A DNA stretch of 64,000 bases from a virus, in the IMG/VR virus record IMGVR_UViG_3300043399_000297, positions 62,001-126,000 of that record, one strand, 5' to 3'. Below, piece after piece: positions 1-64,000 of the stretch. The notes under the pieces are model-generated. The model did not search any database. It was given only the letters and a program-made list of their open reading frames with translations, and was not told where the DNA came from. Within the stretch, counting starts at the first letter, position 1. The number at the start of each line of letters is the position of its first letter. The translations under genes were made by a program, and so were the position numbers.

Positions 1-1
1 A

Positions 2-610
2 GCCCCGGATACAGATTGGAAGTTGCAGAATGATTGGCAAGTATACGAAGCTAGTCCATATGAATATACTATAAAACTAGAAGCTGATATGTATATTCCT
101 AGATCAATCGATTATTGGTGGGATATATTAAAGGATAGAGATTTAGTAGTATCAACCACTATTAGAAATTTTAAACAAGAGATTTCAGATATCAAAGCAT
201 ATCGCAGATTTATTATTGATAATAATTTGCCGGATACATATAATGCAATTACATATTTTCGTAAAAGCGAATTAGCAGAAAAATTCTTTAAGATTGTTAG
301 AGATGTGTTTGAGAATTGGGATGTATATAGAAGTTCTCTCAAATGCAATACAAATGAATTATGCACTACAGACTGGGCTTACGCTATTGCTAGTCATATA
401 TTAGGAGTTGAGAATACTACATTGCCTCCGTTTAAAGAAATGTCTATGGTTCATATGAAGCAGTTTATTAATAGTCTTCCAACTGAGAATTGGACAGATA
501 TATTCATTCACGAAATATTACCGCACACGTTTAGAATCAATACAATTGCACAGATGTATCCGGTTCATTACCATATCAAGAGTTTTGCTAAGGAAGCATT
601 AAATGGATGA
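2..610 (+). CDS. Glycosyltransferase-like protein, 5'-truncated by window edge
   Basis: The reading frame is open from base 2, so the gene begins outside the window; the first in-frame TTG at 23 is probably not the start. About 202 residues are visible. The stretch KLEADMYIP near the start resembles the acidic DXD-type segment of GT-A nucleotide-sugar transferases, and the aromatic segment around SIDYWWDIL is typical of such folds. The next gene overlaps its end by 8 bases, so the two are probably co-transcribed. It sits beside an SDR and another GT-A-like gene. The family assignment is inference from motif shape; an unrelated phage protein is possible. Confidence 0.5.
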   Translation, partial: APDTDWKLQNDWQVYEASPYEYTIKLEADMYIPRSIDYWWDILKDRDLVVSTTIRNFKQEISDIKAYRRFIIDNNLPDTYNAITYFRKSELAEKFFKIVRDVFENWDVYRSSLKCNTNELCTTDWAYAIASHILGVENTTLPPFKEMSMVHMKQFINSLPTENWTDIFIHEILPHTFRINTIAQMYPVHYHIKSFAKEALNG

Positions 611-932
611 TCAAGAAGATTATGTAATCATTTGGGAACCGCCTGTTCTTGAAAAACCAGAGTTTCGTTTATACTATGACGACAGAGGTAATGTAATTAC
701 ATATACTTGCGAGAAGCTTGATGGCAATTATATCATCATTGATGCACTGACGTTTGCAGAAGCCAGACCCGACGTAAAAGTGGTAGATAATAAGTTAGTA
801 AAGATCGGTACCGGTTCTGTCATATCTCGTTTATTTTCATCCGACGAAGGTATTATGTGTGAAAAAGAAGACATAAGTATTGTTACTAATTCAGACGGAT
901 GCTTTTATAAACTAAGAGTAGTTAAAGTTTAA
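603..932 (+). CDS. Hypothetical protein, 109 residues
   Basis: The ATG overlaps the end of the preceding gene, and the stop lies a few bases inside the 3' end of the convergent SDR gene. The sequence is acidic at the N terminus (MDDQED) and has alternating hydrophobic and polar residues suggesting a small beta-rich domain. No signal peptide, membrane segment or recognisable catalytic motif is visible. The function is unknown; translational coupling to the upstream glycosyltransferase-like gene is the only context. Confidence 0.65.
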   Translation: MDDQEDYVIIWEPPVLEKPEFRLYYDDRGNVITYTCEKLDGNYIIIDALTFAEARPDVKVVDNKLVKIGTGSVISRLFSSDEGIMCEKEDISIVTNSDGCFYKLRVVKV

Positions 933-1656
933 ACCCGCCGCTTATCTCAATTATTTGTGCGGTAATGTGTTTTCCTGCATTAGAGCAGAGTAGACTTGCC
1001 ATCTCCGCTATTTCTTCGGGTTTTCCCAATCTATTAAGCGCAGTAATACTTAACACTTCACTCAACATAGCCGGATCATTTGTTACGTATTCTGTTGTCT
1101 CACCGATAGTAAATCCTGGGCTTATTGAATTTACTGTTATCCCTCTGCTACCCAAGTCTGCTGCCATTACTCTAGTAAACGCATTCAATGCATTTTTGGC
1201 CATCGTATATACTATGATGTTTGGATCTGTTATTCTTGCGCCAGCAGATGAAATATTAATTACTCTACCTCCATCATTTATATTGTGATAAAAAGCGCGA
1301 GTCAAGAAGAACGCACTCTTGACATTATTGTTCATAATTTCATCGAAGAATTGTTCATCGGCTTTCAATATGTTACCATAATCACTGCCGCCTATATTGT
1401 TAACAAGTATGTCAATGTTATTGACTTTGTTTAATACAAGTGATGCTAGTTCCTCGGCATCTTTTTGTCCGGTTAATTTAATTTTAATTGCATCAGCTTG
1501 CCCGCCGTTTTTTATAATTTCTTCAACAGTATTCTTTGCAGCAACATCATTGTTAGCATAATTAATGATTACATTTATGCCCTGTTCAGCAAGTTTTAGT
1601 GCAATACTTTTTCCTATTCCGCGGCTTCCGCCGGTAATTAGTGCAGTTTTTGTCAT
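922..1656 (-). CDS. Short-chain dehydrogenase/reductase (FabG-like)
   Basis: A 244-residue classical SDR of normal length. Visible motifs are the NAD(P)-binding TGGSRGIG at residues 8-15, the NNIGG variant of the NNAG motif near residue 86, the catalytic serine in INISSAG and the active-site YTMAK (YxxxK) about 15 residues later. The reaction is NAD(P)H-dependent oxidation or reduction of a carbonyl or hydroxyl; the substrate cannot be read, though sugar or acyl precursors fit the neighbourhood. It is one of only two minus-strand genes in the window. Its ATG lies 5 bases after a late box AATAAATA at 1662-1669 on the minus strand, with no Shine-Dalgarno, so its mRNA may be leaderless. Confidence 0.93.
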   Translation of the reverse strand: MTKTALITGGSRGIGKSIALKLAEQGINVIINYANNDVAAKNTVEEIIKNGGQADAIKIKLTGQKDAEELASLVLNKVNNIDILVNNIGGSDYGNILKADEQFFDEIMNNNVKSAFFLTRAFYHNINDGGRVINISSAGARITDPNIIVYTMAKNALNAFTRVMAADLGSRGITVNSISPGFTIGETTEYVTNDPAMLSEVLSITALNRLGKPEEIAEMASLLCSNAGKHITAQIIEISGGFKL

Positions 1657-1661
1657 AGAGA

Positions 1662-1669
1662 TATTTATT
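1662..1669 (-). promoter_or_regulatory. T4-like late promoter box (AATAAATA), leaderless geometry
   Basis: Read on the minus strand the box is AATAAATA, followed by exactly 5 bases and the ATG of the SDR gene at 1656. In T4 late promoters the TATAAATA box spans about -13 to -6, so the A of the ATG falls at the expected +1. No Shine-Dalgarno can fit. Confidence 0.6.
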
Positions 1670-1689
1670 ATTTACTATGTCAGAAGTAA

Positions 1690-1697
1690 AGTAAATA
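1690..1697 (+). promoter_or_regulatory. Late promoter box (AGTAAATA), leaderless geometry
   Basis: AGTAAATA is followed by 5 bases and the ATG at 1703. It is arranged back to back with the minus-strand late box at 1662-1669, giving a compact divergent late promoter pair. Confidence 0.55.
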
Positions 1698-1702
1698 ATG
1701 CA

Positions 1703-2647
1703 ATGGACGACATTATTGATATTGCAGACTTAGACGTAATATACCTAAGCTATGACGAACCTCAAAAAGAAGAATTCTGGCTCAAGATTAAGAATATGGT
1801 GCCTTGGGCTGTCAGAGTAGATGGTGTTAAGGGAAGTGACGCTGCACATAAAGCAGCAGGGGAAGCATCATCTACTGAGAGATTCATTCTCATTGACGGT
1901 GACAACTTGCCCGATGAGAACTTCTTTAATTTACAATTAGACTTTACCGATAAAGACCCTAACTACAAGTTAGCGCAGTATCGTTGGAGAGCAGTCAATG
2001 CTATCAACGGGCTACGTTATGGCAACGGCGGTATGTCGTCCTGGACAAAAACTTATGTTGCCAATATGAAGACCCACGAAAGTAGTGACGGTAGTGATGC
2101 CACGACGGTTGACTTTTGTATGGATTCTTCAGATAATCTATACTGGGCAATGCACGATTGCTACTCTACTACGTATCCAAACTACACTCCCTTCCAAGCG
2201 TGGAGAGCAGGATTCCGTGAAGGTGTCAAGATGGTGCTTGATCGGGGTGCAAGGCCCAGTATAGACGATTTCAAAGAGAGAGTTGCTGGCCGCAATTTAG
2301 ATAATCTTAAAGTTTGGTTTAATGTCGGCGCAGACGCAGAGAACGGCTACTGGGCCATATATGGCGCAAGGCTCGGAACGTATATGACTATGCTTACTGA
2401 CTGGGACTATTTAGAAGTAGCGGACTTTGATACATTTGTTAAATTGTGGGAAGACCATAGATATAATTATCCTGAACAAGAAATTGAACGTCTTGGCAGA
2501 GAATTAGATAATAAATTAGGTCTCCCCGTCTGCTTACTCAGCCCGGAACAATCAAAGTTCTTCAAGCATTTTTACAACGCTGACAAACACAATCAAGGAC
2601 CATTGGTCAAGGAGATGGATGTGATTCGCCGCCTAGAGGGATGGTGA
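1703..2647 (+). CDS. GT-A-like protein, paralogue of the C-terminal domain of the 1515-residue repeat protein
   Basis: A 314-residue protein. The chosen ATG at 1703 follows a late box by 5 bases; the frame is open further upstream, but that part overlaps the divergent SDR gene. Near residues 15-75 it reads VIYLSYDE, then VRVDGVKG, AAHKAAGEAS and FILIDGDNLPDENFF. IDGDN looks like a GT-A DXD metal and nucleotide-sugar site. The same order (VFLSNGE, VRVDGVNG, AAYHKAAEAS, then FDFNW) occurs at the end of the protein encoded at 26057-30604, and both have a later W-R-x-x-FRE motif. Glycosyltransferase activity is inferred; this copy keeps the acidic motif that the repeat protein has lost. Confidence 0.65.
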   Translation: MDDIIDIADLDVIYLSYDEPQKEEFWLKIKNMVPWAVRVDGVKGSDAAHKAAGEASSTERFILIDGDNLPDENFFNLQLDFTDKDPNYKLAQYRWRAVNAINGLRYGNGGMSSWTKTYVANMKTHESSDGSDATTVDFCMDSSDNLYWAMHDCYSTTYPNYTPFQAWRAGFREGVKMVLDRGARPSIDDFKERVAGRNLDNLKVWFNVGADAENGYWAIYGARLGTYMTMLTDWDYLEVADFDTFVKLWEDHRYNYPEQEIERLGRELDNKLGLPVCLLSPEQSKFFKHFYNADKHNQGPLVKEMDVIRRLEGW

Positions 2648-2648
2648 G

Positions 2649-3224
2649 TTACTTAAACTTACATTTATCGCCATGGTTCTTGGTATAGTTACTTGCCCCT
2701 TTACCTTCTTTCCCGCAATGTTCACACTTCCATTTGCGTTGAGAAGGATGTGTTCCAGCTTCAAGGGTTCTGCGATTCATTTCTCTTTGAATATTGCCAC
2801 CTAAGAACGGGTGCGTTCCGTTCTTAGCTCTTTCTCTTTGTAATTCTCCGCCTAGAAAATTATGAGTACCGTTCTTAACCCGCTCCTCGTTTATAGCCCG
2901 ACTGACTTCTCCGCCTAAGAAATGATGGGTCCCTGCGTTAACTAATTTTTTCTGAGTGTTTCTAGAAAGCATTGACAACTCATCAGGGGATAGCTGCATA
3001 TTATGAATAGCTATCTTGTAGCAGGCACCGTAGTCACCTTGAGCATAATGAATATTATAGTGTTCTTGAACAGAAAGAGCAACTAAATTAGATGGATGAT
3101 TGTTCTTGCGATTTCCATCAATATGATGCACTTCATAGGTGCGGCCGTCTGAATCTTTTGGAATAAACCCATAATGAGCTTCATAGATTTTTCGGTACTT
3201 AGTTGTACCGCAGTAAATACACAT
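2649..3224 (-). CDS. HNH homing endonuclease with tandem GTH-FLGG DNA-binding repeats
   Basis: About 191 residues. The start chosen is the ATG at 3224, preceded by an AAAGGA Shine-Dalgarno; an in-frame GTG lies at 3242. The HNH nuclease core is YEVHHIDGNRKNNHPSNLVALS with an N-terminal CIYCG zinc knuckle and a downstream HYNIHY. It is followed by four repeats of the type GTHxFLGGxxxR, like the minor-groove contacts of phage HNH enzymes, and a C-terminal CEHCGKEG...H...C zinc finger. It is a selfish mobile element that nicks or cuts DNA at an intron-less insertion site. It stands between two island genes on the opposite strand, as free-standing homing endonucleases in T4-like phages do. Confidence 0.88.
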   Translation of the reverse strand: MCIYCGTTKYRKIYEAHYGFIPKDSDGRTYEVHHIDGNRKNNHPSNLVALSVQEHYNIHYAQGDYGACYKIAIHNMQLSPDELSMLSRNTQKKLVNAGTHHFLGGEVSRAINEERVKNGTHNFLGGELQRERAKNGTHPFLGGNIQREMNRRTLEAGTHPSQRKWKCEHCGKEGKGASNYTKNHGDKCKFK

Positions 3225-3256
3225 AGCTGATAGTCCTTTCACGACTGTTAGAGTAG

Positions 3257-4723
3257 TTGGGAATCCCCATTCCGCGAACTACAACTTTATTTATCTTAAA
3301 AGAGCAAAAATTGTCAGAATCAGAAACCGACAGAATAAAAAGAATTCGTGACTACATTGATGTAGATGCTACGCCTACATTCTGTTTGGCCAAGTGGCAT
3401 CACGTTACGATGTATCTACAGTCAGGTGAAACACATAGTTGTTATCACCCTCAGCCGCATAAGATTCCACTAGAAGAACTGAAGGATAATCCCTCAGCAT
3501 TACATAATACAATGCATAAGAAATTAGAGCGCCAGCAAATGCTTAATGGTGAGAAACCGGTAGGTTGTCAATATTGCTGGAATATAGAAAGTATGGGACC
3601 GGACTATATAAGTGATAGACACATTAGAAATAGTTCCATATTTACGGAGGAACGTTATGTTCATACATCTAAAGGTCCATGGGATCAAAATATTAATCCT
3701 GAGTATTTGGAAATTAATTTCGGTAATGAGTGTAATTTTAAGTGCGGGTATTGTCATCCAAAATACTCTACTCGATTTTATAAAGAGATTGAAGACTTCG
3801 GGCCGGTAACAACCGTAAAGAACCATCGCTGTGATATTGACTGGATGAAACTATACCAGCGCGAAGAAGAAAATCCATATGTTGATGCATTCTGGAAGTG
3901 GTGGCCTGAACTACGCAAGACATTGAACATTATGCGTATTACTGGAGGTGAACCTACATTACACAAATCAACTTGGCAGATTCTTGACAGTATCGACGAG
4001 GACCCAATGCCATGGTTAGAACTTAATATTAATAGTAATTTTGGTACTAAGCATATATTGTTTGAAAGATTAAGTGAAAAAGTAAACAAACTAGTTAGCG
4101 AAAAGAAAATTAGAAATTTCAAGATGTTCACATCAATGGACACTTGGGGACCTAGAGCAGAATATATTCGCACTGGGTTAGACTTAACCGTTTGGGAAAA
4201 GAACTTTCACACTTATATGTCAAAGACAGGCTGTCCGGTCACATTTATGATCACATTTAATATTTTCAGTGTGACAAGCTTTAAGAGTTTACTTGAGAAG
4301 TTTTTAGAGTGGCGAAAGTTATATGGCTGGTATGATATTGAACAGTTATCCTACCCTATGCATAGAGTAAGATTTGATACGCCATATCTTCGTGACCCGA
4401 TTCAATATGATATGAACATTCTTCCAAAGGAAGAATTTATGCCCTATATGTATGACTCATTAAAGTTCATAGAAGACAACCTAGATGACACACGCCCGGA
4501 TGCGTTCACTACAATTGAATATGAAAAGTTCAAGAGAGTGGTTGACTATATGGCAGAAACAGTGTATAATGATGAGAAGTTGATTGAAGGTCGTAGAGAC
4601 TTTTATAATTGGTTTAATGAGCTAGATGATCGTCGTGAAAACGATATGTTATCTGTGTTCCCTGAAATGATGGATTTTTATAGATTATGTCAGCAAGCAA
4701 ATTTGACAAACCCTTTCTCTTAA
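3257..4723 (+). CDS. Twitch-type radical SAM protein (copy 1)
   Basis: About 488 residues. It has an N-terminal twitch/SPASM-like zone (FCLAKWHHV...CYHP...CQYCWN) and then the radical SAM signature CNFKCGYC near residue 159, whose three cysteines bind the 4Fe-4S cluster that splits S-adenosylmethionine. RITGGEPTLH is the GGEP motif. It belongs to the N-terminal twitch-domain radical SAM family known from T4-like phages; the substrate is unknown. The start is uncertain: no ATG precedes the domain, TTG at 3257 is the longest option and TTG at 3311, with AAGAG upstream, is an alternative. Its end overlaps the next homologous gene by 37 bases. Confidence 0.85.
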   Translation: MGIPIPRTTTLFILKEQKLSESETDRIKRIRDYIDVDATPTFCLAKWHHVTMYLQSGETHSCYHPQPHKIPLEELKDNPSALHNTMHKKLERQQMLNGEKPVGCQYCWNIESMGPDYISDRHIRNSSIFTEERYVHTSKGPWDQNINPEYLEINFGNECNFKCGYCHPKYSTRFYKEIEDFGPVTTVKNHRCDIDWMKLYQREEENPYVDAFWKWWPELRKTLNIMRITGGEPTLHKSTWQILDSIDEDPMPWLELNINSNFGTKHILFERLSEKVNKLVSEKKIRNFKMFTSMDTWGPRAEYIRTGLDLTVWEKNFHTYMSKTGCPVTFMITFNIFSVTSFKSLLEKFLEWRKLYGWYDIEQLSYPMHRVRFDTPYLRDPIQYDMNILPKEEFMPYMYDSLKFIEDNLDDTRPDAFTTIEYEKFKRVVDYMAETVYNDEKLIEGRRDFYNWFNELDDRRENDMLSVFPEMMDFYRLCQQANLTNPFS

Positions 4724-5931
4724 ACCAAAGTAAAACATTTTGTATGTTCCCGTGGTTGCATCTTAACGCTACACCTAAAGGAGATGTCTACCCTTGCTGC
4801 TCAAATAATTATTCAGAACCGTTCGGAAGTACTAAAGAGAATACTCTAGAGGAAATTTTTAACAGTCCAAAGATGAAGGAATTACGTTTGGATATGCTAA
4901 ACGAGCGTAAAAATAATATTTGTGACTTTTGTTATAAGCACGAAGAAGCAGGACCTCATAGTTTTAGAAGCTATAGTAAAACACATTTCAGTAAATATTT
5001 TGATGAAGTTGTTCCTACCACATTAGAGGACGGAACCGTCCCTGATTTCAAGATGCGGTATTTTGATATTCGCTTTAGTAATATTTGCAATTTTAAATGT
5101 CGTACTTGCGGTAGTGAATTCAGTAGTCAGTGGGCTACTGATATGCAAAAGCACTTTGATCCCTCACATCCAATTGTGATTCACGTTGATGATAATACAG
5201 GGAACGTTCTTGATGAGGTGTTAGAACACATTGATTATATTGATTTGGCATATTTCGCCGGCGGCGAACCCCTCATCACTGACGAGCATTATACAATGCT
5301 TGAAGCGATGATACGCAAGGGACGAACAGATATCACACTTAGGTATAATACTAATGCTAGTAATATCAAATATAAGAAACACGATATTCTAGAATTGTGG
5401 AAACACTTTAATAAGATAGAATTGAGTTGCAGCATTGACCATTATGGATCTAGGGCAGAATATATAAGAAAGGGAACCGATTGGGGTAAGGTAGAAAGTA
5501 ACCTTTTAACTTTTAGAGAACTAGACTACATTGATTTTCAAATTAATACAGTATTATCTATTTTTAACGTATTAACGTTAGATGATTTCTACACATATCT
5601 TTATTCAAAGGATATTATTAGAAAGCACGACTGGTACCATAGTTTATATCTAGCTGTTCATCCCAATTATTATTGTGCTAAAAGTTTACCCAAAGAACTT
5701 AAACTAATTGCTACCCAAAAACTTAACAGTTGGTATAATAATCATAAAGACGATGAAACTTGTGTTCCTAGATTAATGACTGAGGGTAATTCTTTTATGA
5801 ATGAAAGCCACAACTGGAGTCAATATAAAAATAAATTTTTTATGCATACTAACAGCATAGACAATATAAGAGGCGAAAGTTTGTGGGAAGTATTTCCCGA
5901 GTTAAGTAAATTACAAGATTTAGAGGAATAG
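4687..5931 (+). CDS. Twitch-type radical SAM protein (copy 2)
   Basis: A 414-residue paralogue of its two neighbours. The N-terminal twitch domain shows FCMFPWLHLNATPKGDVYPCC and CDFCYKHE, whose cysteines probably ligate an auxiliary Fe-S cluster. The radical SAM core follows with CNFKCRTCG near residues 135-143 and the GGEP motif AGGEPL. The ATG lies inside the previous gene, so translation is probably coupled. Three tandem paralogues suggest different substrates or a multi-step modification. Substrate and product are unknown. Confidence 0.9.
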   Translation: MSASKFDKPFLLNQSKTFCMFPWLHLNATPKGDVYPCCSNNYSEPFGSTKENTLEEIFNSPKMKELRLDMLNERKNNICDFCYKHEEAGPHSFRSYSKTHFSKYFDEVVPTTLEDGTVPDFKMRYFDIRFSNICNFKCRTCGSEFSSQWATDMQKHFDPSHPIVIHVDDNTGNVLDEVLEHIDYIDLAYFAGGEPLITDEHYTMLEAMIRKGRTDITLRYNTNASNIKYKKHDILELWKHFNKIELSCSIDHYGSRAEYIRKGTDWGKVESNLLTFRELDYIDFQINTVLSIFNVLTLDDFYTYLYSKDIIRKHDWYHSLYLAVHPNYYCAKSLPKELKLIATQKLNSWYNNHKDDETCVPRLMTEGNSFMNESHNWSQYKNKFFMHTNSIDNIRGESLWEVFPELSKLQDLEE

Positions 5932-5934
5932 ATA

Positions 5935-7212
5935 ATGCCTAATAGAGAGCAAGTAGAAAATCTAGTAAAGAACGGTAAGCATTTCTGTGTATTACCCTGG
6001 GTACATTTTCACGCCTGGCCTGACTCAAGAGTGATGCCTTGTTGTGTTGCTGATAGTGAATTGCCTGTTGCTAAGATTGAAGACGACCAATCAATTATTG
6101 ATTTAATGAACAGCGATAGGTATAAGGAAATACGCGCTGCTATGCTAAACGACGAACCGGTCAATGAGTGTAAGCGTTGTTTTGATATTGAGTTGATGGG
6201 CACCTGGACTATGAGACAGTCGCATAATACTAGACGAGGACTAGAGTATGTTGACTATATCACTAATAATACGCAAGAAGATGGGCATTTGAGTGAATTT
6301 GAGATGAAGTATATGGATATACGCTTTAGTAATCTATGTAATTTCAAGTGCCGTAGCTGCGGTCCTGCTTGCTCTTCCCAACACGCACAAGAATATATAG
6401 AAAATCAGGGCAAGGATAAGTATAAACAATATTTTAATACTGATAAAGTCATTATCAACAATAATGAAGAACAAAAGTTTATGCTCAAACTTAAGCCTTA
6501 TTTGGCCGATGTATTAGAAGTTTATTTCGCAGGTGGCGAAATTATCATTACTCCTGAGCATTATGAATGTCTTGACTATTGGATAGAGAACGGACAAGCT
6601 GATACTATTGAACTTAACTATACAACCAACTTTAGTACACTACACGGATACAAAGATAAAAATCTACTAGAATACTGGAAGAAGTTTAAGAATGTTCAAG
6701 TTTGGGCAAGTCTTGATGCTCACGGGCCTTTAGCAGAATGTATTCGCAAGGGTTCAGATTGGGAAAGAATCGAACAAAATATTAAGGATTTGAAAGCAGA
6801 AGTACCGCACGTTCAATTTCAAATTACTCCCACAATTAGTATTTGGAATATCTTTAAGTTTCCTGATTTCTTTGACTATATGGTACAAAACAACTATATT
6901 TCTACGGATTCTTGTCCTAGATTTAATCTGTTAACAAGCCCTTGGTTTGCTAATATTATGATTATGCCTAAGCACGTAAAGAATAGATTGATTGAATTAT
7001 ATAGAGTATACGCAAACAAGTATGGAAAACATAACGTAGATTTGCACAATGGATTCAAGATGATCATTTATAATCTTAGTGTGGGTGAAGAAAATAAGGG
7101 CGGCATTCAAGAATTTATGAAGTACAATGAAGAAATGGACAAGTGGAGAAAAGAAAAGTTCGAAGACCTTGTCCCAGAAATTAAGGAAGTTTATGAGTGG
7201 GCACAATCCTAA
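5935..7212 (+). CDS. Twitch-type radical SAM protein (copy 3)
   Basis: 425 residues, starting three bases after the stop of copy 2. The N terminus has FCVLPWVHFHAWPDSRVMPCC and CKRCFD (auxiliary cluster cysteines), then CNFKCRSCG near residue 139. The GGEP position reads AGGEI, a departure from the usual proline that contacts the SAM amino group. Much of the body aligns by eye with copy 2 (KMRYFDIRFSN versus KYMDIRFSN). The function is inferred only at the level of radical SAM chemistry. Confidence 0.9.
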   Translation: MPNREQVENLVKNGKHFCVLPWVHFHAWPDSRVMPCCVADSELPVAKIEDDQSIIDLMNSDRYKEIRAAMLNDEPVNECKRCFDIELMGTWTMRQSHNTRRGLEYVDYITNNTQEDGHLSEFEMKYMDIRFSNLCNFKCRSCGPACSSQHAQEYIENQGKDKYKQYFNTDKVIINNNEEQKFMLKLKPYLADVLEVYFAGGEIIITPEHYECLDYWIENGQADTIELNYTTNFSTLHGYKDKNLLEYWKKFKNVQVWASLDAHGPLAECIRKGSDWERIEQNIKDLKAEVPHVQFQITPTISIWNIFKFPDFFDYMVQNNYISTDSCPRFNLLTSPWFANIMIMPKHVKNRLIELYRVYANKYGKHNVDLHNGFKMIIYNLSVGEENKGGIQEFMKYNEEMDKWRKEKFEDLVPEIKEVYEWAQS

Positions 7213-7378
7213 TTGTAGACAGATTCTATTAGTAGAAAAGGTTCGGCAATTTGTTACTGAATACCAACATCACTACAATTTAGATCAAGTATACGGAATA
7301 GATATTGAAGCGTCATTGTTTCTTTTTGTAAAAGAATGTATTAAGGAATATAATGAAGCGAAACCTAATCGCAATTGA
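7193..7378 (+). CDS. Hypothetical protein, 61 residues, bridging two radical SAM genes
   Basis: The ATG at 7193 overlaps the end of radical SAM copy 3 by 20 bases, and the stop lies 26 bases inside the next radical SAM gene. The frame is open further upstream, but that is within the preceding gene. The predicted peptide is helical and charged (VEKVRQFVTEYQHHY...LFLFVKECIKEYNEA). Such a small helical protein could be a peptide substrate or an adaptor for the radical SAM enzymes; that is speculation from position and size only. Confidence 0.5.
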   Translation: MSGHNPNCRQILLVEKVRQFVTEYQHHYNLDQVYGIDIEASLFLFVKECIKEYNEAKPNRN

Positions 7379-8312
7379 AGCACCAGAACCCTATTTAGCG
7401 GTTACTTGGCAAGTCAACAATTTCTGCAACTTTCGTTGCAGTTATTGTAACCCTGGTAACTGGGGCGGCGCCAATCCCAACAATGGCAATCTTGCTATCT
7501 ATATCAATAATCTAAAAGACATTATCGACAAATATACTAGTATAGGATACAAGAATTTTAAGTTCTTTTTTAGTGGTGGTGAACCTACAGCTTGGCGCAA
7601 CTTTATTCCCATATGTGAGTTTCTAAAAGAATATGTAACTTGTACATTAGCAGTCAATACCAATCTAAGTAGACCAATTGAGTGGTGGCAAAAGCATTAT
7701 CATCTGTTTGATGATATCGTTGCCAGCTTTCACGTAGAGTTTACAAAGAAAGAACGATATGAGGAAAATAACATCTTCTTGTGCGATAAGGTAAATTATC
7801 TGTCAACTAAGATGCTGTTGCACGATGAAAGATTTTGGGAAGTCGTAGAGTTTGGCAACTATCTAAAAACAGTGATGCCAAACTACTTTATTGAATGGAC
7901 ACCACTGTTTGATGAGATGACAACTAATGCAGGTCCGTGGAACTATACTGACCCATTGAAAGAACAGTTCATACACGAACATACTATCGAAATTAAGCAG
8001 TCATTACCTAAACCCAACAAAGCCGCAGAAACGTCTAGTTATAATAGATATGACAATGGTGACATTTGCCCTACTAATTCTAATCAGGTTATTGTCGATG
8101 GGGACAATTTCTTCACTGGTTGGAAATGTAATGTGGGAGATAGCATTTTCATAAGCCCAAACGGAGATGTATCGTTGGCAAGCTGCGGTCAAGGTGGTAT
8201 AGTAGGGCATATATTAGAAGATATCAGTCAGGTTGGCCCAAAACAAATAATCTGTCATAAAGATCATTGTCATTGCGGAACAGATATTATCATACCTAAA
8301 TTTATCGATTAA
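7353..8312 (+). CDS. Radical SAM protein, short form
   Basis: 319 residues with the cluster motif CNFRCSYC near residues 24-31, then FFFSGGEPT (GGEP motif). It lacks the N-terminal twitch zone of the three upstream paralogues. A C-terminal group of cysteines (WKC, ASCGQGG, CHKDHCHCG) looks like a SPASM/twitch-type auxiliary cluster region. The arrangement resembles peptide- or small-molecule-modifying radical SAM enzymes. The gene starts within the preceding small ORF, so expression is coupled. Substrate unknown. Confidence 0.88.
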   Translation: MKRNLIAIEAPEPYLAVTWQVNNFCNFRCSYCNPGNWGGANPNNGNLAIYINNLKDIIDKYTSIGYKNFKFFFSGGEPTAWRNFIPICEFLKEYVTCTLAVNTNLSRPIEWWQKHYHLFDDIVASFHVEFTKKERYEENNIFLCDKVNYLSTKMLLHDERFWEVVEFGNYLKTVMPNYFIEWTPLFDEMTTNAGPWNYTDPLKEQFIHEHTIEIKQSLPKPNKAAETSSYNRYDNGDICPTNSNQVIVDGDNFFTGWKCNVGDSIFISPNGDVSLASCGQGGIVGHILEDISQVGPKQIICHKDHCHCGTDIIIPKFID

Positions 8313-8315
8313 ATA
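8308..8315 (+). promoter_or_regulatory. Late promoter box (ATTAAATA), leaderless geometry
   Basis: ATTAAATA is followed by exactly 5 bases and the ATG at 8321. There is no Shine-Dalgarno, so the message is predicted to start at the A of the ATG. Confidence 0.5.
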
Positions 8316-8320
8316 TTCAA

Positions 8321-10243
8321 ATGAGAAAAAAGATAGTAAGTTTTGTGTGTCCTAATTTTCCTCAGGGACCTAAGGAATTTAATGCATACTACCTGCCTTA
8401 TAGTCCTGGCGTGATATGGAGTTATGCCAACCAATTCGATGTAGTTAGTGATAATTTCCAGCTTGGGGAGTTTATTTGGCGCAGAGATCCTATAGAAGAA
8501 GTAGTTGAACGTCTAAAAAATCACGATATCGTGGGTCTGTCTACTTACATATGGAACAGAAGTTATATAAACGTTTTGGGTAGAGAGCTTAAAAAAGCTA
8601 ATCCCGATATCTTTATATTTACCGGCGGGCCCGAACCTCCCATTACTGATAAAAACTTCTTCAAGCGTTTCCCTTATCTTGATATTTGCGTGAAGCAAGA
8701 AGGCGAGAAAGCACTTAAGAATATTCTTGAGAGGTTTGCAACTGACAAAGATTATACTGTTATAACAGGGTTATTAGTTAATAATAACGGAGAAGTGATC
8801 AACACTGGCGAACCAGATCGCATAAGTGATTTGGATAATATCCCTAGTCCTTATTTAACAGGGATATTTGACGATTTGATGAGGAAACATCCAGACGTTA
8901 CTTGGAATGCAATTATTGAAACCAACAGGGGTTGTCCATATATGTGCACCTTTTGCGATTGGGGAAGCCTGACATATAGTAAGGTAAAGAAGTTTAACTT
9001 AGAGCGCGTATTTGATGAGCTAGAATGGGTAGGCAAGAACAACTGCGACTTCATATCAGTTACTGACGCGAATTTCGGTATCTTCGGTGAACGAGATATG
9101 CTAATAGCAGATAAATTAATTGAAATACAGAAAAAATATAATAAGCCTACTGCCTACTCATTCGCTTGGGCTAAGAACCAGAAAAAAGAAGTAGTGGAAA
9201 TTGTAAAGAAGCTTATATATGAAGGCGGAAGTAAGATTGGTCTAAATCTCAGCGTTCAGAGTATGGACGAAAATACTTTAGAAATAATCAAACGCAAGAA
9301 CCTCGAAATGAATCGAATCAAAGAAGTGTTTGAGATGTGCGAAGAAAACAATATTCCGTTATTTACTGAATTGATTTTAGGATTACCGGGCGAAACGGTA
9401 GATACTTGGAAAAATAATTTTTACAAGTTATATGAAGCTGGCAATCATACTGGTATTACTATATACCAGGCGCAGTTGCTTGAAAATGCCGAAATGAATC
9501 TAACTCAGCGTGAAGCCTATGATCTTAAGGGAACGATAGTTTATGACTATATCGCCGGTACTTATAATGAACACGAAGTAAAAGAGGGTGTGGAAGTTGT
9601 GATTTCTACCCGAGACCTGCCTACTGAGAAGATGATAGAATGTCAGGTTTTCAGTTGGTTTCAAAACACGTTTCACATTAACGGTATTACTAACTATATT
9701 GCTAGGTATTTACATAAGATTGGCATTCCGTATAATGAATTTTACGAAACATTATTTGAAGTCATTAAGAACGATGAGTACTTCAAGGAAGAAATTGAGA
9801 GAATCAAACTTCACTATTCTAATTGGAGTAAATTTGGTAAGATTGACCATACTCCGATTCAAGGTATTGAAATACACGGATGGAATCTAATACACAGTAC
9901 AATTATTAATTTGGCAAGCTTAGATAAACACGATTATATGTTTAATCTACTTGAAGAATTTTTAAACAACAACTTTGATATACCTGAGGATATACTTGAA
10001 GATTTATTAACTATACAAAAGAATTATTTTATACGGTATACTGACATTAGTAGTTACCCCAAGACTGTCAATTTGAAGTATGATATTCTTGGATATGTGC
10101 AGAATGACACCGAACTAAATGTGAATTCTACTTATATTTTCGATTTCCCGGAAGATAAAGATATGTCACTTATTCGGTTCTGTGAACAAATATATTTTGC
10201 CCGCCGCCGAAATTTCGGTAAAGCCTGGATTTCAAAAGTATGA
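8321..10243 (+). CDS. B12-binding-type radical SAM protein (copy 1)
   Basis: 640 residues. The N-terminal roughly 150 residues resemble a cobalamin-binding Rossmann domain (VGLSTYIWN, FIFTGGPEPP, CVKQEGE), followed by RGCPYMCTFCDWGS near residue 200, the CxxxCxxC radical SAM cluster site. Later motifs (LNLSVQSM, ELILGLPGET) are typical of the class B radical SAM barrel. Known members catalyse methylation or ring rearrangement of unactivated carbons. It overlaps the next gene by 4 bases. A second member lies at 16591-18855. Confidence 0.88.
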   Translation: MRKKIVSFVCPNFPQGPKEFNAYYLPYSPGVIWSYANQFDVVSDNFQLGEFIWRRDPIEEVVERLKNHDIVGLSTYIWNRSYINVLGRELKKANPDIFIFTGGPEPPITDKNFFKRFPYLDICVKQEGEKALKNILERFATDKDYTVITGLLVNNNGEVINTGEPDRISDLDNIPSPYLTGIFDDLMRKHPDVTWNAIIETNRGCPYMCTFCDWGSLTYSKVKKFNLERVFDELEWVGKNNCDFISVTDANFGIFGERDMLIADKLIEIQKKYNKPTAYSFAWAKNQKKEVVEIVKKLIYEGGSKIGLNLSVQSMDENTLEIIKRKNLEMNRIKEVFEMCEENNIPLFTELILGLPGETVDTWKNNFYKLYEAGNHTGITIYQAQLLENAEMNLTQREAYDLKGTIVYDYIAGTYNEHEVKEGVEVVISTRDLPTEKMIECQVFSWFQNTFHINGITNYIARYLHKIGIPYNEFYETLFEVIKNDEYFKEEIERIKLHYSNWSKFGKIDHTPIQGIEIHGWNLIHSTIINLASLDKHDYMFNLLEEFLNNNFDIPEDILEDLLTIQKNYFIRYTDISSYPKTVNLKYDILGYVQNDTELNVNSTYIFDFPEDKDMSLIRFCEQIYFARRRNFGKAWISKV

Positions 10244-11349
10244 ATGTTTTAAACACCCAAGGTATTCCCTATTTCAGTAGTAATGGATTTGAATTGCGCG
10301 GGAGTGCAATTATTCATAACAATTTAGCTGACTTTGATGACTCTCCTATTTATTATGTGGAATTCTTTTCCGGTGAGGATATGCATATTTTCGAAACAGT
10401 TACCCCTCCGCATATTCTTGATAGTATCAGAAAGCGAGAAGTTACACTAGTTATTAACAACTCGCACGAAGCGTTTCATCACATCGTAGATCCTTTGTAT
10501 AGAATTTTATGTGTAGAGTTGAATTTGCCGCCGGAACAAATTGTTCTGTTGAGTGAATCTGCAATCATCAACCAAGAGATTGCTACTATAGCAAAAAAAT
10601 ATAACTTGCCTAGGATGCAGTCTAAGTGGATTAGAATCTGCGAACACAATATTAGAATTTCTAATACTACCGTTATTGATACTCTTGAACTTAAAGAATA
10701 CCCGAAAAAATATCTTAATTTTAACAGAAGATGGAGACCACACAGACCTGTTTTTGTTGGATTGTTAAAACTAAATAATTTATTAGATCAGGGGTATGTG
10801 AGTCTAGCTCCCAGTGACGATAATAGAAATTGGGAAAATTTTATAGACATATTAGGTACTTATGATCCTCAATTCATCGGCAGAGAGCAGGAGATATTAA
10901 ATACGGAACCTTTGTATCTAGATACTAAAGACCTACATATTAACCAGGCTATATTAACTGATAGCACTGATTTTTATTACAGTAACACATATTTCAGTGT
11001 AGTCAGTGAGACTAACTTTTATAAAGACTTTGGTGAGGGAGTGTTTCTTAGCGAAAAGGTGTTTAAACCCATCAAAAAGATGCACCCATTCATATTACTA
11101 AATAGGCCGTTTTCTTTGTCTGCTTTACGAAGTTTAGGTTATAAAACGTTCGGTAATGTTATAGATGAAAGATATGACATTCAAGAAGATGATCAAACAA
11201 GAATACGAATGATATTAGAGGAAACTCGTAGATTGTGCAACTTAAATATTAACGAACTTGAACATTTCTTAAACGAATGCAAAATAATATGTAGGTACAA
11301 TTATGATCTGCTGCACAGCAAAAAAACATTTTATACTATGCTAATATAA
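10240..11349 (+). CDS. Glycosyltransferase-like protein, EKT..P family (single domain)
   Basis: 369 residues, overlapping the upstream gene by 4 bases. It carries two signatures shared with three other genes in the island: LNFNRRWRPHR in the middle, and SEKVFKPI...HPFILL...LRSLGYKTF...DERYD toward the C terminus. The second pattern resembles the nucleotide-sugar-binding half of GT-B enzymes (GT10/exostosin-like, (S/T)EK...P(F/I)). Activity is inferred; no database match was run. No signal peptide or membrane segment is visible. Confidence 0.7.
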   Translation: MNVLNTQGIPYFSSNGFELRGSAIIHNNLADFDDSPIYYVEFFSGEDMHIFETVTPPHILDSIRKREVTLVINNSHEAFHHIVDPLYRILCVELNLPPEQIVLLSESAIINQEIATIAKKYNLPRMQSKWIRICEHNIRISNTTVIDTLELKEYPKKYLNFNRRWRPHRPVFVGLLKLNNLLDQGYVSLAPSDDNRNWENFIDILGTYDPQFIGREQEILNTEPLYLDTKDLHINQAILTDSTDFYYSNTYFSVVSETNFYKDFGEGVFLSEKVFKPIKKMHPFILLNRPFSLSALRSLGYKTFGNVIDERYDIQEDDQTRIRMILEETRRLCNLNINELEHFLNECKIICRYNYDLLHSKKTFYTMLI

Positions 11350-11365
11350 AATAAAGGATTAGCTT

Positions 11366-13447
11366 ATGACTCACACCCTATACTATAATCAGCAGTTCGG
11401 GTTACCAGATCATACCAAAATTTTGTCAGATGTTTACTCTCAGTCTGCAAGCAGAGTAGTATTGTTATGCGAGCAAGAATGGGAAATTACAGGTTTAACT
11501 AAAGAATTTGTCGAGGAGTTGAATAAGAAGAACGTTCAATTAAAAATTGTCCACGGGTCCTTTAGAAATCAATACTATGAAGATTTCTATGCTGAGCTGG
11601 GGGTTCCTATCAATGATGTTGACTTTTGGGGTACCCATTGGATTAATGGAACATATTATGCCATCGATAATATATACAGACCTGAATTCTATGTTCCGAA
11701 TCCTAGCAAATTTAAGTATAAATTTATTAGCCTCAATAATCGAAGTCACCTTCATAGATGCGCCTTCATCGATGAAATGGCAGGACAAAATCAACTAGAT
11801 AAAGGCATTGTTACCTGGGTAAAACATTTGAATGAGAATAGTGATTATCCGTACAAATATTTTGACAATAGACAGGTGCTATTAGATGATGGTTTTGTAA
11901 CCAAACTTAATTCTTTTTTACTTCCCACTGAGTGGCACGAATCAGCATTGCACGTTGTAGTAGAAAGCACGACAATGGCTACCTTCATTACTGAAAAAAC
12001 TGCAATTCCTCTTTTACTCAAGAAGCCTTTCCTGGTGTTTGGTGCTATGGGATTCAACCAATGCTTACAGAAATTAGGCTTTGAATTGTATGATAATGTA
12101 TTTGATTATTCATTCGATTCTATTTCGGATACACACGAAAGAGCAAAATGTTTTGTTAATAACTTGCGCGTTCTAGAAAACTATAGTCCTCGCGAGATAT
12201 ATTCTGTTTTAATAGACAAAACAATTCGCAATTACAATCGTGCATTAGAAATTTTACTAGACAATAGCTTTATACCTGAATCAGTTATGGATTTCTATAA
12301 ATCCGGTATTAACAATGCAATATCTAGTAGAATAGGATCGTACTTAAATGTTAATATAAAAAAACTGAAATTTTATTCGGTTTGGGAAAACAATCCAGAC
12401 TATCTAACAGAAGTTAAAAATCAGGACACGAGAGAAGTTATTGTAGATAATACTGTTGAAACTAGGTACACCTCGCTGCAACATTCATCAGTGGGAGTTC
12501 AAAATCTAGCAACAGTATGCCATTCAGAAAATGTCCCTTTGACTTTATTGTCTGCTGGATATAGATTTAACAAAGAAATGCTTGATGATACTATTGCAGA
12601 ACGAATTAAAATTGTTGATCATAGTTGCTATTGGATAGCTATATATTTGGATATGTTAACTAATCAAACACACTATCAAGAAAACTTGAATCGCGGCTAC
12701 GACATTTTTGACAAAGATGTTGGGTTCGCTCAAGACATCGACTATCTTTATATCACTCTCAACAACATCGCTAAGTATCATCGCTGTGTTATGATGGATT
12801 TTCTTAGTAAATATGAACTAATTGATCAGGGAGCCATAGTATGGAGAGGTAAAAATAGGGGATATGATAATGTAAGAGAATCATTAGGTAACACTGATGA
12901 GAGTGGATATGATTTTAAATATTGGACTCCTACTAGGATGTTTCTGGACATACCCAATGATAACACTAGTACTGTAAATCAAAATCTAATACCTAATGAA
13001 TTCAAAAATTCCTTTATGCAGTTGGTTGCTGAGTCTGAACATAGGATGTTTTTTATTTCAGAGAAGACAGTGTTACCTATTATAGCTAACAAGCCCTTCT
13101 TAGTGGTGAGCGACAAAAATTTTCATAAAAATTTAAAAGAATTAGGTTTTGAGTTGTTTGATGAGTTGTTTGATTATTCTTTCGATAATATCGACGATGT
13201 TAAAGACAGAATTGAGAAACTTGTATTGAATGTGCATAGATATCGTAATCATAATAAAGAAGAATTGAGGGAACTTACTAATTTAGTAAAGCCCAAGTTA
13301 ATTCATAATAGAGAATGCGCAAAAACATACCTTAAAGAGATTATTGATATGTTCACTCCTTATATGTATAAACTAGCCTTTAGTAATATACATTCACGAT
13401 TGGAATTGCTAGCGAGGTGCGAAAAAAATGTTAATAGATTTTCCTAA
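11366..13447 (+). CDS. Tandem duplication of the EKT..P glycosyltransferase-like domain
   Basis: 693 residues made of two homologous halves. Half one has LNNRSHLHRC and ITEKTAIPLLLKKPFLVFG...LQKLGFELYDNVFDYSFD; half two has LNNIAKYHRC and ISEKTVLPIIANKPFLVVS...LKELGFELFDELFDYSFD. The halves are diverged at the protein level, so the duplication is old. A Shine-Dalgarno-like AAAGGATT precedes the ATG. The gene overlaps the SGNH gene by 20 bases. Two catalytic domains in one chain could add two sugars in succession; this is inference. Confidence 0.7.
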   Translation: MTHTLYYNQQFGLPDHTKILSDVYSQSASRVVLLCEQEWEITGLTKEFVEELNKKNVQLKIVHGSFRNQYYEDFYAELGVPINDVDFWGTHWINGTYYAIDNIYRPEFYVPNPSKFKYKFISLNNRSHLHRCAFIDEMAGQNQLDKGIVTWVKHLNENSDYPYKYFDNRQVLLDDGFVTKLNSFLLPTEWHESALHVVVESTTMATFITEKTAIPLLLKKPFLVFGAMGFNQCLQKLGFELYDNVFDYSFDSISDTHERAKCFVNNLRVLENYSPREIYSVLIDKTIRNYNRALEILLDNSFIPESVMDFYKSGINNAISSRIGSYLNVNIKKLKFYSVWENNPDYLTEVKNQDTREVIVDNTVETRYTSLQHSSVGVQNLATVCHSENVPLTLLSAGYRFNKEMLDDTIAERIKIVDHSCYWIAIYLDMLTNQTHYQENLNRGYDIFDKDVGFAQDIDYLYITLNNIAKYHRCVMMDFLSKYELIDQGAIVWRGKNRGYDNVRESLGNTDESGYDFKYWTPTRMFLDIPNDNTSTVNQNLIPNEFKNSFMQLVAESEHRMFFISEKTVLPIIANKPFLVVSDKNFHKNLKELGFELFDELFDYSFDNIDDVKDRIEKLVLNVHRYRNHNKEELRELTNLVKPKLIHNRECAKTYLKEIIDMFTPYMYKLAFSNIHSRLELLARCEKNVNRFS

Positions 13448-14213
13448 GTATAAAAGGGCGTTTGCATTTGGTTGTAGTTTTACGAAATATGACTACCCAA
13501 CTTGGGCAGACCTAATGTTTGACCAATTGCCAAACATAGAATGTTATAACTTTGCATCGCCGGGCGGCGGGAACCAGTTTATATCTTCTAGAATTGCAGA
13601 AGCTAATGTTCGATTTAAGTTTTGTGAAACTGATTTGGTTATGGTAATGTATACTACGGTGCTTAGAGAAGATAGGTACATTGACGGCAGATGGCAAACA
13701 TTAGGAAACATATATAATCAACGATATTATGATACAAACTTTGTCAAAAATTATGTGGATCCGTTCGGTTTTGTATTAAGAGATTTAGCATTGATTGAAT
13801 TATCTATTAGGTATTTACAGTCGTTACCGTGTGATATCTTAAAGCTTAGAGCAGACAAGATTGAAAATGAAAAACCTTTGTTCGGCGACAAAGTTCAAGA
13901 GGCTATTGAGTTATACAAAGATTTAACTGATAGCTTTCCTCCCTCTCTAAAAGAAACATTATATAAGAATAATTGGGGTAAACAAATTATTACCCGAAAA
14001 GACGCCGCCGGCAAAGAATTTAAAGACGATCATCCGCTGACGATTGATTACTATAACTACTTGACCTATATAGGAGTCAATTTAAGCAATAAAGCGTATG
14101 CAGAAGAATCTACTGAAAGGATATTTTTACTTAAACCAGACCGAAGTAATGCAATGTCTTGTTTTCCTGTAGTTCAAAGCAGAAATTTTTTATCAAGCAC
14201 CAAAATGTTTTAA
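13428..14213 (+). CDS. SGNH/GDSL-type hydrolase-like protein
   Basis: 261 residues. The N terminus reads FAFGCSFT, the block I nucleophile serine of SGNH hydrolases; FASPGGGNQ supplies the glycine and asparagine of blocks II-III; and DDHPL near residue 202 resembles the block V DxxH. Members remove or transfer acyl groups on sugars and lipids. Two more SGNH-like genes lie at 22905-24478. The gene overlaps the preceding glycosyltransferase-like gene, which suggests acyl editing of a glycan. Substrate unknown. Confidence 0.72.
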   Translation: MLIDFPKYKRAFAFGCSFTKYDYPTWADLMFDQLPNIECYNFASPGGGNQFISSRIAEANVRFKFCETDLVMVMYTTVLREDRYIDGRWQTLGNIYNQRYYDTNFVKNYVDPFGFVLRDLALIELSIRYLQSLPCDILKLRADKIENEKPLFGDKVQEAIELYKDLTDSFPPSLKETLYKNNWGKQIITRKDAAGKEFKDDHPLTIDYYNYLTYIGVNLSNKAYAEESTERIFLLKPDRSNAMSCFPVVQSRNFLSSTKMF

Positions 14214-14240
14214 ATAGAGCTATTATTAAAGAAGGATATT

Positions 14241-15425
14241 ATGACTAAAGTAGCAATGATTGGTGTTGGAAAGTTAGGACAAGATTGTGCCGAAATTATG
14301 GCAGAACAATATGATGTAGTGGGATACGATGTTCAACCTCGCTATCCTTCTTTTACTATGTGCAACTCGATTGAAGAAGCAGTAGAAGATAGGGACATTA
14401 TTTTTATTGCAGCTCCTACTCCTCACGACCCTATGTACGGAGGAGAGACACCTACTAGTCATCTTCCCAATAAAGATTTTGATTATACTATCGTAAGTGA
14501 TATTTTGGATGAAGTCAACAAGTATGTTAATCCTAAGCAGCTGGTGGTATTGATTTCTACAGTTTTACCCGGAACAGTTCGCAGTATTCTCCGTCCTAAA
14601 ATCACAAATGCAAGATTTGTTTATAACCCATATCTTATTGCAATGGGTACTATTAAGTGGGATATGGTCAACCCTGAGATGATCATCATTGGAACTGAAG
14701 ATGGTAGTCAAACCGGCGACGCCTTAGAACTAATTCAATTCTACAAGCCATTAATGAAGAACCATCCTAGGATAGAAGTTGGAACTTGGGACGAGGCAGA
14801 ATCAATTAAAATTTTTTATAATACTTTCATTAGCGCGAAAGTATCTATCGTGAATATGATTCAGGATGTAGCCGAACGAAACGGCAATATTAATGTAGAT
14901 GTAGTTACTAATGCGTTAGCTAAATCGTCGTATCGAATTACTGGTCCGGCATATATGACTGCTGGTATGGGTGATGGCGGCGCCTGTCACCCCAGGGATA
15001 ATATTGCTTTGCGTTATATGGCTGACCGCTTGGACTTGGGATATGATCTATTTGATGCTATAATGCGAGCTAGAGAAGTGCAAGCAGAGAATATGGCTAA
15101 AAAGATATTACAGCACGGAAAGAATGTAACAATTATAGGAAAAGCTTATAAGCCAGGAGTACATTATACAAACGGTAGTTCAAGTATGTTGGTCGGCTAT
15201 TATGTAGAGCAATTAGGCGGAAACGTTAATTATTACGATGTTCATACAGGCGATCTTGATCTAGCTGAAGATTGGACAGAAGTATATTTGATCGGTTATT
15301 GGGACAAGTATGTGCAAGACATAGAATTTAAGGCAGAAACCATTGCCACTATCATTGATCCTTGGAGAAAGTATACAAACGACAACTATTCAGGAACAGT
15401 CATTCACTATGGAAATTCTAGATGA
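14241..15425 (+). CDS. UDP-glucose/GDP-mannose 6-dehydrogenase family protein
   Basis: 394 residues, normal for the family. The N-terminal NAD-binding GVGKLG lies at residues 8-13. The central domain has ISAKVSIVNMI, matching the family lysine helix, and GMGDGGACHPRD places the catalytic cysteine at residue 249. A C-terminal Rossmann-like domain follows (IIGKAYKPGV). The enzyme oxidises the C6 hydroxyl of a nucleotide sugar to a carboxylate using two NAD. A Shine-Dalgarno (GAAGGA) and a TTTAAATA box lie upstream. It overlaps the next glycosyltransferase-like gene by 4 bases, supporting a role in making a sugar donor. Confidence 0.9.
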   Translation: MTKVAMIGVGKLGQDCAEIMAEQYDVVGYDVQPRYPSFTMCNSIEEAVEDRDIIFIAAPTPHDPMYGGETPTSHLPNKDFDYTIVSDILDEVNKYVNPKQLVVLISTVLPGTVRSILRPKITNARFVYNPYLIAMGTIKWDMVNPEMIIIGTEDGSQTGDALELIQFYKPLMKNHPRIEVGTWDEAESIKIFYNTFISAKVSIVNMIQDVAERNGNINVDVVTNALAKSSYRITGPAYMTAGMGDGGACHPRDNIALRYMADRLDLGYDLFDAIMRAREVQAENMAKKILQHGKNVTIIGKAYKPGVHYTNGSSSMLVGYYVEQLGGNVNYYDVHTGDLDLAEDWTEVYLIGYWDKYVQDIEFKAETIATIIDPWRKYTNDNYSGTVIHYGNSR

Positions 15426-16570
15426 GTAGACCCTATGATAGTGATTGGGCTAAGCAAGAACTATATTCAGTTTGGCCTGAACTAAAAAAGTTTGATGACT
15501 TTATATATTTGATATACGCAGCAAATAATCCAGACCACCCTTTTTGGAAAAGAACTGTCGAAGATTTATGCGATGAGATTACATTGAACTACAACTCAGG
15601 AAAAACTAGATTTCTTTTTGAGTGCTTCAGTGAGACAGTGATAACTGAACATCTATTAAAAATACACAATACTATTACTAAGGTTAAAGAGTTTGTGCCA
15701 CTAGCCAAATTCTATTTAATATCTGGTTCTCCGCAAGCTGAGTTAGCATATAAGCAATTTTGTGAGAGACTACAGGTTGAACCACTAATAGATATTCTTG
15801 CTTGCTATCATCAGGAGTTTTTGTATTCAAGAAAATATACGTATGACAAGATGTATACACCCGGGCCTAAAAGTAAAAAGTTTTTGTGCTTCAATCGAAT
15901 GTATAGACAACATAGAATAGATTTATTAGAAGAAATTATAAAGTATGATTTGTTAAAAGAATCGTATTATAGTTTTACCTTACCTGAGCATAAATTATTA
16001 GACTTAGAGAAATATTATAGCTCAGTTGAGCCACACCCTTATCAAAATGTCATATCTTTAAAAGATAGTTTTCCGTTAATACTTAACTTAACCGAAGATC
16101 GTCCTATGTTTGGGTTGGATATCATTGAGGATGATCTGAAATATTTTGAAAATTCTTATTTTAGTATTATCACTGAAACTGTTTTCTATGATATGCTGTC
16201 TAAACAATCAACGTTCTATTCCTTGTTATTAGATTCCGAACATTGCGTTTTCCCCACGGAGAAGACATATAAGGCTATAGGAATGAAGCACCCCTTTATT
16301 GTGGTAAGTACTGATGGGTTTTTAAAAGAAATAAGGAAACAAGGCTACAAAACGTTTAGTCCATACATTGATGAGTCATATGATACCATTGTAGATGATA
16401 AAGCAAGATTGGCTGCTATTGTAAATGAAGTTAAGCGATTAAGTTCTATGTCAGAGGAAGAGCTAATAGAATTAACACATTGCTTTAAAGATATCGTTGA
16501 ACACAACTATGACGTTTTTAAGAATCAGACAGATTTCCGTGCCACAAAAAATGTCGAAACACTTTTTTAA
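15422..16570 (+). CDS. Glycosyltransferase-like protein, EKT..P family
   Basis: 382 residues, start codon overlapping the dehydrogenase stop (ATGA). It shows the shared signatures LCFNRMYRQHR and FPTEKTYKAIGMKHPFIVV...IRKQGYKTF...DESYD. The order and spacing match the protein at 10240-11349. Immediate coupling to the nucleotide-sugar dehydrogenase suggests it uses the resulting uronate donor; this is inference. Confidence 0.7.
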   Translation: MSRPYDSDWAKQELYSVWPELKKFDDFIYLIYAANNPDHPFWKRTVEDLCDEITLNYNSGKTRFLFECFSETVITEHLLKIHNTITKVKEFVPLAKFYLISGSPQAELAYKQFCERLQVEPLIDILACYHQEFLYSRKYTYDKMYTPGPKSKKFLCFNRMYRQHRIDLLEEIIKYDLLKESYYSFTLPEHKLLDLEKYYSSVEPHPYQNVISLKDSFPLILNLTEDRPMFGLDIIEDDLKYFENSYFSIITETVFYDMLSKQSTFYSLLLDSEHCVFPTEKTYKAIGMKHPFIVVSTDGFLKEIRKQGYKTFSPYIDESYDTIVDDKARLAAIVNEVKRLSSMSEEELIELTHCFKDIVEHNYDVFKNQTDFRATKNVETLF

Positions 16571-16590
16571 TAAGGCTGCACTATCCTTGG

Positions 16591-18855
16591 ATGGAATTTA
16601 TTTTGGATTTTAATTTAACTTCTTTGGCAAAAAAAGATTTAAAGCCAAATGAAAGGCCAACTGAAGATATAGCTGACGTTAGGCATAGAGCAATGATGGA
16701 TGCCATTGCTCCCTATGCTAAATCTACAGTGCAAAAGAACTTAACTCCGGTTTACGTAGATTACAAAACAAGAGAAACTACAATGGTTCTTGTATTGTGT
16801 CCCGAGTGGAGCCCTTATATGCCGCCGTTTAGTCTTGCTAGGCTAAGTGGTATTGCTAAAGCTGCGGGCTATGAAACACATATAATGGATTTGAATGTGA
16901 AGGCATATAATGCTTTCAAGAATGATTGGCAACCAAATAATAAATTGCCTTTTCGGTTGTGGTACCCCAGTTCTAGTTGGCATTGGCTAGGACAATCATA
17001 CATGAATGATATTCATCCTGTTTTGGAACCTATATTGAACGAGGCAGTAGATAAAATTATTGAAATGAATCCAACTGTAGTTGGCTTTAGTGTTTACTAT
17101 ATCAGTGAAGAACCCACTAAGTGGATGTGTCAGGAAATTAAAAGACGCAACCCAAACATTCTAATTGCAGTAGGCGGACCTAACGTTCATAACAGTTGGT
17201 TTCAAATTCATCCTTATTATGATTATGTTATAGTAGGAGAAGGGGAGCAAAATCTTCTTAAGATGCTTGATGAGATTGAAGAGGGATGGGTACCTACTAA
17301 AACTAAAGTGTTAACACAGCCTGAGAACGAGCGTATTAATATAAATGGTCTTCCTATGCCTGATTATGAAAGCATAGATTTTAGTGAGTATGAAATTCCA
17401 AATGGCATTAATAGCGAGATTAGCCGCGGGTGTACGGCCAAGTGTTCGTTCTGCGAAGAAACTCATTTTTGGAAGTATAGACAAAGACAAGCAGTTGATT
17501 TAATTACTGAGATAGAATGGCTTTATTATAATAAAGGAACAGATATTATTTGGTTCATTGATAGTCTTATCAATGGTAACATTAATGAGTTACGCGCATT
17601 TGCATTGGCACTAAAACAAAAGAATCTGCCTATTAGGTTTACTGGATATGCAAGACACGACGGTAGAATGGATTTAAATTACTTACAAGACCTCAAGGAC
17701 GGCGGCTGCATTATGTTTAATTTTGGGTGTGAATCAGCATCACAGAAAGTTCTTGACGATATGCACAAGGGTGTAACCATTCAAGAAATGGAACAGAACT
17801 TTATCGATTGTAAGAAGGTAGGCATCTATTGTGCTACTAATTGGATTGTAGGATTCCCTACAGAAGATTTTCAAGATTATAGCGATACTATGACTTTTAT
17901 GTGGCGTATGCGTAATAATAACATAAACAATATGGGATTAGGAGTAGGATATGGTTTAGGACCTGAAACGATTGTAGGTCAGAATCCACAAAGATTCAAT
18001 GTATCATATCACAAATATCAAAATCATTGGATTACTGCTGACTTAAAAATGGGAGGCCCGCATGTTATGACTCGCGTTAAAACTATACATATGTGGCTTG
18101 ATTTTTTCAAAGGTTGTACTGAAGTTCCGATCGGATATCCTGCTCGTTTCTTTCTTGAAAAAGAGCATTATAAAATTATATTAAATGATCCTACTGTGCA
18201 AAAAGAAATGTATTACGAAAAGTTCAATTATAATATCATTCCTCCTGTATCAGACGATAATCCTTTTGCTAATCAATTGATAAATGAAATGTGGCCCTTC
18301 TTTAGAAATCTTTGGAGAGCAAGAGGTGGGTATGAAGCAGAAGTATTGTTCAACCCTGAAATCGATTTGAAAGAATTTGGAACTCAGTATGGTCCGGGGC
18401 AGTATTGGGCGACATATAAGTTCAAGATTACTGACGAAGGACAGTGGGAAGCAGACTTTGATATCAAGTTTGAGCAAGTTGATAATCCGCTAGATGACCG
18501 CCCTTACCCGCCGGAGGGACGCAAGGGTCCTTTCTATGCTCAGGATTATAGTAGAGCGCAGACAAACACTGTTAAGCGGGCCCGAAAGTTAGCTAAGCCA
18601 ACTTGGAGTAATGAAACGGGCAGAGACGATAGTGAGTTTTGGGAACTTTTAGAAGAAGAAAGAAAGTTAAATGAAACAATTGACTTCTCGTTTCATACTC
18701 AATATACTGCAACTGGTGACTGGAGTGATATCGACAGATATAAAGTTGAGGTATCTAACCAAAAGAGAGCTTTATTACCCGAAAAGGATGTTGATATCGG
18801 TAGTGATGTAGTATCATCTATATCACTAGATAGTATTATAAAAAAGAAGAAATAA
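16591..18855 (+). CDS. B12-binding-type radical SAM protein (copy 2)
   Basis: 754 residues. The cobalamin-binding-like region covers roughly residues 65-220 (VLVLCPEWSPYMPPFSLARLSGIA, VGFSVYYIS, VAVGGPNVH, VIVGEGEQN). SRGCTAKCSFCEE near residue 287 is the radical SAM CxxxCxxC motif, and FGCESASQ and WIVGFPTE are barrel motifs. A long C-terminal region of about 250 residues has no recognised motif. The DxHxxG cobalamin motif was not seen, as in many members of this class. The TAATG junction with the next gene couples their translation. Confidence 0.88.
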   Translation: MEFILDFNLTSLAKKDLKPNERPTEDIADVRHRAMMDAIAPYAKSTVQKNLTPVYVDYKTRETTMVLVLCPEWSPYMPPFSLARLSGIAKAAGYETHIMDLNVKAYNAFKNDWQPNNKLPFRLWYPSSSWHWLGQSYMNDIHPVLEPILNEAVDKIIEMNPTVVGFSVYYISEEPTKWMCQEIKRRNPNILIAVGGPNVHNSWFQIHPYYDYVIVGEGEQNLLKMLDEIEEGWVPTKTKVLTQPENERININGLPMPDYESIDFSEYEIPNGINSEISRGCTAKCSFCEETHFWKYRQRQAVDLITEIEWLYYNKGTDIIWFIDSLINGNINELRAFALALKQKNLPIRFTGYARHDGRMDLNYLQDLKDGGCIMFNFGCESASQKVLDDMHKGVTIQEMEQNFIDCKKVGIYCATNWIVGFPTEDFQDYSDTMTFMWRMRNNNINNMGLGVGYGLGPETIVGQNPQRFNVSYHKYQNHWITADLKMGGPHVMTRVKTIHMWLDFFKGCTEVPIGYPARFFLEKEHYKIILNDPTVQKEMYYEKFNYNIIPPVSDDNPFANQLINEMWPFFRNLWRARGGYEAEVLFNPEIDLKEFGTQYGPGQYWATYKFKITDEGQWEADFDIKFEQVDNPLDDRPYPPEGRKGPFYAQDYSRAQTNTVKRARKLAKPTWSNETGRDDSEFWELLEEERKLNETIDFSFHTQYTATGDWSDIDRYKVEVSNQKRALLPEKDVDIGSDVVSSISLDSIIKKKK

Positions 18856-19439
18856 TGGAAAAGGTTGCAGAACTTGAAAAGTTAATTGCAGACTATTATA
18901 ATGCACCATATGCCGTAGCAGTTGATTGTTGTACTCACGCAATTGAATTGTGTTTGCGCACACGAAAGACATTACTTGTCACCTGCCCCAAGAACACATA
19001 TGTTAGTGTTCCTATGACATTCAAGAAATTAGGACTTAACTGGAAGTTTCAAGAAGAACGATGGAATGACTATTATCTGATTGGTGGAACGAACATTATT
19101 GATGCTGCCGTATATTGGAAAGAAAACGGATATCTTCCTGGATCTATGATGTGTCTCAGTTTTCAATTTAAGAAACATCTCAATTTGGGCAGAGGAGGAA
19201 TGATCTTACTCGACAACTACGATCAATATCTTACCTTAAAGAAGATGAGGTATGATGGCAGAATTGATGGCATACCTTGGGCTGAACAAGATATCGACAC
19301 AGTGGGTTATCATTATTATATGACGCCTGAAACTGCACAGCTTGGTATATCTCGTTTTTCTATTGCAAAGACTACTGAACCTAAGCAGTGGTCTTATCTA
19401 GATTATCCTGACCTATCTAAGATGAAGGTGTTCTCCTGA
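18855..19439 (+). CDS. Compact DegT/DnrJ/EryC1/StrS-like PLP protein
   Basis: 194 residues, about half the usual length. It keeps the order of DegT large-domain motifs: a PLP-phosphate segment AVDCCTHAIEL, an aspartate in DAAVYW, and the internal-aldimine lysine region SFQFKKHLNLGRGGMI, ending with YYMTPETAQLGISRF, which matches the family G...E..A..G helix. The C-terminal small domain is missing, but no frameshift is apparent and the gene is tightly packed, so it may be a functional mini-enzyme or a partner subunit. A full-length DegT protein is encoded at 42121-43176. Confidence 0.72.
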   Translation: MEKVAELEKLIADYYNAPYAVAVDCCTHAIELCLRTRKTLLVTCPKNTYVSVPMTFKKLGLNWKFQEERWNDYYLIGGTNIIDAAVYWKENGYLPGSMMCLSFQFKKHLNLGRGGMILLDNYDQYLTLKKMRYDGRIDGIPWAEQDIDTVGYHYYMTPETAQLGISRFSIAKTTEPKQWSYLDYPDLSKMKVFS

Positions 19440-19449
19440 GATACCTTCG

Positions 19450-20190
19450 ATGAAGTTATTCATTTTGTCTTTTCCGCATCACGCAAAATTATCAAAATTA
19501 TGTGCAAAGTTTGCAATCAATAATGTTTTAGGAGTAACCGAAATAGTATATCTATGGGATGATTTTCATCTAACTGGACAACAACATCCATATGGTACTG
19601 GCGCAAATGTTATAAATTATAGCTATTTTAAACATACTAATTTAGCCACTAGTGGTTGGATTAGACAGCAATTTGTAAAGCTTCAGCTACATTTACTAAC
19701 AACTGATGAAGATTTTTATATTCTTGACGGTGATACTTTAGTTCGTAATCCAATAGACCTAAGGCCAAATAGAATGCTAACTTTTACAGAGCATCACTAT
19801 CCCTATTTTGAATTCATTGACAAAGCACTTAGATTACAAAAAAAGAATGACTTTAGTTTTATTTCTCCGCTAGTTAGATTCGAAAGAGAAGTATTAGTCG
19901 AATTAGAAAATTATTCAAATGCTATTAACGGGTGTGATCTTTTTGAGACATTTTTGCAATGCAACTATGATCCCAGTACATTGCCGATATCGGAATGCGA
20001 AATATACGGGACCTTTGCGACACAAATTTTAGGTAAAACTTTTGAATTCATATCCTCACCCTTTACAGAGTGTTCATTGGCTAAACCAAATGGAAATGAT
20101 TTTGAAGAATTATATTTCACGACTAACTGTGATTTAGTGTTGTCTGGCTCAGAATATTTTCTGAGTGATTATTTTTGGGATAATTGTTAG
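19450..20190 (+). CDS. Glycosyltransferase-like protein (DUF6492-type)
   Basis: 246 residues. The central FYILDGDTLVRNPI is a GT-A-like strand carrying the DXD motif (DGD), followed by MLTFTEHHYPYFEF. This pattern fits the DUF6492 family of putative glycosyltransferases. Its stop codon is followed directly by the ATG of the amidinotransferase gene. Cytosolic, with no membrane segment. Donor and acceptor are unknown. Confidence 0.68.
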   Translation: MKLFILSFPHHAKLSKLCAKFAINNVLGVTEIVYLWDDFHLTGQQHPYGTGANVINYSYFKHTNLATSGWIRQQFVKLQLHLLTTDEDFYILDGDTLVRNPIDLRPNRMLTFTEHHYPYFEFIDKALRLQKKNDFSFISPLVRFEREVLVELENYSNAINGCDLFETFLQCNYDPSTLPISECEIYGTFATQILGKTFEFISSPFTECSLAKPNGNDFEELYFTTNCDLVLSGSEYFLSDYFWDNC

Positions 20191-21165
20191 ATGCTTAGTA
20201 AAAATGAATGGGATCCCTTGAAAACTGTAATCGTGGGTATTGCAGATGATGCAAAAATTCCAAGAACTAATATAGGACTTAGAACAGTAAATTATGCCGA
20301 CTTAACTTTTAGTGAATACCTAAGGGTTAAGCACGGAAGATATCCAGATCAAGTTATAGAGGAAGCCAATGAAGACCTATCTATTCTATGTGAATTTTTA
20401 CGAGAACAAGATATTCAAGTTCTGCGCCCTCAAAGCAACGATCCTGACTATTATAACTATTGCCCTAGAGATACTGTATTAGTACACGATGATATTATAC
20501 TTGCAACTCCTACTGCACTATCCTGCAGGAGAGAGGAGTGGCGAGCAAATAAAGCACACTTTGATATAGACAGATTGATAGTAGCTCCTAAACCCGAACA
20601 CAGTGATACTTATAACTCAGGATGTGTAGGAAACCCTGATATATTAGCACTACGAGAATATGAACCAGTCTTTGATGCTGCAAACATTCTTAGATGTAAC
20701 GATGATTTGTTTTATCTCGTGAGCAATACCGGTAATAAGAAGGGTGCAGAATATTTACAAGAGATTGTAGGACCTAGCAAGCGAGTACACACTATTGAAA
20801 ACGTGTATAGCTATATTCATCTTGATAGCACTATAGCATTCTTGCGTGAAGGATTGGTGTTATTGAACCCTTCGCGAATTAAAAGCATAGATCAACTTCC
20901 TGAAGTATTACATAATTGGGATGTAATCTGGGCTCCTGAGCCATTCGACATTGGCCACTATCCGGGATACTGTAATGCAAGTAAATGGGTGAGCGTGAAC
21001 CTACTATCAGTTAATCCTAAGCTAGTTGTTCTAGAGGAACATCAACACGCCCTGTGTAAAGAATTAGAAAAATATAACATTGATTCGGCTATGCTTCCAA
21101 TGCGACACGCTCGTACTCTGGGAGGATGTTTTCACTGCGTTACCTTAGATTTAGAACGCAGATAA
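20191..21165 (+). CDS. Amidinotransferase family protein (glycine/inosamine amidinotransferase-like)
   Basis: 324 residues. It begins NEWDPLKTVIVG, the classic start of arginine:glycine and inosamine-phosphate amidinotransferases. Visible catalytic elements are PRDTVLV, the aspartate in EPVFDAANIL, the histidine in YIHLDST, and the nucleophile Cys316 in GGCFHCVT. Members move an amidino group from arginine to an amine, making guanidino compounds; streptomycin and guanidinoacetate pathways use them. The position next to PLP-enzyme and carbamoyltransferase genes suggests a guanidinylated, carbamoylated product. The substrate is inferred only in class. Confidence 0.9.
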   Translation: MLSKNEWDPLKTVIVGIADDAKIPRTNIGLRTVNYADLTFSEYLRVKHGRYPDQVIEEANEDLSILCEFLREQDIQVLRPQSNDPDYYNYCPRDTVLVHDDIILATPTALSCRREEWRANKAHFDIDRLIVAPKPEHSDTYNSGCVGNPDILALREYEPVFDAANILRCNDDLFYLVSNTGNKKGAEYLQEIVGPSKRVHTIENVYSYIHLDSTIAFLREGLVLLNPSRIKSIDQLPEVLHNWDVIWAPEPFDIGHYPGYCNASKWVSVNLLSVNPKLVVLEEHQHALCKELEKYNIDSAMLPMRHARTLGGCFHCVTLDLERR

Positions 21166-21173
21166 ATTTAATA

Positions 21174-21181
21174 CTTAAATA
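21174..21181 (+). promoter_or_regulatory. Late promoter box (CTTAAATA), leaderless geometry
   Basis: CTTAAATA is followed by exactly 5 bases and the ATG at 21187. No ribosome binding site is present between box and start. Confidence 0.5.
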
Positions 21182-21186
21182 CTCTT

Positions 21187-22908
21187 ATGAAACAAGCAAA
21201 AGTTGAAGTTGGTCATATGGGTAGATATTGGAACGATGATTTCAAAACTTTGCCATATGTGAAACAGGGTGTAACTAAAGAAGAAGTCGAAAACTGGGAG
21301 CGGTTGGGATATTCTGAAAATTTTGTAAAAAGCTACACTGGATCAATGTATGATCACAGTAATGTGATGCCTGAATGGATAGATAGATTTGAAAATGCGT
21401 TTGGTTTATATAAGCAATCCTACACGTTTTACTGTATGCAAACTTGTGAAATTATGCCGACGCACAGTGATCACTTCTCTACCTATTGCAAAATAAATAA
21501 CACCACGCCTGATAAAGTCTATAGGGCAATACTGATGTTAGAAGATTGGAAACCCGGCCACTATTTTGAACTCGACGGTGTTGGATATGTTAACTGGAAG
21601 GCAGGAGACTGGTTCAAATGGAGAGGAGATGTTCCGCATGCCGCAAGCAACATAGGAATAGAGCCTAGGTATACGCTACAAGTTACTGGTCTTGATTTTA
21701 GAGTCGGTCAGTTAAACAGACTGTTTTCATTTAATATACCGGACGTTGAGGAGGAGGATAATCATCCCTTACTAAAAGATATATCTAATAAGATACAAGA
21801 GTCTCATTATATGGTGTATTTAAATAACGGATATATAACTGAGCTTGATTCTATTAACCACTCTCAGGATGTTCAAGAATTATTGAATAAAGAAGGATTG
21901 CATATCTATATGTATGAACCGCTGTGTAGTTATAGAATGCAGCAGGATAATCATACTCAAGGGTTTTATTCAGAATTTGATGATATATCACCTTATGATT
22001 TGCAAGCTGAAGAACTTGATAGCATATATGTTTATGTTAGAAGAAATAATTTGAACAATGTTACTGTTCATACAGGTGATTATAATGCAGGAGATTGGTA
22101 TAAAGATTACACTGATCGAATGAATTTGATATGTGACGATTTGTTTTTGAAAACACAAAAAACAATAGTTAACATACGGGAAACACCTAGTAATGAATTC
22201 ATTTATAATTTTATATGTTTAAACTGGCGCTTTACTAAACATAGACAATTAGTTGCTACTTATCTTGCTGGGCAGTCAGGACATTTGAGTTGGCATTTCA
22301 AATCAAAGTTTGATGTACTAGGAAAAGATTTGTTTTTTGATTTAGCCGAGTGGAAAGAGAAATATCCCACAATATATCAGAGGTTAGAACAAGGATGTGA
22401 CTATATTAGTCAGCATTCACCGTTATGCCTAGACAAAAGATCAAATCGTGCAATAGAAGTGTTAGATCCTAAATATGTAGAAATGTGGCCAGATTCAAAT
22501 GAATATGAACCAGGTGTCACGCCTTCACTGTACAATCAGGTATCCAATAACTTGTCCGATTATTATTTCCACGTGTTTTTGGATGTAGTAAACGAAACTC
22601 GGTTTGCACAACCGACTGCTAACATCAGTGAGAAGACTTTCCAGCCTATGCAATATTTTAAACCCTTTGTGCTAGTTGCCCCACCTAAGTCCCTTGAATA
22701 CGTCAAATCACTCGGTTTTAAAACCTTCAGTGATTTTTGGGATGAGAGCTATGATAACGAGTTTGATCACGGGGAGAGATTAGTTAAGATTTTTCAATTA
22801 TTAGATAAGTTGTTTGCAATGTCTAATCAAGAGCAACGTGACCTTTATAATAAGATGTTGCCTGTATTGCAACATAATTTTGACAGGTATAAGGATTTTG
22901 TGTTATGA
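21187..22908 (+). CDS. 2OG-Fe(II) oxygenase-like domain fused to EKT..P glycosyltransferase-like domain
   Basis: 573 residues. The N-terminal part, roughly residues 1-185, has PTHSDHFSTY, which supplies HxD-type metal ligands. It is followed by GHYFELDG, WRGDVPHAASNIG with a distal histidine, and PRYTLQVTG with an arginine suited to bind 2-oxoglutarate. This matches the double-stranded beta-helix of asparaginyl/prolyl hydroxylase-like enzymes. The C-terminal part has LNWRFTKHR and ISEKTFQPMQYFKPFVLVA...VKSLGFKTF...DESYD, the island's glycosyltransferase-like signatures. The fusion implies hydroxylation and glycosylation in one chain. It overlaps the next gene by 4 bases. Confidence 0.7.
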   Translation: MKQAKVEVGHMGRYWNDDFKTLPYVKQGVTKEEVENWERLGYSENFVKSYTGSMYDHSNVMPEWIDRFENAFGLYKQSYTFYCMQTCEIMPTHSDHFSTYCKINNTTPDKVYRAILMLEDWKPGHYFELDGVGYVNWKAGDWFKWRGDVPHAASNIGIEPRYTLQVTGLDFRVGQLNRLFSFNIPDVEEEDNHPLLKDISNKIQESHYMVYLNNGYITELDSINHSQDVQELLNKEGLHIYMYEPLCSYRMQQDNHTQGFYSEFDDISPYDLQAEELDSIYVYVRRNNLNNVTVHTGDYNAGDWYKDYTDRMNLICDDLFLKTQKTIVNIRETPSNEFIYNFICLNWRFTKHRQLVATYLAGQSGHLSWHFKSKFDVLGKDLFFDLAEWKEKYPTIYQRLEQGCDYISQHSPLCLDKRSNRAIEVLDPKYVEMWPDSNEYEPGVTPSLYNQVSNNLSDYYFHVFLDVVNETRFAQPTANISEKTFQPMQYFKPFVLVAPPKSLEYVKSLGFKTFSDFWDESYDNEFDHGERLVKIFQLLDKLFAMSNQEQRDLYNKMLPVLQHNFDRYKDFVL

Positions 22909-23651
22909 AAAAGATAGGTTTGGTAGCTGGATGCAGCCATTCGGCAGGCTCAGAAATGGATGGAACAGAGGATAGTTATTATAATCGTCAAAATGCATTT
23001 GGCTCATTATTGTGCAAAAGCCTAGGGTACGAACCAATAAACATTGCATTGGGCGGCGCGGCAAATAGCGGCATCGCAAGAAGTATTTTGTTGTGGTTTG
23101 ATGAGTTTTATAAAAAAGATGAGATGGATGTGTTTGTTGTTATCGGGTGGACTGAAAGCTCAAGACTTGAAGTTCCGGCAGAATCTAGGCTTTGTTATTA
23201 CAACGAAGCTAATAGCAGTGCAGATTGGTATGACGCTTCTGCTAACTATTTTCATAGAATAAACTTTGGGTGGATGGGAGCAACCGAAGAAGAACAGATT
23301 ATGATTCCTATATATCAAAACTTTATGGCAAATAATCCTTCAATTCTAGAAAATTGGTCAGCAACTAGCGTTTTGCAAATTCAATACTTTTTAAAATCGT
23401 TGAATGTTAAGTATGTAATGAGCAATACTATGCATATGTTTCAACCAGACAATGATTTTACTAAGTTCTTGATTAGTCAAATAGATAAAACAAGATATTT
23501 TAATTTACTTACTGATCAAAATATGTCGTTCTATTGGAAGTATGCAAATCTAGGATATGAAAATAAGAAAGCTACATATTGGCATCACGATGAAGAACCT
23601 CACCGGTTGTATGCAGAAGAACTTCTTAAGTTTCTAGAAGACGTAGAATGA
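22905..23651 (+). CDS. SGNH hydrolase-like protein (copy 2)
   Basis: 248 residues starting with LVAGCSHSAG (nucleophile serine block). NIALGGAANSG follows (glycine/asparagine blocks), then VVIGWTESSR, and HHDEEPHRLYAEEL near the C terminus as a block V-like D..H. It overlaps the following SGNH gene by 4 bases, and the two may form a heteromer or act on different acyl positions. Substrate unknown. Confidence 0.7.
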   Translation: MKKIGLVAGCSHSAGSEMDGTEDSYYNRQNAFGSLLCKSLGYEPINIALGGAANSGIARSILLWFDEFYKKDEMDVFVVIGWTESSRLEVPAESRLCYYNEANSSADWYDASANYFHRINFGWMGATEEEQIMIPIYQNFMANNPSILENWSATSVLQIQYFLKSLNVKYVMSNTMHMFQPDNDFTKFLISQIDKTRYFNLLTDQNMSFYWKYANLGYENKKATYWHHDEEPHRLYAEELLKFLEDVE

Positions 23652-24478
23652 TTTTGTACTGTAATGGAGACAGTTTTGTAGCGGGAGTCGAATTGGGGGA
23701 TGATATTTTACCTGAATATCCCGGCACACAAGACTTTGATGCTCCCACTAGTGTAATAAATCTGGCAAAAGAGTGGATATTAAAAACACAGAATCACACA
23801 CATCCGTGGGCGGCTATGCGACAAGAGCTATTCACACAAATTTTTGATATCGAACGCAGTAGAGCTTTCCCTAACAAGATTAGTAAATTACTTAATCTTC
23901 CTGTAATCAATAACGCATTAGGAGGTTCTAGTATGGATAGAATAGCAAGAACTACTATTGATAGCTTAATTGAATTAAAGAGAGAAAATGAGGATATTAT
24001 TGCTATAATAGGAATAACTGAGGCTAGTAGATCAGAACTTGCTAACTTCAATGAGTGTTACAATAACGAGTATTCAACTAGATGGGTAGATATGTCATTG
24101 GGTTATGTTAATGAAGGGGTAAAGCCACTAGAAGCAGTCAGAAACTACAAACTGCGTTATGAAACGGATTATCACTGTCAAATAAATTTCTACAAGAATG
24201 TTATTCTTTTACAAGATTTCTGTAAAGTAAATCATATTCCCTTGTTTTGGGTAAACCCGGGTTTTACTAATCTATCTAACTCGCACCCTGATACTGATTT
24301 GCTAAATATGAAGAATTATGCAAATCTTACTTGTATTGTAGATATGGTAGAGATTGCAAGAAAAATTAATGTTAACGTTAGGTGTCCATCGGGGCATCAT
24401 TCGGAAGTAGTTCACGATGAAGTGGCAAAAATAATTGCCTCGATATTACAGGAGAGCAGCTATGTTCAAATTCATTAA
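23648..24478 (+). CDS. SGNH hydrolase-like protein (copy 3)
   Basis: 276 residues. YCNGDSFVAGVE near the N terminus is a GDS(L)-type block I, NNALGGSSMDR is a block II/III equivalent and IIGITEASRSE parallels WTESSR of its neighbour, confirming that the two are paralogues. The C terminus ends with HHSEVVHDEVA. It shares its 3' end with a small basic ORF that precedes the carbamoyltransferase gene. Confidence 0.68.
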   Translation: MILYCNGDSFVAGVELGDDILPEYPGTQDFDAPTSVINLAKEWILKTQNHTHPWAAMRQELFTQIFDIERSRAFPNKISKLLNLPVINNALGGSSMDRIARTTIDSLIELKRENEDIIAIIGITEASRSELANFNECYNNEYSTRWVDMSLGYVNEGVKPLEAVRNYKLRYETDYHCQINFYKNVILLQDFCKVNHIPLFWVNPGFTNLSNSHPDTDLLNMKNYANLTCIVDMVEIARKINVNVRCPSGHHSEVVHDEVAKIIASILQESSYVQIH

Positions 24479-24566
24479 AAAAATTGTCAACAAGATTAAA
24501 CGAGAGATTACATACCGCAAGCGTGTCAAAGAACTACGCAAAAGAGATCCGTTCATTTACAAATGA
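24462..24566 (+). CDS. Small basic protein, 34 residues, coupled to the carbamoyltransferase gene
   Basis: A short ORF with ATG at 24462 and a good Shine-Dalgarno (GGAGAG) 5-6 bases upstream. It overlaps the preceding SGNH gene by 17 bases and the following gene by ATGA. The peptide begins MFKFIKKIVNKIKREITYRK and ends KRDPFIYK; about 40 percent of residues are lysine or arginine and it should form an amphipathic helix. It may be a membrane- or RNA-binding peptide or a partner of the carbamoyltransferase. Coding status is supported by the ribosome site and tight packing only. Confidence 0.6.
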   Translation: MFKFIKKIVNKIKREITYRKRVKELRKRDPFIYK

Positions 24567-26047
24567 GTTATCTAGGCATTAGCTGCGGCTTTCACGATGC
24601 TGCTGTCAGTGTAGTTGACAGTGTTGGCAATATCACCTTCGCCGGACATAGCGAACGTTATAGTAAGAAAAAACACGATGAAAACTTATCTGTTGATCTA
24701 GTCAAAGATGCACTAACGCATTCATATGGCTCTATGGAACTACACTATTATGAGAGACCATACATTAAGGCTATCAGGCAATGGCAAGCTGGACAAGATA
24801 TCGGGCCATTGAACGTTAAAGATATAATTGGCTCAGATGTATTAGATACTCTAAAAATGTATGATAGTAAGATTCATACACACAATCATCATCTTTGTCA
24901 CGCCGCAGCCGGCTTTCAAACAAGCCCATTCAATGATGCTACTGTAGTTGTCATTGATGCGATAGGGGAATTAGATACTATTAGTATTTGGCACGCCACT
25001 TATAATAAGAAAGGTAGAGCGAAGTATAAGAAGCTTTGGGGAAAGAAATATCCTAATTCAATAGGACTAATGTATTCAGCTATGACACAGAGAGTAGGTC
25101 TTAGACCATTAGACGAAGAATACATATTGATGGGTATGGCAGCATATGGCAAACCTAAATATTTTGATTTATTAAATGATACCTTTTTGTCTAATCCTGC
25201 GTATATTGATTTTAGGCAGAACTTGCATACAGGAGTAGATCAAAGTTTCTTGTCCGGTGCAGATGATATGGATATTGCTAGTTCTGCGCAAGCGTTGGCA
25301 GAAGTATTGATTCGAATTGTATTGTTAAAGGCGATGCATCTGGGAAGAAGTAGTAACCTAGTATATAGCGGAGGAGTAGCACTCAACTGTGCAGCCAATA
25401 GATATCTAGGAAGCTATTTCAAAAATATGTGGATTATGCCTAACCCAGGTGATGCAGGCAATAGTCTTGGTGCAGCAGCATTAGGGTACGGTAAGAAATT
25501 AAATTGGACTAATGCATTCTTGGGTTATGAAATCAAAGGCGATTATCCGGTTGACAATCTCATAAAAGAGTTGCATAGTAATAAGATCGTAGGAGTAGCT
25601 AGTGGTAGAGCAGAGTTCGGTCCAAGAGCATTGGGTAATCGTAGTCTGTTAGCAGACCCACGCGGCCCTAATATTAAGGATAAGGTTAATGAGATTAAGC
25701 GAAGACAAAAGTTCAGACCATTTGCGCCGATCGTTTTGGAGGAGTTGGTTACTGATTACTTTGATATGCCTACTGGTTGGACTGACTCTAGGTATATGCA
25801 AGTCGTCGCTATTTGTAGGCATCCTGGTTTATTTCCTGCTATCGTTCACGCTGACGGGACTAGTCGTGTTCAGACTGTTCCTAAAGATGAATCAGGAATC
25901 AGAAAGCTTTTAGAAGTTTGGTACGAACAGACCGGCTGCCCTATGCTTCTTAATACATCACTGAATATTCGCGGTGAACCCATGGTCAACGATAGAAATG
26001 ATGCTGACCGCTTTGAAAAACTCTATGGAGTAAAAGTATATTCATAA
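24563..26047 (+). CDS. Carbamoyltransferase (NodU/CmcH/TobZ family)
   Basis: 494 residues. It begins YLGISCGFHDAAVSVVD, the Kae1-like ATP-binding start of the family, with HNHHLCHAAAGFQTSPF (metal-binding histidines), VVIDAIGE and, in the C-terminal domain, GRAEFGPRALGNRSLLADPR. The family makes carbamoyl adenylate from carbamoyl phosphate and ATP and transfers the carbamoyl group to a hydroxyl of a sugar or natural product. The start codon overlaps the stop of the small basic ORF. It probably completes the decoration pathway of the island. Confidence 0.94.
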   Translation: MSYLGISCGFHDAAVSVVDSVGNITFAGHSERYSKKKHDENLSVDLVKDALTHSYGSMELHYYERPYIKAIRQWQAGQDIGPLNVKDIIGSDVLDTLKMYDSKIHTHNHHLCHAAAGFQTSPFNDATVVVIDAIGELDTISIWHATYNKKGRAKYKKLWGKKYPNSIGLMYSAMTQRVGLRPLDEEYILMGMAAYGKPKYFDLLNDTFLSNPAYIDFRQNLHTGVDQSFLSGADDMDIASSAQALAEVLIRIVLLKAMHLGRSSNLVYSGGVALNCAANRYLGSYFKNMWIMPNPGDAGNSLGAAALGYGKKLNWTNAFLGYEIKGDYPVDNLIKELHSNKIVGVASGRAEFGPRALGNRSLLADPRGPNIKDKVNEIKRRQKFRPFAPIVLEELVTDYFDMPTGWTDSRYMQVVAICRHPGLFPAIVHADGTSRVQTVPKDESGIRKLLEVWYEQTGCPMLLNTSLNIRGEPMVNDRNDADRFEKLYGVKVYS

Positions 26048-26056
26048 GTAGTTATT

Positions 26057-29000
26057 ATGCTACGTGATGTATTTTACTATGGACAGAAACCAAACGTTCA
26101 TCCGAGAGAACAGTTTGCTAAAGATTTAGAAGATGCTAGGAATAAAGCGACTACTCGTGACTTTTGGATAATCAACGAATTCTGCGATTATCGTAATTTT
26201 AATTGGGATTTCGATTTTGAGTTTCTCCCAGATGAAGATGTATGGGCAGAAGATCATAACAATGTATGGCCTAGCCAACATCAAAAAGATTCAGGAACCT
26301 GGTTATGCCCCAAACAGCATAGTGACTTAATTATATATCGGTGTGATGTTGATCCTATCTGGCGCAAGAACGAAAAGCAAAGTGTTAATTGGGTTGAATT
26401 AGATTTAATTGACCATACTAAGTTTGACTTTAGTTGGCATCCTGATCCTACTGATCCTCCTTATATCTATAAGTGGGGATGCAAATATTATCCTGCTCAA
26501 ATCAAGCACGTATTAGAATATCGTGTTCCGGGCTCAACTCAAGAAAAATTTATGGATATTTCTGCGGAACTTTTGCCTGACTGGGATAAATGGGTAATAC
26601 CTGACAGTATAAATAAATCCGGGTTTGATTTTTCTTGGAGACCCAGTCCTCTTGACCCGCCGCTTATATATGAATTTGGAACGCAATGGCAAAAGGATGG
26701 TGGACCGATTTATGTTGCTAGTGGAGCAACTAAAAGGAAGTATATCAATGATCAAAAAGCTACGAGGATTGCTTCAAACGAAAATTGGACGATTCCTGAC
26801 AATATTGATATTGCTGGATTTGATTTATCATGGCATCCAGATAATATTAGTCCTCCTTATATCTATGTATTTGCTACTCAGTGGGCACTCAGTGGCGGAC
26901 CTGTTTACACAGTTCCTGGCGCAACTGAAATCAAATATGTAGACGCTCAGGTAGCTACTGCACTCCCCGATAAAACAAATTGGATATACAACGAAGAAGA
27001 AATTGACGTTTCTAGTTTTGACTTCAGTTGGCATCCCTTTTCAGGGGACGACCCTTTCATCTATCAGTTTGGTACTCAATGGCAAAAGACTGGAGGTCCG
27101 AAATATATTACTCCGGGCGCGGATGAATCAAGCCCGATCAAGTATGTTGATACTCGTATTATCAAAGCTACTCACCTGCCTGACAAAAACAAGTTCATTG
27201 TATTGGGAAACAATGCTGTTCAGGAGTTTGATTATAGTTGGCATCCAGATGATACAGAAGATCCATATATCTATGTGTTTGGCAATCAATGGCATACAGC
27301 AGAAGTTATGCCAACCATTGAATACAGGATGACTGGCGCAACCCAATACAAGTATATAAATGATACTATTGCTATTCTTGGTCCTAATATGACACATTGG
27401 TTTTACGACTCAAACGAGATAGATGTTTCTGATTTTGATTTTAGTTGGTGTCCTAATCCCGGAGAACCTGAATTAATTTATGAGTTTGCTACTCAGTGGC
27501 AAAAGACTGGTGGTCCTAGATATATTGTGCCGGGTGCTACTGACGTAAAGTATTTAGACTTTCAAAAAGCAAGAGCATTGCCTTCTGAAAAAAATTGGAC
27601 AGTTCCTAGCAATATTGATGCAACGTTGTTTGACTTCAGTTGGCATCCTGATGCGACTAGCCCTCCTTATATCTATGTATTTGCTACTCAGTGGGCACTC
27701 AGTGGCGGACCTATATATACTGTACCGAACGCAACCGAATACAAATATGTCGATGAACAGATAGCTACTGCATTACCTGATATGACCAATTGGGTATATG
27801 ACGAAACAAAGATTGATGTTGAAAGTTTTGACTTCAGTTGGCATCCATATGTTGAAGATCAGCCATATATCTATCAGTTCGGTACACAATGGTGGCCAAC
27901 TGGTGGACCAAAATATATTGCACCGGGGGCAACAAGCGCAAGCCCAGTAAAATACATTGATACACGTATCATTAAAGCTAATACAATACCGGGTCTTGAA
28001 AATTGGGAAATTCCGGACGAGGTAGATAAAAGTAAGTTTGATTTTACTTGGATCCCTCATCCAGAAGACCCTCCCTATATATATGTGTTCGGCAATCAGT
28101 GGTTTAGTGCAGAAAAAATGCCCACTGTAAGATATATTGTTGAAGGTGCAACTGAAATTAAGTATGTTCGCGATATCATTGCTACAATAAAACCAAACAA
28201 AGACAATTGGACAATAGCTAATAATATAGTAGTGAAAGAGTTTGATTTTAGTTGGATACCAGATCCTCATTCTCCTCCTTATATCTATGTGTTCGGTAAT
28301 CAATGGTATTCAGCAGAAGAAATGTCAACTGTAGAATATCACACTCTTGGTGCTACTGAAAGAAAATATATTAATGATATTAGGGTTGTGTTAGACAAAA
28401 ACTTTACGAATTGGGAAATACCAAAAGGAATCGATGTTTCGCGATTTGATTTTAGTTGGATCCCTCATCCTAAAGCACCTCCATATATCTACCAGTTCGG
28501 CACCTTAAAGGATCCGTTGGATGGACCTAGATATATTACTCCAGGCAACAATGGAGAAATAGTTCGTGTACCAAGAATAGAACTTGATGAAATTGAATTT
28601 ATGCCTATCAATAGATATTATATTGAAACTACGTTGGATGACTTGATTATTAAACATCCAGATGAAATGTTCTGGGCGCTGAATAAAGAAATAGATTATT
28701 CTACATTTAACTTTGACTGGACCCCTTCATTGGACCAAGCAGATTATATTCAGGTATTCGGTCAAAGCTCAAGTATAAAAACTCAAACTTATTTGATCAA
28801 TTCTACATTGTGGACTAAAGGGTTGCGAGAGTTTAATTATGTAGAAGAACAAGAGAAAAAGACTGTTTCTGATTTGGATATCTTTTTTGTGGACAAAGGA
28901 AACTCAGAAGCTAATGAAAGATTCCATATACTAAAAAACAAGTTCGGCTCAAAGATTCAAAAGACACGATATCTCAACAGTTGGGTAGACACAATTAATC

Positions 29001-30604
29001 GCTGTATTAATCGTGCTACAAGTAATCTAATTTGGATTCTTAACAGCGAATTAGATTATTCTAACTTTGACTTTACTTATTACCCTAACCCTTGGCAGAT
29101 GAAGATGGTTCACGTATTTGGAACACAACATAGTCATTGGGGAACAACTTTTATGGTCAATCGCGAAACGTTTCCCGAAGATACAAAGTATATTAAAATC
29201 ATTGAACATTTGTCAAATCTAAACTTTGTCAAGGACATTAGAGCCAAAGCAACTGAATGTGTATATGATATTGTCATTATAGACCACAATAATATAGAAA
29301 GCTTATCAGTTACAGAAACGATGAAAAGAGTTTGGGCTCCTAATAGGAATGTTACTACTATAAAATATGAGGATAGTTATCTAAACACAATTCGTAACTA
29401 TGTAAAGAAGTTACCTGACAAAAAAGAACATTATCTTTGGATTTGCTCAAGCGTATGCGACTATACTAACTTTGACTTTAGTTATATATGTGATCCCTTT
29501 GCTAAAGATAATCTACACGTATTTCCCAGCAATAATCAAAAGTTTGGGGACACGTTCTTGTTGGATGTAAACAAGACTAAAGAAATCATAGATGATCTAG
29601 AAAAACTTGAAGATTATAATAAGGTGAGCTATAACAGTGCTACGAAGGCGAATAGATTGTTGCCACCAATCATCGTCACAGAAAATGATACGCATACCAA
29701 TTCATTAGAAACTATTACAGGATTTCCTTATGCAAGACTGATTACTAAGGACAACTTGAATGTTGAAGTTCCTGAGATTGAACCTATGAATCTATGGTCA
29801 CCTGAAACTAAGAACATTCAGGTACTAAGCACCGGTGCAACTCATATTGTAGCTCCTATAGAAATTAAAGATTATGTCAAGAAAGAACTATACGAATATC
29901 CATATATTAAACGCGCTCCAAAGTTAGCATTGTCTAATCCTATTGATATCGTGTTCTTGAGCAACGGTGAAATTGGTGCAGAAGAAAACTATGAACATCT
30001 ATTGAATATCACTAAGAACTTGAAGAACCGTGTAGTGAGAGTAGATGGGGTGAACGGTCGTGTTGCAGCATATCATAAAGCAGCAGAAGCTAGCGAAACG
30101 CCGTGGTTCTTCACGGTGTTTGCTAAGTTGAAGGTTAGTCCCAAATTTGATTTTAACTGGCAACCTGACAGAATGCAAATCCCCAAGCACTACATCTTCC
30201 ACGCAAAGAATCCTGTCAATGGGTTGACATATGGTCACCAGGCAATGATTGCATACAACAAAAAGCTTACTCTTGCTAATGAGGGATATGGACTAGACTT
30301 TACATTAGATGACGAACACGAGGTTGTGCCACTTATCTCTGGTACCGCACATTATAATACAGATGAATTTTCTACTTGGAGAACAGCATTTAGAGAGGTA
30401 ATCAAGCTTAAAGCAGACATTAGTGATATAGCCAAAGATAGACTTGATGTATGGTTGAATAAAGCAGAAGGTGACTTTGCTCAATATAGCATTAAGGGTG
30501 CATTGGATGCTGATGAATATTATGATGAAGTCAATGGCGAGTTTGACAAACTCAAGCTAAGCTATGAATGGGATTGGCTACGCAAAAAGTTTGGGGAAAT
30601 GTGA
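26057..30604 (+). CDS. Giant tandem-repeat protein with FDFSW-P-PPYIY-FGTQW repeats and degenerate GT-A-like C terminus
   Basis: 1515 residues, the largest gene in the window. After a leading unit it contains about eleven well-conserved repeats of 65-70 residues, centred on FDFSWHP, PPYIY and FGTQW, followed by YxxPGATExKY and LPDxxNW. Then come three or four diverged units (for example LNSELDYSNFDF). The final roughly 200 residues match the GT-A-like protein at 1703-2647. Groups of four repeats are themselves duplicated with an 810-base period, and a 51-base DNA stretch is identical at 26852 and 27662. No signal peptide is visible. It may be a scaffold or a binding protein that evolved by repeating part of a glycosyltransferase fold. 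Confidence 0.85.
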   Translation: MLRDVFYYGQKPNVHPREQFAKDLEDARNKATTRDFWIINEFCDYRNFNWDFDFEFLPDEDVWAEDHNNVWPSQHQKDSGTWLCPKQHSDLIIYRCDVDPIWRKNEKQSVNWVELDLIDHTKFDFSWHPDPTDPPYIYKWGCKYYPAQIKHVLEYRVPGSTQEKFMDISAELLPDWDKWVIPDSINKSGFDFSWRPSPLDPPLIYEFGTQWQKDGGPIYVASGATKRKYINDQKATRIASNENWTIPDNIDIAGFDLSWHPDNISPPYIYVFATQWALSGGPVYTVPGATEIKYVDAQVATALPDKTNWIYNEEEIDVSSFDFSWHPFSGDDPFIYQFGTQWQKTGGPKYITPGADESSPIKYVDTRIIKATHLPDKNKFIVLGNNAVQEFDYSWHPDDTEDPYIYVFGNQWHTAEVMPTIEYRMTGATQYKYINDTIAILGPNMTHWFYDSNEIDVSDFDFSWCPNPGEPELIYEFATQWQKTGGPRYIVPGATDVKYLDFQKARALPSEKNWTVPSNIDATLFDFSWHPDATSPPYIYVFATQWALSGGPIYTVPNATEYKYVDEQIATALPDMTNWVYDETKIDVESFDFSWHPYVEDQPYIYQFGTQWWPTGGPKYIAPGATSASPVKYIDTRIIKANTIPGLENWEIPDEVDKSKFDFTWIPHPEDPPYIYVFGNQWFSAEKMPTVRYIVEGATEIKYVRDIIATIKPNKDNWTIANNIVVKEFDFSWIPDPHSPPYIYVFGNQWYSAEEMSTVEYHTLGATERKYINDIRVVLDKNFTNWEIPKGIDVSRFDFSWIPHPKAPPYIYQFGTLKDPLDGPRYITPGNNGEIVRVPRIELDEIEFMPINRYYIETTLDDLIIKHPDEMFWALNKEIDYSTFNFDWTPSLDQADYIQVFGQSSSIKTQTYLINSTLWTKGLREFNYVEEQEKKTVSDLDIFFVDKGNSEANERFHILKNKFGSKIQKTRYLNSWVDTINRCINRATSNLIWILNSELDYSNFDFTYYPNPWQMKMVHVFGTQHSHWGTTFMVNRETFPEDTKYIKIIEHLSNLNFVKDIRAKATECVYDIVIIDHNNIESLSVTETMKRVWAPNRNVTTIKYEDSYLNTIRNYVKKLPDKKEHYLWICSSVCDYTNFDFSYICDPFAKDNLHVFPSNNQKFGDTFLLDVNKTKEIIDDLEKLEDYNKVSYNSATKANRLLPPIIVTENDTHTNSLETITGFPYARLITKDNLNVEVPEIEPMNLWSPETKNIQVLSTGATHIVAPIEIKDYVKKELYEYPYIKRAPKLALSNPIDIVFLSNGEIGAEENYEHLLNITKNLKNRVVRVDGVNGRVAAYHKAAEASETPWFFTVFAKLKVSPKFDFNWQPDRMQIPKHYIFHAKNPVNGLTYGHQAMIAYNKKLTLANEGYGLDFTLDDEHEVVPLISGTAHYNTDEFSTWRTAFREVIKLKADISDIAKDRLDVWLNKAEGDFAQYSIKGALDADEYYDEVNGEFDKLKLSYEWDWLRKKFGEM
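26852..27712 (+). repeat. Higher-order internal repeat (810-base period) in the giant gene
   Basis: The bases 26852-26902 recur identically at 27662-27712. The flanking protein repeats also match in order: units with VFATQWALSGG, then QFGTQW..TGG with an inserted S-P segment, then VFGNQW. This shows that a block of four repeats was duplicated recently or homogenised by recombination. Confidence 0.85.
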
Positions 30605-30613
30605 TTATTTCAC

Positions 30614-30642
30614 TTGACAATATGGTATAAGATAAGTATATT
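30614..30642 (+). promoter_or_regulatory. Sigma70-type promoter TTGACA-N17-TATATT
   Basis: TTGACA at 30614-30619 and TATATT at 30637-30642 with a 17-base spacer, about 35 bases upstream of the ATG of the small exported protein. The leader contains a Shine-Dalgarno (AAGGAT). Confidence 0.8.
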
Positions 30643-30677
30643 AGAACATAGTTCAATTTATCTTGAAGGATATTAAA

Positions 30678-31055
30678 ATGAAGAAGATTGTGTCAGCTAT
30701 TGCCCTCGCTACAGTGCTTTTTTCTAGCACTGCTGCTCTTGCAGACGGTCGCGATTATCGCTGGGGAGTAGACAGCAATCGTCATAGCCCATATTACGGT
30801 AGAAATTATGATCGTGGATATGATCGCAATTATGATAGGCATCGTGATGGTGGTGTAAGCACAGGAGGTGCTGTTGCAATTGGGCTTGGGGCATTGATCG
30901 TTGGTGCATTGATTGCTAATGGTAATAGGAATAATCGCAACACCTATCAGGATCAGCAGCAGTATTATCAGCCACAGCAGGTTTGTGAAGATATCATCAA
31001 GTATGACTATTACAATAACCCCTATGTTGCTGGTAGAAATTGCTGGTATAGATAA
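30678..31055 (+). CDS. Small exported protein with glycine-zipper segment
   Basis: 125 residues from the ATG at 30678; an in-frame TTG 15 bases upstream is less likely because the AAGGAT ribosome site fits the ATG. A Sec-type signal peptide is clear: KK, a hydrophobic core, and cleavage after TAALA. The mature part has RNYDRGYDRNYDRHRDGG, then GGAVAIGLGALIVGALIANG, a glycine-zipper-like hydrophobic segment, and a Gln/Tyr-rich tail with two cysteines. It is probably a periplasmic or outer-membrane-associated protein expressed early in the host, a possible moron. It has its own promoter, and the tmRNA promoter follows immediately. Confidence 0.85.
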   Translation: MKKIVSAIALATVLFSSTAALADGRDYRWGVDSNRHSPYYGRNYDRGYDRNYDRHRDGGVSTGGAVAIGLGALIVGALIANGNRNNRNTYQDQQQYYQPQQVCEDIIKYDYYNNPYVAGRNCWYR

Positions 31056-31058
31056 AGA

Positions 31059-31087
31059 TTGACATTTATATCACATTGTGATATATA
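31059..31087 (+). promoter_or_regulatory. Promoter of the tmRNA gene, TTGACA-N17-TATATA
   Basis: TTGACA at 31059-31064 and TATATA at 31082-31087, with a 17-base spacer, about 25-35 bases before the acceptor piece. It is a near-consensus host-type promoter, so the RNA is probably made early and strongly. Confidence 0.78.
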
Positions 31088-31120
31088 AAGTTATCAGTTG
31101 TTGATACAATCTGATGTTTG

Positions 31121-31446
31121 TGCAGGACCCGGGGGCGGTACCCGGCAGGTCCACCATCAACCTTGTCACTGTAGCTAGTGAAAGCTGACTAGTGAAAAAG
31201 GATAAACCTGTCGAAGGAGGATAAGCTCTCCGGGGGACGGGGGAATGGCCCGCTCGACATGCGGGAGGACAAGGTTGTTGATGGGCCTGAAACAGGATCG
31301 ACTGCAAGGCGGAGGTGAGAGTAGACTGATTGGTTGGTCGCATATAGACCAAAATAAACAACTGCAAATGATAATGACTTTGCATTTGAATTGGCTCTAG
31401 CAGCCTGATTCATTGGGTATGGCTCCACCCCGAAACAGAACGGGCC
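31121..31446 (+). ncRNA. ssrA: Circularly permuted (two-piece) tmRNA
   Basis: The acceptor piece comes first: T-arm stem CCGGG/CCCGG (31129-31133, 31141-31145), acceptor 3' strand CAGGTCC (31146-31152) and ACCA ending at 31156. An intervening segment of about 126 bases follows. The coding piece begins at 31283 with GGGCCTG, which pairs over 7 bases with the acceptor strand, then GAAACAGGATCGAC as in tmRNA 5' ends. A 14-codon tag ORF starts at GCA 31364 and reads ANDNDFAFELALAA before TGA at 31406-31408. ATCAACCTTGTC after the CCA pairs with GACAAGGTTGTTGAT before 31283, extending the acceptor stem in the precursor. Trans-translation tags stalled peptides for proteolysis. Outer ends are approximate. 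Confidence 0.93.
31364..31408 (+). other. tmRNA proteolysis-tag reading frame (ANDNDFAFELALAA)
   Basis: The resume codon is GCA at 31364-31366, preceded by an A-rich stretch, and the stop is TGA. The tag begins AND as alphaproteobacterial tags do and ends in LALAA, the ClpXP/ClpAP-type degron ending. Confidence 0.9.
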
Positions 31447-31458
31447 TCTTTCCATACA

Positions 31459-31466
31459 GATAAATA
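31459..31466 (+). promoter_or_regulatory. Late promoter box (GATAAATA)
   Basis: GATAAATA just after the tmRNA coding piece and 4 bases before the ATG at 31471. No Shine-Dalgarno is present, so near-leaderless late transcription is likely. Confidence 0.6.
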
Positions 31467-31470
31467 CAGT

Positions 31471-33999
31471 ATGGACATTTCAGAACTCGCCAATTTCAAT
31501 TTAAGTGATGCAGTATCTTTTCACGAGGAACTAAACCCACAGCTTTGGGAAGACCACAAATTAGACAGAGAAGTTCGTGATCAGTTATTGTTGATTGCAG
31601 AAGACTTTGTAGAATATCTTGGTATTGGTACACTTAAAGTAAAAGATGTTACTATCAGTGGTAGTAACGCTGCATATTCATATACTCCCCACAGTGATTT
31701 AGATTTGCATATCATAGTAGATTTTAATGATCTACCTAACGATCCAGTGTACCAAGAACTATTCACTGCTAAAAAAACAATATATAATGAAATGCACGAT
31801 ATAACGGTTCATAGTGTTCCTGTAGAATTATATGTGCAAGATATTAATCAACCTGTGCAGTCATTGGGTGAATATAGTATTGTTCACAACAAGTGGATTC
31901 GTATTCCTAAAAAGCGTAGAGCTAACTTTGACGAAGTTGCTACTAAAGCCAAATATGATAAACTAGCTGACTTGATTGAACTTACATTGAAGTCAAAAGA
32001 CTATAATAAAGTGAAAAATACACTTGATTTGCTCAAGCGTTATCGTAAAGCTGGGTTGGAAAAAGAAGGTGAGTTTGGTCCTGAAAATCTCGCATACAAG
32101 GCTCTTAGGAAGCAAGGTGCTGTAAAAGATTTGTTTGATCTTAAAGCTAGGCTTCACGCTGAACGGTTGAGTATTGAAGAAGATTCAAAATTACTTGACA
32201 AGCCGGAAATGACTATAGCACAGTTAGCAGAGAAGCACGGTGTATCTCGTATGGAAATTGCAACGCAGTTGGACAAAGGCATTAAGGTTGAACTTGAACA
32301 CACTAGTCATAAAAATGTAGCTCGTGAGATTGCATTAGACCATATTGCTGAGGATCCAAAATACTATGATAAATTATCTAAGGCTGAGTTGGAAGAAGAG
32401 ATTGTAGATGAAACCGCAGAAGAAAATCAAATAATTAGCTTGATAGCTAAACACGCGGCTGATAATATCGTAGACATAATGCAAGTTAAAGAAAATGCAT
32501 TTTTATCATTTATACAAGCAGGTATGACTCCCAAACACAATCTTACAGTGTTTGGTGTCAAAATCAAAGATTTAGGTATTCCTAAAGTCAAGGATCCCAC
32601 ATTAGCAAAATTGTTAAAAACTATGGAAATCAAGGTTAAAACTTCTAAAAATTGGGAAAATGATGAGGGTATAAAAACGCACGGTAGTTATTATCCCGGA
32701 GAAAATTATATTGAACTTTATTTTCCGGCTCACGAGTTCACTGCTAAAAAAAGAGATTCATCATTGCAAGTAGAAATAGCAGACACACTTGCTCACGAAA
32801 TACAACACGCATTGGATGACTTTAAAAGTAAAGGAAACGCATTTAAAGATTTAGCATCTTATTCAGGTGGTAAAGATTATGAATCATACTTAAAACTTCC
32901 ATATGAAGTAAATGCTAGATTCCAGCAAGCAACTATGGATATAGCAAAGTATATAGCTACACCGAAAAAAGATGGATCAAGAACTACACAAAAAGATTTG
33001 CCCGAATTGATTAGATATGCGTTTGAGAAAAATCAATTAAACAATATATATAGAAAGAACCAAGCAGAATATAAGCGATTACTCACTAGAGCATATAAAT
33101 TTTTTCAAGCAGAATTAAATGCTCCCAAGAAAGCAACGCCTCAGAATATAGTAAGTAGGGCAGTCAATTGGATATTAGGAAAGCCTACTACACAGGTTAA
33201 GGAAGCATCAGGATATATCCCCAGAAAAAAAGAAAATAACTATTTAGGCTGGGAATTCACAAAACCAAAACCTGATTATTGGATGATGCAAGAAGCGGTT
33301 GAAGAATATTACAAGAAAGATGGTAAATGGTTTCCCCACAGAACACACGGAATTCATCAATTGGTCACTAGACAGGAATTACGTGAATCTATGCAAGATG
33401 AAGTCAAAGAATTCTGGAACCAAATGATTCGTTTAGACGGTCGTAAAGAAGTAAAATTAAAGCCCGGTAGTTCAGTTAGTGTCATACAATGTTGGTCTCA
33501 TCCTTATGATTCTATATTTGAGTTGAGGGGCAACTTAAACCCTAAAAAAATAGCAGATGTATATTATGAGGATGGAGGATCAATCAGTTATATACAATTT
33601 GAAGACGGATCAACATTCCCGGACAAATCATTTCTAGACCGAGGACAAGGCGGAGAATTGGATGGTATCATAACTACTTTCTTTCCGTCTAAGCAAGCAG
33701 CCGAACATATGTTGACTGCTTTACGGTTAGTTGTTCCTGCTGGATGGAAATTAAGCACCGCTAACTTAAACGAATCTTCGTTGAATGAAGCCTCGGGATA
33801 TATTCCAAGTAAAAAAGAAAAGAACGACCCTCGCTTCAAGACTGCCCTCACTGTAGATGTAAAGCCAGACAGCATCAAAAAGAATGCTAATGCGTTCAAC
33901 TGGAAAACATCGCGGGCCGGCATTCCTCCCCAGGCTAGATCAGATGGCAAACTAGCAGAAGATTTGATGAAAGAGTTTAAAAACTTTTTGGGTAAGTAA
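31471..33999 (+). CDS. Multidomain late protein: nucleotidyltransferase-like, DUF5661-like and metallopeptidase-like domains
   Basis: 842 residues. GSNAAYSYTPHSDLDLHIIVD near residues 65-85 is a nucleotidyltransferase-fold GS...DxD motif. Around residues 247-300 a helix-turn-helix-like stretch leads into VELEHTSHKNVAREIALDHIAEDPKYYDKL, a DUF5661-like signature. HEIQH at 442-446 is a zinc-metallopeptidase HExxH, with E in YEVNAR nearby as a possible third ligand. Two repeats, EASGYIPRKKE and EASGYIPSKKE, mark the C terminus. The start MDISEL recalls the MELITEL start of T4 Alt, an injected head protein. Packaging and injection with the DNA is a hypothesis. Confidence 0.75.
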   Translation: MDISELANFNLSDAVSFHEELNPQLWEDHKLDREVRDQLLLIAEDFVEYLGIGTLKVKDVTISGSNAAYSYTPHSDLDLHIIVDFNDLPNDPVYQELFTAKKTIYNEMHDITVHSVPVELYVQDINQPVQSLGEYSIVHNKWIRIPKKRRANFDEVATKAKYDKLADLIELTLKSKDYNKVKNTLDLLKRYRKAGLEKEGEFGPENLAYKALRKQGAVKDLFDLKARLHAERLSIEEDSKLLDKPEMTIAQLAEKHGVSRMEIATQLDKGIKVELEHTSHKNVAREIALDHIAEDPKYYDKLSKAELEEEIVDETAEENQIISLIAKHAADNIVDIMQVKENAFLSFIQAGMTPKHNLTVFGVKIKDLGIPKVKDPTLAKLLKTMEIKVKTSKNWENDEGIKTHGSYYPGENYIELYFPAHEFTAKKRDSSLQVEIADTLAHEIQHALDDFKSKGNAFKDLASYSGGKDYESYLKLPYEVNARFQQATMDIAKYIATPKKDGSRTTQKDLPELIRYAFEKNQLNNIYRKNQAEYKRLLTRAYKFFQAELNAPKKATPQNIVSRAVNWILGKPTTQVKEASGYIPRKKENNYLGWEFTKPKPDYWMMQEAVEEYYKKDGKWFPHRTHGIHQLVTRQELRESMQDEVKEFWNQMIRLDGRKEVKLKPGSSVSVIQCWSHPYDSIFELRGNLNPKKIADVYYEDGGSISYIQFEDGSTFPDKSFLDRGQGGELDGIITTFFPSKQAAEHMLTALRLVVPAGWKLSTANLNESSLNEASGYIPSKKEKNDPRFKTALTVDVKPDSIKKNANAFNWKTSRAGIPPQARSDGKLAEDLMKEFKNFLGK

Positions 34000-34010
34000 T
34001 ACAAAATCGG

Positions 34011-34039
34011 TTGACATTTACTCAAAATCATTGTAGTGT
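34011..34039 (+). promoter_or_regulatory. Early promoter TTGACA-N17-TAGTGT, leaderless geometry
   Basis: TTGACA at 34011-34016 within CGGTTGACA and TAGTGT at 34034-34039. The ATG of the next gene lies exactly 6 bases after the -10 box, at the expected transcription start. Confidence 0.65.
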
Positions 34040-34045
34040 GAGAAT

Positions 34046-34318
34046 ATGACTAAGACATTCAACACCGCAGAAGAAGCTAGGTCCATAATGTATGACATTA
34101 ACACCGAGCTAGGTCGTCTCCCTTATAACCCAGACTTGAGTAAGTTTTGCTATAACATCTGCGATATGGTGACAGAACTTAGTCGCCTCGAGGTATACAC
34201 CCGTCGCACTCCTCCCCGTTCTAGATATCATATTGAATATAATAAGAAGCGCGAAACCATTCGCGATGCCATCAAGCATCTAGAGAACCTAGTCCTCATG
34301 GCTAGGTTGATGGCATAA
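34046..34318 (+). CDS. Hypothetical early protein, 90 residues
   Basis: Starts at the predicted +1 of its promoter, with no leader and no ribosome binding site. The peptide is rich in charged and helix-forming residues (TAEEARSIMYDI..., KKRETIRDAIKHLENLVLMARLMA). No recognised family. Early expression and small size suggest a host-takeover or regulatory protein; this is inference from position only. Confidence 0.7.
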   Translation: MTKTFNTAEEARSIMYDINTELGRLPYNPDLSKFCYNICDMVTELSRLEVYTRRTPPRSRYHIEYNKKRETIRDAIKHLENLVLMARLMA

Positions 34319-34351
34319 AAAATATCCACTTAGGCAAAAAAGTGGTTGACA
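34313..34351 (+). repeat. 39-base promoter cassette, copy 1
   Basis: Identical to 34541-34579. It begins at GCATAAAAAA at a gene's stop codon, contains the hairpin CCACT-N10-AGTGG and ends with the -35 hexamer TTGACA, so it joins the end of one gene to the promoter of the next. On the minus strand the hairpin is followed by ATATTTTTT and could act as a weak terminator. Confidence 0.92.
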
Positions 34352-34374
34352 TTTGCCCAAAACCTCTGTATATA
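34346..34374 (+). promoter_or_regulatory. Early promoter TTGACA-N17-TATATA
   Basis: TTGACA at 34346-34351 is the end of the 39-base cassette; TATATA at 34369-34374. It drives the 46-residue ORF. Confidence 0.8.
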
Positions 34375-34405
34375 TAGTATATCAAAAGCGAAAAAGGAAC
34401 TTGAT

Positions 34406-34546
34406 ATGACTGATCGTGAACTGTTTGATGCAATCATCGTCGCTTACAATGCTAATCCTTCTTATGAGCTTGAAGAACGCCTCCAGATTCTCTGGACCGC
34501 AACTCGTGCCCAGCTCGTTGAACTATACAACGAACTTTGTGCATAA
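34406..34546 (+). CDS. Small early protein, 46 residues
   Basis: The ATG at 34406 is preceded by AAGGAAC; the frame is open upstream, but that part overlaps the promoter. The peptide begins MTDRELFDAIIVAYNANPSY and is acidic and helical. It sits between two copies of the 39-base promoter cassette, so it has its own transcription unit. Function unknown. Confidence 0.7.
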   Translation: MTDRELFDAIIVAYNANPSYELEERLQILWTATRAQLVELYNELCA

Positions 34547-34579
34547 AAAATATCCACTTAGGCAAAAAAGTGGTTGACA
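34541..34579 (+). repeat. 39-base promoter cassette, copy 2
   Basis: Exact copy of 34313-34351, again running from a stop codon through the CCACT/AGTGG hairpin to TTGACA. Confidence 0.92.
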
Positions 34580-34602
34580 CTAACATCAAGATAGCGTATA
34601 AC
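34574..34602 (+). promoter_or_regulatory. Early promoter TTGACA-N17-TATAAC for the MoxR-type ATPase gene
   Basis: TTGACA at 34574-34579 and TATAAC at 34597-34602, 17-base spacer, with a leader of about 50 bases before the ATG at 34661. Confidence 0.82.
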
Positions 34603-34660
34603 GAGACTATAGAGAGCAAGAAAGTAAATCTCTCTACTAACTTAAACTAGGAGCTAATTT

Positions 34661-35761
34661 ATGTCTCAAATGTCTGATACCCTCACTGTTACTTCGATCC
34701 AGGCGCGCAAGGCTATTCTTGCTGCTTTCAAGGCAAAGCGTCCTGTCTTCCTCTGGGGCCCTCCGGGCATCGGTAAGTCGGAAGTCGTTCAGGAAATTAC
34801 TGAGGAACTCGGTGGTTATATGGTCGATCTGCGTATGGCGCAGATGGAACCCACTGATATTCGTGGTATCCCCTACTACAACAAGGACCTCGGCAAGATG
34901 GATTGGGCCGAGCCCGTCGATCTTCCCAGCGCAGAACTTGCTGCTGAATACCCCATCGTTGTTCTCTTCCTTGACGAAATGAACTCTGCTCCCCCGGCTG
35001 TTCAGGCTGCTGGTTATCAGCTTATTCTGAACCGTCGTGTTGGTAAGTATAAGCTGCCCGATAATGTTGTTATCGTTGCTGCTGGTAACCGTGACAGCGA
35101 CAAGGGCGTTACTTATCGTATGCCGATGCCGCTTGCTAATCGTTTCGTTCACCTTGAAATGCGTCCCGACTTCAATGCTTGGCAGCAGTGGGCTGTTCAC
35201 AAGGCTGTTCACAAGGACATTGTTGGTTATCTCTCGTTCGCTAAGCAGGATATGTATGACTTTGATGCAAAGTCTTCTTCTCGTGCTTTTGCTACCCCGC
35301 GTTCGTGGGTGTTCGTGAGCGACCTGCTCGTTGACGAGGACAATGTTGACAACGATACACTGTTCAATCTTGTTGCAGGTTCTGTCGGTGACGGTCTTGC
35401 TACTAAGTTTATGGCACATCGTCGTGTTGCTGGTCAGATGCCTGAGCCGATCGACATTCTCGACGGTAAGGTAAAGGACCTCAAGGTCAAGGAAATCTCT
35501 GCGATGTACTCGCTCACGATTTCTATGTGCTACGAACTCAAGGACGCACTTGATAACAAGCGTGTTGACAACAAGCAGTTCCACGTGATGGCTGACAATT
35601 TCTTCGAATACATCATGAAGAACTTCGAAACTGAACTGGTTGTGATGGGTGCGAAGATTGCGCTCAAGACTTATCGTCTGCCGATTGAGCCCTCGCAGCT
35701 TTCTAATTTTGACGAGTTCCACAAGAAGTACAGTAAGTATATCGTGGAAGCTGGCAACTAA
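34661..35761 (+). CDS. MoxR-type AAA+ ATPase
   Basis: 366 residues. Walker A GPPGIGKS at 33-40, Walker B VVLFLDEMNSAPP, sensor AAGNRDSD and an arginine-rich LANRFVHLEM segment follow in the order found in MoxR ATPases. These act as chaperones that remodel partner proteins, usually with a VWA-domain partner; the next gene encodes one. Codons are GC-ending and uniform (CTC, GGT, CGT, AAG), unlike the AT-rich island, which suggests high expression. A strong promoter precedes it and a strong terminator follows. The exact cellular target is unknown. Confidence 0.92.
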   Translation: MSQMSDTLTVTSIQARKAILAAFKAKRPVFLWGPPGIGKSEVVQEITEELGGYMVDLRMAQMEPTDIRGIPYYNKDLGKMDWAEPVDLPSAELAAEYPIVVLFLDEMNSAPPAVQAAGYQLILNRRVGKYKLPDNVVIVAAGNRDSDKGVTYRMPMPLANRFVHLEMRPDFNAWQQWAVHKAVHKDIVGYLSFAKQDMYDFDAKSSSRAFATPRSWVFVSDLLVDEDNVDNDTLFNLVAGSVGDGLATKFMAHRRVAGQMPEPIDILDGKVKDLKVKEISAMYSLTISMCYELKDALDNKRVDNKQFHVMADNFFEYIMKNFETELVVMGAKIALKTYRLPIEPSQLSNFDEFHKKYSKYIVEAGN

Positions 35762-35774
35762 GCTAGCGGCTCCT

Positions 35775-35809
35775 GGGGAGAGGTTCGAGACAGCCTCTCC
35801 CCTTTTTTT
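35775..35809 (+). terminator. Rho-independent terminator after the ATPase gene
   Basis: Perfect 9-base stem GGGGAGAGG/CCTCTCCCC with a 10-base loop, followed by seven T. The next promoter begins four bases later, separating two early units. Confidence 0.93.
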
Positions 35810-35812
35810 CGG

Positions 35813-35841
35813 TTGACATTCCCTTCAAGGTTTGTTATATT
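35813..35841 (+). promoter_or_regulatory. Early promoter TTGACA-N17-TATATT
   Basis: TTGACA at 35813-35818 in CGGTTGACA, TATATT at 35836-35841; the leader contains AAGGAG before the ATG at 35867. Confidence 0.85.
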
Positions 35842-35866
35842 GTCTCTATAAAGCAAGGAGATTTTT

Positions 35867-37177
35867 ATGAGTCAAGTTATTCCCGGTACTGCGACTAAGC
35901 CCAAGAAGGGTAAGCGCACTCGCAGCCAAAAGTTTGAAAATCTGATCGGTCCGACTGATCCTAAGATTGACCACGAAGCTCGTGAACGTCTGATCACTGC
36001 TCGTATTGGTCTCCTTCTTCGTCATAGCTTTTTCGGCAACCTCGCTACTCGTCTCCAGCTTGTAAATGCTGACGAGTGGTGCTCCACTGCTGCTACTGAC
36101 GGTCTTCGTTTTTATTACAACAGTCGTTTTATCAAGATGCTTAAGACTAAGGAGGTTGAATTCCTCGTTGGTCACGAAGTGCTTCACGTAGTCTACGATC
36201 ACCTTGGTCGTCGTGACAGTCGTGATCCTGAAATCTGGAACATCGCTAACGACTATGCTGTTAACGCTGACCTTAAGCGTCACAAGGTCGGTGAAATGAT
36301 CACTACTGTTCCTGCTCTCTTTGAGCCTAAGTATGATGGTAAGGCTTCTGAGGAAATCTATGATGACCTTATGAAGAATGTCAAGTATATTGACATTGAT
36401 GAACTCCTTGACAAGATGCTTGACGATCACCTTGAAGACGAGGGTCAGGGTATGGGTGATGAAGACGGTGATGAAAATGGTCAGAAGGGTAATGGCAAGC
36501 GTCCTAAGATGAGTCCTGAGGAGCGTGAGCGCGCCCGTCAGGAGATGAAGCAGGCTATCATCAATGCTGCACAGAGTGCCGAAGCTGGTTCTATCCCGGC
36601 TGGCGTTCAGCGTATGATCAAGCAGCTTACTGATCCTGTTATGCCCTGGCGTGAACTGATCCAGACGAACCTTACTTCGTCTATCAAGAGCGATTACACT
36701 TGGATGCGTCCTTCTCGTCGTTCTTGGCATATGGATGCTGTTATGCCCGGTATGAACCCGGGTGAAGAAATCGATGTTGATATCTATATCGATATGTCGG
36801 GTTCTATCTCTAACAAGCAGGGTATGGCATTTCTTTCGGAAGTCGCCGGTATGATGGAAGCGTTCGATGGTTATTCGCTTCGTGTCACTTGCTTTGATAC
36901 TCGCTGCTATAACACACAGGAGTATACTAGCGAGAATATGGAGAATATCGAGGAGTATGAGCTTGCAGGTGGCGGCGGTACTGACTTCGACTGCATCTTT
37001 GACGACCTTAAGGAAGCAGGACGTGTCCCGGTTCGCTTGATCGTATTCACTGACGGTTATCCTTGCGGTAGCTGGGGTGATGAGGATTACTGTGATACGA
37101 CTTGGATCATTCACGGTGATCCCAATCCGAACCCGCCCTTCGGTACGTATGCTATCTATGACGACCACAGAAAGTAA
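35867..37177 (+). CDS. VWA-domain protein with HExxH metallopeptidase-like N-terminal domain
   Basis: 436 residues. HEVLH at residues 103-107 and a downstream NIANDYAVN match the putative metallopeptidase domain found with VWA proteins. An acidic linker (DEDGDENGQ) and a charged helix follow. The C-terminal VWA-like domain has the MIDAS motif DMSGS, then a GGTDF and FTDGYP motif. Such proteins pair with MoxR ATPases, as here. The codon use matches the upstream ATPase. Likely function: ATP-driven remodelling or metal-dependent cutting of a target protein during infection; the target is unknown. Confidence 0.88.
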   Translation: MSQVIPGTATKPKKGKRTRSQKFENLIGPTDPKIDHEARERLITARIGLLLRHSFFGNLATRLQLVNADEWCSTAATDGLRFYYNSRFIKMLKTKEVEFLVGHEVLHVVYDHLGRRDSRDPEIWNIANDYAVNADLKRHKVGEMITTVPALFEPKYDGKASEEIYDDLMKNVKYIDIDELLDKMLDDHLEDEGQGMGDEDGDENGQKGNGKRPKMSPEERERARQEMKQAIINAAQSAEAGSIPAGVQRMIKQLTDPVMPWRELIQTNLTSSIKSDYTWMRPSRRSWHMDAVMPGMNPGEEIDVDIYIDMSGSISNKQGMAFLSEVAGMMEAFDGYSLRVTCFDTRCYNTQEYTSENMENIEEYELAGGGGTDFDCIFDDLKEAGRVPVRLIVFTDGYPCGSWGDEDYCDTTWIIHGDPNPNPPFGTYAIYDDHRK

Positions 37178-37433
37178 GACATTAGCAAAAGTGGGGGCTA
37201 TGATATATGAGTCCCCGGACGGCGGAAAGACGATCTATGCCAGAGAGCGTAGATCGTCTATTCGCAAGTTAGTCAGTGAAGAGGATGCAGAAACTGTTAG
37301 ATCAATCGCATTAGGTAAATGGCAACTTCTTATTACAAAGATTGTTCCATTGTCATACACAGTTCCGGCATTAGCTGATCAATTGGAAAAGCTTAAAGAA
37401 CTATATCTATTGGTGAAAAATGAAGACGATTGA
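37158..37433 (+). CDS. Hypothetical protein, about 91 residues
   Basis: The frame contains MIYESPDGGKTIYARERRSS, a pattern I associate with small conserved phage proteins of unknown function. Two starts are possible: ATG at 37158, overlapping the VWA gene, or ATG at 37200 just after GGGGG. Neither has an ideal ribosome site. The C terminus is a leucine-rich helix (LADQLEKLKELYLLV). The stop overlaps the next gene. Confidence 0.65.
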   Translation: MTTTESKTLAKVGAMIYESPDGGKTIYARERRSSIRKLVSEEDAETVRSIALGKWQLLITKIVPLSYTVPALADQLEKLKELYLLVKNEDD

Positions 37434-37662
37434 TGATATAAATCTATACACTTGGTTCAGTGAGAGGGAACTTAATTTCGCTCCTGAACATTTCGTGTCT
37501 TCCAAAACATCATTAACTGATGAATCAAAAGCGTGGATTCTTGAAAAGCTTACTGGGCGTTTTGCTGTTATTCCCAACCAAAATTTTTTTACAGCAGGTA
37601 ATACAGAAGTAGCGTTTGAAGATCCTAAAGAAGCATTGTTTTATGAACTTACGTGGGGCTAA
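37420..37662 (+). CDS. Hypothetical protein, 80 residues
   Basis: Overlaps the genes on both sides, as in a coupled operon. Aromatic-rich with a strand/helix pattern (LYTWFSERELNFAPEHF, PKEALFYELTWG). No motif is recognised. Its C-terminal part shares aromatic F-Y-W content with the next protein but they are not clearly homologous. Confidence 0.65.
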   Translation: MKTIDDINLYTWFSERELNFAPEHFVSSKTSLTDESKAWILEKLTGRFAVIPNQNFFTAGNTEVAFEDPKEALFYELTWG

Positions 37663-37948
37663 TCACACCATAGCATTATTTGATGAATTTGCTCCGGCCC
37701 ACCGGCGTATAGCCACCTTCTCTAGGGAAAGCAAAATCTTTCATCAAACACATTATTATGCCAATCCAATAATGTATTCGTTTGCAGAGATGGAAGAAAT
37801 GGCGTATTGGTGCCACGATACATTTGGTCCTCGAGGGTTCAATCCAAACAACACACCGACTGGATGGGACTTTCAGAACGACCCAGACTATATCTTTTGG
37901 TTCAGCGACGAAAAGAACCTTACGTTGTTCGTCCTTCGCTGGTCATAA
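37643..37948 (+). CDS. Hypothetical protein, 101 residues
   Basis: The ATG at 37643 lies inside the preceding gene; an in-frame ATG at 37616 is further upstream. The peptide is aromatic-rich (MAYWCHDTFGPRGFN, DPDYIFWFSDEKNLTLFVLRW), suggesting a compact globular domain. Function unknown. The coding strand and frame continue the operon. Confidence 0.62.
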   Translation: MNLRGANHTIALFDEFAPAHRRIATFSRESKIFHQTHYYANPIMYSFAEMEEMAYWCHDTFGPRGFNPNNTPTGWDFQNDPDYIFWFSDEKNLTLFVLRWS

Positions 37949-37972
37949 AAATATTTTATTAATATTTTCTCT

Positions 37973-37980
37973 ATTAAATA
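37973..37980 (+). promoter_or_regulatory. Late promoter box (ATTAAATA)
   Basis: ATTAAATA about 24 bases before the ATG at 38005; the leader carries AAGGAG, so this unit is not leaderless. Confidence 0.45.
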
Positions 37981-38004
37981 ATACAGATTTAAGGAGAAAA
38001 TCAA

Positions 38005-38748
38005 ATGGCTTTTTTAAGACACGTTGGTAAGCACGGTGATCGCAAAGTTGCAGTCGTATTCCGTGAAGTACCCGGCGAGCCGCATATGTGTTTAGTAGTA
38101 TACACTGAAATACTCAACAGAAATATTCACGATCCACTTATTAAGTGCATCGAAAGCGATATTGGTCAGAACAGCAAGAACTTAGCTGACGCACTAAATC
38201 GCACTCACACCGTCGACGGTCACATCATTCTACAGAAGCTTCACGCAGAAGGAATGCTCAAGAAGGTTCAGACTGAACTTATCGTAATGACTCCCGCTCC
38301 TAATACACAGATTAAGCTTAGCGAACTCAACCAGATTCTTGACGAAATGGAGAAGGGCGAAGCAGCAGTGCAAAAGCTTGCTGAAATGGATAAGCAGATG
38401 GGTATGCAGGATCCAGTTCAAGTTGCTAAGCGTATGCGAGGAGATCGTGATGCTTACACCCCTGAGACGATCCCTCAAGCACCGTCTGGAATACAAGCAG
38501 GCAGTGATGCGTTAGGTGATAATGCTATCGCAAACAACCTGCGTCAGCAGGCATTGAAAATGTCAGCAGAAGCAAAGGGTCTACTAGCCGAAGCAGATAG
38601 ACTATTGCAGGAAGCAGCAAGTTTAGATCCAGCTACACCCAGTCCTACTATTACTGTCGGGCCGACAGCTTCTATAACTCCTGTCATTGATGGGACAGGG
38701 ATTAAGCGTAGTCGAGGAAGACCAAAGAAGGTAGCAAACCCAGTTTAA
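38005..38748 (+). CDS. Conserved phage protein with coiled-coil and AT-hook-like C terminus
   Basis: 247 residues with an excellent AAGGAG ribosome site. The N-terminal half is globular (AVVFREVPGEPHMCLVVY). Residues of about 110-135 and 175-205 are alanine/glutamate/leucine-rich helices likely to coil. The C terminus RSRGRPKK is an AT-hook-like DNA-binding motif. A late box lies upstream. It may bind AT-rich phage DNA in replication or packaging; this is inference. Confidence 0.7.
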   Translation: MAFLRHVGKHGDRKVAVVFREVPGEPHMCLVVYTEILNRNIHDPLIKCIESDIGQNSKNLADALNRTHTVDGHIILQKLHAEGMLKKVQTELIVMTPAPNTQIKLSELNQILDEMEKGEAAVQKLAEMDKQMGMQDPVQVAKRMRGDRDAYTPETIPQAPSGIQAGSDALGDNAIANNLRQQALKMSAEAKGLLAEADRLLQEAASLDPATPSPTITVGPTASITPVIDGTGIKRSRGRPKKVANPV

Positions 38749-38758
38749 GGTAACATAA

Positions 38759-39055
38759 ATGTCCCCTGAGTTTTTTGAAAAATGGGAAAAGTTACTGGAA
38801 GGTGTTGATAAACAAAAGATACCTATTGAGTTTATTAAAAAGCTTGTTATAAGATTGCGCGGCAAACGCCAACAAACTATTAACATTGAAAAGTTAATCA
38901 AGCAAGGACTGGACCCCGACGAAATAGAAGAAGTGATATCCGGAAGACTAATAGAATTAGATGAATTAGTTTTGGGTATTGAATTTATTCTAAATGTAGA
39001 AACAATTGCTGACATTGTTCAGCCAGAAACAGATAGATTATTGAATAAGTTATGA
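38759..39055 (+). CDS. Hypothetical helical protein, 98 residues
   Basis: ATG preceded by AAGGTAAC. The sequence is charged and helical (FFEKWEKLLEGVDKQK, LDPDEIEEVISGRLIELDELVLGIEFIL). The stop overlaps the DHFR start, so it is translated in the same unit. A role linked to nucleotide metabolism cannot be read from the sequence. Confidence 0.68.
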   Translation: MSPEFFEKWEKLLEGVDKQKIPIEFIKKLVIRLRGKRQQTINIEKLIKQGLDPDEIEEVISGRLIELDELVLGIEFILNVETIADIVQPETDRLLNKL

Positions 39056-39522
39056 AGTTAATTATTGCTTGTGACTCTGAAGGGGGAATAGGCTATCAGA
39101 ACAAGTTGCCCTGGACTAATATCCAGGGCGATTTGCCAAGATTTAAACGTCTTACAGAAAATAAAACTGTCATAATGGGACGCAATACTTGGGATAGCTT
39201 ACCAAAGAAACCATTGCCCGGTAGAATCAACGTTGTCATAACTTCTAGACCACTAGAACCGGAACACGACTACACCGACACATTAAGATTTTCGGAACTT
39301 AACAATTGGAATAGACCAGATGATGTAGATTTTTGGCTTATCGGCGGAGCAAAGCTAATCGAAGGATATTGGAAAGAGATTGACGAAATTCATCTAACTA
39401 AAGTATATGACCATTATACTTGCGATACCTTCATAGATTTGTTATATATAGAAAATAACTATAACAGGATTTTTAGTGAAGTGTTCCCTGACCATAGATA
39501 TGAAATTTGGAAAAGAAAATGA
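39052..39522 (+). CDS. frd: Dihydrofolate reductase
   Basis: 156 residues. IIACDSEGGIGYQNKLPW, MGRNTWDSLP, LPGRINVVITSR and WLIGGAKLIE follow the DHFR order, with folate- and NADPH-binding segments. The enzyme reduces dihydrofolate to tetrahydrofolate, regenerating the cofactor used by the thymidylate synthase encoded immediately downstream with an ATGA overlap. The pairing is the same as in T4 (frd-td). Confidence 0.95.
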   Translation: MKLIIACDSEGGIGYQNKLPWTNIQGDLPRFKRLTENKTVIMGRNTWDSLPKKPLPGRINVVITSRPLEPEHDYTDTLRFSELNNWNRPDDVDFWLIGGAKLIEGYWKEIDEIHLTKVYDHYTCDTFIDLLYIENNYNRIFSEVFPDHRYEIWKRK

Positions 39523-40418
39523 GGCAATATCTAGAACTATTACAAGACATACTAAATAACGGTATAGAGAAAGAAGATAGAACAGGTGTAGGGACAATTA
39601 GTGTCTTCGGTCGACAACTTAGGTTCGACTTAGCAGAAGGCTTCCCGGCTGTTACAACTAAAAGACTTGCGTTCAAGTCGGTTGTAAGCGAACTATTGTG
39701 GTTTATAGAAGGGAGTAATGATGAGAGAAGACTTAGAGAAATTTTATACGGACGACCAGATTCAGAACGTAATACGATATGGACAGGAAATGCTGAGGCA
39801 GCTTATTGGCGAGACAAAGCATTATACCCCGGTGATTTGGGACGAGTATACGGAGTGCAGTGGAGACACTGGAACAAGTATATTGAGCGAAAAGACTTTG
39901 GACCAGCACACTTAGGAGGAAATAGAGTAGCGGCTGATAAGGTTGAAGTTGATCAATTAACCAACCTGATTGAAGGGATTAAGACTGATCCTAATGGTCG
40001 TAGACATATATTGACTGCTTGGAACGTGGCAGAGTTGGATCAAATGGCTTTGCCACCCTGCCATGTCCTTGCTCAATTCTATGTTAGTAAGGGCAAGCTA
40101 AGCTGCCATATGTATCAGCGTAGTGTTGATGTATTTCTTGGTTTGCCCTTTAATATTGCAAGCTATGCATTACTTACGCATTTAATTGCTAGAGAATGTG
40201 ACCTAGAAGCCGGTGAGCTTATCATTTCTACTGGTGATACGCATCTTTATACTAACCACTTAAAGCAAGTAGAACAACAATTATCCCGCAGCCCAACAAA
40301 GTTACCCAAGCTTTGGCTCAATCCTAATATCAAGAAAGTCACTGACTTTACAATGGAAACTATTGAGTTGGATGATTACTTTAGTCACGAACCAATTAAA
40401 GCGGAGATGGCAGTGTGA
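39519..40418 (+). CDS. td: Thymidylate synthase
   Basis: 299 residues from the ATG overlapping the DHFR stop. Motifs are KKR-like TTKRLAFKSVV, LPPCHVLAQFYV with the catalytic cysteine, and DVFLGLPFNIASYALL. The asparagine in FNIASY is the residue that selects dUMP, so this is a thymidylate synthase and not a dCMP hydroxymethylase. It makes dTMP for phage DNA. The stop overlaps the GTG start of the next gene. Confidence 0.96.
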   Translation: MRQYLELLQDILNNGIEKEDRTGVGTISVFGRQLRFDLAEGFPAVTTKRLAFKSVVSELLWFIEGSNDERRLREILYGRPDSERNTIWTGNAEAAYWRDKALYPGDLGRVYGVQWRHWNKYIERKDFGPAHLGGNRVAADKVEVDQLTNLIEGIKTDPNGRRHILTAWNVAELDQMALPPCHVLAQFYVSKGKLSCHMYQRSVDVFLGLPFNIASYALLTHLIARECDLEAGELIISTGDTHLYTNHLKQVEQQLSRSPTKLPKLWLNPNIKKVTDFTMETIELDDYFSHEPIKAEMAV

Positions 40419-41203
40419 CTAGAGAACAAATCATTAATAATATGTGTCTCACCTTTCGTCACGATTATGGACTTGAAATCAGCGAAGACGATAAGATGTA
40501 TACGCTTATGTCAGGTATGACAAAGAGAGAGCGTGAATCATTGTACCGTAATATGGCACAAATTTTTGACAATGACATTGCTCCATATATGACATTTATA
40601 GACAAACCTGATTATTTTTTTACTGGCGATTATTTTTCTGCTTGGAAATCTCAGTGGGACCAGTATAAGGAATATCTTGTCGGTACATTTAGTAAAGATT
40701 TAATTTGTGTAGAAGCAGGAACTTACGAGGCTATGTCAGCATTGTATATGCTTGACAATATGGTAGGTGAAACCGGGCATTTGTATACAGTTGATTGTTT
40801 TTTGTTAGAACACACTAAAAATATTTGCCACTATAATATTGATCTTAATCCTAAAAAGGAACAAGTCACCGTAATTGAAGGTTCATCTTTAACTGAACTT
40901 CCTAAATTATTAGACACTTTGGAAGAGAAAGTTCATTTCATTTATATTGATGCAGGTAAAACTGCTATGGATAATATATGCAACCTGGCTATTGCAGAAA
41001 GGTTATTGGCTGTTAACGGAATGCTCGTCATAGATGATTATAAGTGGGGCGAAGGGAAGCAGGTTGAGCCTGCTAAAACTCCTAAACCAGCTGTTGATTA
41101 TTTTATGGAAAACTCATTATTATGCGAAACGTTTCAGGTTGGATACCAAGTTGCTTTCGTGAAGCGTAACACCAACCGCTCATTGATACTTACCAACCAA
41201 TAA
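40415..41203 (+). CDS. Class I SAM-dependent methyltransferase with N-terminal phage domain
   Basis: 262 residues; GTG start overlapping the ThyA stop, with GGAG upstream. The N-terminal roughly 80 residues (CLTFRHDYGLE, SGMTKRERESLYRNMAQIFDNDIAPYM) form a separate helical unit. The rest is a Rossmann methyltransferase resembling Methyltransf_24: VEAGTYEAMSALYML, YTVDCF, VHFIYIDAGK and GMLVIDDYKWGEG. The methyl acceptor is unknown; the following epimerase and aminotransferase genes suggest a sugar. Confidence 0.75.
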   Translation: MTREQIINNMCLTFRHDYGLEISEDDKMYTLMSGMTKRERESLYRNMAQIFDNDIAPYMTFIDKPDYFFTGDYFSAWKSQWDQYKEYLVGTFSKDLICVEAGTYEAMSALYMLDNMVGETGHLYTVDCFLLEHTKNICHYNIDLNPKKEQVTVIEGSSLTELPKLLDTLEEKVHFIYIDAGKTAMDNICNLAIAERLLAVNGMLVIDDYKWGEGKQVEPAKTPKPAVDYFMENSLLCETFQVGYQVAFVKRNTNRSLILTNQ

Positions 41204-41204
41204 T

Positions 41205-42167
41205 ATGCGCATACTCGTAACCGGCGGTCTGGGTTTTATAGGACATAATGTTGTATCTCAGCTAGAAGAATTAAAGCACGAAGTTACAATAGTTGATAAC
41301 TTTACTGATTATGGAATCATTCCTAGTGAAGAATTGAATGCTCTAATGCTTGAGAGGCAGAAAGAGATTTATTCTGTAAACTATGTCTATGACATTGCAG
41401 AACCTGCATTAGAAGCTGCATTTATGGCAAATAGACCAGAGATTGTAATCCATCTTGCTAGCTTCCCTAGGCAGAAAGTAGTGAACAGTAATCCTGTATT
41501 AGCTGCCGACACGATGATGAAGGGCCTGCTAAACGTATGTGAACTAAGTTGTGAATATAAGGTTAAGAAGTTTGTCTATATCAGTAGCAGTATGGTCTAT
41601 GGTAATTATATAGAAGGTACAGATGAATATTCCTTCTGCAAACCGCAAGGACAATATGCTATTATGAAACTTGCAGGAGAACATCTTGTGAGAGATTATG
41701 GGCATAAGGGCTGTTTTGATTACACTATTCTCAGGCCTAGTGCAGTTTATGGTCCTCGTGATGTTGAGGATCGTGTTATCTCAAAGTTCTTTATGGCGGC
41801 GATGCGTGATGAAGACCTAGTAGTAAAAGGCAAAGATGAGAAGCTTGACTTCACATATGTAACAGACACCGCCTCAGGCATCGTGCAAGCGGCCCTCAGC
41901 GACAATACAGTATACAGAACATACAATATCACGCGAGGAAAAGCATTCACCTTGTTAGAAGCAGCAGAACTAGTGACTAAGATTGTTGGAAAGGGTCACA
42001 TCAAGATAACTTACCGAGATGAGGATTATCCGAGCAGGGGTGCGTTAAATATTAATGCTGCCAAACGAGATTTTAATTTTGATCCCAAGATAGACCTTGA
42101 AGAGGGTTTAAATAGATATTATGAATACTTACAAAATTCCCCACTTTGGTCTCAAAAGACAGTATAA
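41205..42167 (+). CDS. NAD-dependent nucleotide-sugar epimerase/dehydratase
   Basis: 320 residues. MRILVTGGLGFIGHNV is the N-terminal NAD-binding GxxGxxG, DIAEP and HLAS follow, SSSMVYG carries the catalytic serine and YAIMKLAGE the YxxxK pair. RPSAVYGPRD is a substrate-binding motif. It belongs to the extended SDR family that includes GalE and RmlB. It overlaps the aminotransferase gene by 47 bases, a typical order for making amino sugars. Confidence 0.92.
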   Translation: MRILVTGGLGFIGHNVVSQLEELKHEVTIVDNFTDYGIIPSEELNALMLERQKEIYSVNYVYDIAEPALEAAFMANRPEIVIHLASFPRQKVVNSNPVLAADTMMKGLLNVCELSCEYKVKKFVYISSSMVYGNYIEGTDEYSFCKPQGQYAIMKLAGEHLVRDYGHKGCFDYTILRPSAVYGPRDVEDRVISKFFMAAMRDEDLVVKGKDEKLDFTYVTDTASGIVQAALSDNTVYRTYNITRGKAFTLLEAAELVTKIVGKGHIKITYRDEDYPSRGALNINAAKRDFNFDPKIDLEEGLNRYYEYLQNSPLWSQKTV

Positions 42168-43176
42168 AAATCTAAAAAGTGAATTACTAGAGGCAACCGA
42201 CTTAGCTATTAGGGACGGTATACTTGTTGATGGGCCATATAGTAAGAAATTCAATGAATGGTTGTGTAAAAAGACTGGGGCAACATATGCAGTATTAGTG
42301 CATTCCGGCACTCAGGCACTAGAACTGATAGCACTATATTGGTATATTATAGCAAAAAATTATGATATTGAAACACCTACAATCAATATCCCGAACTTAA
42401 CTTATGTAGCTACATTCAATGCCTTTCACAAGGTGGGATTCAATATCAATTTAGTTGATACAGACAAGAACGGCATATTTAAAATAGATACCTGTCCTCC
42501 CTCTGATTTTGATTGTTATGTGGGTTTATATGGCGCACATCCGCTTAAACATACCAAGAATGTTATAGTAGACGGTGCCCAACATTGGTTAGTAGCTGAA
42601 ACAATTGGTGAAGCAATGGCAATTAGTTTTGACCCTACTAAAAATCTTAATGCTACTGGTAACGGTGGAGCTATAGTAACTAACAACAAATATTTATTTG
42701 ACTTTGTAACCGAAACAAGAAACAATGGTAACCCTAATAATAATGTCTGGGGAACGAATTCAAAATTAAGTGAACTAGATTGTAGTCATCTATTAGTGAG
42801 AACAAAATATATTGACAGTTGGCAAAAAAGACGCAGAGAGATTAGAGACTTCTACATAGATCAGTTTAACGACTTACCAATCAGATGTTTGAGTAAGGGT
42901 ATTCAAACTCACAGTGATCAAAAGTTTGTAGTCTATAGTGATAACCGAAATGGGTTGAAAGCACATTTAGAAAAGAACTCAATTGAAACCAAAATTCATT
43001 ATGAACTTGCACTAAGTGAATTACCAATAGCTAAGATAAATGTATCAGTCAAGCCAGACTTGATGAGTAATAGTATCTTGTTATCTAGGGGAGTATTAAG
43101 CTTGCCTATATATCCAGAACTAACCGACAACGAAGTTGAATATATAGCAAGTAAAGTTAAGGATTTCCATAACTAG
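42121..43176 (+). CDS. DegT/DnrJ/EryC1/StrS aminotransferase, full length
   Basis: 351 residues. VHSGTQALELI binds the PLP phosphate, TYVATFNAF is the family segment, VIVDGAQHW contributes the aspartate, and SFDPTKNLNATGNGGAIV holds the Schiff-base lysine. The C-terminal small domain is present, unlike the compact relative at 18855. It transaminates a ketosugar nucleotide, most likely the product of the upstream epimerase/dehydratase. The start lies well inside the upstream gene. Confidence 0.92.
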   Translation: MNTYKIPHFGLKRQYKNLKSELLEATDLAIRDGILVDGPYSKKFNEWLCKKTGATYAVLVHSGTQALELIALYWYIIAKNYDIETPTINIPNLTYVATFNAFHKVGFNINLVDTDKNGIFKIDTCPPSDFDCYVGLYGAHPLKHTKNVIVDGAQHWLVAETIGEAMAISFDPTKNLNATGNGGAIVTNNKYLFDFVTETRNNGNPNNNVWGTNSKLSELDCSHLLVRTKYIDSWQKRRREIRDFYIDQFNDLPIRCLSKGIQTHSDQKFVVYSDNRNGLKAHLEKNSIETKIHYELALSELPIAKINVSVKPDLMSNSILLSRGVLSLPIYPELTDNEVEYIASKVKDFHN

Positions 43177-43184
43177 TATAAATA
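43177..43184 (+). promoter_or_regulatory. Late promoter box, exact TATAAATA
   Basis: Exact T4 late consensus, 8 bases before the ATG at 43193. It marks the start of the lysis and structural late block. Confidence 0.75.
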
Positions 43185-43192
43185 ATAGTGCT

Positions 43193-43654
43193 ATGTCACT
43201 ATATTGGATCTTAACTTTTGTTCCTGAATTAGTAATTCATTTAGTTTTGGTTATTGGCCTCATTGGGTTGTTTGTAGCAGCATTTGTTCAAGCAGTGCCC
43301 TTCATTAACCAATATAAGTTTCCTATTCAAATTATAGCATTGATATTATGCTTGACCGGTGTCTATTTTGAGGGTGCATTAGGATATAAAAATAGCGTTG
43401 CCATAGAAGTGGCCGAGCTGAAACAAAAATTGGCCGAAGCAGAAGCTAAGGGTGCAAAAGTCAACACTGAAATAGTTGAAAAGATAGTCAAAGATACTCA
43501 GGTAATACGCCAAAAGGGCCAGACTATCACTGAATATGTAGACCGCGAAGTAGTCAAGCACGATCAAGATTGCACTATCCCCAAAGAAGTCATCAACGCA
43601 CACAATGCAGCAGCTACGATGGATATTAGTAAACTAGATGGAGCAACTAAGTGA
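43193..43654 (+). CDS. Probable inner-membrane spanin (i-spanin)
   Basis: 153 residues. Two hydrophobic segments lie at about residues 12-35 and 45-62, followed by a periplasmic coiled coil (VAELKQKLAEAEAKGAKVNTE). The C terminus has DCTIPKEVINAHNAAA, a pattern seen in Rz-like proteins. The next gene, overlapping by 4 bases, encodes a small lipoprotein, the expected partner. Together they fuse the inner and outer membranes at lysis. No holin or endolysin gene is adjacent, so they must be elsewhere. Confidence 0.82.
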   Translation: MSLYWILTFVPELVIHLVLVIGLIGLFVAAFVQAVPFINQYKFPIQIIALILCLTGVYFEGALGYKNSVAIEVAELKQKLAEAEAKGAKVNTEIVEKIVKDTQVIRQKGQTITEYVDREVVKHDQDCTIPKEVINAHNAAATMDISKLDGATK

Positions 43655-43917
43655 AGAAACTTATCTTGTTACCAATGTTTATGTTAGTAGGCTGTGTTCA
43701 CGCAGAACCAGTCACTGTTAAATTCCCAGAAGCGCCTGCAACATTACAAGAAAAGTGCGCCAAGCTCAAAGAAGCTACTGAAGGTATGTCTCTCAGTGAA
43801 TTCACTAAGACTGTAGTTGAAAATTATATTTTATACCACGAATGCGAACGCAAAGTTGAAGGCTGGAACGAGTGGTATAATAAACAAAAAGAAATCTTTG
43901 AAAAGGCAACCAAATAA
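43651..43917 (+). CDS. Probable outer-membrane spanin lipoprotein (o-spanin)
   Basis: 88 residues with signal MKKLILLPMFMLVGC; LVGC is a lipobox, so the mature protein starts at the cysteine at residue 15 and is lipid-anchored to the outer membrane. The rest is a short helical periplasmic domain with two further cysteines. It overlaps the i-spanin gene by 4 bases, the usual Rz/Rz1 arrangement. Confidence 0.85.
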   Translation: MKKLILLPMFMLVGCVHAEPVTVKFPEAPATLQEKCAKLKEATEGMSLSEFTKTVVENYILYHECERKVEGWNEWYNKQKEIFEKATK

Positions 43918-43935
43918 CATTCTAGTCTACGTTGT

Positions 43936-43943
43936 GATAAATA
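43936..43943 (+). promoter_or_regulatory. Late promoter box (GATAAATA)
   Basis: GATAAATA 22 bases before the ATG at 43966; the leader contains GGAAGA. Confidence 0.6.
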
Positions 43944-43965
43944 CATTATAAGACGGAAGAATGTT

Positions 43966-44520
43966 ATGACTACTACTTTGTATTCTCAGGAAATTATTAA
44001 TGTAGGCGCCAATCCTAATGACGGACAGGGTGATCCATTACGCACTGCGTTTCAAAAGATCAACAACAACTTTAGTAATCTCTTCCAAACTTTCGTAAAC
44101 TCAACAGTATCATATTCATTTGGAGATGCCCCCGGTCAAGTTATTTTCGAGACAGATGCAGCTACTTTTACATTAGGTCAGTTTTTTATTAAATCAACGA
44201 ATGGAAATACTGCAAATAGTCAAAGTATTGAATTGTTTGCACAAATAAACAATAGTCACGATGACGTTAAATTCACTGGTTATGGCAGCACATTCTTTGG
44301 TGATCCATTAACACGTTATGATATGGATTATGATAGTATTAGTGGTAATGTAAGAATTCTAGTAAATCCACTTATCAATGACGATCTAACACATTATATT
44401 GCAAGTTCTATTATGTATTCAGGTCCAGATGTTCCTGGAATGTATATTGGATTTGATGGATATGACGATAGTGCAATGTCTACAGAAACTGAGATTCCAG
44501 TCACAACCGAGCAACCATAA
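43966..44520 (+). CDS. Structural protein, fibre/baseplate-type N-terminal motif
   Basis: 184 residues. INVGANPNDGQGDPLRTAFQKINNNFSNLF is the NxGxxxNDGxGDxLRxAFxKxNxNF motif repeated in structural proteins of marine T4-like phages. The rest is glycine/asparagine/serine-rich and beta-prone. Late promoter upstream. Likely part of a tail fibre or baseplate; the exact position in the virion is unknown. Confidence 0.75.
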   Translation: MTTTLYSQEIINVGANPNDGQGDPLRTAFQKINNNFSNLFQTFVNSTVSYSFGDAPGQVIFETDAATFTLGQFFIKSTNGNTANSQSIELFAQINNSHDDVKFTGYGSTFFGDPLTRYDMDYDSISGNVRILVNPLINDDLTHYIASSIMYSGPDVPGMYIGFDGYDDSAMSTETEIPVTTEQP

Positions 44521-44930
44521 TGAGAGCATATGAATTCATTACAGAATCAAATGATCCCAATGATAGGGAAAACGGATTGCAATTAGCAGCTAGACCTTTG
44601 CCAAATACATACATTATCAATGATTTAAAAAATCAAGATTTTTATGAAATCTATCGATTTGGTCTAGCTATTGCCGATGTTCGTGGGCAAGGTGGTCAAG
44701 ATGATGGGGTGCAAAATAAAAAGTATCAAGTGCCATTTGAAGCAGAGACTTCTTGGGGAGAACACGAAGTTGTAACTAGTTTTGACCCCAACATCGGTAA
44801 GGTAATAGACCAAGCACTAAAAAAAGTTAACAAGAGTGGCAAAAAGCTCGCTAGTACACCTACTAGCGAGGAGCAAGCAGATGTTGAGAAAACTTCTCCC
44901 ATCAAAGCTTTTAAAGGCTATAAAAGATGA
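44520..44930 (+). CDS. Putative internal head protein with capsid-targeting-like N terminus (A)
   Basis: 136 residues beginning MRAYEFITES. T4 internal protein III starts MKTYQEFIAEA, where the gp21 protease cuts after the glutamate; the match M-(K/R)-x-Y-x-EFI-x-E is close. The mature part is basic near the C terminus (KKVNKSGKKLAS, IKAFKGYKR), as DNA-packaged proteins often are. The next gene has the same kind of start. Packaging into the head is inferred from this motif. Confidence 0.65.
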   Translation: MRAYEFITESNDPNDRENGLQLAARPLPNTYIINDLKNQDFYEIYRFGLAIADVRGQGGQDDGVQNKKYQVPFEAETSWGEHEVVTSFDPNIGKVIDQALKKVNKSGKKLASTPTSEEQADVEKTSPIKAFKGYKR

Positions 44931-45307
44931 GAGCAAGTGAATTCATCAATGAAAGCTATGATGCAGCCAAACCCACAAAAAGACAGCATTATGCATCAAA
45001 GGGTATGCACAAGTTTCGTGATCCTCAAGGATATGATCGCACATATGAAATGAACCGCATTGGTATGGCTCTTGCTTGCACTGACGGAGAAATTGAGCCT
45101 GATGTAGATCAAGAATCTTGGGCTGGAAGATTCAATACTTCCCACCCGTATACTGACATAGAGCAAAAGATGCTACAAAAGGCTTATAAGGCAATGGGAT
45201 CAGCATATCAAGATTTAAATCACGGTGATTTAAAAAGTGATGAATTAGACGGTACTAACAGTGTCAGCCCTGTAATAGCAAACAAAAGAAACTACAGAAA
45301 AAAATAA
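44927..45307 (+). CDS. Putative internal head protein with capsid-targeting-like N terminus (B)
   Basis: 126 residues beginning MRASEFINES, parallel to the MRAYEFITES start of its neighbour, and overlapping it by 4 bases. The segments RFGLAIADVRG (A) and RIGMALACTDGE (B) align, and both end in a basic tail, so the two are diverged paralogues. Predicted cleavage by the prohead protease would follow FINE. Confidence 0.65.
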   Translation: MRASEFINESYDAAKPTKRQHYASKGMHKFRDPQGYDRTYEMNRIGMALACTDGEIEPDVDQESWAGRFNTSHPYTDIEQKMLQKAYKAMGSAYQDLNHGDLKSDELDGTNSVSPVIANKRNYRKK

Positions 45308-45324
45308 TGACATACTAATTACTG

Positions 45325-45332
45325 AATAAGTA
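45325..45332 (+). promoter_or_regulatory. Variant late promoter box (AATAAGTA), leaderless geometry
   Basis: AATAAGTA followed by exactly 5 bases and the ATG at 45338. It is one base off the TAAATA core; the spacing matches the other leaderless late genes. Confidence 0.4.
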
Positions 45333-45337
45333 ATTTT

Positions 45338-46054
45338 ATGGACAACTTAATAGATATCAATCAAACCCTCGACCTAATCAAGCTAAAGTTTTATAATGAA
45401 TGGCTTTATACTGCCCACATTCACGATGAAGGCGAAAGTCAATTACATAAAGTTTTAAGTAAGCAAGCAATAGAAACTTATGTGGATCCCTTAAACTTAC
45501 CCAAAGACGCACATATTCTTGATCTTGGATGCGGACCTGGTTATTTCCTTGACGAAATGAAGGATAGGGGATATACCAATCTGATTGGAGTCACGTTAAG
45601 TCCAGGGGATATTAAAACTTGCGAAGACAAAGGTCACACTATTAAGAAGTATGATTTGAGCTTTTTACCACAGAAGGATGGATATTACGACGAGTCAGTA
45701 GACTTTATCTTTATTCGTCAAGCATTAGAACACAGCCCGTATCCCATTTTTAGTCTAATGGAATACAATCGTATTTTAAAACAAGGCTCTTATATTTACA
45801 TTGAAGTTCCTGCTCCCGACTGCGAGAGAGGTCACGAGTTCAATCCCAATCATTATAGTATTATGGGGTCCAATCAGTTGGGTGCATTACTAGTAAGAAC
45901 TGGATTTGATGTTATAGAATTCAATAATTTAGAGTTTGATGCACAAGGGCCGGATCCAAAAGCCGACGATCCGGCTACTGCCCCGCTAGTCTCATTTAAA
46001 GAAAAGTTCTATTGCATTTTAGCTAAAAAAGCAAGACCATTAGATATCAAGTAA
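45338..46054 (+). CDS. SAM-dependent methyltransferase (class I)
   Basis: 238 residues. ILDLGCGPGYFLDEM is motif I for S-adenosylmethionine, followed by LIGVTLSPGD, YDLSFLP and VDFIFIRQALEHSPYP, typical of Methyltransf_11/23 proteins. It has no target-recognition domain, so small-molecule or sugar methylation is more likely than DNA methylation. A strong palindromic terminator follows. Confidence 0.85.
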   Translation: MDNLIDINQTLDLIKLKFYNEWLYTAHIHDEGESQLHKVLSKQAIETYVDPLNLPKDAHILDLGCGPGYFLDEMKDRGYTNLIGVTLSPGDIKTCEDKGHTIKKYDLSFLPQKDGYYDESVDFIFIRQALEHSPYPIFSLMEYNRILKQGSYIYIEVPAPDCERGHEFNPNHYSIMGSNQLGALLVRTGFDVIEFNNLEFDAQGPDPKADDPATAPLVSFKEKFYCILAKKARPLDIK

Positions 46055-46060
46055 GAAATA

Positions 46061-46084
46061 GAAAAGACCCGTACGGGTCTTTTC
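46061..46084 (+). terminator. Palindromic rho-independent terminator
   Basis: A perfect 24-base palindrome, stem GAAAAGACCC with GTAC at the tip, ending in TTTTC. Being symmetric it could act on both strands, but no gene reads toward it on the minus strand. Confidence 0.88.
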
Positions 46085-46097
46085 TTGTATGAAGTAT

Positions 46098-46105
46098 GAT
46101 AAATA
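46098..46105 (+). promoter_or_regulatory. Late promoter box (GATAAATA)
   Basis: GATAAATA 20 bases before the ATG at 46126, with AAAGGATT in the leader as a ribosome site. Confidence 0.6.
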
Positions 46106-46125
46106 CTTTAAAGGATTAAAGATCA

Positions 46126-46413
46126 ATGGCTTCATACATTCAAACAGCTTCTGGAAATACTGCAAGTATAGGCCCAATTGCTACTGATAAAGTTCGTATA
46201 GCTGCTATTTCATCAATTGCTGTAGCAGTAGGAAATTCCAGTGTAGCCGCTAACACGACTGCTTGTGAAGTCATCCCGTCTGGAACAGTAGAACGTAGCT
46301 TTGTCGTGGGGCAGGGCAATTATTTAGCATATATTGGAATTGGAACAGGATCACATCAACCGTTTTCTGTAACTGAATTAGGTATGCCACACGAAGATAC
46401 AGGAACTGAATAA
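46126..46413 (+). CDS. Small structural-type protein, 95 residues
   Basis: A threonine/serine/alanine/glycine-rich beta-prone sequence (YIQTASGNTASIGPIATDKVRIA, VVGQGNYLAYIGIGTGS) with no charged helices, typical of virion surface or fibre proteins. Its stop overlaps the ATG of the fibre-like gene. The precise role is unknown. Confidence 0.65.
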   Translation: MASYIQTASGNTASIGPIATDKVRIAAISSIAVAVGNSSVAANTTACEVIPSGTVERSFVVGQGNYLAYIGIGTGSHQPFSVTELGMPHEDTGTE

Positions 46414-48035
46414 TGTCTGAACCAAATCCAAGTAATGTAGCGCCGTGGTACTTACGTAATATCACACAAGCACTAGAGCTTGATTCTGTAACTGGACAGG
46501 TTCATGTTCGTTCAAGTATAGTAGGCGGCAACGTTACTATCGCAGGTAATATTATTGTCAGCGAAGTAGGTGTTAATGCTTTAGGCAACGTTGACATTTC
46601 CGGTAATACGTTACCTGTCAGCGGCAATATCAACATAGATGCAGGTAATGTTACTGTATTTCAAGGCACTGATCCTTGGATGGTTGAAGGTAATGTTAAC
46701 GCAAATGTTACTGGTAATATAAACATTGATAACAGTGTTGAAGTCACTCAAGGCACTGATCCTTGGATGGTTGAAGGTAATGTTGCTATTACTGGAACAG
46801 CCGAAGTAGCATTCGCCGCAGAAGCAACAGACGCATTCGGTAGACTTAGGGTAAGCAATCCATACACACTGTTTGATACACAAGCACGATATTATGATCA
46901 TAAACAATTTAGTAATAATATCAACGGTACCGCAGATGTTCAATATGATGCTGATTCAGGTTCATATGAACTTACTGTGGGTCAAAGTGTAGGAGACAGT
47001 GTATTAAGAGAAACAACTAAGACCTTCCCATATCAGCCGGGAAAGAGTTTGTTGATTCTTTCTTCATTCTCTATGAGTCAACCTAAAGTAAATCTTCGTC
47101 AAAGAATAGGATATTTCGGAGCACAGAACGGAATATTTTTTGAAGTTAATGGCACTACATTGAATATGGTTATCAGAAGTAGTAGCACAGGTACACTCGT
47201 AGAAGATAGAATTCCACAAAGTCAATGGAACGGTGATAGACTAACTGGACTAGGCGGCGCCAACAATCCAAGTGGAATTGAATTAGACCCCGCATTAGAC
47301 CAGATTTTTTGGATAGATGTCGAATGGTTGGGGGTTGGCAGTGTTAGAGTAGGTTTCATCATCGATGGGACGTATATTACTTGCCATACATTTAATCACG
47401 CAAACACAATAAGCACCCCAACTACTGACAACACTACTACATATATGACAACTGCTACATTGCCATTGCGTTGTGAACTTACTAATACTGGTGCAACTGC
47501 AAGTCCAAGTTTGATGAGACAGATTTGTGCTAGTGTTATTAGTGAAGGTGGATTCCAAATATCAGGCTCAGGTAATCCAAGAGCCGCCGCACATACACTT
47601 GCTGCTCCTGTAAGACTTAATAACGACCAAAGCTTTAAGCCAGTAATAGCAATAAGATTGAAAAGCACAACATTAGATGCTGTAGTTTGTCCCACAGCAT
47701 ATTCATTAATCCCTAAAGGTCAGAGTATATTCCAATATCGTATATACAAAAGGGCTATTACATCAGGTGGCTCGTGGGTAAGTTCGGCTGCTGATAGTTC
47801 AGTGGAATACAATCTATCTCCTACTACATTAGTAAGTGGAGACATTGCAGAACAAACATTCCTTAACTCTAGCAATCAATCTAGCAGTGCAGCTTCACAG
47901 CTTCCTTTTGAGTTTCAGTATCAACTTGAAAGAGAACCATTTACTAGTGTTGCGTATGAATATGTCATCACGATGGCAACTATCGGCACAAATGAAGACA
48001 TATATGCAAGCTTAGAATGGCAAGAGATAACCTAA
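46413..48035 (+). CDS. Fibre-like structural protein with GNV repeats
   Basis: 540 residues. Residues 35-125 carry repeated short beta units (GNVTIAGNIIV, GNVDISGN, GNINIDAGN) and an exact duplicate QGTDPWMVEGNV, pointing to a beta-helix or triple-stranded fibre. The remaining part is a larger beta-rich domain. It stands directly upstream of the terminase gene in a late block. A tail-fibre or capsid-decoration role is inferred. Confidence 0.72.
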   Translation: MSEPNPSNVAPWYLRNITQALELDSVTGQVHVRSSIVGGNVTIAGNIIVSEVGVNALGNVDISGNTLPVSGNINIDAGNVTVFQGTDPWMVEGNVNANVTGNINIDNSVEVTQGTDPWMVEGNVAITGTAEVAFAAEATDAFGRLRVSNPYTLFDTQARYYDHKQFSNNINGTADVQYDADSGSYELTVGQSVGDSVLRETTKTFPYQPGKSLLILSSFSMSQPKVNLRQRIGYFGAQNGIFFEVNGTTLNMVIRSSSTGTLVEDRIPQSQWNGDRLTGLGGANNPSGIELDPALDQIFWIDVEWLGVGSVRVGFIIDGTYITCHTFNHANTISTPTTDNTTTYMTTATLPLRCELTNTGATASPSLMRQICASVISEGGFQISGSGNPRAAAHTLAAPVRLNNDQSFKPVIAIRLKSTTLDAVVCPTAYSLIPKGQSIFQYRIYKRAITSGGSWVSSAADSSVEYNLSPTTLVSGDIAEQTFLNSSNQSSSAASQLPFEFQYQLEREPFTSVAYEYVITMATIGTNEDIYASLEWQEIT

Positions 48036-48040
48036 TATTA

Positions 48041-48048
48041 ACTAAATA
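48041..48048 (+). promoter_or_regulatory. Late promoter box (ACTAAATA), leaderless geometry
   Basis: ACTAAATA followed by exactly 5 bases and the terminase ATG at 48054; no Shine-Dalgarno. Confidence 0.5.
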
Positions 48049-48053
48049 GTTTT

Positions 48054-49601
48054 ATGGCGAACACAGCATCATTAGTTAAGGATCCATATAAGAAAACCGT
48101 CTTCAAGAACCAAAAGGAGATTGAGGACTTTATCAAGTGTTGTGATCCAGACACTGGTTATCTATACTTTATGGATAACTTCTTTATGATTCAGCATCCC
48201 ACACAAGGTGCTATGAATTATCACCCTTGGGACTATCAAAAAAAATTAATCGAAACATATCACAAATATCGTTTTAGTATTAGTTTGATGCCTAGACAGT
48301 CAGGTAAGAGTACCTCAGCAGCAGGATATTTGCTTTGGTATGCGATGTTCGTACCTGACAGCACTATTCTAATTGCAGCACACAAGTATACCGGTGCACA
48401 AGAAATTATGCAGCGTATACGATATGCATATGAAAACTGTCCAGACCATATCAAAGCAGGGGTGACCACTTATAATAAAGGCTCGCTTGATTTTGAGAAC
48501 GGATCACGCATTGTGTCTGCAACTACTACTGAAAATACCGGTCGTGGTATGTCTATCTCATTACTATATCTTGACGAGTTCGCCTTCGTTAGACCCTCAA
48601 TCGCAACTGAATTCTGGACTTCTATCACACCAACATTAGCAACAGGTGGTAAGGCAATTATCACTTCTACTCCAAACAGTGACGAAGATCAATTTGCTCT
48701 TATTTGGAAGATGGCTAACAAAACCGAAGATGAATTTGGAAACACTACTGAGCTAGGTGTAAATGGATTCAGATCGTATCGCGCATATTGGAATGAACAG
48801 CCCGGAAGAGATGAAAAATGGGCTAGAGAAATGCGCGCCCAATTAGGTGAAGATCGCTTTAATCGTGAAATTGGTTGTGAATTCATTATCGCAGATGAAA
48901 CGTTGATCAATCCAAACACATTGTTCAAACTTGAGGGGGTAGAACCAACAGCAAGAATGGGACAAGTTCGTTGGTACAAGAAGCCCGAAAAGGGCAATTT
49001 ATATGTAGTCGGTCTTGATCCAAGTTTGGGTACGGGCGGTGACCCTGCTGCTATACAAGTATTTGAAGCTAATACAACTACACAAATCGGTGAGTGGAAA
49101 CATAATAAAACAGATATTCCTAGTCAAATTAAACTATTAGCTGAAATCTGCAAGTATATCGCAGAGTGTACCGGTGAACCAAACAGTATCTATTACTCAG
49201 TAGAAAACAATAGTATCGGTGAAGCAAGTCTTATCTCATTAAACGAGTTTGGTGAGAGCAATATTCCTGGCATATTCTTAAGCGAAAACGGAAAAAAACG
49301 TAAAGGCTTTAATACAACACAGAAGCCTAAACTTGCTGCCTGCGCAAAGTTCAAGACATTACTTGAATCAGGAAAGATGACGATTTATAGCAAGTCATTG
49401 ATAACAGAGTTAAAAGCCTTCGTAGCAAGTGCAGGTAGTTATGCAGCTAAGATAGGTGACACAGACGATTTGGTAATGGCTTCGTTATTATCTGTCAGAA
49501 TTATGCAGCAATTAGCTGACTATCACGGTGACTTAGAAAGTCATATTCGTGATCACGATGAAATCATAGCACCACTTCCATTCTTTGCCGTCATTAACTA
49601 A
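48054..49601 (+). CDS. gp17: Terminase large subunit (gp17-like)
   Basis: 515 residues. MPRQSGKST near 79-87 is the Walker A of viral terminases, LLYLDEFAFV the Walker B with catalytic glutamate and TSTPNSDED the coupling motif. VVGLDPSLGTGGDP starts the RNase H-like nuclease with its first aspartate, and DTDDLVMASLL carries the last acidic residues. It powers DNA packaging and cuts the concatemer. It is shorter than T4 gp17 (610 residues). No small terminase gene is next to it in this window. Confidence 0.95.
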   Translation: MANTASLVKDPYKKTVFKNQKEIEDFIKCCDPDTGYLYFMDNFFMIQHPTQGAMNYHPWDYQKKLIETYHKYRFSISLMPRQSGKSTSAAGYLLWYAMFVPDSTILIAAHKYTGAQEIMQRIRYAYENCPDHIKAGVTTYNKGSLDFENGSRIVSATTTENTGRGMSISLLYLDEFAFVRPSIATEFWTSITPTLATGGKAIITSTPNSDEDQFALIWKMANKTEDEFGNTTELGVNGFRSYRAYWNEQPGRDEKWAREMRAQLGEDRFNREIGCEFIIADETLINPNTLFKLEGVEPTARMGQVRWYKKPEKGNLYVVGLDPSLGTGGDPAAIQVFEANTTTQIGEWKHNKTDIPSQIKLLAEICKYIAECTGEPNSIYYSVENNSIGEASLISLNEFGESNIPGIFLSENGKKRKGFNTTQKPKLAACAKFKTLLESGKMTIYSKSLITELKAFVASAGSYAAKIGDTDDLVMASLLSVRIMQQLADYHGDLESHIRDHDEIIAPLPFFAVIN

Positions 49602-49606
49602 TTTGG

Positions 49607-49614
49607 CATAAATA
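49607..49614 (+). promoter_or_regulatory. Late promoter box (CATAAATA), leaderless geometry
   Basis: CATAAATA followed by exactly 5 bases and the ATG at 49620; no ribosome site. Confidence 0.6.
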
Positions 49615-49619
49615 TTGTT

Positions 49620-51431
49620 ATGGCAAAAAACGTAAAATCAATTCAGCAGGATCTATTTAACATTCTCCGTACGCGAGGATTTGATCCAGTATCCGCTAAA
49701 GTAGGCGACAAAACTGTTCCAGTACCGCAAGAAGCTGATATCATACGATTCACTTTTAAGAAAGATGGAAAATCGTATGGAGATGCGTGGGCTACTATTG
49801 ACGATGATAAAAAATTGATTGTTTATTACGATAAGGAACAGCAGGAAAGTCCCAACGAAAGAACATCGGGAATTGAATACGATGATACTTGGTATGGATT
49901 TCTTGGATTTTTAAAAGATTTTGCTCAACAGAACGTCTTGAAGTTTCAAACTGACTATCACGACAAGAAAAACTACGATTTGGCTCAAAGGAAGTATAAC
50001 GAAATGCAAGAGAAATTAGGCGAAAGCTACCATCCAATGGGACGCAAAGCAAGTTATAATGATGCTGTTCCTAATGTGAAGATCATTCTACAGCACAATC
50101 GTAGCCTTGAAGAAGGTGAAGCACGTTTTCGTAATGTAGCTCGTATCTTCTTAGAAAATATGGATGGTGAAAGATTCCTAGCTCCAACTACTCGCCCTGG
50201 CCTTGCTCGTGTATATGCTCGTCATATCGCAGAAGGCGGTGTACCAAATGATGACAAGTGGAATCATATTAAGTCAATCTGTGAAGATTATGGCAAGCTA
50301 GCTGGATTTGTTCGCGCAACAAAGAACAATCAGTTTAACGAATCAGCACAAGAGTTAGTGAATGAGGGAATCAATCATTATAATAACTTGCGTGAAACAT
50401 TACACAAGTTAACTACACATAAAGGATATCAGAACTATTTTGAAAGTTATACTCCCACACTAATGGAAGGTGATGGAGAAGATATCAGCGAAATGTTTAT
50501 GTCAAGCTCAATGGATCCGAGAATTGAAGCTGCTATGCCTATCTTATCAAGACTCAAGAAGCCAGTCACTGAAATGGAAGAAGTTGATAGTTTAGCAGAG
50601 TGGGCAGACGATATCATTAATGAGAAATTAGAACTTGATGAGATTTCGGATAAAACAAAGCTAGGATATGTATCTACGGCTACTAAAAATATCCCTCAAC
50701 TTCAGGGTAAAAAAGGTAAAATTGCTCGTGATACATATTATAACTGGCACAGTAGTGATGACGACCGTGCCGATGCTGACAAAAAGACGGCTGCATTAGA
50801 CAAGAAAATTGCAAATCGTAAGCAAGGAATCGAACGGGCTACTGGAGAAGAATCACTTGATGAAATTGATGAATCCTTGTTAGGTGCAGCCGCAATAGGC
50901 GGAGCAGCAGCAGCGTTAGGATCAAAATTAAAAGACAAGATAGCTGACCGTAAATCACAGCCTGGTCCTAGAACTGGTGATCCGCATAGAACTGGAAAAA
51001 AGCAAGTAGGTGAAATGGATAAGAGCCAGGGCTCACGCCGTGACTTTGACAACGCAAGAGGTCCGGATAAAACTGCTAAACCAATTTCACCTGAACAGAT
51101 GGTTAAGGGTGCAAAAAACAAACTGAATAAATTACTAAACAAGGCACATAAAGCAGAAAAGCTTGATGAAGTTAACAAAGAACTACAGTCATATGTTGAC
51201 CAAACACACGAATACAAGAATCAAGGCGAAGAGCTGGCGAACGCTGAAATAAATCAACCTAAACCTACTAACGAAACTCTTTCTAAAGAACAACGCAAGG
51301 TTGGTCAACTTGGTCCTACTGAAAAAATTACTAAGAAGAATCCTCTCAGAGGAAAGTTAGTGGGAGCTAACGAAAGTAAAGAATATGCTGAATTACAACT
51401 GATACTAAAATATTCTGGTCTTGATAAATAA
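49620..51431 (+). CDS. Large late protein of unknown function, 603 residues
   Basis: The N-terminal roughly 120 residues form a mixed domain (IRFTFKKDGKSYGDAWATID). The middle is helical (HYNNLRETLHKLTTHKGYQNYF). Near residue 420 there is a short hydrophobic glycine/alanine run (LLGAAAIGGAAAALGSKL), then a long charged, probably disordered C terminus with coiled-coil potential. It could be a scaffold, a head-internal protein or an injected protein. It is late-expressed, directly after the terminase gene. No family is recognised. Confidence 0.7.
   Translation: MAKNVKSIQQDLFNILRTRGFDPVSAKVGDKTVPVPQEADIIRFTFKKDGKSYGDAWATIDDDKKLIVYYDKEQQESPNERTSGIEYDDTWYGFLGFLKDFAQQNVLKFQTDYHDKKNYDLAQRKYNEMQEKLGESYHPMGRKASYNDAVPNVKIILQHNRSLEEGEARFRNVARIFLENMDGERFLAPTTRPGLARVYARHIAEGGVPNDDKWNHIKSICEDYGKLAGFVRATKNNQFNESAQELVNEGINHYNNLRETLHKLTTHKGYQNYFESYTPTLMEGDGEDISEMFMSSSMDPRIEAAMPILSRLKKPVTEMEEVDSLAEWADDIINEKLELDEISDKTKLGYVSTATKNIPQLQGKKGKIARDTYYNWHSSDDDRADADKKTAALDKKIANRKQGIERATGEESLDEIDESLLGAAAIGGAAAALGSKLKDKIADRKSQPGPRTGDPHRTGKKQVGEMDKSQGSRRDFDNARGPDKTAKPISPEQMVKGAKNKLNKLLNKAHKAEKLDEVNKELQSYVDQTHEYKNQGEELANAEINQPKPTNETLSKEQRKVGQLGPTEKITKKNPLRGKLVGANESKEYAELQLILKYSGLDK
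51423..51430 (+). promoter_or_regulatory. Late promoter box (GATAAATA)
   Basis: GATAAATA overlapping the end of the previous gene, 25 bases before the ATG at 51456, with AAAGGATAA as ribosome site. Confidence 0.6.
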
Positions 51432-51455
51432 TTTGATAACAAAAGGATAATCACA

Positions 51456-51974
51456 ATGGCAGAATCCAGCACAGTAGCTTCAGAAAAAAATACTCCGGCA
51501 TCTTTTGCAAAGGGGCAAGAAGGAATTGCATCTATTAAAAACTTTTTGAAGGGTGTCAAGTTTCCTCCCACTACTGCTGAGGATAGAGCTAAACTGAAAG
51601 CTGCAATTGAAGCATACCGCGCTCAAATAAAGAAGACTTTACAAACCTCTGCCAGTCAAGCTAATAGCAGAAATAATCCAGCATCACTTTTAGCCGCACA
51701 AACTAAAACAATTAAAGATGCGATTGCAAGTATTAAAGATTATCTTCCTGCAGGAACCAATTTAGATACAACATCATTTGATGCTGCACTTAAATCAATG
51801 GAAAATACTATTAATAAAATTACAGAATTAGCAAAAAAACCAGCGGTAGATAGCAATACTCCTCCTCCTCCTCCAGGTCAACCTCTCCCTAAGCCGCAAG
51901 TTCTTCCAAAAGGAGCCATTGATAATCTACCAGTAAAAGCAATGGAATCAACTAAACCTACCTCTGCTCAATAA
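51456..51974 (+). CDS. Late hypothetical protein, 172 residues, with proline-rich C terminus
   Basis: Low-complexity alanine/lysine/threonine-rich helices (AKLKAAIEAYRAQIKKTLQTSASQ, ...TIKDAIASIKDYL) followed by a proline-rich tail (NTPPPPPGQPLPKPQ). The N-terminal segment has a repeat-like KNFLKGVKFPP. Such composition fits a head-internal or scaffolding protein. No family recognised. Confidence 0.62.
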   Translation: MAESSTVASEKNTPASFAKGQEGIASIKNFLKGVKFPPTTAEDRAKLKAAIEAYRAQIKKTLQTSASQANSRNNPASLLAAQTKTIKDAIASIKDYLPAGTNLDTTSFDAALKSMENTINKITELAKKPAVDSNTPPPPPGQPLPKPQVLPKGAIDNLPVKAMESTKPTSAQ

Positions 51975-52136
51975 TTGGGTATATAGTGTAATATAATAAT
52001 ATATTATGCACCCAATACTATTGTAAATATATTACACATAAGTTATAACATAACTTATGTGTAGTTGTCTCCAAACAACGAAACATAAAAACACTTTTAG
52101 GCTCAACTTAGGCACATTTAAAAAGGAGAAAACAAA
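51975..52136 (+). promoter_or_regulatory. gp32 leader region with a long AT-rich hairpin
   Basis: The 162-base gap holds a perfect 12-base inverted repeat, ACACATAAGTTA at 52034-52045 and TAACTTATGTGT at 52051-52062, with a 5-base loop. A second pair, TTGGGT/ACCCAA, flanks an AT-rich core just upstream. No T run follows, so it looks like an mRNA leader structure more than a terminator. The gp32 start has AAGGAG. T4 gp32 autoregulates through a leader structure; similarity in function is inference. Confidence 0.6.
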
Positions 52137-53126
52137 ATGGCAAGTCTAGCAGAAATCCGGGCTCGTTTGGCAGCCCAAGAAAATAAGAATCAGAACAACG
52201 GTCCTCGCACTCAGTCTGATAACGCAATTTACCCACATTGGAATATGGCAGAAGGAACGACTGTAACTACTCGTTTCCTCCCCGACGCCGACAACACTAA
52301 CGACTTTTTCTGGGTTGAACGCCAGATCATCAAGCTTCCATTCAATGGCATCAAGGGTCAGCCCGAAGCCAAGCAAGTAATCGTTCAGGTTCCTTGTGTA
52401 GAAATGTATGGGGACAACTGCCCCGTTCTTGCAGAAGTTCGTCCTTGGTACAAGGATGACACTCTTAAGGACCTCGCTAATAAGTATTGGAAGAAGCGTT
52501 CTTATCTCTATCAGGGATTTGTTCGTGCTAATCCACTCGGTGATGATCAGACCCCAGCTAACCCCATTCGTCGCTTCGTAATCAGTCCTCAGATTCAGAC
52601 TGTTATCAAGGCATCATTGATGGATCCTGAGTTGGAAGAACTGCCAACTGATTATCTTCGTGGTCTTGACTTCAATATTAAGAAGACTAGTAAGGGTGGT
52701 TATGCTGACTATTCTACTAGTAACTGGGCCCGTAAGGAAAGCCCATTGACTGAGGCAGAAATGGCTGCTATTGAGGCACATGGTCTTTTCAATCTTAAGG
52801 ACTTCTTGCCCAAGAAGCCCAGCGAAGCAGAACTTCGTGTTATCAAGGAAATGTTTGAAGCAAGTGTCGATGGTCGTCCATATGATCCTGACAAGTTTGG
52901 TGCTTACTATCGTCCATATGGACTTGAGGCGCCTGCAGGAGCAGCACAGGACGAAACTACAGTGACTGCTGAAACCAGCACTACCCCGGCTGCTTCTGTT
53001 TCAACAGATACACCTGAAGTTCCTTGGGAAGCCGATGAACCAGTAGTTGTTCCGAGCAATAACACTTCTAGCGATAAGGCGCAGGATATTTTACAGATGA
53101 TCCGCGCTCGTCAGAACAAGTCCTAA
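52137..53126 (+). CDS. gp32: Single-stranded DNA-binding protein (gp32-like)
   Basis: 329 residues. The N-terminal basic helix (MASLAEIRARLAAQ) serves cooperative binding in this family. The central OB-fold shows YPHWNMAEGTTVTTRFLPD, VPCVEMYGDNCPV with zinc-ligand cysteines, and KKRSYLYQGFV. The C-terminal region is acidic and low-complexity (DETTVTAETSTTPAASVSTDTPEVPWEADEP), the protein-interaction tail. Codons are GC-ending, indicating high expression. It protects single strands in replication and recombination with UvsX and UvsY encoded nearby. Confidence 0.95.
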   Translation: MASLAEIRARLAAQENKNQNNGPRTQSDNAIYPHWNMAEGTTVTTRFLPDADNTNDFFWVERQIIKLPFNGIKGQPEAKQVIVQVPCVEMYGDNCPVLAEVRPWYKDDTLKDLANKYWKKRSYLYQGFVRANPLGDDQTPANPIRRFVISPQIQTVIKASLMDPELEELPTDYLRGLDFNIKKTSKGGYADYSTSNWARKESPLTEAEMAAIEAHGLFNLKDFLPKKPSEAELRVIKEMFEASVDGRPYDPDKFGAYYRPYGLEAPAGAAQDETTVTAETSTTPAASVSTDTPEVPWEADEPVVVPSNNTSSDKAQDILQMIRARQNKS

Positions 53127-53135
53127 ACTTGTCTA

Positions 53136-53157
53136 GGGGAGGGAGAAATCCCTCCCC
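53136..53157 (+). terminator. Hairpin after gp32
   Basis: Stem GGGGAGGG/CCCTCCCC (8 pairs) with a 6-base loop. The following bases (ATTTATC) lack a long T run, so termination may be partial and allow read-through into uvsX. Confidence 0.7.
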
Positions 53158-53178
53158 ATTTATCGTATAGGAGGTTTT

Positions 53179-53409
53179 ATGAATAAACCAGAAGAAAGAT
53201 ATAGAGCCTTGAAGCAAAGCAGAAAACTGCTTGAAGAACTTTGCGATCCAGGCAAAACTCCAAGAGTTCCTAGTATTATTAGAGATAGAGCAAGAACAAT
53301 TCTTCGTCATTATCCTACAGATTATGACATTGAATGCCTGGCTGATAATAGTCCCGAACTTCTTGAAAAAAATTCAAATACTGATAAGATCAAGCAGATT
53401 GTAAGATAA
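53179..53409 (+). CDS. BPSL0761-like small protein
   Basis: 76 residues with a strong GGAGG ribosome site. PEERYRALKQSRKLLEEL and RDRARTILRHYPTDYDI match the pattern of BPSL0761-family proteins, small DNA-associated proteins of unknown role in phages and bacteria. It lies between gp32 and uvsX, so a recombination-related part is plausible. Confidence 0.75.
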   Translation: MNKPEERYRALKQSRKLLEELCDPGKTPRVPSIIRDRARTILRHYPTDYDIECLADNSPELLEKNSNTDKIKQIVR

Positions 53410-53419
53410 GGAAAAAACA

Positions 53420-54484
53420 TTGGCAAAACCGTTCGATATTAGTAGGTTCCGAAAGGACATTACTAAGGCAATTGATGGCCTTAGTATAGGATTTAACGAT
53501 CCGACAGATTGGGTGTCAACTGGAAATTATGCGTTAAATTATAGAATTAGTGGCGATTTTAATAAAGGCATACCTCTTGGAAAGGTTACTGTCTTTGCCG
53601 GAGAAAGTGGCTCAGGAAAGAGTTACATTTGTTCGGGAAACTTGGTTCGTCACGCTCAAGAGCAGGGTATCTATGTGGTACTCATTGACAGTGAAAACGC
53701 ACTTGACGAAGCTTGGCTTCACGCATTAGGCGTTGACACTAGCGAGGACAAGCTCCTCAAGTTAAATATGGCAATGATTGATGATGTTGCTAAGACTATC
53801 AGTGAATTTATGAAGGGCTATAAGGCAATGTCAGAAGATGACAAGCCCAAGGTTCTTTTTGTTATTGACAGTCTTGGTATGTTACTGACTCCTACTGATG
53901 TTAATCAGTTTGAAGCAGGTGATATGAAGGGTGATATGGGTCGTAAGCCCAAGGCTCTTACTTCGTTGGTTCGTAACTGTGTGAATATGTTTGGTTCACA
54001 TAATGTAGGTCTTGTAGCAACTAATCACACTTATGCGTCACAGGATATGTTTGATCCTGACGATAAGATTAGTGGTGGTCAGGGCTTCATCTATGCATCA
54101 AGTATTGTTGTGGCTATGAAGAAGCTTAAGCTTAAAGAAGACGAAGACGGCAACAAGATTAGTCAGGTTCGCGGCATTCGTAGTGCTATCAAGGTAATGA
54201 AGACTCGTTATGCAAAGCCCTTCGAAAGTGTTCAGGTCAAGATTCCATATGACAGGGGAATGTCACCTACATCAGGTCTTGTGGATCTTTTTGAATCAAG
54301 CGGTTGGTTAACCAAAGAGGGAAATAGTTTAGTGTATACTAAAGCAGACGGTGCCGTTATTAAGAAATTCCGAAAAGCTTGGGAAGCTAACGATGATGCG
54401 TGTCTTCATATCGTAATGGATGAAATAATGTCTGGCAAGAAAAAAGTAGATACTAAAATAGATGATAGCTTAATTGAGGAATAA
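53420..54484 (+). CDS. uvsX: UvsX RecA-like recombinase
   Basis: 354 residues. Walker A GESGSGKS at 61-68, VVLIDSENALDE, FVIDSLGMLLTP (Walker B) and SGGQGFIYASSIVVAMK follow the UvsX/RecA order. It catalyses strand exchange, helped by UvsY (56271) on gp32-coated DNA. The start is TTG with AAGGA upstream; there is no ATG at a sensible place, so translation is probably tuned down relative to gp32. The acidic C terminus (DDSLIEE) resembles T4 UvsX. Confidence 0.95.
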   Translation: MAKPFDISRFRKDITKAIDGLSIGFNDPTDWVSTGNYALNYRISGDFNKGIPLGKVTVFAGESGSGKSYICSGNLVRHAQEQGIYVVLIDSENALDEAWLHALGVDTSEDKLLKLNMAMIDDVAKTISEFMKGYKAMSEDDKPKVLFVIDSLGMLLTPTDVNQFEAGDMKGDMGRKPKALTSLVRNCVNMFGSHNVGLVATNHTYASQDMFDPDDKISGGQGFIYASSIVVAMKKLKLKEDEDGNKISQVRGIRSAIKVMKTRYAKPFESVQVKIPYDRGMSPTSGLVDLFESSGWLTKEGNSLVYTKADGAVIKKFRKAWEANDDACLHIVMDEIMSGKKKVDTKIDDSLIEE

Positions 54485-54505
54485 TATGGATACATAGCGG
54501 TTCAA

Positions 54506-54513
54506 TATAAATA
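54506..54513 (+). promoter_or_regulatory. Late promoter box, exact TATAAATA
   Basis: Exact consensus, 18 bases before the ATG of the GIY-YIG endonuclease. Free-standing homing endonuclease genes in T4 are also late-promoter driven. Confidence 0.7.
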
Positions 54514-54531
54514 CATTATATGGAGCCGCTA

Positions 54532-55236
54532 ATGTATTATGTTTATGCGTTGATTGATGTGAGAACTGAATTACCATTCTATATAGGTAAAGGTAAAGAA
54601 GGAAACAACCGCCACTTGGATCATTTTTGTGAGTCAATTGAAAACACGGATAACCGACAGAAAGTATATAAAATACAATATTTGTTGCTTGAGTTTGGTG
54701 ACGTTCCGGTATTAATATTAGATTCAGGAATAAAAAATGAAGATTCTGCTTACGACCTCGAAACATTTTTCATTAAAAAATATGGAAGAATAAACATTGA
54801 TCCAGGAGGGATACTTACTAATATTTTGATAGATAAGCGTCCCCCCAACCACACAGGCAGAAAACAGTCATTAGATCACATTAATAAGAGAATGTCAAGC
54901 AGAAAACACACTGCTGATACAATAGGCATAAAACCTTGTAGTCCTGAGTCTAACAAAAAGAAGGGCCGATCCGGTATTGAAAATGGATTCTATGGTAAAA
55001 AACACACTGAAAAAAATAAAAATGATCACTCAATGAGAATGAAGGGTAACAAAAACAATATTAAAACTTACGAGTTTACTGATCCAAAAGGAATATCACA
55101 CATTGTGGATGGGTTTTATGCTTTTTGTGAAGATAACCACTTAGTAGTACCTACACTAGAAAAGGCATTGAAAAACGGTACAGCAGTATACTCAGGAAAG
55201 TGTAAAGGATGGAAAGTCAGAAGGTTAAGTAAATGA
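54532..55236 (+). CDS. GIY-YIG homing endonuclease
   Basis: 234 residues from the ATG with GGAG six bases upstream; an in-frame ATG lies at 54520. YYVYALIDVRTELPFYIGKGKEGNNRHLDH is the GIY-YIG catalytic module (Y-V-Y, Y-I-G, arginine), and LETFFIKKYG the downstream part. C-terminal NUMOD3-like motifs (TGRKQSLDHINKRMSSRKH, GRSGIENGFYGKKHTEKNK) bind DNA. It resembles Seg-type mobile endonucleases and is inserted between uvsX and a chain of small genes. Confidence 0.92.
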   Translation: MYYVYALIDVRTELPFYIGKGKEGNNRHLDHFCESIENTDNRQKVYKIQYLLLEFGDVPVLILDSGIKNEDSAYDLETFFIKKYGRINIDPGGILTNILIDKRPPNHTGRKQSLDHINKRMSSRKHTADTIGIKPCSPESNKKKGRSGIENGFYGKKHTEKNKNDHSMRMKGNKNNIKTYEFTDPKGISHIVDGFYAFCEDNHLVVPTLEKALKNGTAVYSGKCKGWKVRRLSK

Positions 55237-55421
55237 AAATAACAATTACAAAGCGCGATCCTAGCTATTCGTGGTTTGACATTTATGTCGACGGTGAGTG
55301 GCTTATGAGCAAAGAAAAAGCAAATGTCTACCACGTGGAAGATTACATTGACTTTTTAAGTAATCTTGAAGGCACTGGAAAGATCCAATTTAATGTATTT
55401 GACGGGGAGACTGTAGAATGA
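55233..55421 (+). CDS. Hypothetical protein, 62 residues
   Basis: Overlaps the genes on both sides by 4 bases (ATGA-type junctions), so translation is coupled. It is a short alpha/beta sequence (WFDIYVDGEWLMSKEKANVYHVEDYIDFLSNL). No family recognised. It belongs to the small-gene string that ends with UvsY. Confidence 0.68.
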   Translation: MKITITKRDPSYSWFDIYVDGEWLMSKEKANVYHVEDYIDFLSNLEGTGKIQFNVFDGETVE

Positions 55422-55999
55422 AAATTAAGGATTTGATGGAAGCCTTTCAAGTTGGAAAGTTTCCAGAAACTCCTGAAACTTCTAAAGAATTCCGGGCAGA
55501 GTATGAGAAATTATTAACTAACGCATCCAAAATTGCAGATGTGAGAAAAGATTATACTTTGTATAAGTATAATGATATTTTTATGCTTGCAAAACAAGAT
55601 AAAACTATTGTCGGAATGCTTAAATTATCCAATGCTGTGGTTTCTGGAAAAGATTATTTAGAAGTAGCCGGAATTTATGTACCAATTCAATTTAGAAAAA
55701 GTACCGCCTTATATTGGTTGTTATATGCAGTGAAAGAAACTGTAAATAAAGATGTAATCGCAGACGGTGCCATTTTTGATGACGGGCAAGCACTAGTTGA
55801 TGTAATACAAAAGCATCATATCTTTTATGTATTTGATCTAAATAAAGAAACAGGCGAGGTTAGTGAAGTAACCCGTCCTATAAACTCAATAGATCACTGC
55901 TATTTGCTTAGGACTACTAAATTAGGTTTCGGTGAACAAATATTTACTGAGGGTATGGAGTTTACTTGGTACCCGTTATTTGGGGAGATTGTAGAATGA
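55418..55999 (+). CDS. GNAT-like protein of unknown function
   Basis: 193 residues. VGMLKLSNAVVSGKDYLEVAGIYVPIQFRKSTALYWLLYAVKE resembles the strand-helix acetyl-CoA-binding core of GNAT acetyltransferases (V.GIYV...R..GLA-like), though the canonical Q/RxxGxG/A is degenerate. The N terminus MKIKDLMEAF recalls prohead-protease targeting signals; this may be chance. Co-translated with its neighbours. Confidence 0.55.
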   Translation: MKIKDLMEAFQVGKFPETPETSKEFRAEYEKLLTNASKIADVRKDYTLYKYNDIFMLAKQDKTIVGMLKLSNAVVSGKDYLEVAGIYVPIQFRKSTALYWLLYAVKETVNKDVIADGAIFDDGQALVDVIQKHHIFYVFDLNKETGEVSEVTRPINSIDHCYLLRTTKLGFGEQIFTEGMEFTWYPLFGEIVE

Positions 56000-56274
56000 G
56001 TTTAAGTCTTATTAATGAAGTGTGGAAGTTGCTCAAGCCAAGCATTGAACACGGTGATGTTGATGAAGCAGCAGAAACATTGGTTAATTTCTTAGTTGAT
56101 GAAGCTTATGCTTCTACTCACGAGATTAAGAATGCATTTAGGGGTGATAAGGAGATCAAGGAAGCACTTGATTATTATCTAGAAACTCCAGAGTCCGGTC
56201 ATTATCACGACTATGAAGATGACGAGGATATTTACGACGATTATCACAATGATTATGATGACGATTACGAATGA
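55996..56274 (+). CDS. Hypothetical acidic protein, 92 residues
   Basis: The ATG at 55996 overlaps the upstream stop and has GGGGAG upstream. The body is helical (LINEVWKLLKPSIEHGDVDEAAETLVNFLVDEA) and the tail is strongly acidic and tyrosine-rich (YEDDEDIYDDYHNDYDDDYE). DNA-mimic or partner-binding roles are possible for such tails. Its stop overlaps the uvsY start. Confidence 0.7.
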   Translation: MSLSLINEVWKLLKPSIEHGDVDEAAETLVNFLVDEAYASTHEIKNAFRGDKEIKEALDYYLETPESGHYHDYEDDEDIYDDYHNDYDDDYE

Positions 56275-56729
56275 CCTGGTACAGCAAAATCACTCAGGAT
56301 TTAAGTCATATTCCTGACTTTATTGCTCACTATGAGAATGAGTTGATTTCGTCAAAAAATGATGTAAAGGTGTACGGCAATGTTGAAAAGAACATTGCCG
56401 CACTACCCGGAGTAACCGAATATCGCTTCAATCAACTACAAGAGATTGAAGCGGTATTGAACTATCTACAGATTCAGCTTAAAAAACTAAAAAGAACCTA
56501 CTTTAAAAAATATCTAGAAAACTATAACAGACAATTACAGCCTCGTGATGCTGAAAAGTATGCAGAAGGTGAAGATGAAGTAATTGACTTTGAGATTTTG
56601 GTTAATGAAGTAGCACTATTAAGAAACAAATACCTCGGCATTATGAAGGGCCTAGACAGTAAACAGTGGCAATTGGGCCACATTGTTCGTCTACGCACAG
56701 CAGGTATGGAAGATATATCAATTGGGTAA
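56271..56729 (+). CDS. uvsY: UvsY recombination mediator
   Basis: 152 residues, close to T4 UvsY (137). The long helical core (FNQLQEIEAVLNYLQIQLKKLKRTYFKKYLENYNRQLQPRDAEKYAEGEDEVIDFEILVNEVALLRNKY) and the C-terminal W-Q-L-GHIVRLRTAGMED segment match the family. It loads UvsX onto gp32-coated DNA. The position downstream of uvsX in the same gene string agrees. Confidence 0.9.
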   Translation: MTWYSKITQDLSHIPDFIAHYENELISSKNDVKVYGNVEKNIAALPGVTEYRFNQLQEIEAVLNYLQIQLKKLKRTYFKKYLENYNRQLQPRDAEKYAEGEDEVIDFEILVNEVALLRNKYLGIMKGLDSKQWQLGHIVRLRTAGMEDISIG

Positions 56730-56737
56730 CAACAATG

Positions 56738-56766
56738 TTGCTTTATTTTACAACTTATAGTAGTGT
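56738..56766 (+). promoter_or_regulatory. Possible early promoter TTGCTT-N17-TAGTGT
   Basis: TTGCTT at 56738-56743 and TAGTGT at 56761-56766, a 17-base spacer, with the same -10 as the promoter at 34011. The leader holds AGAGGA before the ATG at 56784. Confidence 0.5.
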
Positions 56767-56783
56767 GAATCTAGAGGAAAATT

Positions 56784-57509
56784 ATGAAACTTGCCAACGC
56801 AACCAAAGCCATACATTTTAATATAAGCTTTAGCTCAGAAGATAATAGAATCATCAATTTTGTTGAGGATCCTTTGCTTCTTAGCTGCACACTATATAGG
56901 CTAAACAAGATGCCGGAAACTACAGTAAACAAAGATCAGACATATTATGTAGTCCGTGCTTGGTCAATTGAAAGTGATGCCAGTAAGATTGCTGCAAGGA
57001 TCACACAAGAAGATAGGATCTTTGCTGAACTTGTTAAGCGATATTACAGAGGCAAGTTACTAGCAGCTAAATTGCGCGGCGACGAATTTACCAAATATAG
57101 AACTGAATTGTTAGAATATCTAACGCACGGTACTAATAGCGTATCTGTTAAGTTCGTTGGTATGCTATACAAGCTTCCATATTTCTATGAGTATGATATT
57201 AAGCTTACGGAAGAAGTATTCAGTGGTGAATATTTCCAATCAGAAGGCTTCGGTGTAGTTAAGGAATCTAGGAATCTTAAGTTTATTTCTAAACTTGATG
57301 CTTATAAGAAGCGTAAGGTTGTGTATGAATATTGGTTCAGTGATGATCAGGACAATCGGGTATTAGTTGAAGTTGATAAGAATAATCCACTGTTGAAGTT
57401 GTGGGACATTGCTATCAACAACGACATTGAAATTAAAGCCAAGTTTGAAAAGAAGCGTAAGGACAATTGGGTTTATTATAACGCAACTGGATGGAAAATA
57501 AATGGCTAA
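56784..57509 (+). CDS. Hypothetical protein, 241 residues
   Basis: Helical and charged with several short strands (HFNISFSSEDNRIINFVEDPLLLSCTLYRL, KFVGMLYKLPYFYEYDIKL). It has its own possible promoter and overlaps the zinc-protein gene by 8 bases. No recognised family. The replication-region context suggests a DNA-metabolism role. Confidence 0.68.
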   Translation: MKLANATKAIHFNISFSSEDNRIINFVEDPLLLSCTLYRLNKMPETTVNKDQTYYVVRAWSIESDASKIAARITQEDRIFAELVKRYYRGKLLAAKLRGDEFTKYRTELLEYLTHGTNSVSVKFVGMLYKLPYFYEYDIKLTEEVFSGEYFQSEGFGVVKESRNLKFISKLDAYKKRKVVYEYWFSDDQDNRVLVEVDKNNPLLKLWDIAINNDIEIKAKFEKKRKDNWVYYNATGWKING

Positions 57510-57945
57510 CACTATTGAAATTAAAGACTTGCCGGAAGTTATAACCGGCTCTATGTCTAGGTCCAATAAGGTAATAATTTGTCCTCGCTGTCAGGGCTAT
57601 GGTTTTCAGTCAAAGGAAGAATGCACTAGTTACCACAAAGGTGAATACACCACTTCTAGATCGCATTGCTTGCACTGCGAAGGTGACGGTAGATTGATTG
57701 AAACTACTGAGCATATGTCATTCAATTTAGGCAAGGACAAAGTGCAAACTATGCCATACATTTCCTTCAAGGACATTGTTGATCCACATGGATATGAAAA
57801 TCGTTGGTTTAGATATCGTTTGGATTTAACCGATCGTAATCTAGAACAAAAGTATCCCGAACTTGCTGCTATTTCATATGAAAAATATGATGAAATGGTA
57901 GAGAAATATAGAACACTTGAAATGTTAAAAAAGGACTATAAATGA
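57502..57945 (+). CDS. DnaJ-type zinc-finger protein
   Basis: 147 residues. CPRCQGYGF and CLHCEGDGR are CxxCxGxG zinc-binding repeats like those of DnaJ, about 30 residues apart, enough for one zinc centre. The remainder is helical. No J domain is present. It may act as a chaperone-like adaptor; similar small proteins occur in T4-like genomes near replication genes. Overlaps the next ORF (ATGA). Confidence 0.78.
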   Translation: MANTIEIKDLPEVITGSMSRSNKVIICPRCQGYGFQSKEECTSYHKGEYTTSRSHCLHCEGDGRLIETTEHMSFNLGKDKVQTMPYISFKDIVDPHGYENRWFRYRLDLTDRNLEQKYPELAAISYEKYDEMVEKYRTLEMLKKDYK

Positions 57946-58118
57946 ACGGTGATAAGTTGAAGTTGCACATTATTGAATTGAAGCACAAGCACCACAATAT
58001 TGAACTTGAAATCAATGATCTAATTAATAGTCACGGAGACGATATTAAGATACAAACACTTAAGAAGCAGAAACTTAAGTTAAAGGAAGAGATTGTTCAA
58101 CACGAAAACCAACTTTAA
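57942..58118 (+). CDS. DUF465/YdcH-like small helical protein, 58 residues
   Basis: A short ORF with an ATGA overlap with the upstream stop. LKLHIIELKHKHHNIELEIND, then IKIQTLKKQKLKLKEEI, matches the YdcH pattern of two antiparallel helices (LxxKHxxLxxxI...LKKxKLxLKDxI). Unknown function; a small coiled-coil protein. Its stop lies shortly before the next promoter. Confidence 0.75.
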   Translation: MNGDKLKLHIIELKHKHHNIELEINDLINSHGDDIKIQTLKKQKLKLKEEIVQHENQL

Positions 58119-58139
58119 TCTAATGATGCGTTTTTTCGG

Positions 58140-58168
58140 TTGACACTGACTACCTAACTTGCTATTGT
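58140..58168 (+). promoter_or_regulatory. Early promoter TTGACA-N17-TATTGT
   Basis: Preceded by TTTTTTCGG; TTGACA at 58140-58145 and TATTGT at 58163-58168. The leader contains AAAGG before the ATG at 58198. Confidence 0.72.
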
Positions 58169-58197
58169 TAGTTATAGACAGAAGAAAGGTGAAGCAG

Positions 58198-58644
58198 ATG
58201 AAAAAGGGTGAACTTCTCGGTAAAGTATTAGTTCTCGCTACTAACGCTCACGCAGGACAGTTTGACAGGGGCAACAACCCCTACATTCTCCACCCCCTCA
58301 AAGTGATGCACTATCTCAAGACCGACGATGAAGAACTACAGTGCATTGCACTTCTTCACGATGTAATTGAAGATACTAAGACGACTTGGAAAGACCTAGA
58401 AGAAATTGGTTGTACCGAGCGTGTTCTGAAAGCTGTTAAGGCACTCACAAAAATGCCCGGACAGACCTATGATGAATATCAGGAAATTGTGTTCGCTAAC
58501 GAAGATGCAATGCGTGTTAAGCTTTGTGATCTTCGTCATAACACTGATATCCGTCGTCTCAAGGGTGTCACTCAGAAGGACATTGATCGTGTTGCAAAAT
58601 ACAATCGTTTCTTTCTTGAGATTCAGGCTCGTTTGAACGCATAA
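58198..58644 (+). CDS. HD-domain (p)ppGpp hydrolase-like protein (MESH1/SpoT type)
   Basis: 148 residues. AHAGQFDRGNNPYILHP, LLHDVIEDT and KLCDLRHNTD match the metal-binding HD core of RelA/SpoT hydrolases, with His32, His54-Asp55, Glu58-Asp59 and Asp111. There is no synthetase, TGS or ACT domain, so it looks like a hydrolase-only enzyme that would remove the alarmone (p)ppGpp. It is driven by its own early promoter and uses GC-ending codons. Phages may use it to keep host growth active; that role is inference. Confidence 0.88.
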   Translation: MKKGELLGKVLVLATNAHAGQFDRGNNPYILHPLKVMHYLKTDDEELQCIALLHDVIEDTKTTWKDLEEIGCTERVLKAVKALTKMPGQTYDEYQEIVFANEDAMRVKLCDLRHNTDIRRLKGVTQKDIDRVAKYNRFFLEIQARLNA

Positions 58645-58670
58645 AAATCGCATCCGAGGTCATTTTTCGG

Positions 58671-58699
58671 TTGACATTGCTTGCCCATTTTGTTATAAC
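58671..58699 (+). promoter_or_regulatory. Early promoter TTGACA-N17-TATAAC
   Basis: In TTTTTCGGTTGACA; TTGACA at 58671-58676, TATAAC at 58694-58699. The leader has AAGAAGGA before the ATG at 58732. Confidence 0.82.
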
Positions 58700-58731
58700 T
58701 AATATATCAAGACAGCAAAGAAGGAATGAAT

Positions 58732-59736
58732 ATGTCTCGCATTCTTATCAAGAACGGTGAATATCGCAATAACCCGGTCGTCAACAGCCAGTTTACCCTT
58801 GTCAAGGGCTTTCAGACTGGTAAGAAGGGTACTTATGTGACTGTCAAGAACGACGGTGTTTTCCCCGTCAACATTGACGAAGTCCGTATCAAGGTCAACA
58901 ACCTTGACGATGTTGAGTTTCTTGACGGTGATGCTCCTACTGCTACTGTCACTGAAACTGACGAGGAAGCGATGGATCGTATCGCTAGTCGTTTTGAGAT
59001 CCTTGACGAAATGAGTGCTGCTTGTATCAAGGGCGATGTTCGTGCAATGATCGTTTCGGGTCCTCCGGGTGTTGGCAAGAGCTTTGGTGTTGAACAGCAG
59101 CTTGAAAAGGCTTCATTGTTTGACAAGCTTGCTAACAAGCGTCAGCGTTACGAAGTTGTCAAGGGTGCCATGACTGCTCTTGGTCTCTATGCCCAGCTGT
59201 ATCGTTACAGCGACAAGGGTAATATCCTCGTGTTTGACGATTGCGATAGCGTGTTTGGTGACGAACTTGCTCTGAACATTCTCAAGGCTGCTCTTGACAG
59301 CGGTAAGCGTAGGCGTATCTGCTGGAACAGCGACAGTCGCCTTCTGCGTGAAGAGGGTATCCCGAATAGCTTCAACTTCAATGGTTCTGCTATCTTCATC
59401 ACGAACCTCAAGTTTGAGAATGTTCGTAGCAAGAAGTTGCAGGATCACCTTGAGGCTTTGGAGTCGCGTTGTCACTTCATCGATCTGACCATCGACACTC
59501 AGCGTGACAAGATGCTGCGTATCCGTCAGGTTGATCGTGATGCTGATGGTGGATTGTTTGCTGATTACAACTTCACTAACAACGAGGGTGCAGAGGTTCT
59601 TGACTTTATGCAGACCAATCAGAAGAAGCTTCGCGAAATGTCAATTCGTATGGCTCTCAAGCTTGCTGATCTTATCAAGATTTCCCCCAAGAACTGGAAG
59701 GCGCTTGCTGAAAGCACTTGTATGAAGCGGGGATAA
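58732..59736 (+). CDS. AAA-family ATPase
   Basis: 334 residues. The start chosen is the second ATG because AAGGA is six bases before it; another ATG is at 58726. After an N-terminal roughly 85-residue beta domain (YVTVKNDGVFPVNIDEVRIKV) come Walker A SGPPGVGKSFG and Walker B ILVFDDCDSVF, then SFNFNGSAIFITNL as sensor region. Codons are GC-rich like those of the MoxR unit. It may remodel protein complexes in replication or transcription. It has its own promoter and terminator. Confidence 0.85.
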   Translation: MSRILIKNGEYRNNPVVNSQFTLVKGFQTGKKGTYVTVKNDGVFPVNIDEVRIKVNNLDDVEFLDGDAPTATVTETDEEAMDRIASRFEILDEMSAACIKGDVRAMIVSGPPGVGKSFGVEQQLEKASLFDKLANKRQRYEVVKGAMTALGLYAQLYRYSDKGNILVFDDCDSVFGDELALNILKAALDSGKRRRICWNSDSRLLREEGIPNSFNFNGSAIFITNLKFENVRSKKLQDHLEALESRCHFIDLTIDTQRDKMLRIRQVDRDADGGLFADYNFTNNEGAEVLDFMQTNQKKLREMSIRMALKLADLIKISPKNWKALAESTCMKRG

Positions 59737-59770
59737 AAGAACTCATTGTGAGTACGGTAGTCACAAACTT

Positions 59771-59797
59771 ACAGGGACTTCGGTCCCTGTCTTTTTT
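59771..59797 (+). terminator. Rho-independent terminator with UUCG tetraloop
   Basis: Stem ACAGGGAC/GTCCCTGT closed by TTCG and followed by a run of six T. Very stable. Confidence 0.95.
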
Positions 59798-59806
59798 CCA
59801 ATGTAC

Positions 59807-59834
59807 TTGATAATTTAACTGATGGTGATATAGT
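59807..59834 (+). promoter_or_regulatory. Possible promoter TTGATA-N16-TATAGT, leaderless geometry
   Basis: TATAGT ends at 59834 and an ATG (59841) lies 6 bases after it, the same geometry as at 34046 and 62336. A second in-frame ATG at 59835 abuts the -10 box and would be upstream of the transcription start. Confidence 0.5.
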
Positions 59835-59840
59835 ATGGAT

Positions 59841-60842
59841 ATGAACAATAAGGAACAAGTATTATATTTCTTCCTTCAGGGGAAAATAAGTCTTAGCCAG
59901 TATGACTACAAGTTCATGGCCAACCTGCAAACGATGATACAGAATAAGAATCGTGTCACTACCAATCAGGCAGAATTGTTCGATCATCTTATTAGCAAGT
60001 ATAAGAAACAGCTTACTAAGAATGGGTATGACAAGGACACATTGAAGTCTCTTTCTTGGAAGACTATGGTTGTAGAAAGCACCAGTGATTACACTGGAGC
60101 TACCGTCTCTATGCTCAATGACGATATCATTATTCGTGTGCCATTCAACAAGGGCTTCATTACTGCTTTCAGAAATAGTGTGTTCAACAACCCATATGAT
60201 TGGAACAATGAGTTAAAGTTGTATAAGGCTAAGTTTTCAACTACTGCGTTGAAAATTGCTGCCACCTTTTTACCGCACTATTTCTCTACAGTGAAGTATT
60301 GTGACGAAATTGAAAAGATATTGAATGATCTAGAAAACTTTAACGCTAAGGTATATAACCCAACACTGTTCAACATAAATGATAGGTTGGTAGTAGGAGC
60401 CTGCAACTATGTGTTAGGCGAGATAGTTCAAAATATGAACCTTAACCTAGACGCCAAAACATTGTTCAAAATGTCACAATTAGGCATCACTGTTGATGAA
60501 TCTGTATACAAGAATGATCCTAGACTAGAGTTTGCAAGCAAGCGTGTCTATGAAGCGGAGATCACACAACTAGAAACTGTGTTATCTTATATGAAGGATG
60601 TTGGCTGCGGTAATGTCATCATTGGTCGTGGATTGAGAAATATTCTTAATCAAAATGCGATAGACGAACTAATTGCAATGCGAGGTATGCAGCCTATGGG
60701 ACCTATGAGTTTTGGAACTCTACCTGATGGCGTCAACATACTTATACAGCATACTACTAGCGTAGATGTTACCAAAGCTTTCTCTGGTAAGCTAAGTAAA
60801 ATTGTCGTGCTAAAAGATAGCCGACCTATTGAGGTTAAATGA
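59841..60842 (+). CDS. Conserved protein of unknown function, 333 residues
   Basis: Start taken as the ATG at the predicted +1 (59841); an ATG two codons upstream is possible. The protein is mixed alpha/beta (VVESTSDYTGATVSMLNDDIIIRVPFNKGFITAF) with a long helical middle. It overlaps uvsW by 4 bases, so it probably works in the same recombination or replication process. No family recognised. Confidence 0.72.
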   Translation: MNNKEQVLYFFLQGKISLSQYDYKFMANLQTMIQNKNRVTTNQAELFDHLISKYKKQLTKNGYDKDTLKSLSWKTMVVESTSDYTGATVSMLNDDIIIRVPFNKGFITAFRNSVFNNPYDWNNELKLYKAKFSTTALKIAATFLPHYFSTVKYCDEIEKILNDLENFNAKVYNPTLFNINDRLVVGACNYVLGEIVQNMNLNLDAKTLFKMSQLGITVDESVYKNDPRLEFASKRVYEAEITQLETVLSYMKDVGCGNVIIGRGLRNILNQNAIDELIAMRGMQPMGPMSFGTLPDGVNILIQHTTSVDVTKAFSGKLSKIVVLKDSRPIEVK

Positions 60843-62296
60843 ACGAAGCAAAAATAATCATCAAGGATGAAGTTAATGTGCGAATTGAAAATTTGTCATT
60901 AGTTGATCGTAAAACATTGAATAATAAATTCTCCTACGAAAAGCCCGGTGCAAGATATTTGCCCTCGGTTCGTTTAGGTCGTTGGAATGGCAAGATAAGC
61001 TATTTCTCATTAGCCGGCAGCACCTATTTGAACTTGCTGGAAGATGTTATAACATATCTTTATGATAAAAATTATGACATTGAACTAGTAGATAACAGAC
61101 AGAATCACGGTAATATAACGTTTGAACCTATCAAAGAAGATAGTTTCAGTGACAAGGTCTGGCCAGACAAGCATCCCAATGCCGGCGAACCTATTATGTT
61201 ACGAGACTATCAGGTTGAGATTGTAAATAACTTCCTATCCAACCCTCAGAGCTTGCAGGAAGTCGCTACGGGGGCAGGCAAGACACTGATGACTGCTGCT
61301 CTATCTAAGAGTGTAGAGCATCTAGGACGCTCTATAGTGATCGTCCCCAACAAGAGTCTAGTTGTGCAGACAGAAGCAGACTACATTAACTTAGGATTGG
61401 ACGTAGGGGTTTATTTCGGTGATCGTAAGGAGTATGGAAAGACTCATACTATCTGCACTTGGCAATCATTGAATAACCTATTCAAGAATGTTGCTGACGC
61501 CGGAGAAGACGCCGAGCTAGCAGAATTCTTCTTTGACGGTGTTGTCTGTGTTATGGTTGACGAAGTGCATATGGCTAAGGCTGATGTTCTCAAGACAATG
61601 CTAACTGGCGTGTTCAGTGATATTCCTATTCGCTGGGGATTGACCGGAACGATTCCTAAAGCTGAAATGGACCGTGTATCCTTGCTTGTTTCACTTGGTC
61701 CTGTTATAGGGCAGTTGTCTGCTAGTGAACTACAAGATAGAGGTGTATTAGCTAACTGCCACGTTAATATCATTCAGATGAAAGATAATAAAGAGTTTGC
61801 TAATTACCAAAGCGAATTGAAGCATCTACTTGAAGACGAAGCTAGACTAGATAGGATAGCTGAATTAATTACAAAGGTCAATGAGACTGGAAATACATTG
61901 GTGCTTGTTGATAGAGTCAACGCAGGCAAAGAGTTGGTAAGTAGACTGAATAACGCAGTGTTTGTTAATGGTTCTGTTAAGGTTAAGGATAGACTAGAAG
62001 AATATGATGAGGTTGCAATAAGCGATGACAAGATTATCGTGGCCACGTATGGTGTTGCAGCAGTAGGCATTAATATTCCTAGAATTTTCAATCTTGTTCT
62101 TATTGAGCCTGGTAAGAGCTTTGTTCGTGTTATTCAGTCAATAGGTAGAGGCATTCGTAAAGCAGAGGATAAGGACCACGTGGAAATCTGGGATATCACA
62201 AGCACTTGTAAGTTTGCAAAACGACATTTGACTCAGCGCAAACAATTCTACAAAGAAGCTAATTATCCCTTCAGTTTGGAGAAATTAGATTATTAA
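60839..62296 (+). CDS. uvsW: UvsW-type DNA/RNA helicase (SF2)
   Basis: 485 residues. Motif I VATGAGKT at 142-149, motif II VDEVH (DEVH box), motif III GLTGTIP, and the C-terminal motif VI QSIGRGIRKAEDKDHVEIWD are in SF2 order. The N-terminal roughly 100 residues match the extra domain of UvsW. It unwinds branched DNA and R-loops and helps switch T4 replication modes. The coupled upstream gene is of unknown function. Confidence 0.95.
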   Translation: MNEAKIIIKDEVNVRIENLSLVDRKTLNNKFSYEKPGARYLPSVRLGRWNGKISYFSLAGSTYLNLLEDVITYLYDKNYDIELVDNRQNHGNITFEPIKEDSFSDKVWPDKHPNAGEPIMLRDYQVEIVNNFLSNPQSLQEVATGAGKTLMTAALSKSVEHLGRSIVIVPNKSLVVQTEADYINLGLDVGVYFGDRKEYGKTHTICTWQSLNNLFKNVADAGEDAELAEFFFDGVVCVMVDEVHMAKADVLKTMLTGVFSDIPIRWGLTGTIPKAEMDRVSLLVSLGPVIGQLSASELQDRGVLANCHVNIIQMKDNKEFANYQSELKHLLEDEARLDRIAELITKVNETGNTLVLVDRVNAGKELVSRLNNAVFVNGSVKVKDRLEEYDEVAISDDKIIVATYGVAAVGINIPRIFNLVLIEPGKSFVRVIQSIGRGIRKAEDKDHVEIWDITSTCKFAKRHLTQRKQFYKEANYPFSLEKLDY

Positions 62297-62300
62297 TTTC

Positions 62301-62329
62301 TTGACTTGTTATAATATTGTTGCTATGAT
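62301..62329 (+). promoter_or_regulatory. Promoter TTGACT-N17-TATGAT, leaderless geometry
   Basis: TTGACT at 62301-62306 and TATGAT at 62324-62329; the ATG of the next gene follows after exactly 6 bases with no ribosome site. Confidence 0.68.
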
Positions 62330-62335
62330 ACTAAT

Positions 62336-62836
62336 ATGCGAATACTAACATTAGAAAATACAAATTATAACCTAGAGACACTTCCTGAGGAAATTGATGA
62401 CCTTAGGTTTGCTATTCTAGATAACTCTACTCCTTCAAATGTAGACTATCATTTTATTCCATTGATCTTTTTGGAATCATTTAATAGTCCTGCACTTGTA
62501 TTGAAAATAGCAAATAAAATTATCAAGATGCCTATTGATTGGCAAGTATTGATAGGAGAGCAAGAACACGGTGATTTAGAATCATTGCCACTATCAAGTC
62601 TTAATGACAGAGGGTTTAATGTTTTTGAGTTTAATCCACTAACTTCGTATGCTCCGGGATTTCTACCTATTGAGATACTAGACATATATCCAGAAGTAAC
62701 TTGGTATGCACCTAGATTAAAGAATGGACAATTTTTAGCCGTACCTATAGATGAAGGAGAAAAGCCAAGATGCGTTTACTTTGTTAAAGAAGTCAGTAGA
62801 AATTGTGAAGTAGTTGACTATAGCCAAGTATATTAA
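62336..62836 (+). CDS. Hypothetical protein, 166 residues
   Basis: Starts at the predicted transcription start of its promoter. A globular alpha/beta sequence (MRILTLENTNYNLETLPEEIDDL, LVLKIANKIIKMPIDWQVLIG, PGFLPIEILDIYPEVTWYAPRLKNGQFLAVPID) with no catalytic motif I recognise. It leads a short unit ending in gp62, suggesting a replication role. Confidence 0.7.
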   Translation: MRILTLENTNYNLETLPEEIDDLRFAILDNSTPSNVDYHFIPLIFLESFNSPALVLKIANKIIKMPIDWQVLIGEQEHGDLESLPLSSLNDRGFNVFEFNPLTSYAPGFLPIEILDIYPEVTWYAPRLKNGQFLAVPIDEGEKPRCVYFVKEVSRNCEVVDYSQVY

Positions 62837-62846
62837 GGAGAAGACA

Positions 62847-62978
62847 ATGACTAGTGTAATTGAATCCTATAAGAAGCAGAGTAAGAAGAAAGAGGGCGAT
62901 GTAATGGGAGTAATTCGCACACTTTTCCCTGACATTGAAGTTGAAACCTTTTTGCAAAATAGGAATAAAAATGTCTAG
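62847..62978 (+). CDS. Small hypothetical protein, 43 residues
   Basis: ATG at 62847 with a strong AAGGAGAA ribosome site; stop overlaps the following gene by 8 bases. The peptide begins MTSVIESYKKQSKKKEGDVM and ends FLQNRNKNV. Lysine-rich N terminus, helical. The ribosome site and overlap support coding; function unknown. Confidence 0.68.
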   Translation: MTSVIESYKKQSKKKEGDVMGVIRTLFPDIEVETFLQNRNKNV

Positions 62979-63402
62979 TGGAAAAACTATCGCTAATTCA
63001 CAACACGCCAAAGTAATTAATGTTACGAGTAAAACTTGGACATTGCCGAACCCTGCGACAGTTCCGGCAGGAAAGATTCAAGTATATTATGATAATACAA
63101 CGAAGAAGGAAAAGAAGATGGGTTGGTTTAGAAGAAAGTTTATGGAGTGGTCTCAGCGAGCCTGGGAAGACGGTAAGAAAGAACTGCATCATTTAAATGA
63201 AGTCAGACCTCACGAAGGCGTTAGTGGAAAGTCTAGTGTTCGTTTCACCGTTTATGCTGCGTCAGGAGGACATATCATTGAATATTACAAGCAAGATCGC
63301 TATAGAGATAGTGAAGGTCCTGAACTTGTTATCGTCAGTACCGGTGATAGCCTCGGTACAGCAGTTGAGCATATTCTTACACTAGAGGCACTAAAGTCCT
63401 AA
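62971..63402 (+). CDS. Hypothetical protein, 143 residues
   Basis: The ATG at 62971 lies within the preceding small gene. It has a basic central helix (MGWFRRKFMEWSQRAWEDGKKELHHL) flanked by beta-rich parts (SSVRFTVYAASGGHIIEYYKQDRY, GPELVIVSTGD). Its stop overlaps the gp62 start. No family recognised; coupled to the clamp loader. Confidence 0.68.
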   Translation: MSSGKTIANSQHAKVINVTSKTWTLPNPATVPAGKIQVYYDNTTKKEKKMGWFRRKFMEWSQRAWEDGKKELHHLNEVRPHEGVSGKSSVRFTVYAASGGHIIEYYKQDRYRDSEGPELVIVSTGDSLGTAVEHILTLEALKS

Positions 63403-63989
63403 TGGCTAAAGATAAACTATCAGTAGATGAAAAGTTTGAGAAGGTTGAGTTTGACCTTTTTGAAGCACTTGCGGCTATTGATAGGAAAGACTACGACTAT
63501 TATGATAGGTTAACTACAGAACAACAGCGTAAGTTTGTTCCTTTTATGCTAATTCATTGGGTCAGTGCTATCAAGGGTAGCAAGGATTTACAGTCATATT
63601 ATCTTCGAAGCACTGACTATCACGCTAATAGATATTTGTTCAATGAGTATGTGCAGAAAAATCCTAAACTACAATGGCTGATGCTATGTGCAGCAAGTCC
63701 GAATCGAGGAAAACAGTTCCATCAATGGATCCCGCACATAAAAGAACGTGTATCTAAACTGAAGGAATCACCCAAGAGTAGTGACATAAAGGAATATTTT
63801 AAAAAGGTATATCCAAAAGCATCTAGTTCAGATTTGTCATTAGTCACTGAGGTTTTTGTTGATAGTCATAGAAAAAAGATGTATATTGCAAACAAGTTTC
63901 CTGAACTTAAATATGATGAGATAGAGCTATTAAGTGACCTTATTACGAACGAAGATATCCAAGACTACGAAAAAGCCTCAGGTAACTAA
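63402..63989 (+). CDS. gp62: Sliding-clamp loader small subunit (gp62-like)
   Basis: 195 residues, the normal length (T4 gp62 is 187). FDLFEALAAIDRKDYDYYDRLTTEQQRKFVPFMLIHWVSA, YLRSTDYHANRYLF and WLMLCAASPNRGKQFHQWI are the family landmarks. With gp44 it loads the gp45 clamp onto DNA; those genes are not in the window. Four start-codon bases overlap the previous gene. The stop is 11 bases before the window end. Confidence 0.9.
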   Translation: MAKDKLSVDEKFEKVEFDLFEALAAIDRKDYDYYDRLTTEQQRKFVPFMLIHWVSAIKGSKDLQSYYLRSTDYHANRYLFNEYVQKNPKLQWLMLCAASPNRGKQFHQWIPHIKERVSKLKESPKSSDIKEYFKKVYPKASSSDLSLVTEVFVDSHRKKMYIANKFPELKYDEIELLSDLITNEDIQDYEKASGN

Positions 63990-64000
63990 AACAGAATTTC

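Follow-up and report, generated by a model that had tools for sequence, protein, structure and literature searches.

What does a phage make with six radical SAM proteins, an amidinotransferase, a carbamoyltransferase and a set of sugar enzymes encoded side by side, and where does the product go? The genes lie in a window of 64,000 nucleotides, the whole stretch analysed here, which corresponds to positions 62,001-126,000 of the 244,022-base IMG/VR record IMGVR_UViG_3300043399_000297. A preliminary description had drawn a coupled biosynthetic run from 1 to 30604 and named a modified surface glycan or virion decoration, a DNA-base adduct and a small molecule as possible products. From 3257 onwards the run stands: in the ORF listing, every large ORF between 3257 and 30604 is read from the plus strand, and neighbours either overlap slightly or leave small gaps. 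Positions 1-3242 fall outside it and contain two minus-strand genes, an SDR gene (922-1656) and an HNH-like gene (2649-3242). Judged by comparison with its homologue in locus L052, the ORF placed mechanically at 1565 probably starts near 1703. Genes upstream of the island, on the same strand, encode the hub and the wedge protein (phrog_10646, E 4e-257) of a T4-type baseplate, tail-fibre proteins and a giant structural protein of ~6.7 kaa; those downstream encode an ATPase, a DUF2201 protein, the terminase large subunit and replication proteins. The source is probably a large, environmental, T4-like phage, and a near-identity search of INPHARED returned no match. Lying 3' of the T4-type baseplate and tail-fibre genes, the island has the features of a host-recognition cluster: hypervariable content, adjoining tail fibres and a constant backbone. 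On balance we lean towards reading it as an exchangeable sugar-biosynthesis island on the host-recognition side of a large phage whose baseplate is of T4 type, producing a guanidino sugar that is likelier to be placed on a virion protein.

Table 1. Genes of the island and its 5' flank, with positions in the window.
Feature	Coordinates	Strand	Evidence
GT-A-like protein, IDGDN (DxD-like) motif	1703..2647	+	alignment; related to C-terminal domain of 1515-aa protein
N_Twi radical SAM protein 1	3257..4723	+	NF033640 306 bits, cut-off 170
N_Twi radical SAM protein 2	4687..5931	+	NF033640 377 bits; PF13186, PF04055
N_Twi radical SAM protein 3	5935..7212	+	NF033640 357 bits
Short radical SAM protein	7353..8312	+	PF04055 33 bits, cut-off 29.5
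B12-binding radical SAM protein 1	8321..10243	+	PF02310, PF04055 above cut-off; NF033712 E 4e-71
EKT-motif protein, putative glycosyltransferase	10240..11349	+	motif; no Pfam or PDB match
Tandem EKT-motif protein, two copies	11366..13447	+	motif
SGNH-like protein (GCSFT)	13428..14213	+	motif by eye only; no Pfam match
UDP-glucose/GDP-mannose dehydrogenase family enzyme	14241..15425	+	PF00984, PF03721; PDB UGDH E 5e-20; phrog_9148 E 6e-98
EKT-motif protein	15422..16570	+	motif
B12-binding radical SAM protein 2	16591..18855	+	PF02310, PF04055 above cut-off
Compact DegT-family PLP protein, 194 aa	18855..19439	+	PF01041; PDB perosamine synthase E 9e-10
DUF6492-like protein, possibly GT-A	19450..20190	+	PF20102 E 0.003, below cut-off
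StrB1-like amidinotransferase	20191..21165	+	profile vs PDB: 1BWD E 1e-87
2OG-Fe(II) oxygenase domain fused to EKT domain	21187..22908	+	AlphaFold2 mean pLDDT 84; Foldseek 2OG oxygenases
SGNH-like protein	22905..23651	+	DUF6071 E 7e-4, below cut-off
SGNH-like protein (GDSFVAG)	23648..24478	+	DUF6071 E 6e-4, below cut-off
O-carbamoyltransferase (NodU/TobZ/NovN type)	24563..26047	+	PF16861 E 2e-48, PF02543
1515-aa repeat protein, GT-A-like C-terminal domain	26057..30604	+	repeats, alignment, structure model

Profile searches and structure models agree with the enzyme families first proposed for most of the run: six radical SAM proteins (three twitch-type, one short and two B12-type), a nucleotide-sugar dehydrogenase, a PLP enzyme, an amidinotransferase, an oxygenase fusion and a carbamoyltransferase. 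All three N_Twi_rSAM proteins exceed the curated cut-off of NF033640. Across the whole 244-kb record PF04055 matches seven times, six of them inside the island; the seventh, at 222.7 kb of the record, looks like QueE. In comparisons with the PDB the twitch domain matches BtrN, an aminocyclitol enzyme. The model nearest to B12 radical SAM protein 1 is the KedN5 C-methyltransferase family NF033712, matched below that model's cut-off. For B12 radical SAM protein 2 the mean column identity is 73%, higher than in any other family aligned, and its only INPHARED matches are partial, at 24-25% identity.

The amidinotransferase gave no Pfam match from its sequence alone, and its profile places it nearer StrB1 (1BWD, 298 bits) than glycine amidinotransferase (AGAT, 202 bits, E 1e-58), with SxtG (180 bits) and HsvA also behind StrB1. 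Residues D162, H210 and C316 are invariant in 22 sequences, including that of Campylobacter phage CP220, and their Asp-His-Cys role is assigned by comparison with AGAT and StrB1. In a tree, 29 phage amidinotransferases form a group of their own (100/100), separate from the streptomycete sequences and not inside the streptomycete StrB1 clade. A genome scan with the single amidinotransferase sequence found nothing, whereas with the alignment it gave 54 loci; among the bacterial relatives, at ~29-47% identity, are cyanobacteria and streptomycin-group Streptomyces such as S. griseus, S. bluensis and S. humidus; the neighbourhoods of these bacterial StrB1 homologues were left out of scoring because ORF calling on high-GC Streptomyces loci is unreliable. 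The putative acceptor of the phage enzyme is an amino sugar or aminocyclitol. No inositol-specific gene was recognised in the island.

Two further proteins form a core module with the amidinotransferase. The compact DegT protein matches sugar aminotransferases in the PDB at about half their length: it and its relatives span ~194-215 aa, compared with 359-445 aa for solved DegT relatives, and do not reach the full two-domain length of ~360-390 aa. The PLP lysine (K107) and the ring aspartate (D83) are invariant in the alignment; as the usual C-terminal domain is absent, we call the protein a putative aminotransferase only. The oxygenase part of the fusion protein adopts a double-stranded beta-helix 2OG fold in the AlphaFold2 model searched with Foldseek, and its HxD..H motif and 2OG-binding Arg are likewise invariant. 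Foldseek matches of this model include 2OG folds resembling P4H and AspH, and viral matches of the oxygenase-EKT model include a UGDH-named protein.

The proteins that would handle the sugar itself are of mixed clarity. Both domains of the carbamoyltransferase, N-terminal PF02543 and C-terminal PF16861, score above cut-off, and PDB matches include NovN (E 4e-43), TobZ (E 7e-32) and GdmN. Five glycosyltransferase-like EKT domains had been proposed; the five motifs are there (one in the protein at 10240, two at 11366, one each at 15422 and 21187), but their identity as glycosyltransferases is not borne out by sequence, since the domain has no useful match in Pfam, the PDB or GT10 and none to the GT10 model PF00852 at E up to 10. 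In 23 loci a UGDH-family protein exceeds 520 aa, and seven of these carry an EKT motif, so that UGDH-EKT fusions are present in some other phages. Two of the three reported SGNH proteins reach DUF6071, below cut-off, and the third matches nothing, leaving this assignment partly confirmed. The 1515-aa protein has about ten clear FDFSW-type repeats and no INPHARED relative; its counterparts in other loci range from 441 to 2784 aa. Its C-terminal domain (model pLDDT 88) weakly resembles GT-A enzymes (TM-score at most 0.46) and lacks a DxD motif, with FAK replacing the DGD that its relatives at window position 1565 and in locus L109 keep.

The preliminary description would have been refuted by finding its genes scattered and unlinked in related phages. 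Instead they recur in near-constant order in many phages: UGDH, B12 radical SAM, compact DegT, amidinotransferase, oxygenase-EKT, SGNH, carbamoyltransferase, repeat protein. Homologue searches of IMG/VR returned 80 carbamoyltransferase loci and 54 amidinotransferase loci. Among 46 dereplicated amidinotransferase loci, compact DegT is present in 45 and one of two oxygenase clusters in 43 (within 6 kb). The three exceptions for the oxygenase are L016, L051 and CP220, and the first two instead carry a protein of cluster c65 that by eye is read as a 2OG oxygenase. Of the 80 carbamoyltransferase loci, 15 have the amidinotransferase together with compact DegT, 13 of these with the oxygenase clusters as well, and the other 65 have neither; most often (59 cases) the carbamoyltransferase is followed directly by the repeat protein. 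One stretch of L187, a Chloroflexi MAG contig that is likely a phage, encodes amidinotransferase, EKT protein, compact DegT and carbamoyltransferase together with a protein read as another 2OG oxygenase.

Sampling by compact DegT separated the partners. Among 51 such loci, flanked on either side by 4 kb or more, the amidinotransferase occurs in 37, and the oxygenase model is found in 37/37 of these as against 1/14 of those that lack it (the other 13 have DegT alone), so that the oxygenase is linked to the amidinotransferase and not to DegT; because the loci are related, co-occurrence counts here and above measure linkage, not independent events.

The island is conserved and also exchangeable. 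When 24 related phage contigs were searched whole, the baseplate wedge gene was present in all 24; in those contigs whose positions were worked out from contig ranges, ~30-54 kb separate it from the locus. A clear full-length amidinotransferase (E below 1e-100) is present in eight of the 24, four of these eight being contigs picked for carrying it; one further contig has a more diverged copy and one a weak match. The closest backbone, with a wedge protein 80% identical, has no amidinotransferase, an absence that is not proof since contigs may be fragments.

Read from the enzyme families, the following order of reactions may be proposed. What the analysis demonstrates is which genes are present, that they are linked and exchangeable, the fold or family of most of the enzymes and the conservation of key residues; the order, product, acceptor and purpose are what we infer from these genes. 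The nucleotide-sugar dehydrogenase would supply a uronate-type sugar nucleotide, which radical SAM enzymes would oxidise and the two B12 enzymes may C-methylate. Compact DegT would place an amine on a keto carbon, and the StrB1-like enzyme would convert the product into a guanidino sugar by transferring an amidino group to this amine from arginine. Oxidation of the same intermediate or its product would fall to the 2OG oxygenase, at or after the guanidino step, because it tracks the amidinotransferase and not DegT in the compact-DegT sample. The oxygenase was also considered as the maker of DegT's ketone, an idea we dropped: 13 of the 14 compact-DegT loci without amidinotransferase are without an oxygenase model as well. 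The carbamoyltransferase would cap a hydroxyl, and EKT and GT-A-like proteins would transfer the sugar to its acceptor. The product is best read as a sugar that bears guanidino and carbamoyl groups, is perhaps also C-methylated and is destined for the virion, with the host surface a less likely destination.

Among the products first suggested, the observations agree best with a surface glycan or virion decoration: the locus follows the tail-fibre genes, and what it carries is swapped while the backbone stays the same. As to which surface, the acceptor is likelier a virion protein, such as a tail fibre or the ~6.7-kaa structural protein, since tail-fibre genes adjoin the island and the run contains neither a hydrophobic segment nor a recognisable flippase, polymerase or lipid-carrier enzyme. 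No 19-residue window in the run exceeds the hydrophobicity threshold, and the hydrophobic window near 1565 falls in an ORF extension absent from homologues. A sugar on the virion would alter adsorption or shield the particle. A more specific version, in which a streptomycin-like mini-pathway with a half-size PLP aminotransferase makes a guanidinylated, carbamoylated tail-fibre sugar and is swapped between backbones as a serotype switch, is put forward only tentatively.

The same chemistry could instead deliver the sugar to the host surface, as part of O-antigen or capsule, where it could alter the receptor and so prevent superinfection, or hide the infected cell. Comparable clusters have been understood in this way, by the authors of the pelagimyophage study in the passages concerned (PMC7029224) and, for glycosyltransferase clusters of cyanophages, by Iyer et al. 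(PMC7824862). The grouping of the locus with tail fibres speaks against it, as do the missing membrane and lipid-carrier functions, which host enzymes could nevertheless supply. We regard this as a rather improbable alternative, albeit the one to be taken most seriously.

Several twitch/SPASM radical SAM families act on peptides, six radical SAM enzymes are many for one sugar, and the P4H- and AspH-like folds among the oxygenase matches would suit a protein substrate; the radical SAM, oxygenase and amidino steps might thus operate directly on side chains of virion proteins, with sugars in a minor role. The twitch match is nonetheless to an aminocyclitol enzyme, and the StrB1-like amidinotransferase, UGDH, carbamoyltransferase and UGDH-EKT fusions all indicate sugars, which makes this reading unlikely.

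Less likely again is that infected cells produce a small molecule that diffuses, similar in type to an aminoglycoside or a toxin. Iyer et al. raised secondary metabolites for jumbo cyanophages (PMC7824862), and the likeness to antibiotic pathways noted at the outset does hold enzyme by enzyme, with StrB1, BtrN and NovN/GdmN/TobZ as relatives from streptomycin, butirosin and novobiocin pathways among others. The contrast drawn with ordinary phage genes was overstated, because comparable cassettes are known from pelagimyophages (PMC7029224, in the relevant passages) and Campylobacter phages (PMC2853527). Nothing in the island supports a diffusible toxin: no exporter or resistance gene was recognised, putative transferases are many, and gene content is swapped at one fixed position by the tail fibres. 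That the island hypermodifies bases of the phage DNA is unsupported and very improbable: sugars are attached to DNA in some phages and the record contains the probable QueE, but all matches listed for the ThyA of the window are ordinary thymidylate synthases, the island showed no partner for base modification, and island content differs between phages with similar backbones.

Locus types of this kind are already known. Hypervariable host-recognition clusters with tail fibres, glycosyltransferases and radical SAM cassettes have been described in the structural region of T4-like pelagimyophages and cyanomyophages and interpreted, in the passages on these clusters, as modifying the host O-chain (PMC7029224). 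Those passages do not name an amidinotransferase; the present island differs from the clusters they describe by its conserved core of amidinotransferase, compact DegT and 2OG oxygenase, its carbamoyltransferase and its long repeat protein. In Campylobacter phages CP220 and CPt10, a block with five radical SAM genes and an amidinotransferase is likewise swapped as a unit, and its vicinity includes a tail-fibre gene and domains annotated as sugar transferases; nothing beyond metabolic fitness was proposed as its function (PMC2853527, 2010). Its amidinotransferase is only 24-26% identical to that of the island, and compact DegT and 2OG oxygenase were not found there by the clusters used.

Closer in content is Synechococcus phage S-SCSM2R (PQ898602), which has a 195-aa DegT, radical SAM proteins, a 2OG oxygenase, an amidinotransferase (54%) and glycosyltransferases in one run. 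These were deposited as separate annotations, no B12 radical SAM protein or UGDH is annotated within the 27.6 kb examined, and we found no description of the gene set in the literature searched. The jumbo cyanophage S-SSM6a also combines carbamoyltransferases with 2OG enzymes in a cluster for sugars and amino acids (PMC7824862); that cluster has a halogenase, and a term search of the paper found neither amidinotransferase nor radical SAM. Outside phages, the streptomycin pair StsC/StrB1 shares the combination of DegT-family PLP aminotransferase and amidinotransferase, StrB1 being the best structural relative, whereas the island has a compact PLP protein, a 2OG oxygenase and a sugar-transfer context. 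The core of amidinotransferase, half-size aminotransferase and oxygenase, carried by many environmental phages, thus seems to be undescribed in the literature searched.

Should the virion-sugar reading prove true, aminocyclitol-type chemistry of antibiotic producers would serve phages for surface variation, and viral genes now labelled glycine amidinotransferase might in fact encode enzymes acting on sugars. Virus-encoded creatine-pathway genes have been discussed in an ocean survey (PMC11360552). The compact DegT protein is a candidate minimal PLP enzyme of ~200 residues, and the enzyme set defined here bears on the purpose of the radical SAM/amidinotransferase blocks beside phage tail genes that were noted in 2010.

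The compact DegT-family PLP protein of the island, which is without the usual C-terminal domain, has relatives in other contigs. In the cultured Flavobacterium phage immuto, such a protein sits within a glycosyltransferase cluster, in which no amidinotransferase was detected. The Chloroflexi MAG contig that carries amidinotransferase, EKT, compact DegT and carbamoyltransferase genes probably comes from a phage and was placed in the MAG during binning. Across phages, the repeat protein at the end of the island ranges in length from 441 to 2784 aa, and its repeats look like second halves of GT-A proteins that have lost DxD; a different repeat protein, encoded at L109, has a domain of this GT-A-like type at its C-terminus, and there DGD is retained.

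Features in the window, elsewhere in the record and in other contigs
Feature	Location	Strand	Remarks
HNH-like gene	window 2649-3242	-	short repeats; island edge
Repeat protein	window 26057-30604	+	repeats resemble GT-A second halves
tmRNA, permuted, alphaproteobacterial-type	window 31055-31499	+	ARAGORN; Rfam RF04321, RF01849
Giant virion structural protein, ~6.7 kaa	L083 14949-20000 + L084 1-15207 (record 34949-55207)		
Radical SAM protein, probable QueE	L090 16514-17383 (record 222514)		
Compact DegT, 214 aa	L201 6971-7615		Flavobacterium phage immuto
Amidinotransferase, EKT, compact DegT, carbamoyltransferase	L187 7989-12518		Chloroflexi MAG contig

Elsewhere in the record, tail-fibre genes lie directly downstream of the giant structural protein gene. 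A gene resembling the HNH-like gene in appearance is found at record position 233076; both possibly encode homing endonucleases. The kilobases adjoining the QueE candidate hold a nucleotidyltransferase-like gene, glycosyltransferases and an epimerase (assigned by eye), which together with the candidate suggests a separate 7-deazaguanine locus or a second sugar locus.

For the tmRNA, both Rfam models exceed the gathering score, and ARAGORN gives the tag peptide as ANDNDFAFELALAA. Its type hints that the host or origin is alphaproteobacterial.

Follow-up and report, generated by a model that had tools for sequence, protein, structure and literature searches.

In the permuted tmRNA family the intervening segment (IVS) of the transcript is cleaved out, giving two mature pieces, and the segment lost from these two-piece tmRNAs had been regarded as nothing more than a short disposable spacer. 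The permuted tmRNA of Alphaproteobacteria (the Caulobacter type; Rfam families RF01849 and RF04321) shares with the gene analysed here the gene order, the T-arm type, the encoded CCA, an acceptor stem with G3-U70, the UCGAC sequence, the LAA-type end of the tag and the terminal stem of the IVS; the difference lies in the fact that the present gene is phage-encoded and that its IVS measures 126 nt, whereas the median in bacteria is 27. The gene lies in the window, that is, the whole 64,000-nucleotide stretch of DNA that was analysed, corresponding to positions 62001-126000 of a viral IMG/VR record of 244,022 bases (IMGVR_UViG_3300043399_000297).

Phage-borne two-piece tmRNAs have already been published, and the gene in the window is a further example. 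According to the available part of PMC9004378, such a tmRNA is found in the cultured Methylophilales phage Melnitz, under a glutamine riboswitch, and 53 out of 133 phage tmRNA structures are two-piece; many more are reported here, and uniqueness of the gene described in an earlier note on this DNA is not supported. The same part of that paper discusses the riboswitch and the host transition, and an ORF in the IVS is not mentioned in it. Like the gene in the window, that of Melnitz is a phage-borne permuted tmRNA gene with an enlarged IVS (142 nt); unlike it, it contains a frame, beginning MFKWLSKTRLVV, whose ATG is preceded by GGAG and which stays open across the entire IVS and the first 42 nt of the coding piece. 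A homologue (57% identity) of the IVS protein of L201/L361 is annotated in Melnitz just upstream of its tmRNA, which fits an exchange of such genes with the neighbourhood. Permuted tmRNAs were also found in eight other cultured phages, of Alphaproteobacteria, in most of whose records they are unannotated; their IVSs are 93-111 nt long and look structured rather than coding.

The tmRNA genes of huge phages, with genomes above 200 kb (PMC7162821), resemble the present one in the presence of the gene and in the size of the phage genome; they were detected with ARAGORN, a program which reports nothing for two of the long-IVS copies considered below (L452 and L410). The available part of PMC11915505 presents a database with 79 phage sequences and a survey of 97,179 sequences, in which, as far as that part goes, no permuted tmRNA is described as having a protein gene in its IVS; single cases are given in which the IVS of a permuted tmRNA contains a tRNA-Ala gene or a repetitive element, and these cases are similar to the phage copies in that the IVS holds more than a spacer, and differ from them in being single cases with no protein gene described. 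The same part states that tmRNA group I introns sometimes bear endonuclease genes; in these, as in the phage copies, a protein gene lies within a removed segment of the precursor, but the introns sit in the T-loop and are self-splicing, whereas the phage IVS lies outside the mature pieces, where religation is not needed. In the subset of the open literature that was searched, no tmRNA paper with ORFs in the intervening segment was found, and nested protein genes in the IVS, even a complete thioredoxin, are undescribed there; priority beyond that subset cannot be claimed.

We propose, with a probability of about 0.83, that the gene is a phage-encoded permuted tmRNA whose excised segment has become a cargo site, filled and refilled with a structured RNA or a small gene. 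This reading draws on direct observations of anatomy, of synteny, of the length contrast with bacteria, of an excess of ORFs and of purifying selection acting on many nested ORFs. The features of the locus are the following.

26057..30604, + strand: large ORF, 1515 aa, synteny anchor upstream of the tmRNA (tblastn of window proteins against related loci)
31059..31087, + strand: promoter, TTGACA at 31059-31064, 17-nt spacer, TATATA at 31082-31087 (sequence; 10/12 consensus)
31093..31156, + strand: acceptor piece (Rfam alignments, script geometry, conservation with L095)
from about 31093, + strand: helix strand joining the coding piece, AUCAGU pairing with ACUGAU at 31325-31330
31129-31145, + strand: T-arm (read from the sequence)
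31146-31152, + strand: acceptor 3' strand CAGGUCC (read from the sequence)
31154-31156, + strand: encoded CCA, preceded by A73 (read from the sequence)
31157..31282, + strand: IVS, 126 nt, separating the CCA end from the coding piece; site of the nested genes of relatives
31157..31167, + strand: 5' arm of the processing stem, UCAACCUUGUC, pairing with 31268-31282
31268..31282, + strand: 3' arm of the processing stem, GACAAGGUUGUUGAU, whose last four bases, UGAU, adjoin the acceptor strand
31283..31449, + strand: coding piece, comprising GGGCCUG, UCGAC, a helix strand (31303-31330), hairpins, the tag frame and the 3' hairpin region (RF01849 and RF04321 alignments)
31283-31289, + strand: acceptor 5' strand GGGCCUG, forming 7 pairs with CAGGUCC, including G3-U70
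directly after 31289, + strand: UCGAC (read from the sequence)
31364..31408, + strand: tag reading frame ANDNDFAFELALAA, with tag at 31364-31405, resume codon GCA and stop UGA at 31406-31408 (ARAGORN)
48054..49601, + strand: terminase large subunit, which defined the related phages (PHROGs matches)

Positions 31093-31449 on the + strand are a permuted tmRNA gene in a 244-kb record of a large, aquatic tailed phage. ARAGORN reports in the window a single tmRNA, of the permuted form (tmRNA*), at 31064-31499, with the tag ANDNDFAFELALAA; cmscan matches RF04321 at 31093-31408 (93.5 bits, gathering 47, E 8e-17) and RF01849 at 31055-31449 (83.2 bits, gathering 50, E 5e-21), both far above the cut-offs, so that the covariance-model search proposed in the earlier note bears out its permuted tmRNA with tag. 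The order of the elements, read from the sequence, is that expected for a circularly permuted gene, the acceptor part coming first, then the IVS and then the coding part; the T-arm, the CCA, the 7-base acceptor stem and the tag ORF which that note had listed are all found at the expected places, although its start, at 31121, is about 28 bases too late. The encoded CCA and the 7-bp acceptor stem with G3-U70 would suit charging with alanine, and the predicted tag frame, with an Ala resume codon, an LAA-type end and a stop directly after ANDNDFAFELALAA, is likewise that of a permuted tmRNA. A DNA pattern specific for this tag, searched in viral contigs, gave no match. The near-consensus promoter noticed earlier is plausible, since the nearest relative, L095, has TTGACA-17-TATAAA at the same place upstream of its tmRNA; the promoter in the window is absent from the list of the scanner, whose filter accepts only T as the sixth base. 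The acceptor stem of L095 (CGCCUCC/GGGGGCG) shows a paired change with respect to the window and the tag is different, the remaining core being nearly identical. The viral set includes 17 different fully complementary acceptor stems, and, this set having been chosen for acceptor pairing, it is the variety of the stems that is evidence and not the pairing itself; U70 and G3 are present in 297/297 viral and bacterial genes compared, which had been selected on pairing, on a GGG start and on C/TCCACCA.

As to the IVS, the earlier note mentioned its role in processing, correctly describing its ends as extending the acceptor stem (31157-31167 pairs with 31268-31282, with one 3-nt bulge), while its enlargement, the most interesting part, was passed over. 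The IVS of the window is non-coding and structured, with a closing stem and three hairpins; no frame fills it, the only ATG frame in it being a late one that starts 88 nt in. Its final UGAU is shared by 150 of about 180 distinct viral genes. From the sequence, then, the locus would be a tmRNA that looks functional and whose IVS is enlarged, structured and non-coding, and nothing beyond this is claimed for it. The stability of the interior of the IVS was dropped as evidence for an RNA element, as its z-score (about -2.5 against dinucleotide shuffles) is similar to those of coding IVSs (about -2 on average); a search of the IVS for known RNAs in Rfam at a permissive E-value gave only chance matches. 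No clear sequence similarity is seen between the IVSs of the window and of L095. The non-coding IVSs can be aligned among close relatives, and in some unrelated phages just the terminal motif is shared, for which reason a shared structured-RNA family in non-coding IVSs is not claimed. The IVS of L102 (1605-1700) contains two perfect T-arm-like hairpins, AGTGG TTCAATT CCACT and TGAGG TTCGAAT CCTCA, which are perhaps tRNA remnants.

Viral contigs and bacterial genomes were sampled with one identical T-arm-to-CCA pattern, and the length of the IVS was taken as the distance between the CCA and the acceptor GGG in genes whose acceptor stem pairs completely; the frequencies come from the pattern matches listed and are not population estimates. 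Among the matches listed, the IVS of 102 viral genes (a few of which came from terminase-related records and not from the pattern) has a median of 69.5 nt and a maximum of 382, with 28/102 at least 100 nt long, while that of 111 bacterial genes has a median of 27 and a maximum of 82, none (0/111) reaching 100 nt. A second bacterial sample (RF04321, 398 genomes, one phylum) gave 23 measurable IVSs, taken among the best RF04321 hits; a single one of these IVSs, of 115 nt, was longer than 47 nt.

Long viral IVSs are usually occupied by a single sense ORF, which begins 9-23 nt past the CCA, behind a Shine-Dalgarno sequence (typically CCA-UAAGGA) that belongs to the 5' arm of the processing stem, and which stops within the 3' arm, most often at the UGA of the conserved UGAU beside the acceptor GGG; the stop lies 1 nt before the end of the IVS in 32/55 cases and 12-13 nt before it in 19 more. 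An ORF of this layout, whose ribosome-binding site and stop each lie in one of the stem arms, fills the IVS of many relatives. Among genes sampled through their T-arm and not for ORFs, an ORF spans 13/16 of the viral IVSs of at least 125 nt among the matches listed, against a mean of 1.1 and a maximum of 3 in 100 shuffles; in the set selected for the Shine-Dalgarno sequence, 52/53 IVSs of at least 125 nt among the matches listed are spanned, against 2.6 in shuffles. By a strict criterion, an ORF of at least 20 aa is present in 79/181 distinct genes among the matches listed, forming 45 protein clusters. Most testable clusters of nested ORFs have a pN/pS of 0.1-0.4, as obtained by a simple count method on short genes; two small clusters (the L377 and L105 groups) give values above 1 for the frame chosen by the script, which probably picked the wrong one. 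Some of the nested products are recognizable: L452 contains a full thioredoxin (Pfam 4e-21), L405 a DUF2061 membrane protein with the whole domain (Pfam 3.5e-20), L558 an HNH-type protein (PHROGs homing endonuclease, 7e-15) and L401 a PGDYG protein, and many others, judged by eye, are one-helix membrane peptides. The terminal stem is retained in coding IVSs, being below -8 kcal/mol in 67% of them versus 10% with one arm shuffled, and a tag frame is found by a simple pattern downstream of 36/49; in some contigs, as in Melnitz, the ORF continues past the IVS into the coding piece. The nested genes are predicted from relatives, nearly all of which are metagenomic contigs.

The phage setting of the gene, which the earlier note had called T4-like, agrees with a large-phage genome of T4 type, as the window contains head protein genes besides the terminase. 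The latter shares about 50% identity with the terminases of PA5oct, Phosso and other large phages, and occurs at 82-90% identity in 80 viral IMG/VR contigs. No DNA similarity of the locus to phage isolates was found. A tmRNA is present in the terminase-group records that reach far enough upstream of the terminase, mostly about 15-24 kb upstream and on the same strand where the records extend that far; a homologue of the 1515-aa ORF lies directly upstream of it in at least 12 related phages (tblastn; L095, L102, L103, L105, L107, L108, L373, L407, L410, L432, L463 and L472), which indicates that the tmRNA, carried in a phage genome and found at the same place in relatives, is an old resident gene of the group. 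At this orthologous site the IVS ranges from about 22 (L103) to 373 nt (L410); it contains nested ORFs of 120 aa in L410, 104 aa in L472, 68 aa in L373, 65 aa in L463 and 57 aa in L407; in L105 and L108 it codes for membrane peptides, and the window, L095, L102 and L103 lack an ORF there. The tmRNA of L103 (1660-1690), where the IVS is so short, has CCACCU in place of the expected CCACCA.

The tags of the group include VAANDNNVDLALAA, ANDNYYYEDLRLAA, ANDSQFALAA, ANDELFALAA and ANDSQFSIAA, and the T-loops are of GGCGGUA or UUCGACU types. Since both vary among close phage relatives, the type of the gene does not fix the host, and host assignment from either was dropped; contrary to what had been supposed earlier, the gene does not indicate the host group, as beta-type T-loops and other tags occur at the same site in phages with 83-90% terminase identity.

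If the phage had acquired an ordinary host-type tmRNA that works normally, the longer IVS would be neutral, drifting throw-away sequence; this would agree with the fit of the mature parts to the alphaproteobacterial model, with the phage tmRNAs already known from the available part of PMC9004378 and with the dissimilarity of the IVSs of the window and L095. Neutral drift, however, would not yield long IVSs spanned by ORFs in 13/16 and 52/53 cases, nor low pN/pS together with whole Pfam domains, nor bacterial IVSs that stay short, and we consider this explanation unlikely; for the IVS of the window itself, drift is possible.

Far less probable is that the long cases are separate genes lying between two unlinked tmRNA halves, decaying remnants and not functional tmRNAs: the covariance models do split the longest copies (G013, G439, G452 and G457) and find no match in G444, but we ascribe the splits to the length of the insert, and those copies keep a fully complementary acceptor stem and the terminal stem, with a tag frame following in most. 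That a mobile intron or homing element comparable to the tmRNA group I introns makes up the insert appears the most improbable of all, in spite of the similarity of the L558 nested protein to an HNH homing endonuclease and of the endonuclease genes sometimes found in such introns (PMC11915505, available part); indeed, known introns sit in the T-loop, while the phage segment always lies between the CCA and the acceptor 5' strand, the cargo proteins are diverse and mostly not endonucleases, and the window, where the T-loop is intact, contains no intron match among 4227 Rfam families.

Returning to the cargo-site reading, what we infer for processing, aminoacylation, rescue activity, translation of the nested genes and any coupling is the following. 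In a single transcript, the acceptor stem and the longer processing stem would form one nearly continuous helix joining the ends of the IVS, which RNase P and the 3' tRNA-processing nucleases would excise, leaving an acceptor piece and a coding piece still paired. These would be charged with alanine through G3-U70 and, together with host SmpB, carry out trans-translation when ribosomes stall during infection, by which an LAA-type degradation tag is added; no SmpB gene was found in the 244-kb record, which may be a fragment, and SmpB of the host would therefore be needed. Since the excised segment needs only complementary ends, there would be room in it for cargo in phages; bacterial copies would keep a short spacer while phage copies grow, the same locus being filled and refilled in relatives with a structured RNA, as in the window, or with one complete small protein gene. 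As the two stem arms contain, respectively, the ribosome-binding site and the stop of the nested gene, translation and tmRNA maturation should compete on the precursor; alternatively, the freed segment may serve as a small mRNA. A more far-reaching version, which we advance tentatively and hold to be somewhat less probable than not, is that the IVS is a general expression slot in phages, which exchange small genes in it, and that each precursor is either translated or matured, the slot of the window holding a structured RNA; tmRNA output would then depend on how busy the ribosomes are.

On this evidence, a phage RNA gene for translation quality would double as a carrier of small protein genes, and the turnover of cargo at one orthologous site would let phages acquire small genes that need no new promoter. 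That the ribosome-binding site and the stop overlap the processing stem offers a direct test of translating versus maturing one RNA. Because ARAGORN and the Rfam models miss or split copies with long inserts, both the tmRNAs and their nested genes are probably under-annotated.

Some observations concern the neighbourhood of the gene. The ORF directly downstream of the tmRNA (31471-33999) has an N-terminal part, GSNAAYSYTPHSDLDLHIIVDF, which resembles by eye a nucleotidyltransferase motif, and a DUF5661 further along; likewise, the tmRNA of the cultured phage DSS3P8 is followed by a gene with the annotation Nuc-transf superfamily. An ATAAATA similar to the T4 late promoter box (window 31461-31473, also in L095) ends 4 nt before the ATG of this ORF, whose late transcript may thus be nearly leaderless. 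Further downstream (34661-37177) lie genes for an AAA (MoxR-like) ATPase and a DUF2201 metallopeptidase/VWA protein, more than 92% identical in L095, and on the other side UDP-glucose dehydrogenase-like and carbamoyltransferase-like genes (14241-15425 and 24563-26047), probably involved in sugar or surface modification. The sole tRNA of the record is a tRNA-Phe(GAA) (G000 34946-35027; L003 14946-15027); in the 364-kb phage contig L373, ARAGORN reports near the tmRNA a tRNA with anticodon CUA (6981-7055, called tRNA-Pyl), possibly an amber suppressor.
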